DNA of 64,000 nt, taken from assembly GCF_014839805.1 (NCBI RefSeq), contig NC_051115.1:3656600-3720599 (forward strand). Direction: 5' to 3'. Below are positions 1-64,000 of this stretch, piece after piece (within the stretch, counting starts at the first letter, position 1; each line of letters starts with the position of its first letter). Under the pieces are notes generated by a model. That model was not told the DNA's origin. It made no database searches and was given only the letters and a program-made list of their open reading frames with translations. The position numbers were made by a program, and so were the translations under genes. The DNA comes from Manduca sexta (lineage: Eukaryota; Arthropoda; Insecta; Lepidoptera; Sphingidae).

Positions 1-335
1 AGTTGTTCTTCTATTAGAACGCTCGTTATTGCACAGGGGCGGCTGCGGTCGCAGACTAGAAACTTCAACGTCAGAGGAAGCCCGCAGCCGTCCCTAATGC
101 GCCGAAGAGGGCCACCGCGGAGTTTTAGCTGGTAGGCCGTGCATAGGTTAAGTTGTATATAGGGTTAGGGACTCGGCCCGGCGGTCGCCTGAAGGTCACC
201 ATCAAATCCGGGCGGCTCAACGCCGGGCCGTAAGGCACGGTTACCCCAGCATAACCGCTCAGTCGCCCCCCACGAAGGCTGGGCGGTAGTAATAAGGCAC
301 TTTCTCCGCGAAAACAAAAAAAAAAAAAGAAAAAC
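1..335 (+). mobile_element. 3' end of a non-LTR retrotransposon (R1-like type)
   Basis: GC-rich 3' UTR (GTTTTAGCTGGTAGGCCGTG; later GGGCTGGCGGT-type text) ending in an A-rich tail at about 313-335. This kind of tail is common in lepidopteran R1-clade elements; the clade is from memory of the motif. The left end is cut by the window. Confidence 0.5.
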
Positions 336-571
336 AGTTGAACAGACCCTTTCATCATCAGTGGCGTAAAGTGCAATTTTCCGAAAGCGAACCTAACACA
401 ACATACAGTCTTTCTTATAAACTTGTTTTAGCGTTAAGAGGTTAAGAATTGCTTATATAGTCAAAAACATCACCGGTTCCTAGTTTAAACCTTATTAAGA
501 GACAAAATGGCGGGTTTTGACAGCTGATCGAGTTAATTTGTATTTGAACTAGCAATATAATAGAATATAAT

Positions 572-890
572 AATATCAGCCCTGTATTATATACTCTCCC
601 ACTGCTGAGCACGGGCCTCCTCTACTACTGAGAGGGGATTAGGCCTTAGTCCACCACGCTGGCCTAGTGCGGATTGGTAGACTTCACACACCTTCGAAAT
701 TCCTATAGAGAACTTCTCAGATGTGCAGGTTTCCTCACGATGTTTTCCTTCACCGTTAAAGCGAACGATAAATTCACAAAGAATACACACATGATTTTAG
801 AAAAGTCAGAGGTGTGTGCCCTTGGGATTTGAACCTGCGGACATTCGTCTTCGCAGTCCGTTCCACACCCAACTAGGCTATCGCCGCTCG
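572..890 (-). mobile_element. tRNA-headed SINE, family A, near full length
   Basis: Reads on the minus strand from GGCGATAGCCTAGTTGGGTG (A-box-like) through GGTTCAAATCC (B box) to a tail of ATATT repeats. This family occurs at least 15 times in the window. Confidence 0.8.
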
Positions 891-1069
891 CAAAGGTTTC
901 GCCGAACTAGCAAAGGTTTGCGAAATTTGTATAACACTGATAGATATTAAGGTGTATGCAAAGTTCTGATGATAATTAGATTTTAAATAAAGAGAAGCCA
1001 ACAGGAATCGGGTTATGGTCCCTTCACCACTCCTGACCATATCACTGTTTTGTTAACTACAGAACTCAC

Positions 1070-1207
1070 CGGTGGCTCGATGTACAATTCTCTGGTGGTA
1101 TATTGTTCTCCAGTCCCCCATTTCGTGATGACTACTGTAGCCAGCACCAGGGCTGCGCAGACGGCAAAGCATGAGGCGCTTGCGATCACCCACACCTTCA
1201 AAGGCAC
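1070..1207 (-). CDS. Type II membrane gene: transmembrane exon
   Basis: 46 codons, phase 0-0, between TTTATCCCAG and CCG|GTGAGT, coding one transmembrane helix rich in Ala, Val and Cys (residues about 48-70 of the model). A SINE lies just upstream of the acceptor. Confidence 0.7.
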
Positions 1208-3087
1208 CTGGGATAAATAACATGGGGCAAATAAATAATTAACGGTGAAGGAAAACATCGTGAGGAAACCTGCATTGAGAAATTCTTTATAGGATTTTTT
1301 GTGTGTGAAGTCTATCCGCACTACAGCGTGGTGGACAGTGGCGGCCATAAACGACGCGTGGCCCCAGGCGAAAGCAAAAAGAAACAGACGGGAGGCCTCG
1401 GGCAGAGTACAAAAACGTTCTCCTGTTTTAACAGTTTTGTCAGTAAGAACGTAAAAAAAAGGTCTTGCGAGGCACCGCGCGAGGCCTCTGTACGCGCGAG
1501 GCCGCGAGCGGTTCCCGGTTCGCCTCCCCCAAAGGCCGCCTCTGGTGGTGGACTAAGGGCTAATCCCTCTCAGTAGTAGAGGAGACCCGTGCAGTGGGAT
1601 AGTACATAATACAGGGCTGATATTATTATTTATGGGGGCGAATAGCTTAATTGGGAGTAGCAAGAACTTTTCTACTTATGTGTGTATTCTTTGTGAGTTA
1701 TCGCTTGCTTTAACGGTGAAGGAAAACATCGTGAGGAAACCTGCATACCTGAGTTCTCTAAGAATTTTGAAGGTGTTTGTAATCAGTATTTTGAATTTAT
1801 CTAAAGACGTCCTTTTTACTGTTTCGTCACAAAAAAATCGCTCAAACTGGAATTTTACTGGTGGTAGGTCTCTCATATGTGAGAGTCCGCCTGGGTAGGG
1901 ACCGCAATGTCTATTTCTGTCAAGCAGTGTGTAGTCACTGTTGTAGGTTTTGAGAACATTGTAGCCAGTGTAACTACTGGACATAATAATATCTCATGTC
2001 TCAGACGAGCGCAGTGGAATACCAAAAAATACTTTATAATTCAATGTGTTGGTGTTTCTACTGTTTATGGATCGTATCGCTTATCAGGCGAACAACAAGC
2101 TAGTTCCGTCATTCATAGCAATCAAAAAATATCAAATTTCGAAATCCTTCCACTGGTATTTGGCTAGCTATGGTGGGAAGAAGGGAATGTCATGGTTTAC
2201 TGACTGGCTGATTGGCTGGTTGGCTGTCATAGTATTGGCTACGTTAAAACATAGTAATTAAGTTTACAACACTGGTAGACAATTCCTTTCCCATTGCGAT
2301 CGAATTGCACCATTTGATTGCAATATTCCAATGCATATGAGGTTTTGTCCGGGTTCAACGAACTTTACTATAAAAACACCTAATTATTACATAGTATGTA
2401 TAGTAGATAGACTAGTTAGGTGTGGAACGGACTGCCGAGACGAATGTCCGCAGGTTCAAAACCCAAACACACCCTTGACTTTTCTAAAATTATGTGGGTA
2501 TTTGTGAATTATTTGCCTTAACGGTGAAGGAAAACATCGTGAGGAAACCTGCATATCTGAGAAGTTCTCTATAGGAATTTTGAGGGTGTGTGAAGTCTGC
2601 CCGCACTACAGCGTGGTGGACTAAAGAGGTGGAAAGTTGATAATGACTTCTAGTAGAGGAGGCCCGAGCTCAGCAATTGTATGATATACTTAATACTGAT
2701 AAAATAATAGGTTGTTATGCAAAGTTGTGACACAAAAAAATTGTCTTATTAAAAATAAATTCACACACCGAAACACAAGCGAAATCGCGAACAAAAGCAA
2801 GTTGTAGCCAGTCCAGAAAAATAAAAGACCTCGCCGTCTTCTGGAAAAAAATAGAACAAATTTCTTGCAATGGCAACTACAAAAAAGACCAAAAATGGCG
2901 CCCTAAAGGTTTCCTATTTTTCTGAACAGGCTTTGCTAGAATTAGATTTGAGAATACTCACAGTAGGCTTGGCAGGTACCCTCTCAACGGGCCTGGGAGG
3001 GAGAGGGCGCCGCGGCCCGCGCTCCACTGGCCTCCAGTCAGACGCGTCGCGGGAAGGCGGCCGTTTCTCATACTCGTATTGGAACAT
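1070..3087 (-). CDS. Probable type II membrane protein, N-terminal exons (partial)
   Basis: Two minus-strand exons join in phase 0 to 88 residues. The first 42 are Arg/Pro-rich (EKRPPSRDASDWRPVERG; later RRPLPPRPVERVPAKPT). Then VPLKVWV leads into a hydrophobic run of about 22 residues, followed by a polar segment (WGTGEQYTTRELYIEPP). The basic N-terminal flank puts the N-terminus in the cytosol by the positive-inside rule, so a type II signal anchor is inferred. The gene continues off the left edge. It could instead be the juxtamembrane end of a longer type I protein, since the frame is also open one codon upstream of the ATG. Family not recognised. Confidence 0.6.
1235..1632 (+). mobile_element. 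SINE family A, 5'-truncated, split by a hAT-like MITE
   Basis: The SINE body (TTAACGGTGAAGGAAAACAT) runs to 1,335, is broken by a 209-bp insert, and resumes at 1,545 to a tail at about 1,632. It ends about 30 bp from the acceptor of the transmembrane exon. Confidence 0.75.
1336..1544. mobile_element. hAT-like MITE inside a SINE
   Basis: A 209-bp insert with inverted ends CAGTGGCGGCC and GGCCGCCTCTG (10 of 11 match) and an 8-bp target duplication GTGGTGGA (1,328-1,335 and 1,545-1,552). These are hAT superfamily hallmarks. It is GC-rich and noncoding. Confidence 0.65.
1635..1790 (+). mobile_element. SINE family A fragment
   Basis: A degenerate head (GGCGAATAGCTTAATTGGG) followed by the family body. 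It loses similarity after about 1,790. Confidence 0.6.
1853..2130 (+). mobile_element. B element (short retroposon)
   Basis: From CTGGTGGTAGGTCTCTCATA to ATCAGGCGAACAACAAGC and an A-rich end. It is one of about a dozen copies of a 260-300 bp family. The A-rich end suggests retroposition. Family name not known to me. Confidence 0.65.
2405..2712 (+). mobile_element. SINE family A
   Basis: Head, body and AT tail all present; a 20-bp interruption follows GTGGTGGACTAAAG. Confidence 0.7.
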
Positions 3088-3088
3088 T
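2962..3088 (-). CDS. Type II membrane gene: first coding exon
   Basis: 127 nt between TGTTTCCAG and ACT|GTGAGT. ATG at 3087-3085 is the second base of the exon, which suggests that upstream exons are 5' UTR. The exon is GC-rich compared with its surroundings, as expected of coding sequence. Confidence 0.6.
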
Positions 3089-3119
3089 CTGGAAACATAG
3101 ATTATGATTTCTTATGTAT

Positions 3120-3345
3120 ACGCGAATGTTACGACATTGAAATTAAACTATTTAACGGATTTTATCGCTTTTATTTATATTATTATTTTCTCCGGACGTT
3201 TCGAAGACTTGGCAGCCGTCATGGTCACGGGGGGGACTATTGGGGGGGACTAGTCCCCCCGTGACGACCATGAAGGCTTATGGGCGGTCGTATCGCTTAC
3301 TATCAGGCGAACGGCAAGTCTGTCTCGTCATGCAAGGCAATAAGA
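3120..3345. repeat. CCGACGTTTCGAAGAC-type repeat joined to a B-element end
   Basis: TTTCTCCGGACGTTTCGAAG and a GTCACGGGGGGGACTA / TAGTCCCCCCGTGAC palindrome at about 3,224-3,265, then a B-element end (ATCAGGCGAACGGCAAG). Related pieces occur near 7.5, 9.9, 20.6 and 30.2 kb. Confidence 0.55.
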
Positions 3346-3565
3346 AAAAAGAAATATTTTTCTTACTTAGATTATAAATTAGAAAGTTTGTGACAACGTA
3401 TGTTTGTGAGAAGTAATTGCAGAAACAACTGAACGAATTTGTATGCAATTTGGCCCGCAGGTAGACCATGTCCTGGATTAACACATAGGCTATTTATTCC
3501 AGAAATTTTATTTAAAAAAATAATCATATGTTGAATAGGTGGCGCTAGCGTCCTATTGTTTTAGA

Positions 3566-3896
3566 GACATCGATATATATGTACTACGTACTAGATTTGG
3601 GGTTTTGTACACTCATTGTGTTCGATTCAACTGTACTGCAATCCGTACACCCGACTTTAGTATGATTTCAACATTGACAGCGTGTGTTTATGCACGCCGT
3701 GGCACTCATTATAATATAAGAACTCGAGTCTAAGTGTAAACCTGGATGTGAATAAAAAATATTAGTCAAATAAGTAAAATTATTTGATCTTTAGGTGAAT
3801 AAATAAGTTATAACAGTGACGTTTTGGTCGCCATTTTAGTTCAAATTTTGAACAAATAGTGTATATTGACGTTCGTGTCTAGAATATACGTCAATG
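3566..3896. repeat. D repeat, copy 1
   Basis: A 330-bp family starting ATCGATATATATGTACTACG and ending AGAATATACGTCAATG. Five copies in the window. No coding frame and no clear inverted ends, so the class is unknown. Confidence 0.7.
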
Positions 3897-4091
3897 TTTA
3901 GGGACTTTTTTAGTGGAAAAGGCTTCTCACACAAGCGAAACCGCGAGCAACAATGCTTTATAAACAACTGTGTCTCTTATTATGTAGGCATTACTGTAAA
4001 CGCAACGAGCGTGAAATTATTGCAAATATCGTGAGAAACGTCAATTTGCGCGCCAATTTGATATTTATGGCCGGTATTTTTATGAAATAAA

Positions 4092-4508
4092 GCGACGATA
4101 GCCTAGTTGGGTGTGGAACGGACTGCCAAGACGAATGTCCGCAGGTTCAAAACCCAAACACACCTCTGCCTTTTTTTAAAGTAATGTGTATTTGTGAATT
4201 ATCGCTTGCTTTAATGGTGAAGGAAAACATCGTGAGGAAACCTGCATACCTGAGAAATTGTCTATACGAATTTTGAGGATGTGTGAAGTCTACCTATCCG
4301 CACTGTGCCAGCGTTTTGGACTAAGGCTTAAGCTTAAGCTTAAGGCTCTCAGTAGAGGAAGCCCGTGCAGCAGTGGGACAGTATATACAAAGTCTGCCCG
4401 CACTACAGCGTGGTGGACTAAGGCCTAATCCCTCTTAGTAGAAGAGAAGGCCCGTGCAGTGTGACAGTATATAATACAGGGCTGATATTGTAATATTATT
4501 TTTATGAA
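4092..4508 (+). mobile_element. SINE family A with partial internal duplication
   Basis: A complete head (GATAGCCTAGTTGGGTGTGG), then the body. The last 110 bp occur twice (about 4,275-4,385 and 4,390-4,500), with a TTAAGC micro-repeat between. Confidence 0.7.
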
Positions 4509-4557
4509 AGGCTAGCAAATAAGGTAACTTCGTAAAAAGGTATTACATGATTGAATT

Positions 4558-4960
4558 TAAGACTGTCTTAGTGGTATAGTTGTGCTGCGTGCGCCACTAC
4601 CGCTCCAAGGTCTCTGAGTCGAATCCGCACACACAGCAAGCATTTATCCCCGAAGGGGTATGCAGAGGCGGAACCAAAGCACCCACTGTTCGCCAAGTGT
4701 GTTCCGTCCCATGATGTGATATGCGAGCCTATCGCCATATCGGATCACATGCCAGACTCCGGGCTGATACTGAGCAAAAAAACCCAAACGATCACTGCCT
4801 GACTCGGGATTCGAATCCAGGACCTGACGCCATCAGGCACAAATTCCAGACTCCGAGCTGATACTGAGCAGAAAAACCCAAATATCACTGCCGGGATTCG
4901 AATCCAAGACTTCAGAGCACTGCCGTACCATCGAAGCAGTACAACTTCCCCACCCATGAT
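4558..4960. mobile_element. tRNA-headed SINE family I, compound copy
   Basis: A head-like start (TTAGTGGTATAGTTG) and GATGTGATATGCGAGCC body, then two successive reverse-oriented ends with GGGATTCGAATCCA B boxes (about 4,805 and 4,890). It looks like two or three overlapping insertions. Confidence 0.55.
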
Positions 4961-5164
4961 TATGAAAGCTGCAGTCTCCGAAACGTCGAGAGAATAATAT
5001 AAACGCGATAACATCCGAAAAATATTTTTATTTCAACAAGCAGAGGTGCCTACGTGGGCTAGTGGAAGCAGCTGTCATGTACCATTTTTCACAGACTCGC
5101 TCCAGTTGGCAGAGAGATCTCGTCTCAATTCCGGGGTCGACGCACTTCTTATTTAATATATTTT

Positions 5165-5360
5165 TTTACTAACTTTTGCTCGCGGCTTCGCTCGCGTAAA
5201 GGAGTTTTCCGGGATAAAAGTCCACTGTGTGATAAAAGTCTTGCTACATATTTTTCCGGTACTGATACGTTCAAACTAATTTTATTCCCATGGGGGTTGA
5301 ATTTATCAAAATCCTATTTAAGCGAACGTCTTCATCATAGTAGCTCCAATCTTTAATTTC
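5165..5360 (+). mobile_element. Lep1/RTE-like retroposon end, degenerate
   Basis: Starts ACTTTTGCTCGCGGCTTCGC and GTTTTCCGGGATAAAAGTCC, as in the many short elements of this type in Lepidoptera. Confidence 0.5.
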
Positions 5361-5835
5361 AGTTCAATCAGTCGAAAATCTAAGAAGATTTATACAAACT
5401 GTCATCCCCTATTTTTTATATACCCATATATTTAGATACGTCAATGTGACTCCACTATATTTACAACAGTTTTCAATAACCGATCCCGATCTCAATCTTC
5501 AATCCGATTTCGAACGAACCAATCAAAATAACTCATTTGTAATGTCAAAAATACTTTGTTCTGATTGGTGCTGATAAATAATAGTTAAATACAAACCATT
5601 ATAACGCCATCTAGTGACATTGTAACTTAATTTCATTGTGTCTATTCCTGATGTAAAAATCTGTATTATCTATGTCTCTCTCCAAAGTGAAATGTCCAAC
5701 AAGTAAAAGGGCCTTTATTTTTATTAAGTATAATTGTCACAGTTAAACAAATTGATACTGAATAATATCAAATTATAACAGGTACATTTGTGAAATAGAT
5801 CGAAAAAGCTACTGAAATCGTTTATTGAAAATGAA
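5361..5835. other. No recognised feature
   Basis: AT-rich sequence without an exon, RNA gene or known repeat that I can see. Confidence 0.4.
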
Positions 5836-5837
5836 AG

Positions 5838-6035
5838 TTAGTAGGAGAGACTTTCCCGCCTTCACACCCACTGCAACTCCTGTAAGGATCAGCAGTGACA
5901 TTGTATGACGAGCGGTGAAGCTCGCCGAGTCTCAGGGAACACTATGTCGTTATCCCGCAACGAAATTAATCAAACAGAAAGATAGAAAGTTGTAAATATT
6001 AATTGTCCACTTCCCTCCATAGCAATGTTAGTAAA
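5838..6035 (+). repeat. R repeat, copy 1
   Basis: GAGACTTTCCCGCC... to TTGTCCACTTCCCTCCATAG. The same family lies reversed at about 25,415-25,612 and forward at about 43,170-43,375. Confidence 0.6.
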
Positions 6036-6514
6036 ATACATAGCAAAAGTTAGTAGGAGTGAGGTCTATGTATTGTCTGACGAGGTGACCCCTCAGACAC
6101 CAGCCTGTTAGAAGGATATGTACAGGGTATTTCCAGGACGCTTACGGGCCACTATAACGGGTTTTAACACCTTGATAGTGGTCCACGTGTGCGTTCCAGG
6201 ATCAACTTGTGTACATTTTGTTCCAACAGGCATAATTGTGGCGACTAAGGGGTAATCATCTCTACTCGACATTCTGTTGGACCCCATTCTCACCATCAGG
6301 TGCAGTAGGGTCACTTTGCCATACCCGAAAAAGTATAGGCACACAAAATACCATTCCACAGTAATTTCTCGAAGATAACATAGAGAATTTCATAGAGAAA
6401 AATGTAGTCATAGAGAATGAATCCTTAGATATGTTGGTAATATTTTAAATTTGTTTTTTTAAGGCCATGGAGGAAAATGTTTAGACTTTAAGGTATAAGA
6501 AATTTAGAAGATTT

Positions 6515-6757
6515 CCCCCCTTATTCATAGACGCTATTTATCTGAGGACGGAGCATTGTTGTGATAAAAAGTCTATTTCTCAGCTTTGTTTATCTGACAG
6601 CCAACTAGATTCAAGTTGTATCTCAATATTAGCCAATCACATCGGCCCTTTGTCTACGCACTGCGAAGGCTGCCATGCCGTCAGCACTGAGAAACAGACT
6701 TGTTATCACAGCAAAGATAGAGATTAGATAAATAACGTCTACGAATAAGGGAGTAAG
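6515..6757. mobile_element. J MITE, copy 1
   Basis: About 240 bp with long inverted ends: CCCTTATTCATAGACGC at the left and ACGAATAAGGG at the right, plus inner matches (GGACGGAGCATTGT). It is noncoding and AT-rich. Confidence 0.65.
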
Positions 6758-6879
6758 ATTTTAAAATAACAAAAAAAAAATAGTAAAACTTTATTTTTCG
6801 TAAAAAATTTGGCAACTCTAACAGAGATGTAGCTGCACTAGCTCTACCTTTGCTTATTTCTTCGAAAAAAACGTTGTCA

Positions 6880-7195
6880 ATGTGTTGAATGTTTTTTTTA
6901 TTGCTTTGAATAAAGAGACAAGCTTACCGTTCGCCTGATAGTGAGCGATACGATCCATAAACAGTAGAAACACCATCCAACACCTTGAATTACAAATGAT
7001 TGTTTGATATGCCACCGCGCTCGCCATCCTGAGACATGAGATGTTAAATCTCATTATTTCCAATAGTTACACTGTCTACTATGTTCTTCAAACCGGAACA
7101 CAGCAATGACTACACACTGTTTGGCGGCAGTAACAGACATGCGGTGGTACCCAGGCGGGCTCACATATGAGAGACCTACCACCAGTAATAATTTA
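6880..7195 (-). mobile_element. B element
   Basis: T-rich left end, GCCTGATAGTGAGCGATACG, then the family body to GAGACCTACCACCAGTAATA. Confidence 0.65.
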
Positions 7196-7464
7196 TGAAT
7201 GAATGTGGATGTTTGTGTTGTTTTTATAATAAAAAATTAAAACTAACTCAAATATCTTATCTAATCATGGCGCCTAAAATACCATAAATTATGAAGTGTA
7301 GTGACTTGTTGAGCTTGATAAAGTATCAATTATTCTTAAAATAGTTATCAATGTTTAAAAATAGTTTTATCTTATTTTTATTTATAACTTGACGTCCTGT
7401 TTCCGGTACTACAACCAATAAAGGAATATTTTAGTAGGTACCTCTACTTGTTGAAATAAAACTT

Positions 7465-7555
7465 GGTTGATATTGTATATTTTTTATTTTCTCCCGACGT
7501 TTCGAAGACTTTGCATCCTTCATGGTTACGGGGGGACTGAGGTGTCATCCGAAAA
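7465..7555. repeat. CCGACGTTTCGAAGAC-type repeat
   Basis: TTTTCTCCCGACGTTTCGAAG and a short GGTTACGGGGGGACTG end. Confidence 0.5.
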
Positions 7556-7984
7556 GTCAGTTACAATATCTATCTACATTCTACAATTAGAAGTTTTTTT
7601 TTTGCTGTTGACGGTCCGATCTACGCAGAATGAGCTCACAGTGTCTTGAAGTCTGGCAGCTGGTCTTTTGGGTTCCGATTTAATTATATCTATACTATTA
7701 TATAAAGCTGAAGAGTATGTTTGTTTGAACGCGCTAATCTCAGGAACTACCGGTTCAAACCCTACAATATGGTTGAGGAGGCCGATGGCTGGCACATGCG
7801 TCATACTCGTGAACGGGTGCTGCTTGTGTGGACTGTTCTGCACATTTCGCTTACATTTCTAATTTCTAATTGCTAGAGGTACTGGGAGGAAATAATTATA
7901 AGGATAATAGAGAAATTTCATGATTCCTGAGAGGGTTGTGCAGTCATATAAAAAATTAAATTAATTTATTCCTTATTTCACGAG

Positions 7985-8200
7985 CCTATAAATGAACTGC
8001 TCTAAACTTTTTTGTTTTTTTTCTTGTGTACTGTAGTCTTTACCCTAAACTGATTGAAAAGAGCAACACCAGAGTTTCTTGCCCCTTCTTCTCTGGTGAA
8101 AACTGCTTTCCGAACTGGTGGTAGAGTTAATATTGACGGAATCTAAATAATGTATAACATTTTACAGATTCAAATAAATCATTTCATTTCATTTCATTTC
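7985..8200 (+). mobile_element. Q retroposon with ATTTC tail
   Basis: GAGTTTCTTGCCCCTTCTTC and CCGAACTGGTGGTAGAG, ending in four ATTTC units. A reversed copy lies at about 35,483-35,630. Confidence 0.55.
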
Positions 8201-8214
8201 AAACTGAAAATTTC

Positions 8215-8655
8215 TTTTTGTATTGGATAGCCCTTTGTTCGTGGAGTGCTATAGGCTATATATCATCACGCTTTGACCAATAGGAGCGGAGCAGTAATGA
8301 AACATGTTGCAAAAACGGTGAAAATTAATTAGTTTTGAGAGCTTCCGTTGCGTGTGCTGCGTAAACGGGTAAAGTTATGCAATAATGATGTATGACGGGA
8401 TTGGTCCTCTTGAAAAGTTCTATAAAAATATATTATAAAACAAAGTCCCCCGCTGCATCTGTCTGCCTGAACGTGGTAAACACAAAAACTACCTAACGTA
8501 TTAAGATAAAATTTGGTATGGAGACAGTTTGAGACCCTGGGAAGAACATAGGCTCCCGGAAAAATATATAGCGTGACTTTTATAACGGAAAACTTTAGCC
8601 CGAAAAACTTTATAAGGCGGGTGGAGCCGCATGCAAAAGCTAGTCTTATAATATA
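8215..8655 (-). mobile_element. Two RTE/Lep1-like retroposon ends
   Basis: 8,215-8,345 matches 15,565-15,760 and 25,143-25,300 (reverse). 8,436-8,645 reads CAAAGTCCCCCGCTGC to AAAAGCTAGT, a reversed Lep1-like end. Confidence 0.5.
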
Positions 8656-8811
8656 TATGATTTTATCAAAAAATAAGATTTCCATTAGATTTACGTTTTA
8701 ATTAGTGCATGTCTTTTCATTCCTAGTATTAACTGAATTTTACAGATACCTACCTACAGACGAGCTCTAACGAAATCTCTCGTTATTTTTATTGTTTATC
8801 GTCAAGACGAG

Positions 8812-9025
8812 CTACCACCAACACCTTGAATTACAAAGTGTTTGGTATTCCACTGCGCTCGCCATGAGACATGAGATGTTAAGTCTTATTATGTCCAGTA
8901 GTTACACTGGCTACAATGTTCAAACCGGAACACAGCAGTGACTACACATTGGTTGGCGACAGAAATAGACATTGCGGTGGTACATATCCTGGCGGACTCT
9001 CACATATGATAGATCTACCACCACC
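8812..9025 (-). mobile_element. B element, truncated
   Basis: Lacks the A-rich end; the body runs from ACACCTTGAATTACAAAG to ATAGATCTACCACCA. Confidence 0.6.
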
Positions 9026-9044
9026 ATTATATAGTCGTACTAGC

Positions 9045-9255
9045 GACCCGCCCCGGCTTCGCACGGGTATAACATAACAAAATAACAGTATTTCTCAACT
9101 ATTTAATGGATGTTATTATACATATAAACCTTCCTCTTGAATCACTTTATCTATTGAAAAACCCGCATCAAAATCCGTTGCGTAGTTTTAAAGATTTAAG
9201 CACACATAGGGACAGAGAAAGCGACTTTGTTTTATACTATGTAGTGATATAGCAT
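9045..9255 (+). mobile_element. M retroposon end
   Basis: AGCGACCCGCCCCGGCTTCG to TGTTTTATACTATGTAGTG. A near-identical copy lies at about 38,405-38,597. Confidence 0.6.
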
Positions 9256-9639
9256 ATTAGTACAAATATAGTATATCTTAGTCATTCTTAGTCTTATCTT
9301 TGTATCAAGCGTCAAAGAGTTCCCGTGAAGCTCGCAGAAAGTCGATGTACGCAGGTCGATTCCAACAGCCTGGTGTAGAAATCTTTGGGGGAGGTCTATG
9401 CGTAGTGGACTTCAAAAGGCTGACTTCTGCCCGATACTACCAGCACAGAAAATAGTGTTGCGTTATCTAGGAAATGGCGACTTAAGCCATATTGAAGTCG
9501 TAGAAATACTGTCACATAAATATTTAATTAGATTACGACTTCGCACAAATATGACGTTTTTACAGAGACCGACTGAAGTGTTAGGGGGTTAAACGTACAG
9601 AAAAGTTATATTTTTAACTCAGTATGTATTCCTTCCTAA

Positions 9640-9905
9640 CCGAATTTCCGCCACGGCGGCCAATCTAAACGGAGATCAGACAGGAGATATTATAGTGTAA
9701 GTGTGTGCAATACACAAGCACTCTGTTCCTTCTCATAGTCCGGTGAGAGATCAGGACCAACGGCTTTACGTATGTACTTTCCGAGGCAAGGAGGTATCAC
9801 ACCGCCAACTCCGAGCTGCAACTGTACGAATATAATTTTGAAAATGGGAAACGCAGTCACAATTAATTTTAGCTCGGCTCGGCATTTGAACCCAGGCCTA
9901 TATTT
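9640..9905 (-). mobile_element. SINE family H with a single 90-bp unit
   Basis: GAGATATTATAGTG... through CTCATAGTCCGGTGAGA to a weak B-box remnant. It contains one unit of the 90-bp repeat that is expanded at 46.7 kb. Confidence 0.55.
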
Positions 9906-10029
9906 CGTATTTTATCGCGGTTCTTTATATTATAATTTTCTCCCACGTTTTAAACACTACAGCCTCCCCATTGACGTAATAAATAGTTTTATTTTAATGT
10001 CTAAAAATCGCGTAAATAAGTAATTATTT

Positions 10030-11620
10030 TGACCCACTGATTTTAATACCAAATCCGTAACGTTGGTGTAAGTCACCTATTGTTAAAATTGCATGTATTT
10101 ACATGTTAATAGATTATTAAGACTGTTGTATACGACCGTGCTGAGGTCTCTTGATGTTTTTTTGGGCTTGCAGTGGTTTGTTTTTGTGTTACGGACCCCG
10201 CAGTCTCCACTGGAGGAAACCTGCGAATGGGATACTAAAATCCCTCGACTTAGTAACTGCACAGAGGAAAGTTGGGAGGGGATATCTGACAAGGAAGGGG
10301 TAGGAAAGGTCCCTCTTAGGGACGGCAAAGGCCAGGAAATGTTCACGAGCTCTTGTAGGCCTCAATGTGTTACGACCATGAGGTATACACTGAACTGTGT
10401 GTCTAGAGCAATGATAAAAGAGTATAGAGGATGGGTGATATGGTCACGTGACATGCGGCACATTTAATGCATAAAATGGCGCCGACTCCGCCCCTTACAA
10501 TAGTGATATGCTAGTACCGAAATTTTGTATCGACATCGAAGAATTAAAAGAGAGACAAACAAGCCCAAAAAAGATCAAATACGAAAGGGGTTAGGTTCTA
10601 CTATAATATAAACAAACAAACTGAAACTGATTTATAAGTAACAATTATTAAAGAAAGCAGTACCTGTTGTGACAAACATCCAGTTGTGTTTGATCTATAT
10701 TTGTATGTTGCTAAAAATTTAAGTTACAGATTAAGATATTTACTTAAATACATGATAAATACAATAAGATAGCGTAGCCAGCAATTATTTGGTTGGTTTT
10801 ATTTTATTTTATTATTATGCTCTTTGATCGAGAAACATAACTACGTTTCAGCAAACTAAAATCAATGAGCGTAAAGATGGTGGTTAAGATAATCAATTAT
10901 AATAATTATTTGCAATAACAACAATATGATTATGTATCTATTTCCGTGCATGCAAAGGTTGCTCGAAACATAAGACCGCCAATTGTAAAAATATATCTTA
11001 CATTTCATCTTTATGTTGTTTCTTTTATGTTTATCTATTCTTTTATGGAACAATTCTAATTTTATTCATAGCAATATATTAAAGTAATATTACTATTAGG
11101 TGAAGTAATAATCATTACTATTTTACTTATCGGGAATATTGTTGGAAAACAGTTATCTTTTACTCGCGTTAATTAAACGTGTGGTTTATGCATTTCTTCT
11201 CAAAATGTATAGAACGAATATATGTATTTGGTGTAGGATTCCAATCATGTCGCCTAATATTCTCAATTCATTTTGCCTTGGTTTTTAAATTTTTTGGTAA
11301 TAAAAAAAAACATTCTAATTTCACTTAGTTTGTCGTTCTGGACAATTCAATATTGATGTGTGCTCTAACGTTCTTTCAAAGACAAAATCCGTAACTGATA
11401 AACGGGCGTCAGTTAAAATATCGATATCAATAATTTCTAAACAAATCCACCCACCCATCCCTAAGCTCGTGTTTAAACAAACATAATGATTTTAATGGAT
11501 ATAAATCACGCCTAAAAGGGTTCAAAGCTTATCAAACAAGATCCACATATAATTTTAATTGATAAAAACACATCCAAAAAGTAAATATAGAAAGATATTT
11601 ACTAATTTTCGGTAAAAACA
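10030..11620. other. No recognised gene
   Basis: 10,130-10,380 is GC-richer and may be a retroelement remnant (a 124-codon open frame without recognisable motifs). The rest is AT-rich and I see nothing else. Confidence 0.35.
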
Positions 11621-11629
11621 GTTACTAAC

Positions 11630-11693
11630 CTATGAAAAGATATTTCGGGGTCTTTCTTGCGTGAATTCGATTTGCATCCTTTCACACAACACT
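11630..11693 (-). other. Possible 5' UTR exon of the type II membrane gene
   Basis: A strong donor, CATAG|GTTAGT, follows 64 nt without interspersed repeat; the start would fall on a TCAGT arthropod initiator at 11,695-11,691. No start codon context is apparent. This rests on donor and initiator alone. Confidence 0.25.
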
Positions 11694-11699
11694 GAGTCA

Positions 11700-12235
11700 C
11701 TTTCGAAACTTAACAAATACACTAATAAACAAACTAAACAATTGAGAATATGATTATATTACTTTAAATTCAATATTTATGAAGATTTGTTTACATCGTC
11801 TGACACTACATGTACTTGCTGACTGGGCTGCAATAAATGGCGTTTCTGCCGCAAGGCGGTCACAGTGTGTTGAAGTAAACGAAATAGTGCCATATTCGAA
11901 GAAAGCAATTATTTTTGTCTTTGTTTCGTGCGTTCCAAATAAGCTTTGAGTAAAAGAGATAGACATATATATTGACAATTCTGCGTCGATTTCCCTAACA
12001 TAAATATAACTTATTCATATAGCTAACTTTTGAGGACTATCCTCTTTATATTTAGTCATTGGTCTAGAGCGACAAATGTCCCCCGTGCGTCCATTCGTCG
12101 TCTTGCTAACGGATTATAAGTAACCCCCTTCTAAATAAGCAGCAGAACCCGCGAAGAGGGAGTAAGAAAGAGTGCGAAAGAATGCGCCAATAAATAAATT
12201 CTAGAATTACTTAATATATTACTGGCATAGTCCAT
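11700..12235. other. No recognised feature
   Basis: Mixed-composition sequence between a possible first exon and a B element. No exon or repeat identified. Confidence 0.35.
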
Positions 12236-12236
12236 G

Positions 12237-12500
12237 CATTTTTTTTATTGTTTTCAATGAGCTTGCCGTTCGCCTGATGGTAAGCGATACGATCCATAAA
12301 CAGTAGAAACACCAACACCGTGAATCACAAAGTTTTTGGTATTCCACTGCGCTCGTCTGAGACATGAGATGTTATAATGTCCAGTAGTTACATTGGCTAC
12401 AATGGTCAAACCGGAACACAAGTGACTGCGTACTGCTTGACAGAAATAGACATTGCGGTGGTGCCTACCCAGACGGACTATCACATATGTGAACCACCAG
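12237..12500 (-). mobile_element. B element
   Basis: T-rich end, GCCTGATGGTAAGCGATACG, and the body to GTGAACCACCAGT. Confidence 0.65.
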
Positions 12501-13540
12501 TTAAATATTTTTGTTTACATTGTAAAATCGTGTTGCATCATATAGTTAAGAATGAGCATAACCAAGTAGAACTTGAAAGAATTCAAACCTCTCCAGAAAT
12601 AAAGTTTGTTGCAACTAATAATCGATTTTTTAACACTGACAACCTTTTAATATGTTTCAAATGAATATGATTGTCATTCACTGCATTTTTTTGTTTTTTT
12701 TTATCTCCTATAACATAGTTACACCCGTGTTAAATGTTTTTTTCAAAACATATTAGAAAGCAAGAAATTATACTTACATACCTTAATAAAATCGTAGATA
12801 TTGTATCTAAATTAAATATTTTTGGAAAGAAAGTGCATCAAAATCGTTCCATACGTTTGTGAGCGATTAAGAAACAAAAGAAGGTTAAGTTATTCTCCGA
12901 GCAATTTATACAGTATAAACACTGAACAGGCGACTTTTGCAAAACTTGCTTGCTGCTTGCTTGCTTGCTTACAGGACTTGCAGCGAGTTTTAATATAGAA
13001 TTACTTGTACTTACTTATTGCAATAATGCCGCTAATTTAAAGGCATTTGGAAGTAAGAGCAATATATCGCTAAGAGAACTTGCTAGACTAAACATAATGA
13101 CTAAAAATGTTAAGCTATATTTTGCGTAACATCTGATAGGTCATTCGAGGACGTCTTGCTTTAATTTTGATTTAAATTTTATTCTTTTTCACCCCTGACC
13201 CCTATTTACACCGATTTTCGATTGACGAACTATATTTTTTATATAACATATAGGTACCTATCTATATTAGATTACATGCGGAGCCTTGCTTTAAAACACG
13301 TATTGCGCACTCAAGGATTATAATATTCATTAAGCAGAGGTAGTAAGTGTCATAAGTTCTATTTTCACACAGAAACACGCAAACACATAATACTTATTCA
13401 GTCGATACGCATTACGCAAAGGCAGTAACTTATAAATCCAACACAAACTTTTTCTTTCCAATTTCAAAATGTCACATTACGCATAATTACAATCGAATAT
13501 AACAACCAAACACTTTTAATAATACGTAAATCGTAACACT
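12500..13540. other. No recognised feature
   Basis: AT-rich DNA with a short GCTTGCTTGCTT run at about 12,950. No exon, RNA or repeat family identified. Confidence 0.35.
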
Positions 13541-13543
13541 TAC

Positions 13544-13650
13544 TTGAAACGTAAGATATAGCACACAATAAAACACTTTAAAACTTATTTCTCATCACTT
13601 TTCAAGCGAGCGGCCGCGTGCACTCCCATACGCGGTTCGTTAGGTACTAA
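13544..13650 (-). other. Possible alternative 5' UTR exon and promoter
   Basis: A locally GC-rich patch (GCGGCCGC at about 13,609) leads into a stretch ending at a strong donor, TTTCAA|GTAAGT. This looks like a promoter with a noncoding first exon for the gene to its left. The start is a guess. Confidence 0.3.
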
Positions 13651-13857
13651 AATGTAACAGTTACTTAGCTCTGGCGAAAGTATGTCGCGGTAAATAAAAC
13701 CGGAATGTTGCATTACGTCTAGAGGACTATCTTTATGCGTTCAGGGGTGAAGGTATTACATTTCGCTAGTTATTTTAGAGCCTATATCGTCGGGGATAAG
13801 GCAATACCGAGTAATTGATGAAAAATGTCATTTTTAATAATCATCATTATACAAATA

Positions 13858-14062
13858 AACGGCAATAGCCTAGTTGGTTGTGGAACGGACTGCGGAGACG
13901 AATATTCGCAGGTTCAAACCCCAAGAGCACCTCAAACACACTCTCACAGACCCTCAAAATTCTTATAATGAGCTTTTTAGGTATGTAGGTTTTGTCACGA
14001 TGTTTTTGCTTCACCGTTATATAATATACTGTCGTACTGTACTGCTGTATACACTGTAACTA
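13858..14062. mobile_element. SINE family A, head joined to an inverted body piece
   Basis: A forward head (GGCAATAGCCTAGTTGG) is followed at about 13,940 by the reversed body (CTCAAAATTCTTATAATGAG), so two copies have met or one has been inverted. Confidence 0.5.
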
Positions 14063-14366
14063 TACAGCTCTGTATTATATACTGTCCTACTGCTAGGCAC
14101 GGGTCTCCTCTACTACTGAGAGGGATTAGGCCTCAATCCACCAAGCTGTCCGAGTGCGGTTTGGTAGACTTTACATATCTTCGAAATTCCTATAGAGAAC
14201 TTTTTAGGTATGCAGGTTTCCTCATAAAGGTTTTCCTTCACCGTTAAATAAGCGATAATTCATAAACACACACATAACTCTAGATAAATTAGAGGTGTGT
14301 TTAGGTTTTGAACCTGCGGACAATCATTTAGGCAATACATTTCTCTGCCAATTGAGCTATTGCCGC
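14062..14366 (-). mobile_element. SINE family A, near full length
   Basis: ACAGCTCTGTATTATATACT tail end to GCTATTGCCGC head end. Confidence 0.7.
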
Positions 14367-14369
14367 TTT

Positions 14370-15234
14370 ATTTTAGCTATTTTAATTCTAAAATTCATAA
14401 CAAGCTGGCTGTATGTATATCGCAGTAGCGAAGCGTCCACACAACCCGATTACTACGGGCTTACGTTTTAAGTTTATTTACGATTGTCTTAGTTTTTGTT
14501 TTCTGATAAATTAGCGTAGACATGTTAACTAAGGCAATTTTTTCGCCTTTTGAAAAATTTCACACTTCGCCACTCGTATATCGAGTATATTTATAGGTTT
14601 ATAACAAAATTCCCAATTAGTTTGACTGCGACGCGGTTGCGCACTTAGTGTCGCGTGCCAATTTCATCTGGAATTTTTGTTTAAACAATTTACCGGCAGA
14701 AGCGGTTCAAAATGGCGGTAAATTCGTTTAATTTTTGTTTTTGCAAGCGCAACGAGAACGTAGACTTATTTTTTTAAATAAGGCAACGGAACCCTTGAAT
14801 GTCCACCTTATTATAAAATCTCAAAAATGTTTCTTGAAAAAAATATAAAAAAATAACTTTTGATACTATAAAATTTAATAAAAGAACATAAAAGGTATAT
14901 CTAATGTTTTTGTACTACTTAAGTAAGTACAACACAAAAAAATAAGTACCAAAATTCGATGGATCTTTTTAAGAACCGAGTTATCCTCTATCACAATAAC
15001 TATAATAGATCCCATTGGGATACGGGTCTCTTTTACAGTATATTAATGAAAACCCAACCCAAATCCAAAACTTTTTAAGAGGATCAATTCTGTCATATAT
15101 CATTGTTGTGTGGTCTTGTTCTGAGTTGTGTGGCTTTAACTGTCTATGCAAACTAAAAAGGACATTAAATCCTTTTCTGTTAAATTAGTTTTTGGATACA
15201 ACGAGGCTAGTATAATCTTGTGGATTAAATGCCT
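14370..15234. other. No recognised feature
   Basis: AT-rich sequence with no exon or repeat family that I can identify. Confidence 0.35.
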
Positions 15235-15238
15235 TTAA

Positions 15239-15498
15239 GGCGATACCTCAAGGTCCATTTTCATACATTTTGTTTCGGCTTTAATCTGGGTAACTAAACA
15301 AGTATTGGCAAGTAAAGAATTTAAATTCACGTCTAGTTAGTGATTAGTTCTCGCAGTTGAAAGAAAAATGTAAAAATAATTAATAATCATGGATATTTCT
15401 GCCTTTAAAATTTAATATGACGAAATTTTCAATACTTGTTTAGTTACCCAGATTAAAGCCGAAACAAAATGTATGAAAATGGACCTTGAGGTATCGCC
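15239..15498. mobile_element. TTAA-flanked MITE (piggyBac-like), copy 1
   Basis: 260 bp with near-perfect inverted ends of about 60 bp, starting GGCGATACCTCAAGGTCC and ending with its complement, flanked by TTAA (15,235-15,238 and 15,499-15,502). TTAA duplication suggests piggyBac-type mobilisation. Confidence 0.75.
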
Positions 15499-15564
15499 TT
15501 AAGGTTATTTATTAAAAAAAAAAAAACCGTCTAGGTAACGTCTAAGGTACGCAGCGCATATGGC

Positions 15565-15985
15565 GGAAGCTCTCAAAACGAATAATTTTCCCGTTTTTGC
15601 AACATTTTTCATTGATACTCTGCTCCTATTGGTCGTAGTGAGATGTTATGTAGCCTACAGCCTTCCTCGATAAATGGGCTATCTTACATTCAAAGAATTT
15701 TTCAATTCGAACCACTAGTTCCTGAGATTATTGCGTCCAAACAAACTTTTCAGCTTTATATAATAGTACTAGCTTTTGTTCGCAGCTTCGCCCGCGTGAT
15801 GTTTTCCGGGATAAAAGTCCCGCTATATATTTTCCCGGGATAGAGAGTAGCCTATAACCTTCCCAGGGTCTTAAACTATCTTCATACCTAATTTCATAAA
15901 AATCCGTTCAGTAAATTTTGAGAAAATCGATAACATACATACAGACAGAAAAGGGGACTTTGTTTTATAATATGTATAGATAAAT
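15565..15985 (+). mobile_element. RTE/Lep1-like retroposon ends
   Basis: CTCCTATTGGTCGTAGTGAG and a Lep1-type end, CTAGCTTTTGTTCGCAGCTT to GACTTTGTTTTATAA. Confidence 0.6.
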
Positions 15986-16149
15986 ATAACACGCATAACA
16001 TCAGAATTATATAAAACAATAATAAAAGTTATTTACGGCAACGAGAACTTAATTAGTAAAGGAAAGTTTATGTATTTTTTATTAGGGCTTTAAAAAGATC
16101 AATGAGAATTTTAGTTAATTTACTCGTTAGTTAGGGGCCGTTATGCAAC

Positions 16150-16500
16150 TAGTCGAATCTCAGCGGAGATCAGCCACGCAGGAGATATTATAGTGCACGA
16201 GTGTGTGCAATACACAAGCACTCTGTTCCTTCTCATAGTCCGGTGAGACATGACCGGAGAGAGATCAGCAGAAGATATTATAGTGCACGAGTGTGTGCAA
16301 TACACAAGCACTCTCTGTTCCTTCTCATAGTCCGGTGAGACATGACCGGAGAGAGATCAGGACCAACGGCTTTACGTTCCGACGCACGGGGGTATCACAC
16401 CGCCTTTTTGACTCCGCGCTGCGACTTAGTAATTGTTATCGTAGAAAACCTATTAGGCAAAATTTTGTCACTAAGACACCCCCCAAGGCTTGACAACACA
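16150..16500 (-). mobile_element. SINE family H with two 90-bp units
   Basis: Two tandem units (about 16,186-16,365), then CCAACGGCTTTACGT and CCGCGCTGCGACTTAGT. The tRNA-like head is lost. Confidence 0.6.
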
Positions 16501-16503
16501 CAC

Positions 16504-16705
16504 AGGTAGACTTCACACACCCTCAAAATTCCTATAGAGAACTTCTCAGGTATGCAGGTTTCCTCGCGATGTTTTCCTTCACCGTTAAACCAAGCGATAA
16601 TTCACAAATGGGTATACCCATAATATTTAGAGAATTTACCCATAGGTTTCGAACTTGCGGACATTCACGACAGGCGGTTCCACAACCAACTAGGCTATCG
16701 CCGTT
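16504..16705 (-). mobile_element. SINE family A, truncated
   Basis: Body CTTCACACACCCTCAAAATT to GGCTATCGCCG. The tail half is missing. Confidence 0.65.
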
Positions 16706-17023
16706 TTCATCGAAAATGGTTTTGGTATATATTTCGCAAATAGTTTGCGTCCAAGTAGGTTACGAAGATCAGTTAGCAAGAGATGGCTAAACTGTCATGC
16801 CGTTATTTTAACTGTGTCAAGTTACCGTTTACTTTCTACTGGGTTTCTCAAGTTTCTAGAGTTTGCCTTCCAACGTATGTGAAGGGTTTGGCTTCCAAAT
16901 CCAGGGAAATACTATATTCTATAAAAATGTCTTTGGACCTTCCATATTTGTGATTGGGCAGGATGGTTATCAATCAAAATGATTCGTTCAGGATGGTCAA
17001 ACCGAAAAATATGTCAATATAAG

Positions 17024-17290
17024 GGCGTCGCCAAGGGGGGGCAGGGAGGGTCAGCCCCCCCCCCTCCCCCTAGAGATTCTAGTCTTAAGTCTTTGATTTA
17101 ACTTGCTGGATCGATCGAATGAATTCACCAATTCCATTCCTAATATTCCGTACGCCTGCTCAGCTCTATGTTATTGTTAAAGCGGGAGAGGAGTGGAGGA
17201 GGAACATGTGCTCTCGACTTTACCTACAATTCATACTTTTCTCATTCTCCATATCAACTTGCCAAATGATCAAATGTCATCTCCCACGTT
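17024..17290 (+). repeat. P repeat, copy 1
   Basis: GGCGTCGCCAAGGGGGGGCA to CATTCTCCATA. A reversed copy with the same ends lies at 40,408-40,665. Confidence 0.6.
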
Positions 17291-17344
17291 TGACCACCAC
17301 CACTCTCTAACACATAACAAATCAATATTGTAATAGAAGAAAAT

Positions 17345-17416
17345 AAAAAGCTTTCGATGCTTTATATTTAATAAAATAATCAAGGTAACAGTTTCTTGCC
17401 AAAGTCGTCGTGTAAT
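17345..17416 (-). other. Ig-like gene exon 37: 3' UTR
   Basis: A strong acceptor (CTTGTTTCAG) at 17,417 opens a short exon containing ATTAAA, a variant poly(A) signal, at 17372-17367. The 3' end at about 17,345 is inferred from the usual 10-30 nt spacing. Confidence 0.5.
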
Positions 17417-20400
17417 CTGAAACAAGACACAAATTTCACTATAATATAATATAATAATATCAGCCTTATATACTGTTCCACTGCTGCACGGGCCTTCTTT
17501 ACTACTGAGAGATCAGGCCTTAGTCCACCACGCTGTAGTGCGGGCAGACTTCGCACACCCTCAAAATTCCTATAGAGTTTCTCAGGTATGCAGGTTTCCT
17601 CACGATGTTTTCCTTCACTTAAAGCAAGCGATAAATCAGTTGGACGGTTGCCCGGTTCGCCTTCCCTTAAGGCCGTTTCTTCCTACAAAGTAACTCACGA
17701 ACATTTTCTCTTTTTGATATTCTTATAGACTACTTTGTGAAAATGTAGTTTCTATATAGACGAGACGAGCTTGCCGTTCGCCTGATTGTAAGCGATACGA
17801 TCCACAAACAGTAGAAACACCAACACCTTGAATTACAAAGTATTGTTTGGTATTCCACTGCGCTCGTCTGAGACATGAGATATTGTCTTATTATGTCCAG
17901 TAGTAACACTGGCTACAATGTTCTTCAAACTGGAACACAACAGTGACTACACACTGCAGGCCGACTCTTATATGAGAAACCTACCACATGCTACATGTTT
18001 TTCAAAAAATAAGCACTGGACTCAGTTACATAACAAGAATTGAATGTTTTGTTACCTTCAAATCTAAACTTTAACTCGCAGCAACAGTGGTTTCTTCAGC
18101 TGCTGCAGTTGTCTCTCCCGCGGTCTCGGTAGCCGCACCACTGTCTGCACTCGCTTCAGAAGCAGCTGCAGTTGTTGTTTCTACAATATGACCTTTTCAT
18201 TAGCCAGGACTAGTGTTGCCTCAATTTGCGCGGGACGTCCCGATTTTCTGAGTGCTTGGGACGTGCCCAATTGACGGACGTGATAAATCCCGGATCCCGG
18301 ACACCGCTTTAACCCTCGAAGTAGAAAAAGATGGCGGATCCCTAAGATGTTTTTATTACATAGATACGTTGTCCGAGCTCAATACTAGCAAGACGAAAGC
18401 AAGGTAATTGCCCGACATTCACTTAGTCAACCTCCAACCACTGTTGCGGCTAGTCGGTATACTAACTTTTTGTATGTTATAAATAAAATTCCTTTCTGTG
18501 TTTTTAGACGATGTACAAATTATACTCCAACTGTGAATGAAAAAACGTTTCATTTCATACGTTAGTAATAAGTATACACTCTAACTTATTTTTAAGTAAT
18601 AAATGCATTTTATTCGACTGTCATGGCGACCAGAGACCGATAAACTAGATGGCCACGGCGGTCGACGCTCGGGCCGTATCAATGCGAGCTGCTAGGGCTG
18701 TACAAGTATGTGACTATAGTAAATACTGCACTGGTTTTATGTGCAATATTGTTATTCTATGACGCGTCTATTTGTAAAACGTTATTGGCGGATCGAATTG
18801 GATTCATCTGGATGGTTAGAAGGATCTTAGAGAGGCCTTTGCCAAACATTCGTTATAAGGTAACGGAACTTATAAGTTCCACGTAATTTTAAAATGTTCA
18901 TAAAAGTCTTGCGTGTGTACTTATGTACGCACGAAGTTATAGTTTGATTAAATAAATTTACCTGCTCCTGCGCCGTCTGGAATAAACAGGAAAATATTTA
19001 ATAAATGGTTCAAATCACTGACACCGTATTATTTTTGATTAATCCAAAAAATACATGAGTAAAATTGTTGATGCAAAATCGACTTTATGCAAGACAATTA
19101 TCGTAAGGTTTTTAGCCTCTCCAATCGCTTAGGTAGTTAGTGAAAGGCTAGTAGGTTAGCTAGGTTAGGGCTCATATCCTCGCCGATGAGGATCGCGACG
19201 CGTTCCTCCCTTTATTATTAAGATTATATACATCTATTTTATTTCTTCTTTCCTGCCAACCCGAGTTTCTTTGCTTACTTCATAGTCTTTCACTTATTTT
19301 ATTTAAATAATAATTAAATATTCTCACTCCCTTGATTTTCAAAAGTGCAACTATGTTCGCCTACGTGAATAAAGCATTTTATTATTTCTGATTTAAAATA
19401 TTATTAATATCACTTTCGATCCGGGATTCGAACCCAACCACGAATCGGCCGTCATGCCGCCACCGAGGGAGACACGACACATTAATATCGACTGCGTAAC
19501 ACCTTGGAGTATCATTTATACCTGCGGGTGCTTCATCGTCTTTCTGAGATGGATCTCTGTAATGAAAATTAAATAAATTTATGGTATATATAATAATGAT
19601 AATATCAGCCCTGTATTATATACTGTATCACTGCTGGGCGTCCTCTACTGAGAGGGATTAGACCTTAGTCCACCACGCTGTAGTGCGGATTGATAGACTT
19701 CACACACCCTCGAAATATAAAGAACTTCTCATGTATGCAGGTTTCCTCACGATGTTTTCTTTCACCGTTAAAGCAAGCGATAATTCACAAAGAATACATA
19801 ATTTATAAAAGTCAGAGGTGTGTTTGGGTTTTGAACCTGCATACATTCGTCTCGGCAGTCCGTTCCACAATCAACTAGGCTACCGCCGCTATTTTTATGA
19901 AGTAACGAAATATATAACTAGTTTTTGCTCGCTACTTCGTCCGCATGAAAGAGTTTTCCAGGACAAAGTCCTATATATTTTTCCAGGATAGAAAATAGCC
20001 TATTATTAACAAAGTCCCCCGCTGCAACTGTCTGCCTGTCTGAACGTGTTAAACTCAAAAACTATCCAACGGATTTTGATGTTTGGTACGTAGATAGTTT
20101 GAGACTCTGTGAAGGTCATGGACTACTTTGTATCCCGGAAAAATGTATAGCGGGACCTTTACCCTGGAAACCATTTACACGCAAGCCAAGCCGCAAGCAA
20201 AAGCTAGTTTGATATTAATGTCATCTTGATACCTCTACGCGTTTCAGTGGAATACCAAACAATATTTTGTACTTAAGGCGATACCTCAAGGTCCATTTTC
20301 ATACATTTTGTTTCACCTTTAATCTGGGTAACTAAACAAGTATTTTGTCATATTAAATTTTAAAGGCTGAAATATCCATGATTATTAATTATTTTTACGT

Positions 20401-23400
20401 TTTTATTTCAACTGCGAGAACTAATCACTAACTAGACGTGAATTTAAATTCTTTACTTGCCAATACTTGTTTAGTTACCCAGATTAAAGGTGAAACAAAA
20501 TGTATGAAAATGGACCTTGAGGTATCGCCTTAATTAAAATTAAACTATTTTACGGATTTTATCGCGGTTTTAATTATTTTAGTTTCCTCCCGACGTTTCG
20601 AAAACTGCAGCCTTCATGGTCACGGGGCGGTCCCCCCCGAATAATAATTTAATTAAATCCGAAAAATAGTTTAATTTAATGTCTAACAATCGCGTAAACA
20701 TAAGAAATATTTATGCAAACCAATACTTTGTAATTCATGGTGTTGGTGTTTCTACTGTTTCAGATCGTATCGCTTACCATCAGGCGAACGGCAAGGTCGT
20801 CTCGTCATTCAACGTAAAAAATAAGGATGGAAGAGCCGATAGGGGTCGACCGCACCAAACCTTCGAATGTCAGATCACATTCTTAGTAAAGGCCATCAAA
20901 AATACTCTGAACCGGCAGGAATGCAAGATAAATGAAGGTGGAGGAAGCGAGAGAAGTATGCCAAAATCGTGCAAAGGGACCGTTCAAGTATTACGTAACG
21001 CAATTTGGAGAGGAGAGGGAGTCTTGTAAAACGTTACGATGCGTAACAGACGCGGGAAGGTTTTCGAACACCGCGTTACGTAACATTGGATTTTTTATTT
21101 TAAAACAATAACAAAGGTATTTTAGCGATTTTCCGGTACTTTGTGAAAAAAAATGTAATTTTAGAGTTACATAACTTTTGGAGGGGGCGGGGGGTGTCAA
21201 AAATCTTAAAAATATGCGTTATTTCATACTCGAACGGCCCAAAAGTTGCTATCCAGTCTCTGCCTACCCCTACGGGATAGAAGTGTGATACTATATATGA
21301 GTCCTTATTGACACTTACTTAAGCTCCAAAATAGTTTTGGTAACATTTCCTCCTTGCGTGCCGAAGACGGCCTGGTACACCCCTTCGTATTCAGGCGTGA
21401 ACTCATTTATTCTCAACACAATTGATGATTGCGTCAACTGTAACAATAGGGTACCGGACTCATTTTTGTTCTTTACTATTATCAAATATTTACATAATAG
21501 AAATTATAACACAGAAGCAATTATTAAAATCCGGTAAAAAATCAACAAGTTATAAGTCTTTGAATTTCGGTGGAAAGGGTAATTTACAAGAAACAGAAAA
21601 GAGACGAAATATCCACACGTGACGTCATCGGGAATTCCGACGCGGGCTAAAGAAAGAGATGAAGCGATATCCCCACATCGCGCCCACTTCTGTACATTAC
21701 AATATTTTAAATATGAATTGCTCGCTCATTTTTTAACCAATTTTAATGCAGTTATCGCAGCAGTGCTTCTTTTTCGTATTATTAACCATTACATATAGAA
21801 TAATGTACAAAATCAAGCATAGGCCGGTCCCCAATTAGGGTGTTTGTCAGCCGCCGAGGGTTAACCAGCTCTCGTCAGTCGAAATTATTGAATCCCTCTC
21901 CACTTACCATCAGGTGTAGTGAGGTGACTGCCGTGCAAGTATGAAAAGTTGAATCCCCTCCTAGCCGAATTTCGGCCACGGCGGCCAATCTCAGCAGAGA
22001 TCAGCCAGGTACGCAGGAGATATTATAGTGCACAAGTGTGTGCGCAGTACACAGGTGCACTCTCTGTTCCTTCACTCTCATAGTTCGGTGAGACGGCAAT
22101 CCGACATGACCGGAGAGAGATCAGGCGCAGGACCAACGGCTTTACGTGCTTTCCGAGGCACGGTATCACACCGCCAACTTCTTGACTCCGAGCTGCGACT
22201 GAGTAATTTTTTTAAGATGGAAAAACCCAGTCCCAATTATTTTTGGCCCGACCCGGGATTCGAACCCAGGACCTCAGCGCGGCAGTCGTACTTGTACCGT
22301 GTACACTTACAACTACGCCGCCGAGGGCAGTCAAGTCAATAAAAAGTACTCGCTTACTTACCACATAGAAAGCATAGGGGCCAGCTGCATTACTCCTTCT
22401 GCCGCCAGACATTTCAAGTACTATTCCATTTACTGATACCTGAAAATAGCACACATTACTTAACACACTCCCTCAAGCAAACGGTCTTGAGTATTCGTTC
22501 CATACATTGGCATACGTTACGGCGGGAAAATGTAACCCCCTCATTCATAAACGTTATTTATCTAAGGACGGAGCATTGTGATAACAAGTCTGTTTCTCAG
22601 TTCTGACGGCAGCCTTCGCAGTGCGTAGACATAGGGCCGTTGTGATTGGCTAATATTGAGATACAACTTGAATCTAGTTGGCTGTCAGATAAACAAAGCT
22701 GAGAAACAGACTTGTTATCACAATGCTCCGTCCTTAGATGAATAGCGTTTATGAATAAGGGGGTAAAGGTTTACGGTTTGTAAATTTATTAATTTTGCAC
22801 GCCATTGGCAGAATATCAGAATTTTTAAATTATATTACCATCCTATGTTTTGTACCTATATTCAATGCAAATAAAAAAATATGATTATGATATTTTAATT
22901 TATTTTAAAAAGTAATTAAAAAAAATCGGTTTAATAATTGGGCTTCGTCGACGTGGTTCAATAATTGGGTTCTAGTCGACGTGGAGATCCTTGGGGGAGG
23001 CCTATGTTCAGCAGTGGACTTCCTGTGGCTGAGATGATGATGATGAATTGAGCTTGTGGGTACGCGTCGTGGGTCGTTAAATACCAAAGGTTCCGAGGTT
23101 GTATTTGTTTATTGTCGATTTAAACATAAAAATGGGTTACAATAATAACAAATAGCGCGTGCGCGTGCCTGCCGCTACAAAAAGTGTGGTATTGGTGTTG
23201 CTACATTGCAACTCATGTTGCCAGAATGCAACCGGGGTTGCTAGACAAAAATCGTGCGTTTAAACGCCACAGGCTTCTACCTACGTATTCGGGTGTAAAT
23301 GGTGTGAATATATAATATAGATGTCAAAACAGACCTTTTCGACAGTACAATCGTCACAAGAGTAATTAATTTCTTGTTCGAATTGCTCGCCTTGTTTTGG

Positions 23401-26400
23401 AGAATTCGCCACTAGAGGAGTATTTATCTTGACCGCTGAAAAATGTTACAATTACTTTATATTTAAATATTTACAAGGGTTTATATACTTTTTTATAAAT
23501 TTCTTTACTAGGGCTCTTTTTTTTGTATTTTTTTTTGATTCCCTATAGGCTTATGACTTTTTTGCGAAAAAAAATAAAAAAAGTAAATAGTATTTTCTGC
23601 GCACAATAATAATAATGTTTTCGTAGGTATTAAGAGTTATTATATGTGTATATAATTAATAAAGATTTTATTTCCATTTAATTTAGTAACAAAATGGTTC
23701 GTTGATTCTATGTCTAGTGTCTACTTAAAAGAAATAGCAACCAGAAGTTTGATTTGCACATGACCTTTTCATTTAGTTCTCCTTTACCTATCACCCTTAT
23801 ACGAATAAGGGTTAGTCATTAAGGTTATACCTCAAGGTCCATTTTCATACATTTTGTTTCACCTTTAATCTGGGTAACTAAACAAGTATTGACAAGTAAA
23901 GAATTTAAATTCACGTCTAGTTAGTGATTAGTTCTCGCAGTTGAAAGAAAAACGTAAAAATAATTAATAATCATGGATATTTCGGCCTTTAAAATTTCGT
24001 CATATTAAATGAAAATTAATAATAAAAGGTAACATAAAAAAGATTTGACTGCATGTAAATAACGTACAGTATATATTTTTAGTGTTTTTTAAATTTCAAA
24101 TCTACATCTTCGAAATATAGGGTTAGCGCGTCGTTTTGATGGGGGTTGCTTCACAAGGGTAACCTTTACAGTCCCTGATTATTTGTACATAATTACAATG
24201 ACTAAGAACTTTAAACTTAGAAACGTAGATTTGAATACTATAATGTAAAATACTTAAAACGTAAAAACATAGAGTATTAAGCTTACCGGGTGCTGAAAAT
24301 TTATGTTTATTAGTTTTTTTTTTATTTTAGTTCTTTTTGACAAAAATACCTGGTCTATTAGAGTGCTGAAGTGGTAAGAATTTTGAAATATTTTTTAAAT
24401 TTCAGTTCCTTTTGGGTAAAAAACCACTCGATTATTAGAGTCCTCGATTGGTTAAAATCTAAGAAGGTTTTATCAAAGAAAATAAACTGCCGATTTTTTC
24501 TAAGAATCATTAATTGCGTCAATGCTGCTATCAAAAGCTCGTTACATAATAAATAATATTAAATATACTTACAGTCATCTGAAATAATAAAAAAAACATT
24601 TAGTGGACCCATAAAAATATAATATTATATTTAAATTGCCATTTTTAAACAGATCTCTTTGCGAGCTTTATAGTAAAGTAGTGTTTCCCGGCAAGAAGAC
24701 CGTAGCGTCTGCGCAATGCTTTAATCATTACTAAAAGTACACAAAAGGGATATTATTAGAACAAAATTAAATAAAAACCATTGGTATATTTAGAGAATTT
24801 AGTTTGGTTAAGTTCAGATGACAGGGTAAGACTAATGATTCAATATTACTGCTAAAACCGACAGTACCTAAAACAGTCTTGAGTGTCATTTTTTTACGTA
24901 CCACAATGATTTGCCTGTGATTTAAAAATGCCACATACATTTGCTTATCACTATGCATTGAAACTATATTGAGTATACGGTCTTACTCTGTTATCCGAAC
25001 TTACCCAACGTACTAAATACTTACTTTCGAACACAGCTAATATTTTTCTGTAAATTTTGCTGTCCTTTTTAAATAAACCCATGTACACACACGAGTTTGT
25101 GTCGTCAAAACTGTAAGGAAACGGCGATGTGATTATTTCAGATTGCAACATTTTCATTAATACTCCGCTCTATTGGTCATAGCGTGATGGTATATAGCCT
25201 ATAGTCTTCCTCGATACACGGGCTATTCAAAACTAAAATATTTTTAATTACAACTAATAGTTCCTGAGATTAGCGCGTTCTAAAGCAAATCAGAGAAATC
25301 TAACAGCTCATGTGATAGGACCCTTTTTTTTTATTTTATCCGTGGTGCCTTATCACTAGCTTATCTAGTTGTAAACGTCCTTATCCTTGAGGTTAAAACG
25401 CCTCCTTAGTTAATTATTTTGTCACCCGCTTTGCTATGGAGGGAAGTGGACAATTAATATTTCCAACTCCTCTCTATTTGATTAATTTCGTCGCGGAATA
25501 ATGAAAAATTAGTTTTCCCTGAGACTCGGCGAGCTTCACCGCTCGATGTCATAGAATGCCACTGCTGATCCTTACAGGAGTTGTAGTGGGTGTGAGGACG
25601 GGAAAGTCTCTTTCGAAGTAGACTCTCTGGTCCGACCAGCGCTTCGGATTACGCCGATTCGTGAGTAAACAAAATGAGAACCTGGGGAAGTTAAAGCTGA
25701 CCAGCTTGGCTCCTTGCACGACGGTGATCCTACCACCCGACAGCACGCTCTCTCCATTACACAATACGTCCAGAAGTTCACAGTTGTCGCAGGTGAAGCT
25801 AACCTGGAAACATAACACACTCTTAATAAAATAATAATAATAATATCAGCCCTGTATTATATACTTGCCCACTGCTGAGCACGAGCCTCTATTACTGAGA
25901 GGGATTAAGCCTTAGTCCACCACGCTGTAGTGCTGATTGGTAGACTTCACACACCTTCGAAATTCCTATAGAGAACTTCTCAGATGTGCAGGTTTCCTCA
26001 CGATTTTTTCCTTCACCGTTAAAGCGAACGATAAATTCACAAAGAATACACACATGATTTTAGAAAATTCAGAGGTGTGTGCACTTGGGATTTGAACCTG
26101 CGGACATTCATCTTGGCAGTCCGTTCCACAACCAACTAGGCCATCGCCGCTTTTTTGAATAAATAAAATAATGACTTATTTCAAAATTGTTAATTTGTGG
26201 CAGTCGTCAGAACACAATTTTTTTAACCGACTTCAAAAAAAGGAGGAGGTTATCAATTCGACGTGAATTTTTTTTTTTTGTATGTTTGTTACCTCAGAAC
26301 TCGCTCATTTATGAACCGATTTGGAAAATTCTTTTTTTATTCGAAAGAATTTCTCTCCAGATTGGTCCCATAATTTTTTTTTCAAGATCGCTTCGGTAGT

Positions 26401-29400
26401 TTGGTTTTAAAATTAAAAAAACTAGAAAAATAATGTCGTCCAAGGAAACGAAATCGCGATTTTAGCTTTCCTGTGACGTATTTAGTTATGTTTTTGCATT
26501 GAGTTTGGTTGACTGTACTTCTCACATACTTATACATATAGCATAACATCTTTTCCCCGTGTCAGGGGTAGGCAGAGGTGTAACATTTCATCGCGATAGT
26601 CGTACTGTGTGTGAAACATATCAGTTGTGTTTTTGGATTGGGTTTAATTGACTCTACTTCTTACATACATACATATATGTATATAACATCACACCTTTTC
26701 ACCTTTTTAGGGGTAGGTAGAGATGTAACATCACAGCGCAATAGTTATAGTATGATCGAAATATATCAGTTGTGTTTTTGCGTTAGGTTTGCTTGAATCT
26801 ACTTCTTACATAAATATATATAGCATCACACCTTTTCCCCGTGTCAGGGGTAGGCAGAGGCGTATAATTTCATCGCGATAGTCGTACTGCGTGCGAAACA
26901 CATTAGTTGTGTTTTTGTGTTGGGTTTAGTTGACTCCACTTCTTACATACATACATACATCATAGCATCACACCTTTTCCCCTTTTCAGGGGTAGGCAGA
27001 GGTGTAACACCACAGCGCGATAGTTGTTTTGTGAGCCGAATAATATCAGTTGTGTTTTTGCGTTAGGTTTGCTTGAATCTACTTCTTACGTACATATATA
27101 TAGCATCACACCTTTTCCCCTTTTCAGTGGTACTCAGAGGTGAAACTCCTCAGCGCGATAGTCGTATCGTGAGCGAAACAAAACTATGCCATTGAGACGG
27201 TCTATTTTTTACTAACACAAAAAAGCAAAAATTAAAAATATTTTTCACAAAAAATTAAACCGCCTTCAAAAACCACTCAAAACCAAAAATAATTTCACAT
27301 AACAAGTATATATTGGATACCAATTTTGGAGTCGGTGCCTAATTAAAATTGCTAGTTAAGCTAGATAAATACATTAACGAATATACGAAAACAATGTGCT
27401 GCCAGCGTACAAAGTCAGCAAGTCAGATCGTCACCGGAGACAAACACATCGCCGTAGCACAGCAAATGGAAGCTATTAAGGACATATTTAAATTTGTGAA
27501 CTGTACACTACCCAAATTCTTCCCCTGTTACATATAGCTGATCAAATGTGGGTGTATTACACTCCCTGCCTCGAAAAAAGAGGAAATAGAAAGAAGAAAC
27601 ACCATACATGTGCTTGGTATTACACCTTTCACTCTGTATGTAGTACACGCAAACCTACTCCTTTTAATCGATTTGAAAGAAATTTAGCTCATAGATGGAC
27701 TATGCAACAAATATAGCTAACTAGCAATTTTAATTAGGCACCGACTCCAAAATTGGTATCCAATATATACTTGTTATGTGAAATTATTTTTTAGTTTTGA
27801 GTGGTTTTTGAAGGCGGTTTAATTTTTTGTTAAAATTATTTTTTGTTTGCTACCTTTTCTTTTGAAGTTGCTATACTTGAGCTTATTAAAGATAGTTAAA
27901 AATGAAACCTATAACATGAAAAATAAAGGAAAAAAGCTAAAAGGTCGAAATAGAAATTGATCGTTTGACGATTCCCACAAATTGGCAATTTTGGACTGGG
28001 TCATTATTTTATTAAGAGTGCGATAATACCAGCCAGTGGCGAAAGGTCCATATTGTAAATTTTTGTTCCTTAATTTTATGATTGTTAACGTTATGAATTT
28101 TATATTTTATAATTGTTTTTTCCAATATCAATGCATGCTGTGGCAACTAAAGGTAATAAAAGTAATATCAGCCCTGTATTATATACTTGCCCACTGCTGA
28201 TCACGGGCCTCCTCTACAACTGAGAGGGATTAGGTCTTAGTCCACCACGCTGTAGTGCAGGTAGATTTCTCACATCCTCATAATTCCTATAGAGAACTTC
28301 TCAGGTATGCAGGTTTCCTCACGATGTTTTCCTTCACCGTTAAAGCAAGCGATAATTCACAAAGAATACACATATAATTTTGAAATGTCAGAAGTGTTTT
28401 TGGGTTTTGAACCTGCGGACATTCGTCTCGGCAGTCCGTTCCACATCCAACTAAGCTATCGCCGAATAATTTAAAACTAAAATAACTTCTTTGTTACCTG
28501 ACTATCATAATGCTCCCCTACTTTCGATGAGGTTTTGAGGCGGACCGCATTCAGCACTGCAATATAAGTTAGATGAAATAAATATTTTTTTTCTATTGCT
28601 TTGAATGACGAGACGAGCTTGCCGTTCGCCTGATGGTAAGCGATACGATCCATAAACAGTGGAAACACCATGCAACACTTTAAATTACAAAGTATTGTTT
28701 GGTATTCCACTGCGCTCGCCATCCTGAGACATGAGATGTTAATTATTATGTCCAGTAGTTACACTGGCTACAATATCCTTCAAACCGGAACACAACAGTG
28801 ACTACACACTGCTGCTTGGCGGTAGAAATAGATAATGCGGACTCTCACTTTGAGAGACCTACCACCAATAGAATTTTATAAATCTGTATTATGAAAGATG
28901 TAGTGACATGATTAAAATAACCTCGCTTGAAATATGAATTCTTGGTAGAAAAAACAAAAAGTTACTTACCATTTTCTGAAATGATTTTGGATTAATTATT
29001 AAGTGATATTATTTTTAGCCGATTACAGCGAAGAAAGGAAGCATAATGATTTTAACACCCTATCATCATGATCATCAGCCACATAAAGTCCACTGCTGAA
29101 CATAGTCCTTCACTAAAGATGTCCAGACGGATCTGTCGAAAGCCTGCATCCAGGATGTTCCTACGACTTATATTAAGTCGTCTGTTGCAGGTGGACGACC
29201 AACGCTGCGCTTGTGGGCACGTGGTCTCCACTCGTCTTATATATAACTTCTTGCCCTATCTGCCGTCAGTTCTGATATTTACATTTATTTTTATTTATGA
29301 ACATCCATATATTTGTCAGTATTCGTTTTATTCCAGTCTAGCCCCGCTCTTACTGAACCGATTTTGATAAATGAGGTGTCATGCGATTCGTATTTATTGT

Positions 29401-29885
29401 GCGATGGTTATAGGATAGGAATGGCGAACCAGTGATACGTGTGCCAGTGGTGGCACGCGCCAAAATAATTAATAATAAAAAAAAATATGAGCCCTGTATT
29501 ACTATCCCACTGCTGAGCACGGGCCTCCGCTTTTACAGAGAGGGATTAGGCCTTAGACGACCACGCTGGCCTAGTGCGGATTGGTAGACTTCACACACCT
29601 TCGAAATTCCTATAGAGAACTTCTCAGATGTGCGGGTTTCCTCATAATGTTTTCCTTCACCGTTAAAGCGAATGATAAATTCACAAAGAATACACACATG
29701 ATTTTAGAAAAGTCAGAGGTGTGTGCCCTTGGGATTTGAACCTGCGGACATTCGTCTTGGCAGTCCATTCTGCAACCAACTAGGCTATTGCCACTACAAG
29801 CTTGCCCTAGTGCTTTTACTATTTACACGATTCGTTCATTGGTTTGAGCAACATCACACACAGTCATAAACACGCTCACGCATTT

Positions 29886-29916
<31 letters not shown>

Positions 29917-32900
29917 CATCTACATTCATCAAAACTACAGCTTGATTAAATAAATCAGAAAACAATTTGTTTTTTTCTAAAGTAATTAACTAATATTTAA
30001 TATAGTTAAATTACTTACGAACATCTGGAATAACAATAAGAAATTATGAAAAAAGTACTAAGTATTGAGTATATATTTTTTAAAATTTGTCGGCTAAAAA
30101 TAAATTAGCTTTGGTATAATGATTTCTTATGTTTACGCGAATGTTAGGCGGATTTTATTGCGGTTTTTTATATTATAATTTTCTGCCGACGTTTCGAAGA
30201 CTACATGGTCATTGTCCTTCATGGTCGGGAAAAAATTACAATATTAAAAATAGTTGCATTTTAATTAATCTTGGTAATTAATTGGCCAATCGACGTATAA
30301 TTGTCATTGTTCTGAGACGTATAAGTATTAAATTTGATCAAATTTTTCATAATACATTAATATACTGGTTCAAGGAAGTAATTTACTCCAACGTTTTCAT
30401 AACAAAATTCAGTGTAGGCACATAAAAATATATTTTTAAAATATAATTGAAGTTTTTCTTACCCATTTCTGAAATAAACAAAAAGTATTAAAAAATATTG
30501 ATAAAAAAAATGTTATAAAATATTTCATATAATAATAAAATGTGTGTGAAAATATTTACGTGGAGCTGAAAAAAAAAATATTTTTTTTTTACTATTTGTT
30601 TAAAATATATTAATCGTTAAAAGTGAGATTAAAGTAACATTTGTCATAACATATTTTATTGAAAATATTCTAAATATCGAAAAATATATAATGATTACAA
30701 ATCTATTTAATTTTTTTAAATAATTTTATTTATAAGTTTTTGTTGCACCCATGTGGTAGGTACTTAAGAAAAAAATATATTAAAAAAAAATAGTACAATT
30801 AGCGGTCTTATCATTCAAGGCGATTTCTTTCAGACACAATGGAAACAGAAGAAAAAAGAAAACGGGTAATTATGTACAAGACAGGTTTCAATATGAAAAA
30901 AGAAAACTAAAATAAAATAACACTATAAACAAATACATAAATGTATAATTATTATAATTTTTTATTACTTTTAATGACGCGACAAGCTTGCCGTTCGCCT
31001 GATGGTAAGCGATGCGACCGATAAACAGTAGAAACACTAACACCTTGAATTACAAAGTATTTGGTATTCCACTGCGCTCGCCATCCTGAGATATGAGATA
31101 TTAATTATGTCCAGTAGGTACACTGGCTACAATGTTCAAACCTACAACAGTGACTACACACTGTTTGGCAGAAATAGACATTGCGGTGGTACCTACCCAG
31201 GCGTATTTTCACATATGAGAGATCTACCACCAGTAATATATAAAATACTAGTTGACCCGACAGACGTTGTCCCGTCTTAACTATGAATTTGCAGCGCGCA
31301 TTCTGTCAATCGCTGACAGTTATTTCAAACAATTGACAGTTATATAAAATTAATATTTTCGTAAAGTTTTCTTAAATTTACTAATTTTCCGCACAATTTT
31401 TTGAAGTTTTTCTTTCATAAGAACCTTTTTCTGACAATAACAAACACAACAAAAAAAATTTGTGAAATCGGTCCACCCGTTCGCGTGATGGCGTGACCAA
31501 GTGAAATAGGGATTCATTTATATATGTATAGACTTACAAACAACAGTCAACGCCTTCACTCTCTCTTCAGTACCGTCTTCGTTCTGTATAATCGCGAAGT
31601 AGTCCCCGAAATCCTGTGGTTTCGTGCTGTCCAGCTCTATTTCGATGAACTTTTGTCTGGAAAAAACATCTTTTATCCTTGTGGTGTATATGAATGATAA
31701 GGTAACGGGGTTTATTGATTGCTGGTGGTAAGATACGGTGGCTATGTTTATAGATTTATGGTGCAAGCACACTGATCTGCGTGACTAGGGCCTCCACAAA
31801 TGTTCCACCGTGCGGGGCCCAGTGTTGCCAGAAGGTTACATTTCTTACATTTTTCGTTACTTTTGACCCCCTCGCGTAACATGTAAGTAATTTTTATATT
31901 TAAGGCAATTTTCGTAACTTTTGATAACAACGAGATTTGTAATTATTTTTTTTTAATGTAAACAGTTTACGAACGCATTTCTATTCAACGCATCCAAATT
32001 GAACGCACCTAAAACTGGCGGGTCTAAAAAGTATTTCACTCCATATCACAGTTCACACTCAGAGATGGCTCGCCATGACAAAATGAAACGTATTTTGCAT
32101 GTATTAAAACTTGATTTTGCTTGAGTGTACGCGCGCACATTTCCTACTTCGCGAGTCCCCGCGGTTTCGTAGCTACAGAAATGCTTGCCCAAAAACACGT
32201 AAATTAAAAAAAAAAAACCAATAATGTAACTTTTGCAGCAAAAATGTAACATTTCAGGAAACGAAACGTAACTTAAGACTCAAGGGCCCTGGCAACACTG
32301 GTGCGGGCGTGCATTCGGTGTGGAGACTGGAGACTGAGCGCACAAGAATTGACGAAGGGCAAGCGTGTCACGTTATGCATTTAATTTTTGTAAGTTAACA
32401 CCTTTTATTTATTTATTTAAGTATACGGTTTTCCAGCAGACTTAACACTACAATTAAATTTATTTAAATATTATAACTTACAGCTATAGTGTAAGCCCAA
32501 GTATAATTTACTTCTTCAAAAATCAAAAGTTCATTCTATTATACTAGTTTTTGCTCTTGGCGTAGCCCGAAATGCTTTTCCACTATTATCTTTGAATTCA
32601 TATATTGAGCCATACCGGTGGCTGGCTATATAAAGCCAGCGCTATCTACTTAAAAATAAAAACTCTAATATTTCTTAGGAGAGCGAATTACAGGTTAAAG
32701 AGTAGTTTTTAAGTAATCCAGGACAAATTCTACCCGTGTGCCAAATTTCATTAAATTTTTTCCCGGAATAAAAGTATTGCACTCAAGGGTAATGTAGCTT
32801 CTTATTAATTAAAAAACACAACTAGATCGATTACTAGTGACCGAGATTTGCGCGTTAAAACAAACTTTTCATATAATAGTATAGATAAAAAAATACACTT

Positions 32901-35900
32901 TAATATGTACTATGTTAGGCAATATTGTAGGGTTTAGCCGTACGTCATTTTATTTCGGTCTTACCCCGCAATCCGAACTTACCCCAACCTTATAGGTTTA
33001 CAACGTTTATAATACTTACTTGTCATTCCCCTTAAGGCTATATCTGGAGGGGTCCAGGTTCGCTATCGTCCCATCCTGGGCTCGGAGCATTACTCCTTTC
33101 AGCACGCATCGGTTACATTTCAGAGGGATGGCCGTGGCGTTCAGAGGCTGGCTTGGGAGTAGTCCGATGGATTTTGGCTGTATTGACGTTGTTGCTACGT
33201 CTGGGGAATAAAAAAAATATAGGTACTTTATTGGAGTCAGTTTAAAAAAAATATAATTCAAATATAATAAAGGGTGAAAACGTTGGAAAAAAAAGTATTT
33301 ACAATGTTTTTTTTTTTTCATAAATTGATAAGAAAAAAATTAAGAGAAGTAAACAGTAATAAGAATATAAAAAAAGTAAAATTCCAAGAACATAAATATT
33401 TTAAATGTTTTTTTAAAGTTGAATAGAATTTGTGTTGCAAGTCAGTTGTTTTTTTTTATTTATAAAGTAAAGACACTGAATATAGCTTGGTATTACTTAA
33501 TATATTTATGAAAGGTCTGGATGTTATATGTATCCGATTATAATATATTCGGGAAAATAATTAAATACCAAGAAGTATATATAAGTATTTCACAAAATTT
33601 TAGATTTAATCGAAAAGGTTTTTATTATTTAGATAAGTACATATTTTTTACGTTCATGAATACGTACTGTATCTAACATTATTATAAAAAAAAACACTCC
33701 TATTTACATTAAAATAAAAACTTGAAAAAACTCACTTAGTGTCAAAAATTTTGGGTATTTCATCTTCTGTCTGTTGCTCTTAGACCTGAACCTCAAGTAA
33801 TACGACGCTGCATTTTCATATTTGAACGGATTGAAAGTAAACGTCACATACACGAAGTTGCCTTTTATTTCTTGAGTTACTTCGAGATTGCCCTGAAATT
33901 AGTAAAAATAAGTTAAGAAAGAAAGATTTTATTGTTAGGAAAATAACAGTATTAAATGTATAATGAAAGAAAAAAAACAAAATATACAGGGTCAATATTA
34001 TAATAATAATAATATCAGCCCTGTATTATATACTTGCCCACTGCTGAGCACGGGCCTCCTCTACTACTGAGAGGGATTAGGCCTTAGTCCACCACGCTGT
34101 AGTGCGGATTGGTAGACTTCACACACCTTCGAAATTCCTATAGAGAACTTCTTAGATGTGCAGGTTTCCTCACGATGTTTTCCTTCACCGTTAAAGCGAA
34201 CGATAAATTCACAAAGAATACACACATGACTTTAGAAAAGTTAGAGGTGTGTGCCCTTGGAATTTGAACCTGCGGACATTGGTCTTGGCAGTCCGTTCCA
34301 CACCCAACTAGGCTATCGCCGCTAGATAAAATTGACATTGACAGGGTCAATATTGACATTGCGTTACTAAATGAAACCACATACTTATTAGTCCATTGAA
34401 AAGTTACATTTGGGGTTGCGTTTTTTAGAGGACGCAATTTTATTTTTTAGAAGTGTAGGGGGGGTCAGTGTAAAGCTACAGCCAAGTTTGTGGGGTCGCC
34501 ACCCTTGTCCCACGGCCGCCATCTTGGGTTGAAATGGTTTTACGATGTATCTCTTAAACTATTTATCTAACAAAAAATTACAAACATTTTTGTTGCAAAT
34601 TAAATTCTCTACAACTTTGGTCCAGTAACTTTTGTCGTAGAACTATAAATAAAAAGTTATAAGCAAAAATGTTAAGCAATTGCTTCATCTGTCCCAAAGC
34701 GATTCAGGATCCAAGTAATTCGCGTACAAGCCGACAACCGCGGGTTTGTGTTGTACGTATTATGAACCTTATAAACACACGTTCTGATGACGTTGCAATG
34801 GACATTGCTTAACATTGAATTTCTTAACATTTTCGCTTATAACTTTTTTATTTATAGTTCTACGACAAAAGTTACTAGACCAAAGTTGTAGAGAATTTAA
34901 TTTGCAACAAAAAATGTATTTTACACGCCCTAATGCCACTACTACTACTCTAAGAGAATTCGTCGCAGCGACATCATACTTTCAGTCAGAAATATACTCA
35001 CACACGCCATATTCGCATTAAACTACAAAATGATCAAACATCAGACAACTAAAACCAGAATTTTTGATGAAAATATTCGTTATTAATTAATGATTTTTAG
35101 CACAATGTCAGCAAAGGTGAAGTAGTATGTGGTTTCATTTAGAAACGCAATGTCAAATTGACCCGGTTTTATCTACATGAAATTTCCTTTTTCATCCCTT
35201 CTCCCCTTCCTGAGTTAAATTTAAGATCCCTCCCCTGGAATTGATAACTTGCTACGCTCATAGTCACCACGTCTTCTGTGGGATAATACTACCACGGGTT
35301 CAGTTATGCTGGAGTCTTTAAAAGCTAAGGAATGTTTACTTACACTTCGGGTCTGTAAAATACGTCAATCATTAAAAACAGTTTATAATACTGAAAGTTC
35401 GTACGTTTATGTACTTTTGAATAAATCTAAACATCTTTACAAAGGTTTGCATTCTTACTAATTATTATAAATTAAAATAATTAGTTACTTGTAAAATGTT
35501 ATACATTATTTAGATTCCGTCAATATTAACTCTACCACCAGTTCGGAAAGCAGTTCTCACCAGAGAACGGGCAAGAAACTCTAGTGTTGCTCATTTCAAA
35601 ATCAGTTAAAGTGTTTATAAACTACAGTACATGATGGAGAGAAAATACAATAGCTTTTTTTTTAAATACATACAATAACATACAAACATCACGCTTTTAT
35701 ATCAGAAGGTGTAAATATACCATATATCTTCTGCCATATGTTCAGTCCCATGATGTGATAGGGGGCGGGCCTATTGCAAAATCAGTACAAATTCCTGACT
35801 CCGGTTTACTGAGCAGAACGATCCATTAACTATGTTAGTAGAAGGAAGCAAGATAGTAAAATGAAATATCAGCCCTGTATTATATACTGTCCTACTGCTA

Positions 35901-36596
35901 CACGCGCCTCCTCTACTGAAATGGATTAGGCCTTAGTCCACCACGCTGTAGTGCGGGCAGACTTCACACACCCTCAAAATTCCTATAGAGGCCTTCTCAG
36001 GTATGCAGGTTTCCTCACGATGTTTTCCTTCGCCGTTAAAGCAAGCGATAATTCACAAACACACACATGACTAGAAAAGTCAGTGTGTTTGGGTTTTGAG
36101 CCCGCAATTCGTCTCGGCAGTCCGTTTCACTCCCAAACATTCGTAGGCTGTCACCGCTTTTTTTTTAAAGTATTAAACAATAATAAAAAGACATTCAAAT
36201 AATTAAGAATTATTAAAATAATCTTACATTTTCAAGTGTTGTCAGTTTGTGTTGCTGTAAAACAAAACAATACCAAATTATAAGAGCGAAAGGTGAAATT
36301 TTTCAAAATGTAACTCGATGCTGACAGACCGACGACCTGGTGAAGGTCGCCGGAGTCCGATGGATGAGGGCGGAACAGAACCGGTCTCTGTGCCGCTCAA
36401 TGGGGGAGGACTATGTCCAGTGGACGATCCCGGATGAAATGATGAACTCGATGCAAAAAAAAAATGATCTACATATCGCTGCCAATCTATGCATATTATA
36501 AAACGAACGAATATATCTATTGTATATATTTTTTGATTAGGTATTGAAGTTAACTTGTAATTTAGATATAGTTGTGTAATGTGTATACCTGTAATA

Positions 36597-36656
<60 letters not shown>

Positions 36657-39600
36657 CCACTAATGATTTCTATGTCTTTAGAAGTTGGATTTTGTTAATA
36701 TATATGCTGTGTGTCTACCAAAGAAATAAATAAATAAGTCTTCAACATCTGTCTGTATGTTATCGATTTTCTCAAAATCTACTGAACGGATTTTTGTACG
36801 GGTTTTACTAAACGATAGTACAATTCATGAGGAAGGTTTAGATGCTACCTTTTATCCTAGAATTCTCGCGGGAAAAACTTTGTGCAAGGCGAAGCCGCGG
36901 GCACAGTTAGTTTGCAAACAACAAAAAACTAAAACAAACATCAAAAAACCTAACAGGGAAGCCGATAGGAATGGGATTGTATGTCCATACCGCCCCATTC
37001 CTATCGGCTTCACTTATCGCTTGACGCCCTTGACGGTTCTCCACTGCTACATTACCATTTATTTTAACAGAGAGTTGTGCACTCATGCTTTTCACGCATA
37101 ATATAATCGATTAGAAAAAGTATACTTAGTGGGGCGCGTCATCGTCAATAAAATGATCTATATATGCTTGTGTTTTTTTTTATTGCTTTAAAAGACGAGA
37201 CGAGCTTGCCGTTCGCCTGATGGTAAGCGAAACGATCCATTAACAGTAGAAACACCAACACCTTAAATTTCAAAGTATTGTTTGGTATTCCACTGCGTTC
37301 GCCATCCTAAGACAAGATGTTAAGTCTTATTACGTCCAATAGTTACACTTTTAACAATATCTTTCAAAACGGAACACAGTCACTACACACTGCTACTTGG
37401 CGGCAGAAATAAACATTGCGGTGGTACCCAAGCGGACTCTCACATATAAGTTACCTATTACCACTAAATAACTTTGTTCGAACTTACCCCACCATTTATC
37501 CGGAATATGCCCGTTCCATCGAAGTCGTACCCGTCTGGGATGGGCCATTTCCTCCTACTTGTAGTATACTGTTTATTAAGCGGCGCAAACTCGTTGGGAT
37601 CGTCCTCTGAAACAATCAATACATTAGCATACTGAAAGTTGAAATATTCCAAAAGGGAACTCGACATTATGTAGGTGTTAATCGCACTCTTAATAAAATA
37701 ATGACCTATTTCAAATTTGTTAATTTGTGGCAGTCGTCGAAAAACTAATTTTTGTTTGCTACCTTTTTTTGAAGTTGCTATAAAATTTAGCTTATTAAAG
37801 ATAAATAAAAATGAAACCTATAGCATGAAAAAAAGGAAAAAAACTAAAAGGTCGCAAACAGAAATTGTTTGACGATTCCCACAAATGGGCAATTTTGGAA
37901 TGGGTCATTATTTTATTAAGAGTGCGTAATATGTATGAATGCGGTGTGCAAATCGTTCTAATGATAATTAGATTCTACATAAAAGGAAGCCCATAGCCAT
38001 TATATGGATCCTTCGTCACTGATGAGGACAACAAACAAGCAACAACAGTGGCGAAATGTCGATATAAACCCATTCCTGCCGGCTTCCCTTATATAATTTA
38101 TGTAAAATCTAATCATCATTGGAACGATTTATACCCTTTGCCATTGATGAGAACAAAAAAAGCCAACTTCAAAAAGTCTGACATATCAGTGGCGAAATGT
38201 CGATATAAACCTATTCCTGCCGGCTTACCTTTCGTAATTTATGTAAAATGAGATAGTCATTAAAACGATTTGTAGACTCCGTTCTTGCATATTAGTACTT
38301 ATATATTGTATCGGGATCCCTTTCAGAAAATTTCACGCTACTGAGAAGTATATTAGGGTTTTGAACCTGCAGACATTCGTCTCGACAGTCCATTATATTC
38401 CCTACTAGCGACCCGCCCCGGCATTCGCACGGGTGCAATATTTCTCCACTATATAATGGATGTTATTATACATATAAACCTTCCTCTTGAATCACTCTAT
38501 CTATTAAAAAAAACCACATCAAAATCCGTTGCGTAGTTTTAAAGATTTAAGCACACAAAGGGACAGAAAGCGACATTGTTTTATACTATGTAGTGATGAG
38601 ATAGTCATTAAAACGATTTGCAGACTCCATTTATACTTACTAGTATCTATATATTGTATCGGGATCCCTTTCAGAAAATTTCAAGCTACTGAGAAGTATA
38701 TTTGGGTTTTGAACATGCAGGCATTCGTCTCGACAATCCATTGTGTTCTCTAAAAGGCACTGTACTCTATAATTTTAATAGCAAATAATAACTAAATTAT
38801 AACTTACCAGGTATAGCTAGAATAAACATATTTTAAAATTATATAGTTACATATCGGAATGACGAGAGCAGAAAGCTGTCTAGATAAATTAATAGCTTTT
38901 TCTATGCGGACACAGCTAAGTGACTCCAATTCAATGGTAAGTGAAGTGAGGTCCAATAGAATGTCGACTGACGAGAGATTACCCCTCAGTCGACACAATT
39001 ATGCCTGTTGAATATACACAGACTGTTCCCGGAACGCGACACGTGGGCCACTATGGTTTAACACCTTGTGTACGGTTGCTATCCGGTCGGATATAAAATA
39101 TATCCTACCACCAATGACTGGTTTATTCATACAAAATTCTACATTATATTTTTTGCCTAAACTGTTTTATATAACACATAATTCAATTTCTTTTCCAGTA
39201 AACATAGAAATATAACATAGAAATATAACATAGAAATCTCAAAAGATAAATAAAGGGGGTGCCATGATTTATTGTCTTTCCAATTTTTAACAATTCGTCG
39301 CAGCGGCAACATCACACTTACAGTCAGAAACACACACGCACACGCCATTCGCACTAAACTACAAAATGATTAAAAAGTCAGAAACTAAAGCCGGAATATT
39401 TGGCGAAAATATTCGTTATTCATGAATGATTTTGTTACAGTGTCAGCAGAGGTTATTAGTATTTTGATTTACAAATAACATTTTATATTTGTTAATATTT
39501 TTATTAATGACCCTGAAATAAATGTTATCTGATGCAAGTACACTATATAAGGTACAAGAAATAAGTATATAAGGTGAATGAGTATAAATATAAGGCTTCG

Positions 39601-42600
39601 AAATGTTTTTTTTAGAACGTGGCAATACGTTTGTTACTCTGTCGAGGGCTTTCGGGTGAGCGCTTGCAATTCGAAGTGTGAAGGTGTTAAAATTGTTTAA
39701 GTACTTACAAGGTATTATTTCTGTAAATTATAATATAACATTTAAATAAATTAATAAAGCGCAATAGAGACGTTTTTGCCATCGAAACATATTATAATCT
39801 TCATATTTCCTGTATATAATTCTAATGGACTTTTACTATCCCATTGCTGGGCACGGACCTCTTGTACTTAATTAACTAGCCGATAAATATATTTTTTTTC
39901 GTCTGCCGATACATTTTTATTCATTTATAACACTCCATTAGATAATAAATTTAAAAAATACATACCGTCCTCTGAAAAATAACGTCGATTATTCGATTTG
40001 ATATGTAAGGGTAAGATCGGATCACGGGGTAATCTATACTAATATACAAAGCTGAAGAGTTTGTTTGAACGCGCTAATCTAGAACTACTTAATCAATTGA
40101 GATTTGTTTCATTATTAGGAAGCTACATTACCCCTGAGTGTTCTAGGCTATTTTTTATTCCGGGTAATATGAAGCGGGAGTTGTAACCGCGATGAAATTT
40201 TTCATGCAAGCTGAGCCGCGAGTATAATCTAATTTTATATGTAATCGTTTCAATATTACTCGTAAACGGTAACTAAAACGAAGGGATAAAAAAATACTCA
40301 TAACTTACTTTCGTATTCTGAAATAAGAAAATAATACATATTAGGAAAAATAATTGATTTTTTTTTCTTATCTTAAAAATAGTGTTCTTTTTTCAATAAA
40401 TTACATCAAGAGCGTCGCTAGCCGATGGCCCAAGGGCGGGGTGAGGGCAAGTTTGTATGGAGAATGAGAAAAGTATGAATTGTAGGTAAAGTCGAGAGCA
40501 CATGTTCCTCCTCCACTCCTCTTCCGCTTTAACAATAACATAGAGCAGAGCGTTGAGCGTACGGAATATTAGGAATGGAATTGGTGAATTAATTCGAGTT
40601 TTAGAACCTCTAGGGGGGAGAAGCTGCCCCTCCCTGCCCCCCCCCCCCCCTTGGCGACGCCCTAAAATTAGATCATGTTATAGCTCCACCAGGAAAATCT
40701 AATACCTCGCCATGTTGTGGTAAAATACATACATTCTTGTAGGTACTAATAATGTTAACATAAAATTGACGCCTCCAAAACAGATTTTCTTTTTCTCTGT
40801 AGGCTATGTTGAGGTACGGATTTATTATGTGATAGGTATTTAAGTAGGCGACTTACCATCGAACCCTGAAATAAAATTGATAATTTTATACATCAGAAAC
40901 TTATTTAGGAAGAGAATAACAAAACTTTACTTAATCAAGTAGACTTACTTCCTTATTCATAGACGTTTTTTTATTTAAGGACGGAGTAAAGCTGTGATAT
41001 CAAGTCTGTTTCTCAGTGCTGACGGCATGTCAGCCTTCGCAGTGCGTAGACATAGGGCCGTTGAGATTGGCTAATATTGAGATACAACAATATAAGGCAT
41101 TCACAACGGCCCTATTTACTTCGTCCTTAGATCAAAAACGTCTATGAATAAGGGGGTTAAAATTTAAATTCTCTTTTAAAAAAACATAAAAACTTATTGT
41201 ATAAATTAGTTGGCCTTTTTACTCGAACTTAACATAATTGCTTTTCTAATATATTTAATCACTTACAATAGAATAGTCAATTACTTTTTAAAAATACATT
41301 TACTACAATTGCATGTCACCCAAAATCTAACTGAAAAAGATTTTTGAAAATCCACGAAATAATAGATAAGTTATAAAGCTTTGAAATTGGGTGGAAAGGG
41401 GCAGCTGTCAAATAACTGTAAGAGCAAACTGTGACGTCATCAAGTGTCATGCATAACGCTACGTAAGAAAGCGATAACGCGATACAACTACACTCCTCTG
41501 CACACAGTATTTCAAATATAAATAACTGCTTAATTTTACAATCAATTTTGACGCTGATTTCACGGGAGAATTTTATTAATACAATATTTCTATAACTGTA
41601 TGTAGTTATATAAGTAATTCTGCATCATGATTATTATTATCTTGTACCTTAGTCTGTCATAAGTGCTATGTTCGCCTACGTGACCTTTTTTTATTGATCT
41701 GCATACGTCTGTCTTACTGTAAGGTATTCGCTTACGTGACATTTTTTTAATGGGCTGCATTCGTCTGAAGAGTCTCATTATAAGGTTTTTGAGTTCATTG
41801 TTGTCTTCACATAAGTATAGATTGTATCCGCTTTTAGTAAGTTTTTTGTATTTCGAAATTTTTACAGTCTGTCGCCGCCATTTTGTGCCCTTGGAAACCC
41901 AGTTGTATATTATATTTATCCCAGCTTTTAGAACTATAAGATTTATATGTGTTAAAACAATGAAAATCATACTTACTTTCCACTGGAAATAAAACAAAAT
42001 ATTCAAATTGACACCTTTGTTCCTTAGTATTTAATAGCACAATGTTATGTGTACTAATTAAGTCCCAGGTTTAATTCTTAGGATGGGAAATATTGGATAA
42101 GTTTCCAACGAAGATGAGTACTTGATAGTGTCTTTAAAGATTTTTACTTACTGTAATCGTCTGTAAATAAAACAATAATATTAATTCATTAATAATATGA
42201 CAAACTACATTACTTTATTTTACTTCGCGAAGAAAATAAGAAACGGGACTTTTCCTGGATAAACTCATTCACGCTGGCGGAGCCGCGAGCAATACCTAGT
42301 ATAATATTAAAATGTAAAAAAAAAACTTTAAAAATTAATAGAATATAATTTCACTTAATTGTTTCAAGACGACTGCATCTTGAAACAACGGGTTTACTAT
42401 ATAATCCGGTATTACCGCACGATCCGGAATTACCTCGTGATCCGAGACTAATAATATATCCGATATTACACCTTATAATCCGGTATTACCCACACTGAAC
42501 TATACTATACTCTTTTACCTTTATATATGTAATGATACTTACGCCACAGCTCATTGGCTATAGTGGCCTGGTCCGGCGAGGGTAGGCTGTAGATATACCC

Positions 42601-45600
42601 GATCTGACATGGGTTCCAATGCTCGCACACCTCCCTGTCAGGGTCTAGCTCCGTCACGAATTTGTACGTCTGAAATTATTTTGTGTGGGATATGAAACTG
42701 CAACTAGATAGTAATATCACACACATGCGCGAACATACATACACACGATGTATAATATCGGCCTAGGCTTTGCGGCAAGTTTCAAAAATGGGCTTTCGTG
42801 CCGGTATAGCTGCACCCTATCTGGTCAACAGAGATAAGGGTAAGTGTGGGGGGGGGGGGGGGGGAATTTTTGTCGGGGCGCGATGTGTGTGTGTTGGACG
42901 CGTCTCGGCCAGTACTACACGAACCGCGAACAATCTTGAGTACGGTCGGTATACAAATTTTACACCATCAGCAAAAAACTAGAAATTTGAGGGAATTTAA
43001 AAAATAATTGTATGTCGGGTATACTAATAATGGAATATAAATGTATAATTCAAATGTAACTCGCAAAAACCTAAGCAATGATGTGCCACAGAAAATCTAA
43101 TGGACATCTTGGGTTTGCTCAATATCAGCTTGAAGCCCTGTTGATGACAATAGGCTCATCACTTTAACCCACCATTTGAGACTTTCCCGCCTCACACCCA
43201 CCACTACAACTCCTGTAAGCCAGGATCGAGGGCACATGACACCGAGCGGTGAAGTTCAGAGTCTCAAACACTAATCTGTCATCCCGCAACGACTTTAATC
43301 AAATAAAATAACGAGTTGGTAATATTAATTATCCATGTTCCTCTATAGCAACGCGGGAGACAAAATGATGAAGTTTTAGCGGCGTAAAAGTAGACACCGC
43401 TGTAGAGGAACAGATGGCTACGTTCCTCTATGGAAGGGGAAGATTTCCAGTCAGGCAGATGTAGTGACCGGCCGCGGCCCCTCCGACGATTCTAATTCGG
43501 AGGCGGTAAATATGCAGCGCTACGCGCAAATTCTGCAATCGCAATCCAGGATCGTTTATCGCCATCTTGCGTGATTACTATGCGATAAATCACTACAGTT
43601 GTGTCAATACCACATAGGTCGTCTCGTAGTTCCATGGATGTTGACGAGATAGCGGTGAGGATACTAATTATACTGCCACAAAGTATACCATTTAGGGATA
43701 AAGCCATTACGATATGCATGTATGTACACTCTACAAGGCCGCAATTCGTCCTCGCCGCATTCCCCGTCCCCCCGACCCCTCCAATAGTTCCGACCTCCGT
43801 GCTGAATACGGTAATGGATAGATTGTTTAGTACCGTTTATCCCTAATTGTTGATGTCCCATCCTCTCCCAGTGACCGTCCTGAGCCGAGGTTCGTAACCC
43901 TCTAGTAAGTTGCTCTCAGATCACTTAATTTTCAAGGGTTGCGAGTACAAAGCGCTCACCGAAGTCCGATGTGTTTATAAAAGCCAACCCTTGTAAATGT
44001 AACAATTGTATATCTTGTAAAAAAAAGATATTTTTAAAATATTCCCCTCGTTCCTAATTACTCTTGCAGTTGCGAAGGGTCCATATAACCCTCTCGGCTT
44101 CCCTTTATGTAGAATTTATATAGAATCTAATTATTATCACAACGGTTTACAGACAGCATTGCTGCATATTAGGCCCTGTTGGGACACACACACTTGCGCA
44201 GCTATGTAAGTGCACGTGCGTAGTTGTGCGAGAACGCTGTGTCACACCATACCTCCCGTATAAAAGCAACGCGCGTCTTTGTTTAATTAGTACGCATTAC
44301 GATTTGTTACTATTACCATCTAAGTACGCCTCTGTGTATTAAACGTACTCTGGAGTTTTGAAATACATAATATATTCAGTGTCTTTGGAGTTTCATTATA
44401 GCTAGAGTTGCGACTCCCATACATTACATCAAATACACAGCCAACTCTACAGGCCCTATATGGTGTGTCGGGTTCTCTTTTTAGTTTCATCTTTCGCCAC
44501 TGCACTCCGGAGCCATTTTTCCACCCTTACATAAGTACTTCTTCACCCCCAAGTCTTGTTCACCCTTGAGTCCTTTTTTATCCCTGAGCCCTTTTTCACC
44601 CCAATACTCACCCTATCAGGATAATATCTATAATGCACGAGGACGTCATCGGTATCTTCAAGGGCGCATTTGTTAGTAGTGTAGTTGAGTGAAGTTCGCT
44701 CTATCGGAGCGCAGCCAATCACAGTGCTGCCGTTGCGCGGTAGATCTGGACCCTCGACTTTATGACCTGGGGATTGGGTTGAAATTTGCGTTTATAGTGA
44801 GATCAAGAATGAGGCAAAAACACGACTCCGCGTCGTTTGTGATTGGTTGAGAATACCACGTGATGACGCGCGGTCTCTCAACCAATCAGGAACGTCAAAA
44901 TTAAACGACATCGGGTTAGTGTCGCGAACAATATACATATCATCGATATATATGTACTACGTAATAGATTTGGCATTCCGAACATTCACAATGTTCAACT
45001 GAATTGAACTGCAATACATTCAAACTGACTTTACTATGGTCAATATTGACAGCTTGTGGTTGTGTACGGAGTGGCGCTCATGATATAAGAACTCGAGTCT
45101 AAGTGTAAACCTGGATGTGCATAAAATATTAGTCAAATAATTAAAATTATTTGTTGTTCAAGTGAATAAATAGGTTATAACAGTGACGTTTTGTCATTTT
45201 AGTTTCGATTTTGAACAAATAGTTTATACAGACGTTCGTGTCTATAGAATATACGTCAATTATCCATATTATATTATTTTTATAATATGGATATTGTGTT
45301 ATTAATTTCACAATAAAAATGCCTAAAATTATTTTACTCCGTGCTTTTCCTAAAGTACACATCGTTTTAATTTACAACCAACACTATTATTCAATAGACA
45401 ATTAATAAGGAATATTTTTGTACATTAAAATTTTCTTTCTCTCTTAAAATTTTCAGCGCTAAAATTGATAATTATCTATTCATATTATAAAATAAAGTCC
45501 CCAAAAGCTGTCTATCTGTATTTGATCGATTTCCTCTATACTCTAAATCTACTAAACGGATTTTTGTACGGTTTTTACTAAAAGATAGTGTAAATTTTGA

Positions 45601-48600
45601 GGAAGCTTTAGGTTAATACATTACGGTTTTATGTAAATTGACTAAAATATAACGATTACTGTTGAAGTTGTATGGTTGTAAAAAATCTCGTGGGTGGATT
45701 CAGGTGGGAAAAACTTTGTTAGCCACTGATTTCCAAGCGGACTAAGTCACGAGCATAGCTAGTTTAAAGAAATTATTCGTAAACCATTGCATATTCCCGC
45801 CAAAAGATATAAAACAAATAATATAATATCAGCCCTGTATTATATACTGTCCCATCGTTGGGCACGGGTCTCCTCTACTACTGAGAAGGATTAGGCCTTA
45901 GTCCACCACGCTGTAGTGCGGATTGGTAGACTTCACACACCTTCGAAATTCCTAATAGAGAATTTCTCAGGTACGCAGGTTTCCTCACGATGTTTTCCTT
46001 CACCGTCAAAGCAAGCGATAATTCATAAAACAAATGCTCAAGGCCATTTGCTTGAATACGGTTCTTAATGAAAAACACTCACGATTACAAAAGAAGTACT
46101 TATTCTCAGCGACGTAGAGTTCCTTATCCTCCGCGCTGAGGCAGGAGTCGTACATCACTGGTGTGGGTTCGATATCTTCTTCGCACATTATAATACCGGA
46201 GCCATCGGGCTCTTTCGGTGCTCGGTTAGCTGGACACCGATACATGAGACCTAAAAATGAATGAATTATTTTGAATTTCGGCAACGACAAAGAACAATGG
46301 ACAGCCACGCAGGAGGTATTTATTAGTTACTAGTTGATCCGACAGACGTTGTCCCGTCTTAACTATGTATGCACGCGCGCGTTCTGTCAATCGCTGACAG
46401 TTATTTCAAACAGTTGACAGTTATGTAAAATTAATATTTTCGTGAAATTTCTAATTTTCGGCGCAATATTTTGATTTTTTTTTCATAAGAACCTTCTCCT
46501 GACAATAACAAACACAACAAAAAATAGTGAAATCGGTCCAGCCGTTCACGCGTGATGGCGTGACCAAGGGAAATAGGGATAAATTTTTATATAATATATA
46601 GATTTATACATATATTATAACACCATAACAGTTAATACCAATGCGATTTTACACAGTTTTAATACATCTATGAGCCATTTCTGTGAATTGGTTGCATATA
46701 AATATATCCAAGCTCTGTGAAAAACATTATAGTGCACGAGTGTGTGCAATACACAAGCACTCTGTTCCTTCTCATAGTCCGGTGAGACATGATCGGAGAG
46801 AGATCAGCAGGAGATATTATAGTGCACGAGTGTGTGCAATACACAAGCACTCTGTTCCTTCTCATAGTCCGGTGAGACATGATCGGAGAGAGATCAGCAG
46901 GAGATATTATAGTGCACGAGTGTGTGCAATACACAAGCACTCTGTTCCTTCTCAGAGTCCGGTGAGACATGACCGGAGAGAGATCAGCAGGAGATATTAT
47001 AGTGCACGAGTGTGTGCAATACACAAGCACTCTGTTCCTTCTCATAGTCCGGTGAGACATGACCGGAGAGAGATCAGCAGGAGATATTATAGTGCACGAG
47101 TGTGTGCAATACACAAGCACTCTGTTCCTTCTCATAGTCCGGTGAGACATGATCGGAGAGAGATCAGCAGGAGATATTATAGTGCACGAGTGTGTGCAAT
47201 ACACAAGCACTCTGTTCCTTCTCATAGTCCGGTGAGACATGACCGGAGAGAGATCAGCAGGAGATATTATAGTGCACGAGTGTGTGCAATACACAAGCAC
47301 TCTGTTCCTTCTCATAGTCCGGTGAGACATGACCGGAGAGAGATCAGCAGGAGATATTATAGTGCACGAGTGTGTGCAATACACAAGCACTCTGTTCCTT
47401 CTCATAGTCCGGTGAGACATGACCGGAGAGAGATCAGCAGGAGATATTATAGTGCACGAGTGTGTGCAATACACAAGCACTCTGTTCCTTCTCATAGTCC
47501 GGTGAGACATGACCGGAGAGAGATCAGCAGGAGATATTATAGTGCACGAGTGTGTGCAATACACAAGCACTCTGTTCCTTCTCATAGTCCGGTGAGACAT
47601 GACCGGAGAGAGATCAGCAGGAGATATTATAGTGCACGAGTGTGTGCAATACACAAACACTCTGTTCCTTCTCATAGTCCGGTGAGACATGACCGGAGAG
47701 AGATCAGCAGGAGATATTATAGTACACGAGTGTGCAATACACAAGCACTCTGTTCCTTCTCATAGTCCGGTGAGACATGATCGGAGAGAGATCAGCAGGA
47801 GATATTATAGTGCACGAGTGTGTGCAATACACAAGCACTCTGTTCCTTCTCATAGTCCGGTGAGACATGATCGGAGAGAGATCAGCAGGAGATATTATAG
47901 TACACGAGTGTGCAATACACAAGCACTCTGTTCCTTCTCATAGTCCGGTGATACATGGCCGGAGAGAGATCAGACCTACGGCTTTACGTGCCGAGGCACA
48001 GGGATATCACACCGCCAACTCCCTGACTCCGAGCTGCGACTGAGTAATTTTTAAGACGGGAAAACCCAGTCGCAATTATTTTTGTTGCGACCCAGGATTC
48101 GGACCTAGAACCTCAGGGCGATAGTTGTACTCGTACTGCGTACATTACAGCTACGCCTCTGAGGCAAATTATTTTTTATTACAACAAAATAAATTTATTT
48201 ATCAAAATATTGAAAGTAATAAAAACACCTACACATGAGATACTTGTTTAAGGCTTTTACATCCGAAGGGGTAGACAGAGGTGCAGCTAATACAGCTACT
48301 TTTCGCCGTTGATGTAGAAGGGAGCAAGACCATAGCTATAGCGACTATGGCTTGAGTATAATTACTGCCAGGGATTCGAACCCTGGCTCTTAAAGCAGTG
48401 TCGTATCGCGCACGCGATACTACACCATCGAGCCACGCTACTGTCAAATATTCAACTGTTGATTATGCTAGCAATTAATTGAAACAGCTTGTCATTTTTT
48501 TATTATTGGAAGCATTTTGAAAGTGAATTATTGGCAGCTAGATGGCGCCATATTGCATATTGTGATATAGGTGAATTACTTGATAGTTCCCCTTATAATA

Positions 48601-51600
48601 AAAAAGAAATGGATTTATGTAATGATTTCTTGATTTGTTTACTTTAGAATAGCGAAAATGCGAACAAAACCAAAATCAATCGCACCCTTTCTAATAATAA
48701 GAGGTGGTTTGTTCCGCAACTCGGCTATGGTGACTCCCTTCTCGCCATTTTGAATCGCAGTCATGATCCTTTTGTAAAGCGTTGTTCGTCGTTCCTGCTC
48801 TGCGATTATGTACGGTAAGAGTTCTTCTGATAGCACATCTACCTTCTTTTTCGCTTCTGCGTTCATCTGAATCAGCCATAGACACATTTGGAAAAAAATA
48901 AGTAGAAGCACCAGTTATGGACACTAAAGTTTCGTGTCCATAATGACCGATCGGGTCGCAGTAACTCGCTGCAACTTATTTCTCATGAACCCACCCCTAT
49001 ATAAAATGGATAAGATAGATTTATGCGCTGCGGCTGGACCAGACCCGTTCCAGTGGACGCAATCAATAATAGAATGTTTATAGTGAAGTTATAAAATAAT
49101 AGAGGTTATACACACTACCTAACTGAAAATAAGGGAACGGATTACGTATCAAATAATAGAACCTCATCCCCTCTTTCATCCTATATGGCAACCCCACGAC
49201 CTTAGGTCTTATAAAATAACAATTATTTTTGTGTAATCATTAAAAAAAGAACTAATGAAAACAAAATATATTTTGTTGCCTCTCTAGTGATGAACTTTTT
49301 AAATTTGAACGAATCATATCTAGGTACGAGGTATAACTAGGTTTCTATCTGCATACGTAATTTTGGCGTGTTATACCGTCTGTAGTTAAAGAATAATACA
49401 TACCCTATCTGCATCTTTGTTGAATTTAATCCCGGTTCCATCCTGAAATAATAATTATGTTCACAAGCATGGACGCCGCTAAGATTATTTTTAGGGAGGT
49501 GCATCTGCATCCTATAGTAGGTACTACACAAAATCATCAAATTTATGTATTTTTTTTTCAAATAATAATCGCGCGGGTACATTGACATATAGACACGAAC
49601 GTCCATATAAACTATTTGTTCAAAATCTGAACTAAAATGGCAAAACGTCACTGTTATAACCTATTTATTCAATTGAACAACAAATAATTTTACTTATTTG
49701 ACTAATATATTTAATTAAAATCCAGGTTTACACTTAGACTCGTGTTCTTATACCATGAGCGCCACTCCGTACACAACTACAAGCTATCATTATTGACCAT
49801 ACTAAAGTCAGTTTGAATGGATTGCAGTTCAATTCAGTTGAACACAGTGAATGTTCGGAACGCGAAATCTAGTACATAGTATATATACATCTATGCACGG
49901 GTATTTATATATTCTAAACTATAATAAAACCTCTGTGATCAATGATTCTCATTGTCATTCAGTAATTTTTATTGTGATTTGTTCCGGACAGTGGGGTGCA
50001 CGTACACCCCCTTGCACCCTCTCCCGGCGGCCATGTTCACAAGATAATAATTACAATCGAGCGTGAACAGATTCATTTAATAAAGTACTATTTCAGACAA
50101 ATATTTCTATATAGGAGCGGCGATGGCCTAGTTGGTTGTGGAACGGACAGCTGAGACGAATGTCCGCACGTTCAAATCAAAACACACACACCTCTGACTT
50201 TTCTAAAATTATGTGTGTGTGTGTGTGAATTATTGTTTGCTTTAACGGTAAAGGAAAACATCGTGAGGAAACCTACACACCTTAGAAGCTCTCTATAGGA
50301 ATTTCGAAGGTGTGTGAAGTCTACCCGCACTACAGCGTGGTGGACTAAAGCCTTATCCCTCTCAGTAGTAGAGGAGGCCCGTGCCCAACAGTGGGACAGT
50401 ATACAATACAGGGCTGGTATTATTATTATTATTTCTATATAGTAGAATTACTTACCACAGCCTGTCTTCTAACAATATTAGCTAAATACCTCCCCCTCCT
50501 AGTGGCCGGTAGTAACACGCTGCCTGCCTGAACTTCATCTCCAGTCTATAAATAAATAGTTATCGCCATGTTCTTACAATGCTATATGATTTACACACTA
50601 TTATAAGAGAAGGTATATTTTTATTGAGTATAATATATATTTTTTTATTGCTTTGAATGACGAGATGAGCTTGCCGTTCGCCTGATGGTAAGCGATACGA
50701 TCCATAAAGAGTAGATACACCAACACCTTGAATTACAAAGTATTGTTTTGTATTCCACTGCGCTCGCCTTCCTGAGACATGAGATGTTAAGTTTTATTAT
50801 GTTCAGAAGTTACACTGGCTACAATGTCCTTCAAACCGGAACACAACAGTGACTACACACTGCTACTTGGTACCAGAAATATATTGCCGTGGTACCTACT
50901 TAGGCGGACTCTCACATAAGGGAGACCTACCACCAGGTCGATATTCAATAAGTATTGGAAGATATTTTCACTTTTATAACAGTGAAAAAAATTCGCATAA
51001 GAAAAATATGTAGAAGGTGCGAATAGAGTCACTGATTTCCTATTTTATTTCTGATTAGGGCCGGGTAACGGTAGACTAGAAATCACGTAGTACAAAAAAA
51101 AGGTAAAACAAAATTTTCAAACCATAAACTTTTTTTTTTTTTGGTTTGATTTACTCCTTAAGGAGAAGGCAAAGGCTCTTAGCCATACAGCCTAGTCTGT
51201 CTTCTTTTATACTCCTTCTTTATTACAATTTAAAGGCCGGAGCCATATCTGTAATATTCTTGAATTATAAGACGAAAGTCATGTTTGCAACGTTCCCAAT
51301 TATAAGGCTGAAGCCATGTCTGAAATATTCTCAATTATAGGGCCGAAGCCATATCTGATATAGTCACAATTCTTAGGCCGAGGCCATGTCTGAAATAGTC
51401 TCAATTATAAGGCCGAAGCCATGTCTGCAATATTCTCAATTATAAGGCCGAAGCCATGTCTGAAATAGTCTCAATTATAAGGCCGAGGCCATGTCTGAAA
51501 TAGTCTCAATTATAAGGCCGAAGCCATGTCTGCAATATTCTCAATTATAAGGCCGAAGCCATGTCTGAAATAGTCTCAATTATAAGGCCGAAGCCATGTC

Positions 51601-54600
51601 TGAAATAGTCTCAATTATAAGGCCGAAGCCATGTCTGAAATAGTCTCAATTATAAGGCCGAGGCCATGTCTGAAATATTCTCAATTATAAGGCCGAAGCC
51701 ATGTCTGAAATATTCTCAATTATAAGGCCGAAGCCATGTCTGAAATAGTCTCAATTATAAGGCCGAAGCCATGTCTGAAATAGTCTCAATTATAAGGCCG
51801 AAGCCATGTCTGTATCCTCAAGTATATGATCTGTCTATATCTATTTATCATGTAGAAATCTCCATATTATATGTACAACATGTCAAAATAAGAGTTCACA
51901 AAATTCTTCACTTAATTAATTTGTACAAAAATCAAATTTCTCCAATAGTGGACCAAATAAAGTTGCATAAAGAGAGATAACATTGCCGATTCTTCAAAAT
52001 CGTTTGCAAAGAGCGCGGGATACTCTCGGCATTTCCATAAATACGTAAAAGTTCTTCAATCAACAAAAGTCGTTGAACAGCAAAGTCGCTGCATTCAAAA
52101 AATATATGATCCAAAGACTGAATTAGGCCACAATTACAATATGTACAATATGGTGATGGCAAAATGTTCATTCTATGAAGATGCTCATTAAATCGTCCAT
52201 GACCGATTCGCAGACGACATATTGTTGTATAAAAACGCCTATTAACAAAGTTACCTTTATAGAACCAGGGAGTCATAATATTTGGATTGATAGACCTGTA
52301 CCACTGCCCCTTTCGTTGAAGACTGTCTTCCCAATGATGCTTCCATAAGTCTTGAATTTCCTTCTTAATTAATACTAAACAGTCTGATATTGGAATTTTT
52401 ATGTTTCTGTATGGTACCACGTACGAAGTGTTTGTGATAAGCCTGGCCAAATAATCAACTCTTTCATTGCCAATAACGCCAATATGAGATGGTGTCCAGA
52501 AAAGGACAATGTCTATTTTACCTTGCATAGTTAGTTTATAATACTTTTTGCGAATATCGTAAATGATAAAATGAGTACCAGATGAGTACATAGGATTTGT
52601 TAAAGCCAGTAACACACTCATACAATCAGTAATTATAATCCATTTTTTCAATTCTAAATTTGATTGTACTTTGTCTTCTATATAATCCAAAGCAGCAACA
52701 ATAGCATATGCCTCCGCAGTATATATACTCGTGACGTCAGGAAGTCTCAATCCATATCCAATTCTGTTTGGCAAATCGTAGATAGCCATAGAGACTTTAT
52801 CTTGAGTCTTCGCTCCATCTGTAAATACTTGAATGTGTTCTTGCCACTCAGAAATTCTGTTGTATACATCATGCTTATTGCCCAATTCATTATCAATGAC
52901 AATTTTAATATTATTGAACTTACTTTCGTAATCACCATCATAGCAAGGTAAAGTATCATTGTGATAAATATTATAAACGGTAGTAACATTTAGTATTTTA
53001 TCTAAGTTATCGGTAAGATAAGTGCCGGAATTTTTTCTAAGTTTAGAGAGTAAAGTATTATTGGAAATAGTTACCATTTTGAAGATGAATTTGTACAACA
53101 ACATTAGAATGCGAATTCTCATAGGAGGTAAATTGCATTCAATTTGCATAGAGTTAATAGGAGATGTATTCATGGCACCGAGAATTAAACGCATATTTTT
53201 ATTTTGTATTTTCTCAATTTTATCGATCAGTCTAATAGAGGAAGCATAACAAAAGAATGCGTATTCAAAATGGCTTCTAACTAACGATTTATAAAGCATT
53301 AAAAGAGTCTTTGGATCTGCTCCCCATTTAGAGCCAACTAAGGATCTGAGAATATTTGTAGCTTTCATAGCCCTTACTATTAAGCAATCGACGTACTTTA
53401 ACCAACTTAAATTTTGATGGAAAAGAACTCCTAAGAATTTCACATTTGTTTCAATAGGAATTTTAATGTTGTGATATAAAAACAGAAAATACAGAAATTT
53501 TAAGGCTTTTTTTAGAAAATATTACTATTTTGCTTTTATATGGATTGATTTCTAAGCCCAAAAAATTTAAATAACGGTGAAGATTTTGAAGAACCAGATT
53601 TAATTTAGTTTTAGTTTGTACCAAGTCATCACCGCTGCAGTATATGGCTAAATCGTCAGCAAATTGCAGATTTACAACGCTCGATCCCAAAACTATATTT
53701 AATCGATGTATATATAATATATACAACAGGGGGCTTAAAATACCTCCCTGACACACACCTTTAAATGAAAGTCTAGGTCCATAAAATTTATTATTATATT
53801 AAAAAAAACTTCTCTACCCGAGAGGAAATTGTAAATCCAATGAACCATTTTATCTGGAATACCCAAATTTAATAGAGATGTAGACAACAAACTTATATTG
53901 ATATTATTAAAAGCACCCACAACATCTAGAAAAATGCATGCCAGATGTTTGTTTTCATTAAAAGCAGAGTTGACGTCAGTATAAAAGTGAGCAAGGCTTT
54001 CCCAGGCAGACATCCCGCGACGAAAACCAAATTGATTGTTGGGTAAAAGGCGGTTATGTTCGATATAAAATTCAAGACGAAGTTTTAGAAGCTGTTCGAA
54101 AATTTTCCCAACACATGAGGTTAATGCTATTGGTCGATATGAATCCGGACTATTGGGAGATTTATCGGGCTTGAGTATTGGAACCAAACAATCCATTTTC
54201 CACTCTTTCGGAATAAGAGAGGCGCACCATAAAGAATTTAAAATTTTTAGAAAAATTAATTTATTACATGACGAGAGATTTTTGATCATTTTATATGAAA
54301 TATTGTCTAATCCGCACGCTGTATCTCTCCGAGATTTTATGGCTGTATTTAATTCTTCTAAAGTAAATGGATCAACGAGATAGGAGTTATTGATATTTAA
54401 ACGAGCGGTCCCAGAATGAAAATCATGATGGGGTTCAACGAAGTCTGGAGAATATTTCCTTAAAAAATCGTTAATCCATAAGCTATCTGATGTAGTCGAC
54501 ATGGAAGATGATGAGAAAGTTTTATTAAATTTACGCATAGTTTGCCAAATTTTAGAAACAGGAGTTACTCGAGATAATTTTGAACAAAATTCTTGCCAAC

Positions 54601-57379
54601 TATTATTCCTCTCTCGCTTTATTACAATTTTTTTTCGAGCTTGTAATTTTTGAATTCGTTAAAATTTTCAAGTGTAGGATTGTATTTGAACCTTATATAA
54701 GCATCTTTACTATTTTTGACGGCCAACGCACAACTCTCATTCCACCAAGGAACTGTCTGATGCCGAATGTTCTTAATAGAATTAGTTTGATAGTGCAATA
54801 ATTTATTACTACTCTGTGGAATTGATTGCTCAACAGCTGTCATAATAATGTTATAGAATTTATTATATAACTCAAGTGGTTCAGATGATAAAAAATCAGA
54901 ATTGTCTAGCATTTTATTAACTAAAACAGAGAAAGTTTCCCAGTTGATCATACGAAGATTATATTTCCGAAAGTATTTCATGTTTGCAGATTCACTAAAG
55001 ACAGGAGGAAAACTATTGTTCAACAAAAGTTTAGTCATTGTTGGCAAATGATAGCTGCCTAAAGGATCATCATGAACCCACCATTCAGAATTAAGTGCCA
55101 ATGAAGGACTAATAAATGAAAGATCCAGTGCATTAGGTCGCCAAGTGTTAGTGCCAACCGTAGTAACATGTCCATCATTTAATAACACTAAATCACAATC
55201 ATCGAGGGAATCGAGAATGTCTCTGCCTCGTGCATCAGTTGAAGAACAACCCCACAAGACATGATGTGCATTAAAAATCCCCTGATATAAAAGGCCGGTT
55301 TCGGAATACTGTTAATTAAGTTGATAAATTTAGATTTCGTAAATGTAGGGGTGCAATTAGTAGGACAATAAAAGCTAGCGATTGAAAGCGGCTTATTATT
55401 TATTGTTATTTTTATTACAACGTTTTGTAGCGAATCATCACAATAAGTCTCTATATTCTCATAATAAATACTGTTGTGAATTACTATAGCAACACCATTA
55501 TGATGATTGCCACAGTCATTTCGCACAATAGAATAACCTTTTATATTGCAACGATGATGAGGTTTGAGCCAAGTCTCAGATATAATGGCTATATGAATTG
55601 AATGATCAAAAAGAAATTGGGTAAAATATGCCGATTACACAAAAGACTTTGTGCATTCCACTGTACTATATTTAACTGATTGTGGGTGAATTCGAAGAAG
55701 AAATATTTTTAGCTTTGAATGTTTCATTAACTATGTCAAGCACACTTTTAGAGCAAATGGGTGTATCTTTAGTTTTACTTAAGGTTACAATTTTAACTAT
55801 TGACTCAACTAAAATGTTTAATGCTTTATTGTCTGAGTTAAGAATGGTGAGAAAGTCAATATCGCGTTTTTTTGTTTGAGAGGAGGAAAATTTTTTTCAT
55901 CAAAAATGTCTGCAAAGGATTTGGGCATGTATTTATTTTTATTCTCTTCTATTTTCTTTTTCTTTATAGGGCATACACCAGAAATGCTGATGTGGTTGCC
56001 CTGGCAATGTACACACATAAAGCTTCTTGCATTGTTTTGTTACATGTTTAGTAATTGTGGCTTTCACTGCATATGGAGAAAAGTTCAGATATTTTGCAAA
56101 ATTTAGATAAATGGCCATACCTCAAGCACCGGTAGCATTGTTTGACTGGAGGCACATACTTTGTGATGTCATGTCTCCACCCTGCTAAATCGACATGGTC
56201 TGGAAGAACAGAAGCTGCAAATGTGATTGCTACAGTTTGGGTTGGCTGTTGAATAAAACCATTGTCAGTGTTAGTTTTGCGCAAAAATCTTCGGACACAA
56301 ATGATTTTTTTATAGGTAGACAACATTGTAAAAATTTTCTTATTTGTTAATTTTATTGGTACATTTCTTATAATGCCTGTAACTTCTGTTGAATAGGCAG
56401 GAATACTGGCTTTAAAATGATATTCTTTTAGGAAAGTTTGGTTATTTAAAAATGCATTGGCAAGACCAGGCTTTTCAAAATAAACACCAATTTTAAATTT
56501 ATTTAAACTTCTCAGATATTTAACCCCTTTGTTAAATCTTTTTAAGCAAGTAGATAATGAAAGCAGATCCCTGGATCCAATGGAACGTTGATTATCTGCA
56601 GATTCTACGAATACTACAAACTCTGCAGCTGCAGCATCTTCAGGATATCTCCTTGTATAGTCTGTGACATAATATGGTGCATATTTTACAACCTCTAATT
56701 GCTCCTCTTCACACTCTGAGGATGAAGAATCACCTGAGGTTTCCTCAGGCTTATCTTCAACAGTATCCCCTAAGCTATCTTTTTTCCGCTTCTTCGTTCG
56801 GCCCTTCCCCATTGCAAGAAATGAATTAAATATTTATTGAGCTAATATCTTATCAGTAGTTTTATTTACTTTTACTAAATTATCAGGATTTCGTTATATT
56901 TTAATATAAAAATTTTAAAATATATTTTAAGCCCGCCTAATCACTTGAAGGTTCCCGCGCTTTTCCAACAAGATTCCCCAAACCATAAACTTTTTTTTTT
57001 TTGGTTTGATTTACTCCTTAAGGAGAAGGCAAAGGCTCTTAGCCATACAGCCTAAAAAAACCATAAACTTACATGTAAAAAACTAAAAATGTCCATTACT
57101 GCATTCGTCTCCGACCTCTAAGGATATTGGTGGATTTGTTAAAATATTTCGGCCTTTTTCACAAACCAATAGCAAAGGGTAGTGTTTATATAAAAATGAT
57201 ATTCAATCACTCAATATTCAAGTAGTAAAGATTATTCTATAATTACAATTCAGATTTAAAAAGCTTTTATTTTTTTTATGACACAAATTAATAAAAAAAA
57301 AACATACCGGTGGATATCCACAAATAACTAAAGGAAGAATATAAAAAAAATTAAATAAAATAAACGATTTGTGTATCAT
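17345..57379 (-). CDS. Microexon-rich secreted Ig-like protein (whole gene model, 37 exons)
   Basis: I do not recognise a named gene. Thirty-six coding exons on the minus strand join in one frame to 2310 nt (769 residues plus stop). Residues 1-24 are a signal peptide; about 40-142 are a basic, helical region; about 143-292 hold several Cys; about 293-312 are a very acidic microexon-coded hinge; about 313-416 form a first Ig-like module; about 417-516, 525-613 and 617-717 are three Ig-like domains with a C-x2-C near the B strand and D/E-x-x-x-Y in the F strand; 718-769 form a linker and an Ala/Thr/Glu-rich tail. No transmembrane helix is seen, so a secreted or haemolymph protein is inferred. 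Possible N-glycosylation sites are NGS, NYT, NAT, NYS, NVT and a microexon-made NDS. Phase agreement at every junction and the internal Ig homology are the main support. Single exons may be wrong or missed. Confidence 0.8.
17367..17372 (-). terminator. Poly(A) signal ATTAAA
   Basis: The common ATTAAA variant, about 45 nt into the last exon of the Ig-like gene. No AATAAA was seen nearby on this strand. Confidence 0.4.
17447..17645 (-). mobile_element. SINE family A, truncated
   Basis: Tail and body only; it stops at AAGCGATAAATCAG. Confidence 0.65.
17755..18000 (-). mobile_element. B element
   Basis: From GACGAGACGAGCTTGCCG to GAGAAACCTACCAC, in the 3' UTR intron of the Ig-like gene. Confidence 0.65.
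18056..18180 (-). CDS. Ig-like gene exon 36: Ala/Thr/Glu-rich C-terminus and stop
   Basis: Phase 1 in. The 36 residues are almost only Ala, Thr, Glu and Ser, like an O-glycosylated mucin-type tail, and end at TAA (18073-18071). A good donor, AAG|GTAACA, follows 15 nt after the stop, so a final intron lies in the 3' UTR. The junction is close enough to the stop that nonsense-mediated decay is not expected. Confidence 0.75.
18962..18976 (-). CDS. Ig-like gene microexon 35 (15 nt)
   Basis: ACGGCGCAGGAGCAG between GTTTATTCCAG and GTAAAT, phase 1-1. It gives Asp-Gly-Ala-Gly-Ala. Confidence 0.7.
19408..19475 (-). mobile_element. SINE tRNA-like head fragment
   Basis: GATCCGGGATTCGAACCCAA (B box on minus) and a GCCGCCACCGAGG end. 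Confidence 0.5.
19522..19556 (-). CDS. Ig-like gene exon 34 (linker, 35 nt)
   Basis: Codes the acidic linker DPSQKDDEAPA, phase 2 in and 1 out, between TTTCATTACAG and GTATAA. Confidence 0.75.
19596..19895 (-). mobile_element. SINE family A
   Basis: A full body with head AACTAGGCTACCGCCGC. Confidence 0.75.
19918..20225. mobile_element. Two Lep1-like ends in opposite orientation
   Basis: A forward piece (CTAGTTTTTGCTCGCTACTT to AAAATAGCC) meets a reversed piece (CAAAGTCCCCCGCTGCAACT to AAAGCTAGTTT). Confidence 0.55.
20277..20529. mobile_element. TTAA-flanked MITE, copy 2
   Basis: Same inverted ends as at 15.2 kb, flanked by TTAA (20,273-20,276 and 20,530-20,533). Its centre is inverted relative to copy 1. 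Confidence 0.75.
20540..20820. repeat. CCGACGTTTCGAAAAC-type repeat and B-element end
   Basis: TTTCCTCCCGACGTTTCG with TTTAACGG-type flanks on both sides, followed by TATCGCTTACCATCAGGCG. Confidence 0.5.
21319..21437 (-). CDS. Ig-like gene exon 33 (Ig domain 3, E-G strands)
   Basis: A 119-nt exon, phase 0 in and 2 out. INEFTPEYEGVYQAVFGTQG is a typical E-F-G run, again without the F-strand Cys, with a possible N-glycosylation site (NVT). Acceptor TATTGTTACAG, donor GTAAGT. Confidence 0.9.
21527..21745 (+). repeat. K repeat, copy 1
   Basis: AAGTTATAAGTCTTTGAATT, GTGACGTCATC, to AATTTTAATGCAG. A diverged copy lies at about 41,350-41,570. Confidence 0.55.
21960..22335 (-). mobile_element. SINE family H with full tRNA-like head
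   Basis: One 90-bp unit, then GACCCGGGATTCGAACCCAG (B box on minus) and AACTACGCCGCCGAGG. It lies about 25 bp beyond exon 32's donor. Confidence 0.7.
22362..22439 (-). CDS. Ig-like gene exon 32 (Ig domain 3 middle)
   Basis: A 78-nt exon, phase 0-0 (VSVNGIVLEMSGGRRSNAAG and on). NGIVLEMSGG aligns with NGESVLSGG of Ig2. Acceptor CTATTTTCAG, donor GTAAGT. Confidence 0.8.
22528..22768. mobile_element. J MITE, copy 2
   Basis: CCCTCATTCATAAACGTTAT to its complement ATGAATAAGGGGG. The long inverted ends make one hairpin. Confidence 0.7.
22925..23053 (+). mobile_element. LINE 3' end with GATGAT tail
   Basis: GGGGGAGGCCTATGTTCAGC and GATGATGATGATGA. Related ends are at about 9,300-9,430, 36,310-36,450 and, reversed, 29,060-29,235. 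Confidence 0.5.
23335..23435 (-). CDS. Ig-like gene exon 31 (Ig domain 3 start)
   Basis: A 101-nt exon, phase 1 in and 0 out (VKINTPLVANSPKQGEQF..., then INYSCDDCTVEK). SCDDC aligns with TCDNC of Ig2 and KCNRC of Ig1. The donor AAAAG|GTCTGT is weak but is the one that joins in frame to exon 32. Confidence 0.8.
23823..24008. mobile_element. TTAA MITE, copy 3, lacking one end
   Basis: The left end is after TTAA (23,819-23,822). The right inverted arm is missing; it stops at a reversed AATTTCGTCATATTAAAT segment. Confidence 0.65.
24287..24292 (-). CDS. Ig-like gene microexon 30 (6 nt)
   Basis: CACCCG between AAATTTTCAG and GTAAGC, phase 1-1. It gives Ser-Pro, completing the sequon. Confidence 0.65.
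24573..24578 (-). CDS. Ig-like gene microexon 29 (6 nt)
   Basis: ATGACT between TTATTTCAG and GTAAGT, phase 1-1. It gives Asn-Asp, the first part of an Asn-Asp-Ser sequon. Confidence 0.7.
25025..25110 (-). CDS. Ig-like gene exon 28 (Ig domain 2, F-G strands)
   Basis: An 86-nt exon, phase 2 in and 1 out. FDDTNSCVYMGLFKKDSK matches the F-G pattern of exons 21 and 33. Acceptor TTTCCTTACAG and donor GTAAGT are strong. Confidence 0.85.
25143..25300 (+). mobile_element. RTE-like retroposon end
   Basis: TGCAACATTTTCATTAATAC to AGATTAGCGCGTT, as at 15.6 kb. Confidence 0.5.
25415..25612 (-). repeat. R repeat, copy 2
   Basis: Reversed copy of the 5.8-kb repeat, lying 70 bp past the exon 27 donor. 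It supplies a decoy GTAAGG donor to a frame that is still open. Confidence 0.6.
25682..25803 (-). CDS. Ig-like gene exon 27 (Ig domain 2, middle)
   Basis: A 122-nt exon, phase 0 in and 2 out, with VSFTCDNCELLDVLCNGE and a GG-R turn. I end it at the weak donor CAG|GTTCTC. That gives the phase exon 28 needs and a natural FNFPS-FDD join. The frame stays open to a stronger GTAAGG at 25,575, but that donor lies inside an interspersed repeat and gives the wrong phase. Confidence 0.75.
25840..26155 (-). mobile_element. SINE family A inside the MITE
   Basis: A full-length copy with AATAAAATAAT target duplication at both ends (25,829-25,839 and about 26,160-26,170). Confidence 0.75.
26222..26415 (+). 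mobile_element. RTE-type retroposon piece
   Basis: AACCGACTTCAAAAAAAGGA and GAACCGATTTGG are typical of RTE-like elements in insects. Confidence 0.45.
26470..27185. repeat. About 145-bp tandem array, five units
   Basis: Each unit has AGTTGTGTTTTTGCGTT, CACACCTTTTCCCC, GGGGTAGGCAGAGGTGTAAC and CGCGATAGTCGTA. Units differ by small changes and TACA-run length. Confidence 0.7.
27225..27835. mobile_element. Foldback element with about 130-bp inverted arms
   Basis: AACCGCCTTCAAAAACCACT ... AATTGCTAGTTAAGCTAG at 27,240-27,363 is repeated inverted at about 27,712-27,835. The loop has a 62-codon frame with no known motif. Confidence 0.7.
28155..28466 (-). mobile_element. SINE family A
   Basis: A full-length copy ending about 30 bp from the donor of exon 26. 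Confidence 0.75.
28498..28556 (-). CDS. Ig-like gene exon 26 (Ig domain 2 start)
   Basis: A 59-nt exon, phase 1 in and 0 out (VLNAVRLKTSSKVGEHYDSQ). Acceptor TTATATTGCAG, donor CAG|GTAACA. It supplies the A strand before exon 27's VSFTC. Confidence 0.8.
28588..28870 (-). mobile_element. B element
   Basis: T-rich end, GATGGTAAGCGATACGATCC and body to GAGAGACCTACCACC. It starts about 30 bp upstream of exon 26. Confidence 0.65.
28970..28975 (-). CDS. Ig-like gene microexon 25 (6 nt)
   Basis: AAAATG between AATCATTTCAG and GTAAGT, phase 1-1. It gives Gln-Asn in the full chain, or a TAA stop if joined directly to exon 21. Confidence 0.7.
29484..29797 (-). mobile_element. SINE family A
   Basis: A full-length copy with slightly degenerate head AACTAGGCTATTGCC. 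Confidence 0.75.
29886..29917. repeat. CAT microsatellite
   Basis: About ten CAT units. Confidence 0.85.
30019..30024 (-). CDS. Ig-like gene microexon 24 (6 nt)
   Basis: ATGTTC between TTGTTATTCCAG and GTAAGT, phase 1-1. It gives Asp-Val in the full chain. Confidence 0.7.
30463..30468 (-). CDS. Ig-like gene microexon 23 (6 nt)
   Basis: AAATGG between GTTTATTTCAG and GTAAGA, phase 1-1. It gives Gln-Met after microexon 22, but a TAA stop if joined straight to exon 21. Confidence 0.7.
30560..30565 (-). CDS. Ig-like gene microexon 22 (6 nt)
   Basis: CTCCAC between TTTTTTTTTTCAG and GTAAAT, phase 1-1. After exon 21 it gives Ser-Pro. Confidence 0.65.
30958..31240 (-). mobile_element. B element
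   Basis: From TTTTTATTACTTTTAATGAC to GAGATCTACCACCAGTAATA. Confidence 0.65.
31252..31530 (+). mobile_element. RTE-like retroposon end C, copy 1
   Basis: GACCCGACAGACGTTGTCCC to GGGATTCATTTATATATG. It abuts exon 21's donor. Two more copies are at 46.3 and 60.7 kb. Confidence 0.65.
31538..31656 (-). CDS. Ig-like gene exon 21 (Ig domain 1, F-G strands)
   Basis: A 119-nt exon, phase 2 in and 1 out. DFGDYFAIIQNEDGTEERVK is a classic F-G hairpin, but it lacks the usual Cys two residues after the F-strand Tyr. It ends GTT GTT T, so the next exon fixes whether the first hinge codon is sense or stop. Confidence 0.9.
33020..33200 (-). CDS. Ig-like gene exon 20 (Ig domain 1, A to E strands)
   Basis: A 181-nt exon, phase 1 in and 2 out, with a possible N-glycosylation site (NAT) and KCNRC near the B strand. 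Donor GTAAGT, acceptor TTATTCCCCAG. Confidence 0.85.
33736..33892 (-). CDS. Ig-like gene exon 19 (first Ig-like module, end)
   Basis: A 157-nt exon, phase 0 in and 1 out (GNLEVTQEIKGNFVYVTF..., then FKYENAASYYLRFRSKS). The YENAASYYLRF segment aligns with the F strands of the later Ig domains. Donor GTGAGT, acceptor ATTTCAG. Confidence 0.85.
34003..34323 (-). mobile_element. SINE family A
   Basis: Full length, from ATATCAGCCCTGTATTATAT to AGGCTATCGCCGC. Confidence 0.75.
34340..35168. mobile_element. L MITE with a second inverted repeat nested inside
   Basis: Outer arms: CAGGGTCAATATTGACATTG at the left and CAATGTCAAATTGACCC at the right. Inner arms of about 95 bp lie at 34,580-34,674 and 34,823-34,919 (CTACAACTTTGGTCCAGTAA and its complement). 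Confidence 0.65.
35344..35352 (-). CDS. Ig-like gene microexon 18 (9 nt)
   Basis: ACCCGAAGT between GTATTTTACAG and GTAAGT, phase 0-0, coding Thr-Arg-Ser. It is the only microexon here that is not phase 1-1. Confidence 0.65.
35483..35630 (-). mobile_element. Q retroposon, reversed
   Basis: CTACCACCAGTTCGGAAAGC and GGCAAGAAACTCTAG, complement of the 8.0-kb copy. Confidence 0.5.
35857..36157 (-). mobile_element. SINE family A
   Basis: Slightly rearranged near the head (CATTCGTAGGCTGTCACCGC). Confidence 0.7.
36228..36254 (-). CDS. Ig-like gene exon 17 (27 nt)
   Basis: Codes QHKLTTLEN, phase 0-0, between TTTTGTTTTACAG and GTAAGA. It can be skipped in frame. Confidence 0.7.
36599..36652. repeat. 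TA microsatellite
   Basis: About 27 TA units. Confidence 0.95.
36740..36910 (+). mobile_element. RTE-like retroposon end
   Basis: CTACTGAACGGATTTTTGTA to AGGCGAAGCCGCGGGCA. A related piece is at 45.5-45.76 kb. Confidence 0.5.
36957..37012. repeat. Short palindrome
   Basis: GGAAGCCGATAGGAATGGG and its inverted match CCCATTCCTATCGGCTTC across a 17-19 nt loop. Confidence 0.6.
37165..37470 (-). mobile_element. B element
   Basis: From the T-rich end to AAGTTACCTATTACCACT, ending about 20 bp from the donor of exon 16. Confidence 0.65.
37488..37606 (-). CDS. Ig-like gene exon 16
   Basis: A 119-nt exon, phase 1 in and 0 out. It opens acidic (EDDPNEFAPL), then KWPIPDGYDFDGTGIFRI. Donor GTAAGT, acceptor GTTTCAG. 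It begins the first Ig-like module. Confidence 0.8.
37684..37927. mobile_element. MITE, intact copy with TAAT duplication
   Basis: Ends CGCACTCTTAATAAAATAAT and its complement, flanked by TAAT on both sides. It is the intact reference for the broken copy at 25.8-28.0 kb. Confidence 0.7.
38405..38600 (+). mobile_element. M retroposon end, copy 2
   Basis: AGCGACCCGCCCCGGCATTC to ACTATGTAGTGATGAG, inside a duplicated segment with SINE-head remnants at 38,350 and 38,706. Confidence 0.55.
38808..38816 (-). CDS. Ig-like gene microexon 15 (9 nt)
   Basis: CTATACCTG between TTTATTCTAG and GTAAGT, phase 1-1. In the full chain it gives Ser-Ile-Pro. Its last five bases match those of microexon 14 shifted by one (ACCTG and ACCTT). 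Confidence 0.7.
39709..39720 (-). CDS. Ig-like gene microexon 14 (12 nt)
   Basis: AAATAATACCTT between ATAATTTACAG and GTAAGT, phase 1-1. In the full chain it gives Glu-Ile-Ile-Pro. Confidence 0.7.
39966..39971 (-). CDS. Ig-like gene microexon 13 (6 nt)
   Basis: AGGACG between GTTATTTTTCAG and GTATGT, phase 1-1. In the full chain it gives Lys-Asp. The same six bases open exon 16, which hints at local duplication. Confidence 0.7.
40309..40317 (-). CDS. Ig-like gene microexon 12 (9 nt)
   Basis: AATACGAAA between CTTATTTCAG and GTAAGT, phase 1-1. In the full chain it gives Glu-Tyr-Glu. Confidence 0.75.
40408..40665 (-). repeat. P repeat, copy 2
   Basis: The reversed partner of 17,024-17,290, ending in a C15 run and TTGGCGACGCCCT. 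Confidence 0.6.
40857..40865 (-). CDS. Ig-like gene microexon 11 (9 nt)
   Basis: GGTTCGATG between TTTTATTTCAG and GTAAGT, phase 1-1. In the full chain it gives Arg-Phe-Asp. Confidence 0.75.
40942..41160. mobile_element. J MITE, copy 3
   Basis: CCTTATTCATAGACGTTTTT to AAAACGTCTATGAATAAGGG. Confidence 0.65.
41350..41570 (+). repeat. K repeat, copy 2
   Basis: AAGTTATAAAGCTTTGAAAT and TGACGTCATCAAG, diverged from 21.5 kb. Confidence 0.5.
41977..41982 (-). CDS. Ig-like gene microexon 10 (6 nt)
   Basis: TGGAAA between TTTATTTCCAG and GTAAGT, phase 1-1. In the full chain it gives Met-Glu. Confidence 0.7.
42152..42160 (-). CDS. Ig-like gene microexon 9 (9 nt)
   Basis: ACGATTACA between TTATTTACAG and GTAAGT, phase 1-1. 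With the C left by exon 8 it gives His-Asp-Tyr. Confidence 0.75.
42395..42495. repeat. ATCCGG-ATTACC motif cluster
   Basis: Six imperfect repeats of ATCCGGTATTACC-like text in 100 bp, just past exon 8's donor. Confidence 0.6.
42543..42669 (-). CDS. Ig-like gene exon 8
   Basis: A 127-nt exon, phase 0 in and 1 out (TYKFVTELDPDREVCEHW..., then NPCQIGYIYS). It carries two Cys and directly precedes the run of seven microexons. Acceptor ATTATTTCAG, donor GTAAGT. Confidence 0.85.
42847..42864. repeat. G homopolymer
   Basis: An 18-nt run of G; its length is likely uncertain in the assembly. Confidence 0.9.
43170..43375 (+). repeat. R repeat, copy 3
   Basis: GAGACTTTCCCGCCTCACAC to CCTCTATAGCAACGC. 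Confidence 0.55.
43400..44600. other. No recognised feature in intron 7
   Basis: GC content is higher than in nearby introns at 43.4-43.9 kb, with overlapping short open frames on both strands. No motif or splice structure convinces me. Confidence 0.3.
44612..44766 (-). CDS. Ig-like gene exon 7
   Basis: A 155-nt exon, phase 1 in and 0 out (HKVEGPDLPRNGSTVIGCAP... to YRYYPDR), with two possible N-glycosylation sites, NGS and NYT. Donor AGG|GTGAGT, acceptor CCCCAG. It supplies exactly the phase shift needed between exons 6 and 8. Confidence 0.8.
44940..45265. repeat. D repeat, copy 2
   Basis: ATCGATATATATGTACTACG to AGAATATACGTCAATT. Confidence 0.7.
45493..45765 (+). mobile_element. RTE-like retroposon end, degenerate
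   Basis: AAAGTCCCCAAAAGCTGTCT to GTCACGAGCATAGCTAGTTT. Confidence 0.45.
45821..46028 (-). mobile_element. SINE family A, 5'-truncated
   Basis: Tail and body to AGCGATAATTCATAAA. The tRNA head is absent, and the copy stops 55 bp from exon 6. Confidence 0.7.
46083..46250 (-). CDS. Ig-like gene exon 6 (Cys-rich)
   Basis: A 168-nt exon, phase 1-1, containing MYRCPANRAP, DGSGIIMCEED, DSCLSAED and KYFFCNR. The donor ATC|GTGAGT is strong. A truncated SINE ends about 50 bp beyond the donor. The four Cys suggest an extracellular, disulfide-bonded unit. Confidence 0.8.
46330..46608 (+). mobile_element. RTE-like retroposon end C, copy 2
   Basis: GTTGATCCGACAGACGTTGT to ATAATATATAGATT. Confidence 0.65.
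46725..48165 (-). mobile_element. SINE family H carrying a 14-unit, 90-bp array
   Basis: The array (46,725-47,960) continues into the SINE body (CGGCTTTACGTGCCGAGGCA) and tRNA-like head (GCTACGCCTCTGAGG). Units hold GTGCACGAGTGTGTGCAATA and CTCATAGTCCGGTGAGA. Two units lack 2 bp, and a C/T site in GAYCGGAG varies among units. Confidence 0.85.
48226..48445 (-). mobile_element. tRNA-headed SINE, another family
   Basis: On minus: GTGGCTCGATGGTGTAGTAT and GGGTTCGAATCCCTGG are A- and B-box-like, followed by a non-tRNA body. Confidence 0.6.
48686..48866 (-). CDS. Ig-like gene exon 5 (charged helical segment)
   Basis: A 181-nt exon, phase 0 in and phase 1 out. It codes a Lys/Glu-rich, probably alpha-helical stretch (AEAKKKVDVLSEELLPY...). 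The donor chosen, AAGG|GTGCGA, is weak, but it alone gives the phase that exon 6 needs. The better-looking GTAAAC further on (48,652) would put a stop in exon 6. The acceptor CTGATTCAG has its pyrimidine tract about 20 nt upstream. Confidence 0.65.
49404..49442 (-). CDS. Ig-like gene exon 4
   Basis: A 39-nt exon, phase 0-0, coding DGTGIKFNKDADR. The DGTGI motif recurs in exon 16 and as DGSGI in exon 6. Acceptor TTATTTCAG, donor GTATGT. Confidence 0.75.
49575..49890. repeat. D repeat, copy 3, reversed
   Basis: GACACGAACGTCCATATAAA to CTAGTACATAGTATATATAC. Confidence 0.65.
50116..50430 (+). mobile_element. SINE family A
   Basis: GCGGCGATGGCCTAGTTGGT head to a TATTATTATT tail, 20 bp from exon 3's donor. 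Confidence 0.75.
50456..50545 (-). CDS. Ig-like gene exon 3
   Basis: A 90-nt exon, phase 0-0; the other two frames have stops. It codes a basic segment (TGDEVQAGSV... to RRQAV). Acceptor TTTATTTATAG, donor GTAAGT. Confidence 0.75.
50640..50940 (-). mobile_element. B element
   Basis: TTTTTTATTGCTTTGAATGA to GGAGACCTACCACCAG. Confidence 0.65.
51235..51812 (-). repeat. 35-bp tandem array in the LINE 3' UTR
   Basis: About 16-17 copies of a 35-bp unit containing AAGGCCGAAGCCATGTCTGA. The first copies (51,235-51,340) are diverged and the inner ones nearly identical, alternating AATAGTC and AATATTC variants. Confidence 0.85.
51932..55690 (-). pseudogene. LINE ORF2: endonuclease, reverse transcriptase, RNase H, frameshifted
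   Basis: Pieces in several frames cover the whole polyprotein. Endonuclease: IVQWNAQSL, then IAIISETWLKP with the catalytic Glu, and DLSFIS. Reverse transcriptase: KPDKSPNSPDSYRPIALTS, NQFGFRRGMS, QGGILSPLLY and QFADDLAIY with the catalytic Asp pair. RNase H: VFTDGAK, TAEAYAI, TDCMSV and TPSHIGVIGNERVDYLA. A Cys/His end CTYCNCGLIQSLDHIFFEC follows. At least four frame breaks (about 55,620; 55,275; 54,550; 53,750-53,790; 53,450) inactivate it, unless they are assembly indels. Confidence 0.85.
55818..56812 (-). pseudogene. LINE ORF1 (gag-like, zinc knuckles), frameshifted
   Basis: The frame opens MGKGRTKKRKKDS, with an acidic Ser-rich stretch, then a central domain, then CCHC knuckles: CYRCLRYGHLSKFC, and after a frameshift near 56,050 CVHCQGNHISISGVC. 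This is the ORF1 plan of I/Jockey-type elements, which coats the RNA. The frameshift makes this copy inactive as read. Confidence 0.75.
57073..57117 (-). CDS. Ig-like gene exon 2
   Basis: A 45-nt exon open in phase 0 on both sides (RSETNAV...), with acceptor ATATCCTTAG and donor GTAAGT. Because it is phase 0-0 it could be skipped without frame loss. The LINE target-site duplication begins at intron position +4 of its donor. The acceptor is only moderate, so the exon is less sure than its neighbours. Confidence 0.5.
57308..57379 (-). CDS. Ig-like gene exon 1: start codon and signal peptide
   Basis: ATG at 57379-57377 has A at -3. The 24 codons give a short basic start (MIHK), a long hydrophobic core and a likely cleavage after VICG. 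The exon ends in phase 0 at a GTATGT donor. The 5' UTR lies above 57,379. This is the only signal-peptide-like start I found upstream of exon 3. Confidence 0.7.
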
Positions 57380-58053
57380 ACTGCTTCGGCGCAGTAAAAC
57401 AACCTAAATGATTTTTATTTTTATATCAAGGCGTAGTTAAAAATAATTGCTATCGCAACGAAATAAACCAATTAGTCTTATCAAAATATAACTATTTTAT
57501 TTTTCTATACAGTAGCATTTAAAATATCGAGCCATTAGTATGTATCTACGATATTTTCTTTTAGGATGCATCTTTTTTATTGCTCCCTGCCACTAATTAC
57601 TTATTTTTTATCTGTTGTTTAAATAATGTTACCAGATTTCATAATATCACCAGGATAGTGAATAAGAAATAAATACATACTAATAAGGTGATGAGGTAGA
57701 TACTTTGTAGGATTGAATAATAAAATTTTGTAGTTATCAAAAGTAATAAATAATAAAAACAATCTGTTCTATTACCCATTTTACTATAGGTTATAATACA
57801 GATTAGATAAAATAAATCTTTTAAAAGTACATTATTATCTATGTGTAGGTACTTTTGCAAATAATTGGAGAGTTAAAAACTTTCTTTCTGCTCTTTAAAA
57901 CTTTCACCAATGACCTACTTGGTGGACTCACATAACACATTAGTACATACTCTTTTGTAGATATATCTTATCTGTGGTAAAGCCATTACAAATGGCGGCG
58001 AAGCGCGTACAGTTGTCAATGTATTTATTGTTGTAAATGTTAAATTGTATAAA
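57380..58053. promoter_or_regulatory. Head-to-head intergenic region, probable shared promoter
   Basis: 674 bp separate the start codons of the Ig-like gene (minus) and the ZAD gene (plus), 5' UTRs included. A short GC-richer patch with AATGGCGGCGAAG at about 57,992 sits 55-60 bp before the ZAD ATG and resembles a pleiohomeotic/YY1-type ATGGC site. The rest is AT-rich. Start sites were not located. Confidence 0.4.
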
Positions 58054-58230
58054 ATGGAACACGCATTGAACCCAAGACTTGATAAAGAAACAATTTACGA
58101 GATTTACCGAGCATGTCGCCTTTGCGGGGCCGGTGCTGGTTACAAAATGCCAATAATGCAAAACGTCATACACTTGGAGGATTCAGAAATAAATTTAAGC
58201 AAAAAAATACGGGAATGCGTGCAAATAGAG
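58054..58230 (+). CDS. ZAD gene exon 1
   Basis: 59 codons from the first ATG (AAAATGG context, A at -3) to GTAAAA, phase 0. It contains the first ZAD half, YRACRLCGAGAGYKMP, with both Cys of the first pair. Confidence 0.85.
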
Positions 58231-61200
58231 GTAAAATATTACATTTCATTGTTAAACATTACTCAAGGTTTGCGTACAAACAATTTTTCTCAGAGCATTA
58301 TGTGCAAAAATGCGTTTTTCCACGTTGTAATTCAGGTATACGTCGTTACAAAATTTTATGTTTCAGATAGGATCTTGTTAGTAAACAACTAGCCTGGATC
58401 TTTGATAATGCTTAAAAATCTGCCTTAAACTATTATTAAGCCGGGCCTTATCGTCTATCTATAATTACTATGGTTATTTATGATATTAATCAGTGTCGAT
58501 CTACGAGCAGAATTAGTCATTAGGTATACACAATAGATAAGTTGAGTCGCATTTCGTTTAATGCAGGTATGGGCCAAAGTGGGCCCCGTATCACTATTTC
58601 ACTCAATTTGGCCTGGCTTTTAGATTGTTATAGATGTAAACTGTTTAATTTCAGGTGCATGCAGATGATAAGATGCCACCGTTGATCTGTGAGTTGTGTG
58701 TGGACAAAGTGAATGATTTCTACGAGTTTTTAGAGTTATGCAAGCAGACAAACAAGCGGACGAGGCTGAAGCTTGGTCTTCCCATGCAGACCACTCCTAA
58801 AGGCGTGGTAAATATTGTCTTAAATATAAAATAAAATGATTCATTCATCACATAGGCGAACAGTTGCAATTAGGTGTAGTCAAGTTACATTAGAATATTT
58901 AGTTACTTAAATTAAGTCACTTATATAACTACACATCGATATATATGTACTACGTACTAGATTTGGCATTCCGAACATTCACTGTCTTCAACTGAATTGA
59001 ACTGCAATCCATTCAAACTGATTTTAGTATAGTCAATATTGACAGCTTGTGGTTGTGTATGGAATGTGACACATGATATAAGAACTCGAGTCTAAGTGTA
59101 AACCTGGATTTGAATAAAAAATATTTGTCAAATAAGTAAAATGGTTTGTTGTTCAAGTGAATAAATAGGTTATAACAGTGATGTTTTGGTTGCCATTTTA
59201 GTATTTTGAACAAATAGTTAATATGGACGTTCGTGTCTATAGAATATATGTCAATGTCGCAATACCCATATGACCCTGTATAACACTATCAGATGCTATA
59301 ATTCCTTATACCACCAGCAGGATTCTGGAGACTGCATCTTGGGAGACACCGCTCCGGTCTACATAAATGAGGATTCCAACGAAACCTCCATCAAATACAA
59401 GAGTAAGACAAGAGTGAAAGAGAGGGAGAAAGAGAGGATGAAGGAGAAAGAAAAGCTTAAAACAAAAGTGAAGAATGAGCCGGAAGTTAAGATCAAAGTA
59501 ATTTGCAATTTTAACTTATTTATACTTTTACTAGCTTTTGATCGCGGCTTCGTCCACGTAAAGGTTTCTGGGATAGAAAGTAGCCTATAACCTTCCCGGG
59601 GTCTTAAACTATCTCCATACCAAATTTCATGAAAATCTGTTCAGTAGATTTTGAGAAAATCGATAACATACGTACAGACAGAAAAGGGGACTTTGTTTTA
59701 TATACAGGGTCATTTTGGCTTCGCGTTACTAAATGAAACCACATACTTGTCTTCACCTTTGCTGACATTGTGCCAAAAATCATCCAGTAATAACGAATAT
59801 TTACACGAAAATTCCTGGTTTTAGTTTTCTGATTTTTTGATCATTTTGTAGTTTAATATTAATATAGCATATGAATGAGTATATTTCTGACTGAAAGTAT
59901 GATGTTGCGACGAATTATCTTAGGGTAGTAATAGTGGCATTAGGCCGCGTAATATTAAAATTACTTTTTATTAATATTTATTTTGTTCTATCTTACACTT
60001 TTTTCATTTTACATCTACGGCTCAATGTTATTTCCAAGTAGATAAGTACGTGGTTTTATTTAGTAACGCAATGTCAAAATGACCCTGTATATAGACACTA
60101 TGCAATTTTAACTTATTAATACTAGTATATGAGCTGATGAGTGCGTGTGTGGGCTCCAGTTGCGCCCCTGTCTACCACTTTGGTTATACTGTGCAAATGA
60201 GTGCAAGCAAAGAATTTTTTTTTATATGAGACCGTTCCTCTGATCAAATATTTACAGTTTTAAAAGTCTATTTAGTCATAAGATAAAGATATATTTATTT
60301 TGCAAATATGGACTGCCTCGGTGGCGTAGTTGTACGCCAGCGCTCTGAGGTCTTGGGTTCGAATCCCGGGTCGGGCGCGATATTTGGGTTTTTCTGCTCA
60401 GTATCAGCTCGGAGTCTGGAATTTGTGCCCGATATGGCGATAGGCTCGCCCCCTATCACATCATGGGACGGAACATACTTGGCGGAAAGTGGGTGCCCTG
60501 GTTGCCCCTCTGCATACCCTTTCGAGGATAAATGTGTGGTGTTGTGTGTGTGTGCAAATATAGATAAAACAGATAACCATAAATGAAATTCTTTAAAGAG
60601 ACCGTATTCAACCAAAACATGGTATGCAAAATTATAATTTTTTAAAGTACTAGCTGACCCGACAGACGTTGTCCCGTCTTAACTATGAATTTGCAGCGCG
60701 CATTCTGTCAATCGCTGACAATTATTTCAAACAATTGGCAGTTATATAAAATTAATATTTTCGTTACATTTTCTTAAATTTTCAAATTTTCCGCGCAATT
60801 TTTTGAATTTTTTCTTTCATAAGCACCTTCTCCTGTCAATAACAAACACAACAAGAAAATAATAGTGAAACCGGTCCAGCCGTTCACGCGTGATGGCGTG
60901 ACCAAGGGGAATAGGGATTCATTTTTATATATATAGATAATATAAGATTTATTCATGTCCGTTTATCATGTCCAGGTGGAGCCTCTGTCGAGCGACAGGA
61001 GTCGTGCGAGTCGAAGGCCGCCTGCGCCACCTTCCCCACCTCCCATAAGGGTCACTCGCACCAGCTGTGGCCCGAACGACCTCAACGGAGGACTTCAGGT
61101 TAGTGGGACCTGTGTCGGCTAATATTGGATATCTAAATTATTTGTATAGTATGTGAGTAAGATTGTCTATGGTTGATCAATAAAAAATATATATCGTTGT

Positions 61201-64000
61201 CTATGAACCTTTGTTGTCTACAATAAAAAAAAAGAATATAAAAAAAAATAACCACGCGTTGAGTACAACGTAATTTTATTTTAAATAACAAGCCCTTTGT
61301 TCGAATAAATTATTCGACATAAATTTAATTGGCAACACTTTGTTGTTCTTTGTTACTCTTCCGGTACGGCGGCGCATCAAGGCTGCCATGCAAATTATTT
61401 AATTGTTAACTATATATATGAAAATACAGTCCATTATGCAATCTGTTGCTTTTTCATTAAACACCTTTTTAACCGACTACAATTAGAAGGAACAGAGAGT
61501 GCTTGTGTATTGCACACACTCGTGCATTATATTTCCTGCATGGATGATGTTCGTTGAGATTTTTGGCTCGGAAAGTAAATAAAATTTTCGTTTTCAGGAT
61601 CCACAGAAGAGAGCAAGACCAGCTCCAAAGAGTATAATGAAGAAGGAAAAAGAAGAAATTAAGGTAAATATGGAATGCAGATAATTTGTTATACGCGAGA
61701 AGTAGGCCAGACTAAGGCCCCTCAGGTACCAACGCAATGTCTATTTCTGTCAAGCAGTGTGTAGTCACTGTTGTAGGTTTGAACATTGTAGCCAGTGTAA
61801 CTACTGGACATATTAACATCCTATGTCTCAGACGAGCGCAGTGGAATACCAAACACTTTGTTATTCAAGGTGTTGGATCTACTGTTTATGGATCGTATCG
61901 CTTACCATCAGGCGAACGGCATGATCGTCATTCAAAGAAAGAAAAAAAACTGCGCATGCGCATTCAACCAACACTGAGTCGATGACGTCAGCAGTCATAC
62001 CACTGCACGGTCGTTAGATCACGTGTTATGCTGGCCATGCCCCTTTCTTCCCTATTTTACGCTAATATTTATAACTTACTTTTTATAATAATAATATCAG
62101 CCCTGTATTATATACTGTCCCACTGCTGCACGGGCCTCCTCTACTACTGAGAGGGATTAGGCCTTAGTCCACCACGCTGTAGTGCGGATTGGTAGAATTC
62201 ACACACCTTCGAAATTCCTATAGAGAACTTCTCAGATGTGCAGGTTTCCTCACGATGTTTTCCTTCACCGTTAAAGCGAACGATAAATTCACAAAGAATA
62301 CACACATGATTTTTTATAAAAGTCAGAGGTGTGTGCCCTTGGGATTTGAACCTGCGGACATTCGTCTCGGCAGTCCGTTCCACACCCAACTAGGCTATCG
62401 CCGCCCTAAACTTACTTTTTACTAATGTATTTTTAAACTGAATATCGCAGGCTTGAGATTTTCTCATACTTACGACCTATAGACGTTTGCTTCTTTGTAA
62501 AGTTTTCTGTTAAACTGTGAACAGTGATGTTGGTTACATGTTTAATGCAGTACATGTGTAATTTTAATGTGTAACTGTTTTCTGTTCCTTTTGAATAAAA
62601 TAAAATTTTGTATTAATTTCAGGTAGAAGATGATTCATCAAGATTAAAAAGACTTCGAGAGAAGGATGTGAAAAGCGAAATACCAGTAAAGAAAGTCAAG
62701 TAAGTTCCTTACGTGCTAGGAGTTCGCCGCGGCTTTGCTCGCGTTAAAACCCTTTTTAACCATTGCATGCTTGTCATGTTAGGCGGCTAACATGACAGTA
62801 AGGCGTGTCACGGACAAATAACCTTGTTATAATAATACACAACATCACGCATTTATCCCCGAAGGGATATGCAGAGGCTCAACCAGAGCACCCACTTTTC
62901 GCCAAGTGTGTTCCGTCCCTTGATGTGATATGCGAGCCTGTCGCCATATCCGGCACAAATTCCAGACTCCGGGCCGATACTGAGTAGAGAAACCCAAATA
63001 TCCCTGCCCGACCCGGGATTCGAACCCAGGACCTCAGAGCGCTGCCGTACCGCGCATGCAGTACAACTACGCCACCGAGGCTGTCATTTAAATAACATGG
63101 AAAATAAAACGTCTGTACTCAATCGCCATATTTTTATTTTATAGTGATGAGGTACAGAAAAAATTGAATCACCATATATCACAGGAGAATATAACTAAAA
63201 TAAACATAGATAATTATTATTCTACATTGGTGTACAATATTTGAGTATATATTGATATACAAAAATTTCAACACAAAGTGACCTGGTCTGGTCTGATCTG
63301 GTCATTATTATGGATGACGATTTGTAGCCCCCAATTGATCCCAAACCTCGCCTCCTAAATGTTAAATTTATTTGCCCAGTTATTTTGAACCCTAAGGCAG
63401 TCGAACATCAACGTTGTAACCTATTCATGTTTATATTATGTGAGAAATAAATTAGTTTTCTTTCTGTTAGAATAATGTGTCAAAATCATCGATGTATATG
63501 TACTACGTACTAGATTTGGCGTTCCGAACATTCACTGTGTTCAACTGAATTGAACTGCAATCCATTCAAACGGAGTTCAGTATGGTCAATATGGACAGCT
63601 TGTGGTTGTGTACGGAGCGATCATGATATAAGAACTCGAGTCTAAGTATAAACATGGATTTGAATAAAAAATATTAGTCAAATAAGTAAAATTATTTGTT
63701 GTTCAAGTGAATAAATAGGTTATAACAGTGACGTTTGGTTGCCATTTTAGTATTTTGAACAAATAGTTTATATGGACGTTCGTGTCTATAGAATATACGA
63801 CAATGCTCAAAATAAATTGAAATTACTAGCGACATCTGTTATACCTTTTAGTAGAGTGTGTAAATAAAAAAAAAATCTATTGCGAAAAGTCAACGTGCTT
63901 TAATACTTTCAATTTAGGCCTCCGAGTGACATAACAAAATCAATAACAGTTTCAATACAAATTATTAATAATTTATTTCAGAATATTGCTAGAACAATGC
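58054..64000 (+). CDS. ZAD-domain zinc-finger-associated protein (partial, 5' exons)
   Basis: Six or more coding exons join in frame from ATG at 58,054. Residues about 20-95 form a ZAD domain, the arthropod zinc-finger-associated dimerisation domain: CRLCG in exon 1 and CELCVDKVNDFYEFLELC in exon 2 give the two C-x2-C pairs that bind one zinc. Exons 3-6 code a disordered Lys/Glu- and Pro-rich linker of basic, nuclear-localisation type. ZAD proteins usually carry C2H2 fingers C-terminally as DNA-binding nuclear regulators; those would lie beyond the right edge, so the finger part is inferred. Introns hold several interspersed repeats. Confidence 0.8.
58655..58807 (+). CDS. ZAD gene exon 2
   Basis: 51 codons, phase 0-0, after GTTTAATTTCAG and before GTAAAT. 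It codes the second zinc pair (ICELC) and the alpha-helix NDFYEFLELCKQTNK typical of ZAD. Confidence 0.9.
58931..59258. repeat. D repeat, copy 4
   Basis: CATCGATATATATGTACTAC to AGAATATATGTCAATG, 60 bp before ZAD exon 3. Confidence 0.7.
59321..59497 (+). CDS. ZAD gene exon 3
   Basis: 59 codons, phase 0-0, starting DSGDCILGD and running into a Lys/Glu/Arg-rich stretch (RVKEREKERMKEKEK). The acceptor CACCAG|CAG is a NAGNAG tandem, so one extra Gln is possible. Donor GTAATT. Confidence 0.8.
59528..59702 (+). mobile_element. Lep1-like retroposon end
   Basis: ACTAGCTTTTGATCGCGGCT to GGGGACTTTGTTTTATA. Confidence 0.6.
59704..60092. mobile_element. L MITE, TA-flanked copy
   Basis: CAGGGTCATTTTGGCTTCGC to GCAATGTCAAAATGACCCTG with TA on both sides, as for Tc1/mariner-type MITEs. 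Confidence 0.7.
60307..60570 (+). mobile_element. tRNA-headed SINE family I, full length
   Basis: Head GGTGGCGTAGTTGTACGCC, B box GGGTTCGAATCCCGG, body TCATGGGACGGAACATACTT and a TGTG tail. Confidence 0.75.
60651..60950 (+). mobile_element. RTE-like retroposon end C, copy 3
   Basis: ACTAGCTGACCCGACAGACG to TATATATATAGAT, 25 bp before exon 4's acceptor region. Confidence 0.65.
60976..61098 (+). CDS. ZAD gene exon 4
   Basis: 41 codons, phase 0-0, Arg/Ser/Pro-rich (RPPAPPSPPPIRVTRTSCG). Acceptor CATGTCCAG, donor CAG|GTTAGT. Confidence 0.8.
61598..61663 (+). CDS. ZAD gene exon 5
   Basis: 22 codons, phase 0-0, basic (DPQKRARPAPKSIMKKEKEE), a possible nuclear-localisation signal. Acceptor CGTTTTCAG, donor AAG|GTAAAT. 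Confidence 0.8.
61732..61945 (+). mobile_element. B element
   Basis: CAATGTCTATTTCTGTCAAG to CAGGCGAACGGCATGATCG, with an A-rich end. Confidence 0.65.
62089..62404 (-). mobile_element. SINE family A
   Basis: Full length, from ATAATATCAGCCCTGTATTA to AGGCTATCGCCGCC. Confidence 0.75.
62623..62699 (+). CDS. ZAD gene exon 6
   Basis: 77 nt, phase 0 in and 2 out (VEDDSSRLKRLREKDVKSE, then IPVKKV). Acceptor TATTAATTTCAG, donor CAA|GTAAGT. Confidence 0.8.
62826..63085 (-). mobile_element. tRNA-headed SINE family I
   Basis: Reversed: GACCCGGGATTCGAACCCAG and AACTACGCCACCGAGGC mark the head. Confidence 0.7.
63145..63229 (+). CDS. ZAD gene exon 7 (end uncertain)
   Basis: The acceptor TATTTTATAG at 63,144 takes phase 2 from exon 6 and reads NDEVQKKLNHH and on. 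The frame reaches TGA at 63,242. The end is undecided: donor TTG|GTGTAC after 63,229 or GAG|GTACAG after 63,151 (a 7-nt exon) both restore phase 0 for the next exon, or the stop is used and this is a terminal exon of a short form. Confidence 0.45.
63485..63808. repeat. D repeat, copy 5
   Basis: ATCGATGTATATGTACTACG to AGAATATACGACAATG. Confidence 0.7.
63982..64000 (+). CDS. ZAD gene exon 8 (cut by window edge)
   Basis: A strong acceptor, TTTATTTCAG, is followed by an open phase-0 frame (NIARTM). A direct join to exon 6 would create a stop, so an exon must lie between them. Confidence 0.5.

What the first reader, a model, noticed from the sequence alone, without database searches (positions are those of the whole stretch)
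17345..57379. Secreted Ig-like gene built with fifteen in-frame microexons
Fifteen exons of 6, 9, 12 or 15 nt lie among 36 coding exons. Each has its own acceptor (mostly TTATTTCAG-like) and donor (mostly GTAAGT). All are multiples of three, and fourteen are phase 1-1. The joined frame stays open for 770 codons. Such a density of 6-nt exons is extreme; the comparisons I know are the microexon genes of schistosomes and the bicycle effectors of gall aphids, where small exons go with secreted, variable proteins. It suggests a splicing-based diversity system in a lepidopteran secreted protein.
Basis: partly seen in the sequence, partly recalled or inferred. Interest (0 to 1): 0.92.

Follow-up and report, generated by a model that had tools for sequence, protein, structure and literature searches.

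The report
Lepidopteran secreted protein with microexon hinges
A butterfly and moth gene for a probably secreted four-Ig-domain protein carries clusters of tiny 6-12-letter exons that encode the linkers between its domains, so splicing could lengthen or shorten those linkers without breaking the reading frame.

Summary
I rebuilt a 35-exon, 754-codon gene (57379 to 18071) with exactly fifteen exons of 6-15 nt, fourteen of them phase 1-1. Strong acceptor+donor pairs 6-18 nt apart (multiples of three) number 14 here, against a mean of 1.3 (maximum 6) in 400 resamples. Three searches gave 52 unnamed homologs, all lepidopteran. Their peptides support thirteen of the fifteen microexons: the 20-residue peptide of the seven-microexon cluster aligns gaplessly in Vanessa and Leguminivora, and the 8- and 4-residue linkers recur in Pieris, Vanessa, Maniola and Spodoptera litura. 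Many other models skip these blocks in frame, or appear to stop by reading through the donor beside them. A predicted structure of the Vanessa ortholog has four Ig-like domains.
Best reading: optional hinge microexons in a secreted Ig protein. A freely shuffled, hypervariable system is less likely: cluster 1 peptides are better conserved than the two large exons after them, clusters 2 and 3 are not less conserved than their neighbours, and some exon subsets create stops. No RNA was examined; copy number, expression and function are untested.

The parts
57308..57379 (-). exon 1: start codon and signal-peptide-like start (MIHKSFILFNFFYILPLVICGYPP), phase 0-0
   Evidence: donor GTATGT; many orthologs have ..CGYPP at the same place
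50456..50545 (-). exon 2 (90 nt, 0-0), TGDEVQAGSVLLPATRRGRYLANIVRRQAV
   Evidence: ortholog identity 0.92
49404..49442 (-). exon 3 (39 nt, 0-0), DGTGIKFNKDADR
   Evidence: ortholog identity 0.96
48686..48866 (-). exon 4 (181 nt, 0-1), conserved N-terminal domain
   Evidence: ortholog identity 0.95
46083..46250 (-). exon 5 (168 nt, 1-1), Cys-containing N-terminal domain
   Evidence: ortholog identity 0.85
44612..44766 (-). exon 6 (155 nt, 1-0), Cys-containing N-terminal domain
   Evidence: ortholog identity 0.91
42543..42669 (-). exon 7 (127 nt, 0-1), end of N-terminal domain (..NELW)
   Evidence: ortholog identity 0.88
42152..42160 (-). microexon c1.1, 9 nt, 1-1, HDY (present without the other six in 7 ortholog models)
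   Evidence: splice scores; orthologs
41977..41982 (-). microexon c1.2, 6 nt, 1-1, ME
   Evidence: gapless counterpart in P0003, P0030; residues little conserved
40857..40865 (-). microexon c1.3, 9 nt, 1-1, RFD
   Evidence: counterpart in P0001, P0003, P0030
40309..40317 (-). microexon c1.4, 9 nt, 1-1, EYE
   Evidence: identity 0.89 over 3 orthologs
39966..39971 (-). microexon c1.5, 6 nt, 1-1, KD
   Evidence: identity 0.67 over 3 orthologs
39709..39720 (-). microexon c1.6, 12 nt, 1-1, EIIP
   Evidence: identity 0.67 over 3 orthologs
38808..38816 (-). microexon c1.7, 9 nt, 1-1, SIP
   Evidence: identity 0.67 over 3 orthologs
37488..37606 (-). exon 15 (119 nt, 1-0), linker end and start of Ig-like domain A
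   Evidence: ortholog alignment
36228..36254 (-). exon 16 (27 nt, 0-0), QHKLTTLEN
   Evidence: resembles Bombyx mandarina P0040 QTRLTTLH
35344..35352 (-). microexon, 9 nt, 0-0, TRS; unconfirmed by orthologs
   Evidence: splice sites only
33736..33892 (-). exon 18 (157 nt, 0-1), Ig-like domain A
33020..33200 (-). exon 19 (181 nt, 1-2), Ig-like domain B with CxxC
31538..31656 (-). exon 20 (119 nt, 2-1), end of Ig-like domain B
   Evidence: ortholog identity 0.56
30560..30565 (-). microexon c2.1, 6 nt, 1-1, SP
   Evidence: orthologs P0002, P0003, P0006, P0013
30463..30468 (-). microexon c2.2, 6 nt, 1-1, QM
   Evidence: same orthologs by position, residues not conserved
30019..30024 (-). microexon c2.3, 6 nt, 1-1, DV
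   Evidence: same orthologs
28970..28975 (-). microexon c2.4, 6 nt, 1-1, QN
   Evidence: same orthologs
28498..28556 (-). exon 25 (59 nt, 1-0), start of Ig-like domain C
   Evidence: ortholog alignment
25682..25803 (-). exon 26 (122 nt, 0-2), Ig-like domain C with CxxC; weak donor GTTCTC, join supported by ortholog alignment
25025..25110 (-). exon 27 (86 nt, 2-1), end of Ig-like domain C
   Evidence: ortholog identity 0.55
24573..24578 (-). microexon c3.1, 6 nt, 1-1, ND
   Evidence: NN or NA in P0002, P0003, P0006, P0013
24287..24292 (-). microexon c3.2, 6 nt, 1-1, SP
   Evidence: SP in the same four orthologs
23335..23435 (-). exon 30 (101 nt, 1-0), Ig-like domain D with CxxC; weak donor GTCTGT
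22362..22439 (-). exon 31 (78 nt, 0-0), Ig-like domain D
21319..21437 (-). exon 32 (119 nt, 0-2), Ig-like domain D
19522..19556 (-). exon 33 (35 nt, 2-1), start of tail
   Evidence: weakly conserved
18962..18976 (-). microexon, 15 nt, 1-1, DGAGA, in the variable tail; unconfirmed by orthologs
   Evidence: splice sites only
18071..18180 (-). last exon (110 nt), Thr/Ala/Glu-rich tail and stop codon
   Evidence: weak acceptor score 2.6

Best explanation
This is a lepidopteran gene for a secreted protein: a signal-like start, a ~250-residue N-terminal domain with eight cysteines, four Ig-like domains and a Thr/Ala-rich tail. Clusters of 7, 4 and 2 phase 1-1 microexons encode the linkers before the first, third and fourth Ig-like domains. 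Shown: the exon chain in the sequence, the in-frame symmetry, and matching linker peptides in some orthologs. Inferred: the splicing machinery includes or skips these cassettes, mostly in blocks, to set the length and charge of the hinges between rigid domains. Linker 1 is strongly acidic and holds the tyrosine with the most acidic surroundings in the protein (DEYEKDE), which could be a sulfotyrosine docking site switched by splicing. The protein probably works as an extracellular adaptor: the near-invariant head binds a conserved partner and the Ig arm reaches a faster-changing one.
Against: No RNA was examined, so inclusion in this species is inferred. Twenty of 44 ortholog models skip all seven cluster 1 microexons, among them four LOC-named ones (P0012, P0023, P0025, P0027). 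Ortholog exon borders and DNA were not seen, only peptides; the assignment of residues to microexons is the window's. The low confidence over linker 1 (residues 184-297, pLDDT <50) is weak evidence for a flexible hinge, because most of the first 297 residues are low. The sulfation and docking steps are motif-level guesses. TRS and DGAGA lack ortholog support.
Confidence: 0.6

Rival explanations
1. Constitutive microexons: the thirteen cluster microexons are always spliced in, and the skipped or truncated ortholog models are annotation errors because short-read aligners and gene finders cannot place 6-nt exons. The linkers are then fixed and nothing is regulated.
For: Eight ortholog models end as if the donor just before cluster 1 had been read through, and five just before cluster 2 (peptides only), as expected if the next exon was not found. 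Drosophila work says common aligners have difficulty with 3-7 nt exons (PMC8042270, parts 1 and 2 of 4 read). Two records for Spodoptera exigua hold different halves of linker 2 (AP RP and DK NN), which looks like incomplete models.
Against: Six LOC-named models from six species (P0002, P0006, P0013, P0020, P0024, P0040) carry the first cluster 1 microexon and lack the other six, a repeated pattern that random annotation failure explains poorly. P0002 is labelled isoform X2.
Confidence: 0.3
2. A combinatorial diversity system: the microexons are shuffled freely to make many secreted variants.
For: The clusters allow 96, 11 and 4 open subsets. The Ig part is much less conserved than the N-terminal domain. 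Cluster 2 residues are no better conserved than their neighbours.
Against: 32 of 128 subsets of cluster 1 and 5 of 16 of cluster 2 create a stop. Cluster 1 peptides are better conserved than the next two large exons. Linkers are mostly whole, first-only or absent; only 4 of 44 are partial or unclear at linker 1, though 8 of 32 are at linker 2.
Confidence: 0.08
3. Intronic polyadenylation at the microexon clusters makes short secreted isoforms that hold only the N-terminal domain, or that domain plus two Ig-like domains. This can hold beside the other readings.
For: Thirteen of 52 ortholog models end just after the exon before cluster 1 or 2, apparently by reading into the intron.
Against: Automatic annotation failure gives the same picture; no poly(A) evidence was available.
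Confidence: 0.12
4. The microexons are chance splice-like sites and the real gene is the 714-codon chain without them.
For: The skipped frame is open, and 20 of 44 ortholog models skip cluster 1.
Against: 14 sites against a mean of 1.3 in resamples; linker peptides of the same length and similar residues in other species.
Confidence: 0.02

Closest known systems
Schistosome micro-exon genes (MEGs)
   Same: Secreted products, many short exons, mostly multiples of three from 6 bp up, alternative splicing (PMC10526429, abstract and passages).
   Different: MEGs are a superfamily of 35 S. mansoni genes with 10-20 very short exons, longest protein 189 residues; here a 754-residue Ig protein has ordinary exons plus microexon clusters. 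Homology to MEGs was not searched separately.
Aphid bicycle and megacycle genes
   Same: Many small exons that start at codon position 2, as 14 of 15 microexons do here; megacycle is usually a single, relatively conserved large gene (PMC9168663, passages).
   Different: Bicycle genes are a large, rapidly evolving family implicated as gall effectors; here an Ig fold, an almost invariant N-terminal domain, and microexons mainly at domain linkers.
Hemolin (lepidopteran four-Ig immune protein; order and Ig count recalled)
   Same: Ig-like domains; among the Foldseek matches (1bih, E 2.6e-12, 12% identity).
   Different: No sequence match of the family profile to any PDB chain at E<=1. That hemolin lacks the long N-terminal domain is recalled.
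Alternatively spliced microexons in linkers or binding proteins (Fasciclin I, ELAVL2, Ncam)
   Same: Small cassettes, in ELAVL2 in linker or loop regions; a 9-nt exon alters Fasciclin I binding (PMC8042270 introduction, PMC8553928 passages).
   Different: Those examples have one or a few; here thirteen in three clusters. In Drosophila a dedicated method added 104 reliable microexons, 19 of them 3-7 nt, genome-wide; this gene has eight of 6 nt.

Membership tests
Immunoglobulin superfamily (fold) | Ig-like beta-sandwich domains | tested here: met
Immunoglobulin superfamily (fold) | Sequence match to curated Ig profiles | tested here: inconclusive
   V-set E=0.15 in the window protein, below cut-off; PF00047 E=0.0053 in 1 of 24 orthologs.
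Hemolin | Sequence homology to hemolin | tested here: inconclusive
   Profile of 24 orthologs against PDB sequences: 0 matches at E<=1; fold-level match only.
Schistosome MEG-type genes | Gene made mostly of very short exons behind a signal peptide | tested here: not met
   15 of 35 exons are <=15 nt; most of the coding length is in exons of 59-181 nt.
Aphid bicycle genes | Almost all internal exons small and starting at codon position 2 | tested here: not met
   14 of 15 microexons start at codon position 2, but many large internal exons start in other phases.
Aphid bicycle genes | CYC motifs / saposin-like fold | not tested
   No motif scan or comparison with bicycle proteins was run; saposin-like fold known to me only from a search listing.
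eMIC (Srrm2/3/4)-dependent neural microexons | UGC motif just upstream of the acceptor (recalled) | tested here: inconclusive
   TGC upstream in 0 of 15 microexons against 2 of 19 larger exons within 20 nt, 0 against 7 within 40 nt, 3 against 9 within 60 nt.
eMIC (Srrm2/3/4)-dependent neural microexons | Neural-specific inclusion | not testable with these tools
   No expression data.

The most novel reading that the evidence does not exclude
The three microexon clusters are a conserved splicing-controlled hinge device: cells switch blocks of 2-7 microexons to set the spacing between rigid Ig-like domains, and in linker 1 to add or remove an acidic, possibly sulfated tyrosine docking site. It would let one secreted protein change reach and partner without changing any domain.
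Probability: 0.35. Interest if true: 0.78.

Novelty: new variant of a known kind. Interest (0 to 1): 0.6.

Why it matters
An unnamed gene with a ~250-residue domain 80-94% identical in 21 of 22 lepidopteran orthologs compared, and no relative found outside the order in three searches, seems to be poorly annotated: 13 of the 52 database proteins appear to stop by reading through the donor next to a microexon cluster. It offers a case of tandem microexons at domain linkers of a secreted protein, and makes testable how a splicing machine recognises four 6-nt exons in a row.

Tried and rejected
Plus strand: no multiple-of-three pairs above threshold in 18.5-43 kb. A first automatic exon chain ran through the LINE in intron 1 and added many chance exons; it was replaced by hand-curation and checked against orthologs. 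An extra exon 19328-19360 (GEHSCTFENQG) was dropped: I saw no counterpart in the ortholog sequences I read, and part of its sequence recurs near 41.68 kb. Two other candidate small exons (41304-41330, 35002-35022) were left out. Origin of the microexons by duplication: undecided. blastn found weak matches centred on some microexons (24573 with 39966, E 9e-5; with 30019, E 3e-4; with 40309, E 0.004), but ungapped flank identity beyond the splice sites is only slightly above that of larger exons, in more AT-rich sequence (0.325 against 0.289 upstream). Rfam: no match. Splice signals: TTATT upstream in 10 of 15 microexons against 3 of 19 other exons (p=0.004, one of several patterns tried); GTAAGT use and donor and acceptor scores did not differ significantly (p 0.19, 0.18, 0.056). 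N-terminal domain fold: not resolved; a separate prediction was never accepted by the busy machine. Non-lepidopteran relatives: none in three searches, which need shared 5-residue words, cap candidates and limit length, so distant ones can be missed. Copy number in the window's own genome: not answered. Papers: twelve LOC numbers gave no paper; microexon with Lepidoptera, butterfly or Bombyx mori listed nothing I recognised as this gene (one of those papers opened for passages). Other paper searches.

Full report
What is there. The finding lies on the minus strand. Scanning for acceptor-N(3-18)-donor pairs shows a row of strong sites between 42 and 24 kb. Curating exons by phase, open frame and splice score gave 34 exons, and a 35th (50456-50545) was added because orthologs contain its peptide. 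The chain encodes 754 residues. Fifteen exons are 6-15 nt long: eight of 6, five of 9, one of 12, one of 15. Fourteen are phase 1-1.

Chance. In 18.5-43 kb of the minus strand, 14 pairs with total score >=14 have spacing divisible by three and 2 do not; the plus strand has 0 and 6. Markov resamples gave a mean of 1.0 (maximum 4, first order, 60 resamples) and 1.3 (maximum 6, second order, 400 resamples). The scoring matrices are approximate.

Homologs. A 724-residue version of the protein found 35 proteins; 32 of them cover 48% or more of the query at 44-66% identity, and three cover 27-33%. A profile of 24 of them and an N-terminal profile raised the total to 52 records, all bearing names of lepidopteran species, 42 in all (that these genera are Lepidoptera is recalled). 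None has a functional name that looks right: two Operophtera records carry bacterial or plastid protein names, and one Papilio record is a fusion with an F-box protein. Pfam and PDB sequence searches are below threshold or empty. Identity to the window over the N-terminal ~250 residues (or the ~210 present) is 80-94% in 21 of 22 compared; one model with a duplicated segment has 77%. The ten large exons of the Ig part average 25-56%.

Do the microexons count? The orthologs speak for 13 of 15. Linker 1 in the window reads HDY-ME-RFD-EYE-KD-EIIP-SIP. Vanessa (P0003) has HNFVEDHDEYERDEFVPPIP and Leguminivora (P0030) PDAPDTFEDYEKDEIVPPIP, gapless over 20 residues, 11 of 20 identical to the window in each; Iphiclides (P0001) lacks two residues and has 12 of 18. 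Ortholog exon borders were not seen. Of 52 proteins, 44 reach this linker: 2 full, 1 nearly full, 7 with the first microexon only, 4 partial or unclear, 20 clean skips, 8 ending as if the donor had been read through, 2 other (by eye). Linker 2 (SP-QM-DV-QN) has 8-residue counterparts in 4 of the 32 where I could locate it (TPEKDTEN, SPEKDPGN, SPDQDNEN, APSADKDN), 15 skips, 5 read-through ends and 8 partial or unclear; in P0007 and P0011 I did not locate it. Linker 3 (ND-SP) has counterparts in 4 of 21 (NNSP three times, NASP), 16 skips and 1 end. The window's own skipped forms (NELWQDDPNEF, TVVLLNAVRL, LAVFETVKI) resemble the skipped orthologs. TRS and DGAGA stay unconfirmed.

Conservation. 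Measured on the same orthologs, cluster 1 has 34 of 58 residues identical to the window, against 37 of 120 in exon 15, 33 of 148 in exon 18, 68 of 180 in exon 19 and 43 of 78 in exon 20. Cluster 2 has 14 of 32, against 170 of 400 and 158 of 356 in the flanking domains. Cluster 3 has 12 of 16, against 188 of 394 in the following domain. So cluster 1 is better conserved than exons 15, 18 and 19 and about equal to exon 20; cluster 2 is ordinary; numbers are small.

Reading. The skipped forms may be true isoforms, missed exons, or both. A repeated first-only pattern in six LOC-named models speaks for real alternative use; four LOC-named models skip all seven; models that stop at the cluster edges speak for annotation failure or intronic ends. 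Free shuffling is unlikely: 32 of 128 subsets of cluster 1 and 5 of 16 of cluster 2 create a stop.

Structure. The AlphaFold2 model of the Vanessa ortholog has four beta-sandwich domains (about 301-712) and a low-confidence N-terminal part; mean pLDDT 66.5. Fold comparison places the sandwiches among Ig domains (titin, NCAM2, DIP, IgLON); hemolin is on the Foldseek list. Profiles of the Ig segments support relatedness of A-B (probability 94%) and C-D (97%); the other four pairs give 14-77%. Residues 184-297, with linker 1, have pLDDT <50, but so does most of the N-terminal part, so disorder is only suggested. The window protein has no later strongly hydrophobic segment.

Mechanism. I commit to optional hinges: microexon blocks set the length and charge of linkers between rigid domains. 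Shown: position, symmetry, ortholog peptides. Inferred: regulation and effect. Linker 1 with its border is acidic (11 D/E and 2 K/R in 27 residues) and contains the tyrosine with the most acidic surroundings of the 35 in the protein, a possible sulfation site. Linker 3 creates an N-X-S sequon (NDSP), though a following proline is unfavourable (recalled).

Comparison. MEG and bicycle genes share tiny exons in multiples of three or in one phase, but differ in family structure and conservation (passages). Bicycle exons also start at codon position 2, which I take as convergence, since phase 1 symmetry is common in secreted modular proteins (recalled). The upstream UGC signature recalled for eMIC-type microexons is absent within 40 nt (0 of 15) but present in 3 of 15 within 60 nt, so that test is inconclusive.

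Noticed in passing
51935-56833 (-), intron 1: Non-LTR retrotransposon in pieces: endonuclease (PF14529), reverse transcriptase (PF00078) and RNase H (PF00075) frames.
   Followed up: partly
46726-47973: 90-bp tandem array of 13.9 copies at 98% match; both strands stay open for 363 codons, which a unit length divisible by three allows.
   Followed up: partly
whole window, e.g. 28420-28441 (-), 2425-2446 (+): Thirteen copies (up to 3 mismatches) of a dispersed repeat; copies I read carry a box-B-like GGTTCAAA motif, perhaps a tRNA-derived SINE (the name is my guess; ARAGORN found no tRNA).
   Followed up: partly
57961-58389 (+): Possible zf-AD gene start (PF07776, E=0.006, below cut-off) head to head with exon 1.
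   Followed up: no
P0028 and P0031 (Spodoptera exigua): Two records of the ortholog carry different pieces at linker 2 (AP RP and DK NN), like two halves of the S. litura linker.
   Followed up: partly
P0017 (Loxostege sticticalis): Linker 2 appears longer (GPTRQSNTLKNV), perhaps extra microexons in this lineage.
   Followed up: no
P0014 and P0021 (Euphydryas editha): Two differing models on contigs of the same length, perhaps a tandem duplicate.
   Followed up: no
24573-24578 with 39966-39971, 30019-30024, 40309-40317: Weak DNA similarity centred on these microexons (E 9e-5 to 0.004) that might hint at a shared origin.
   Followed up: partly
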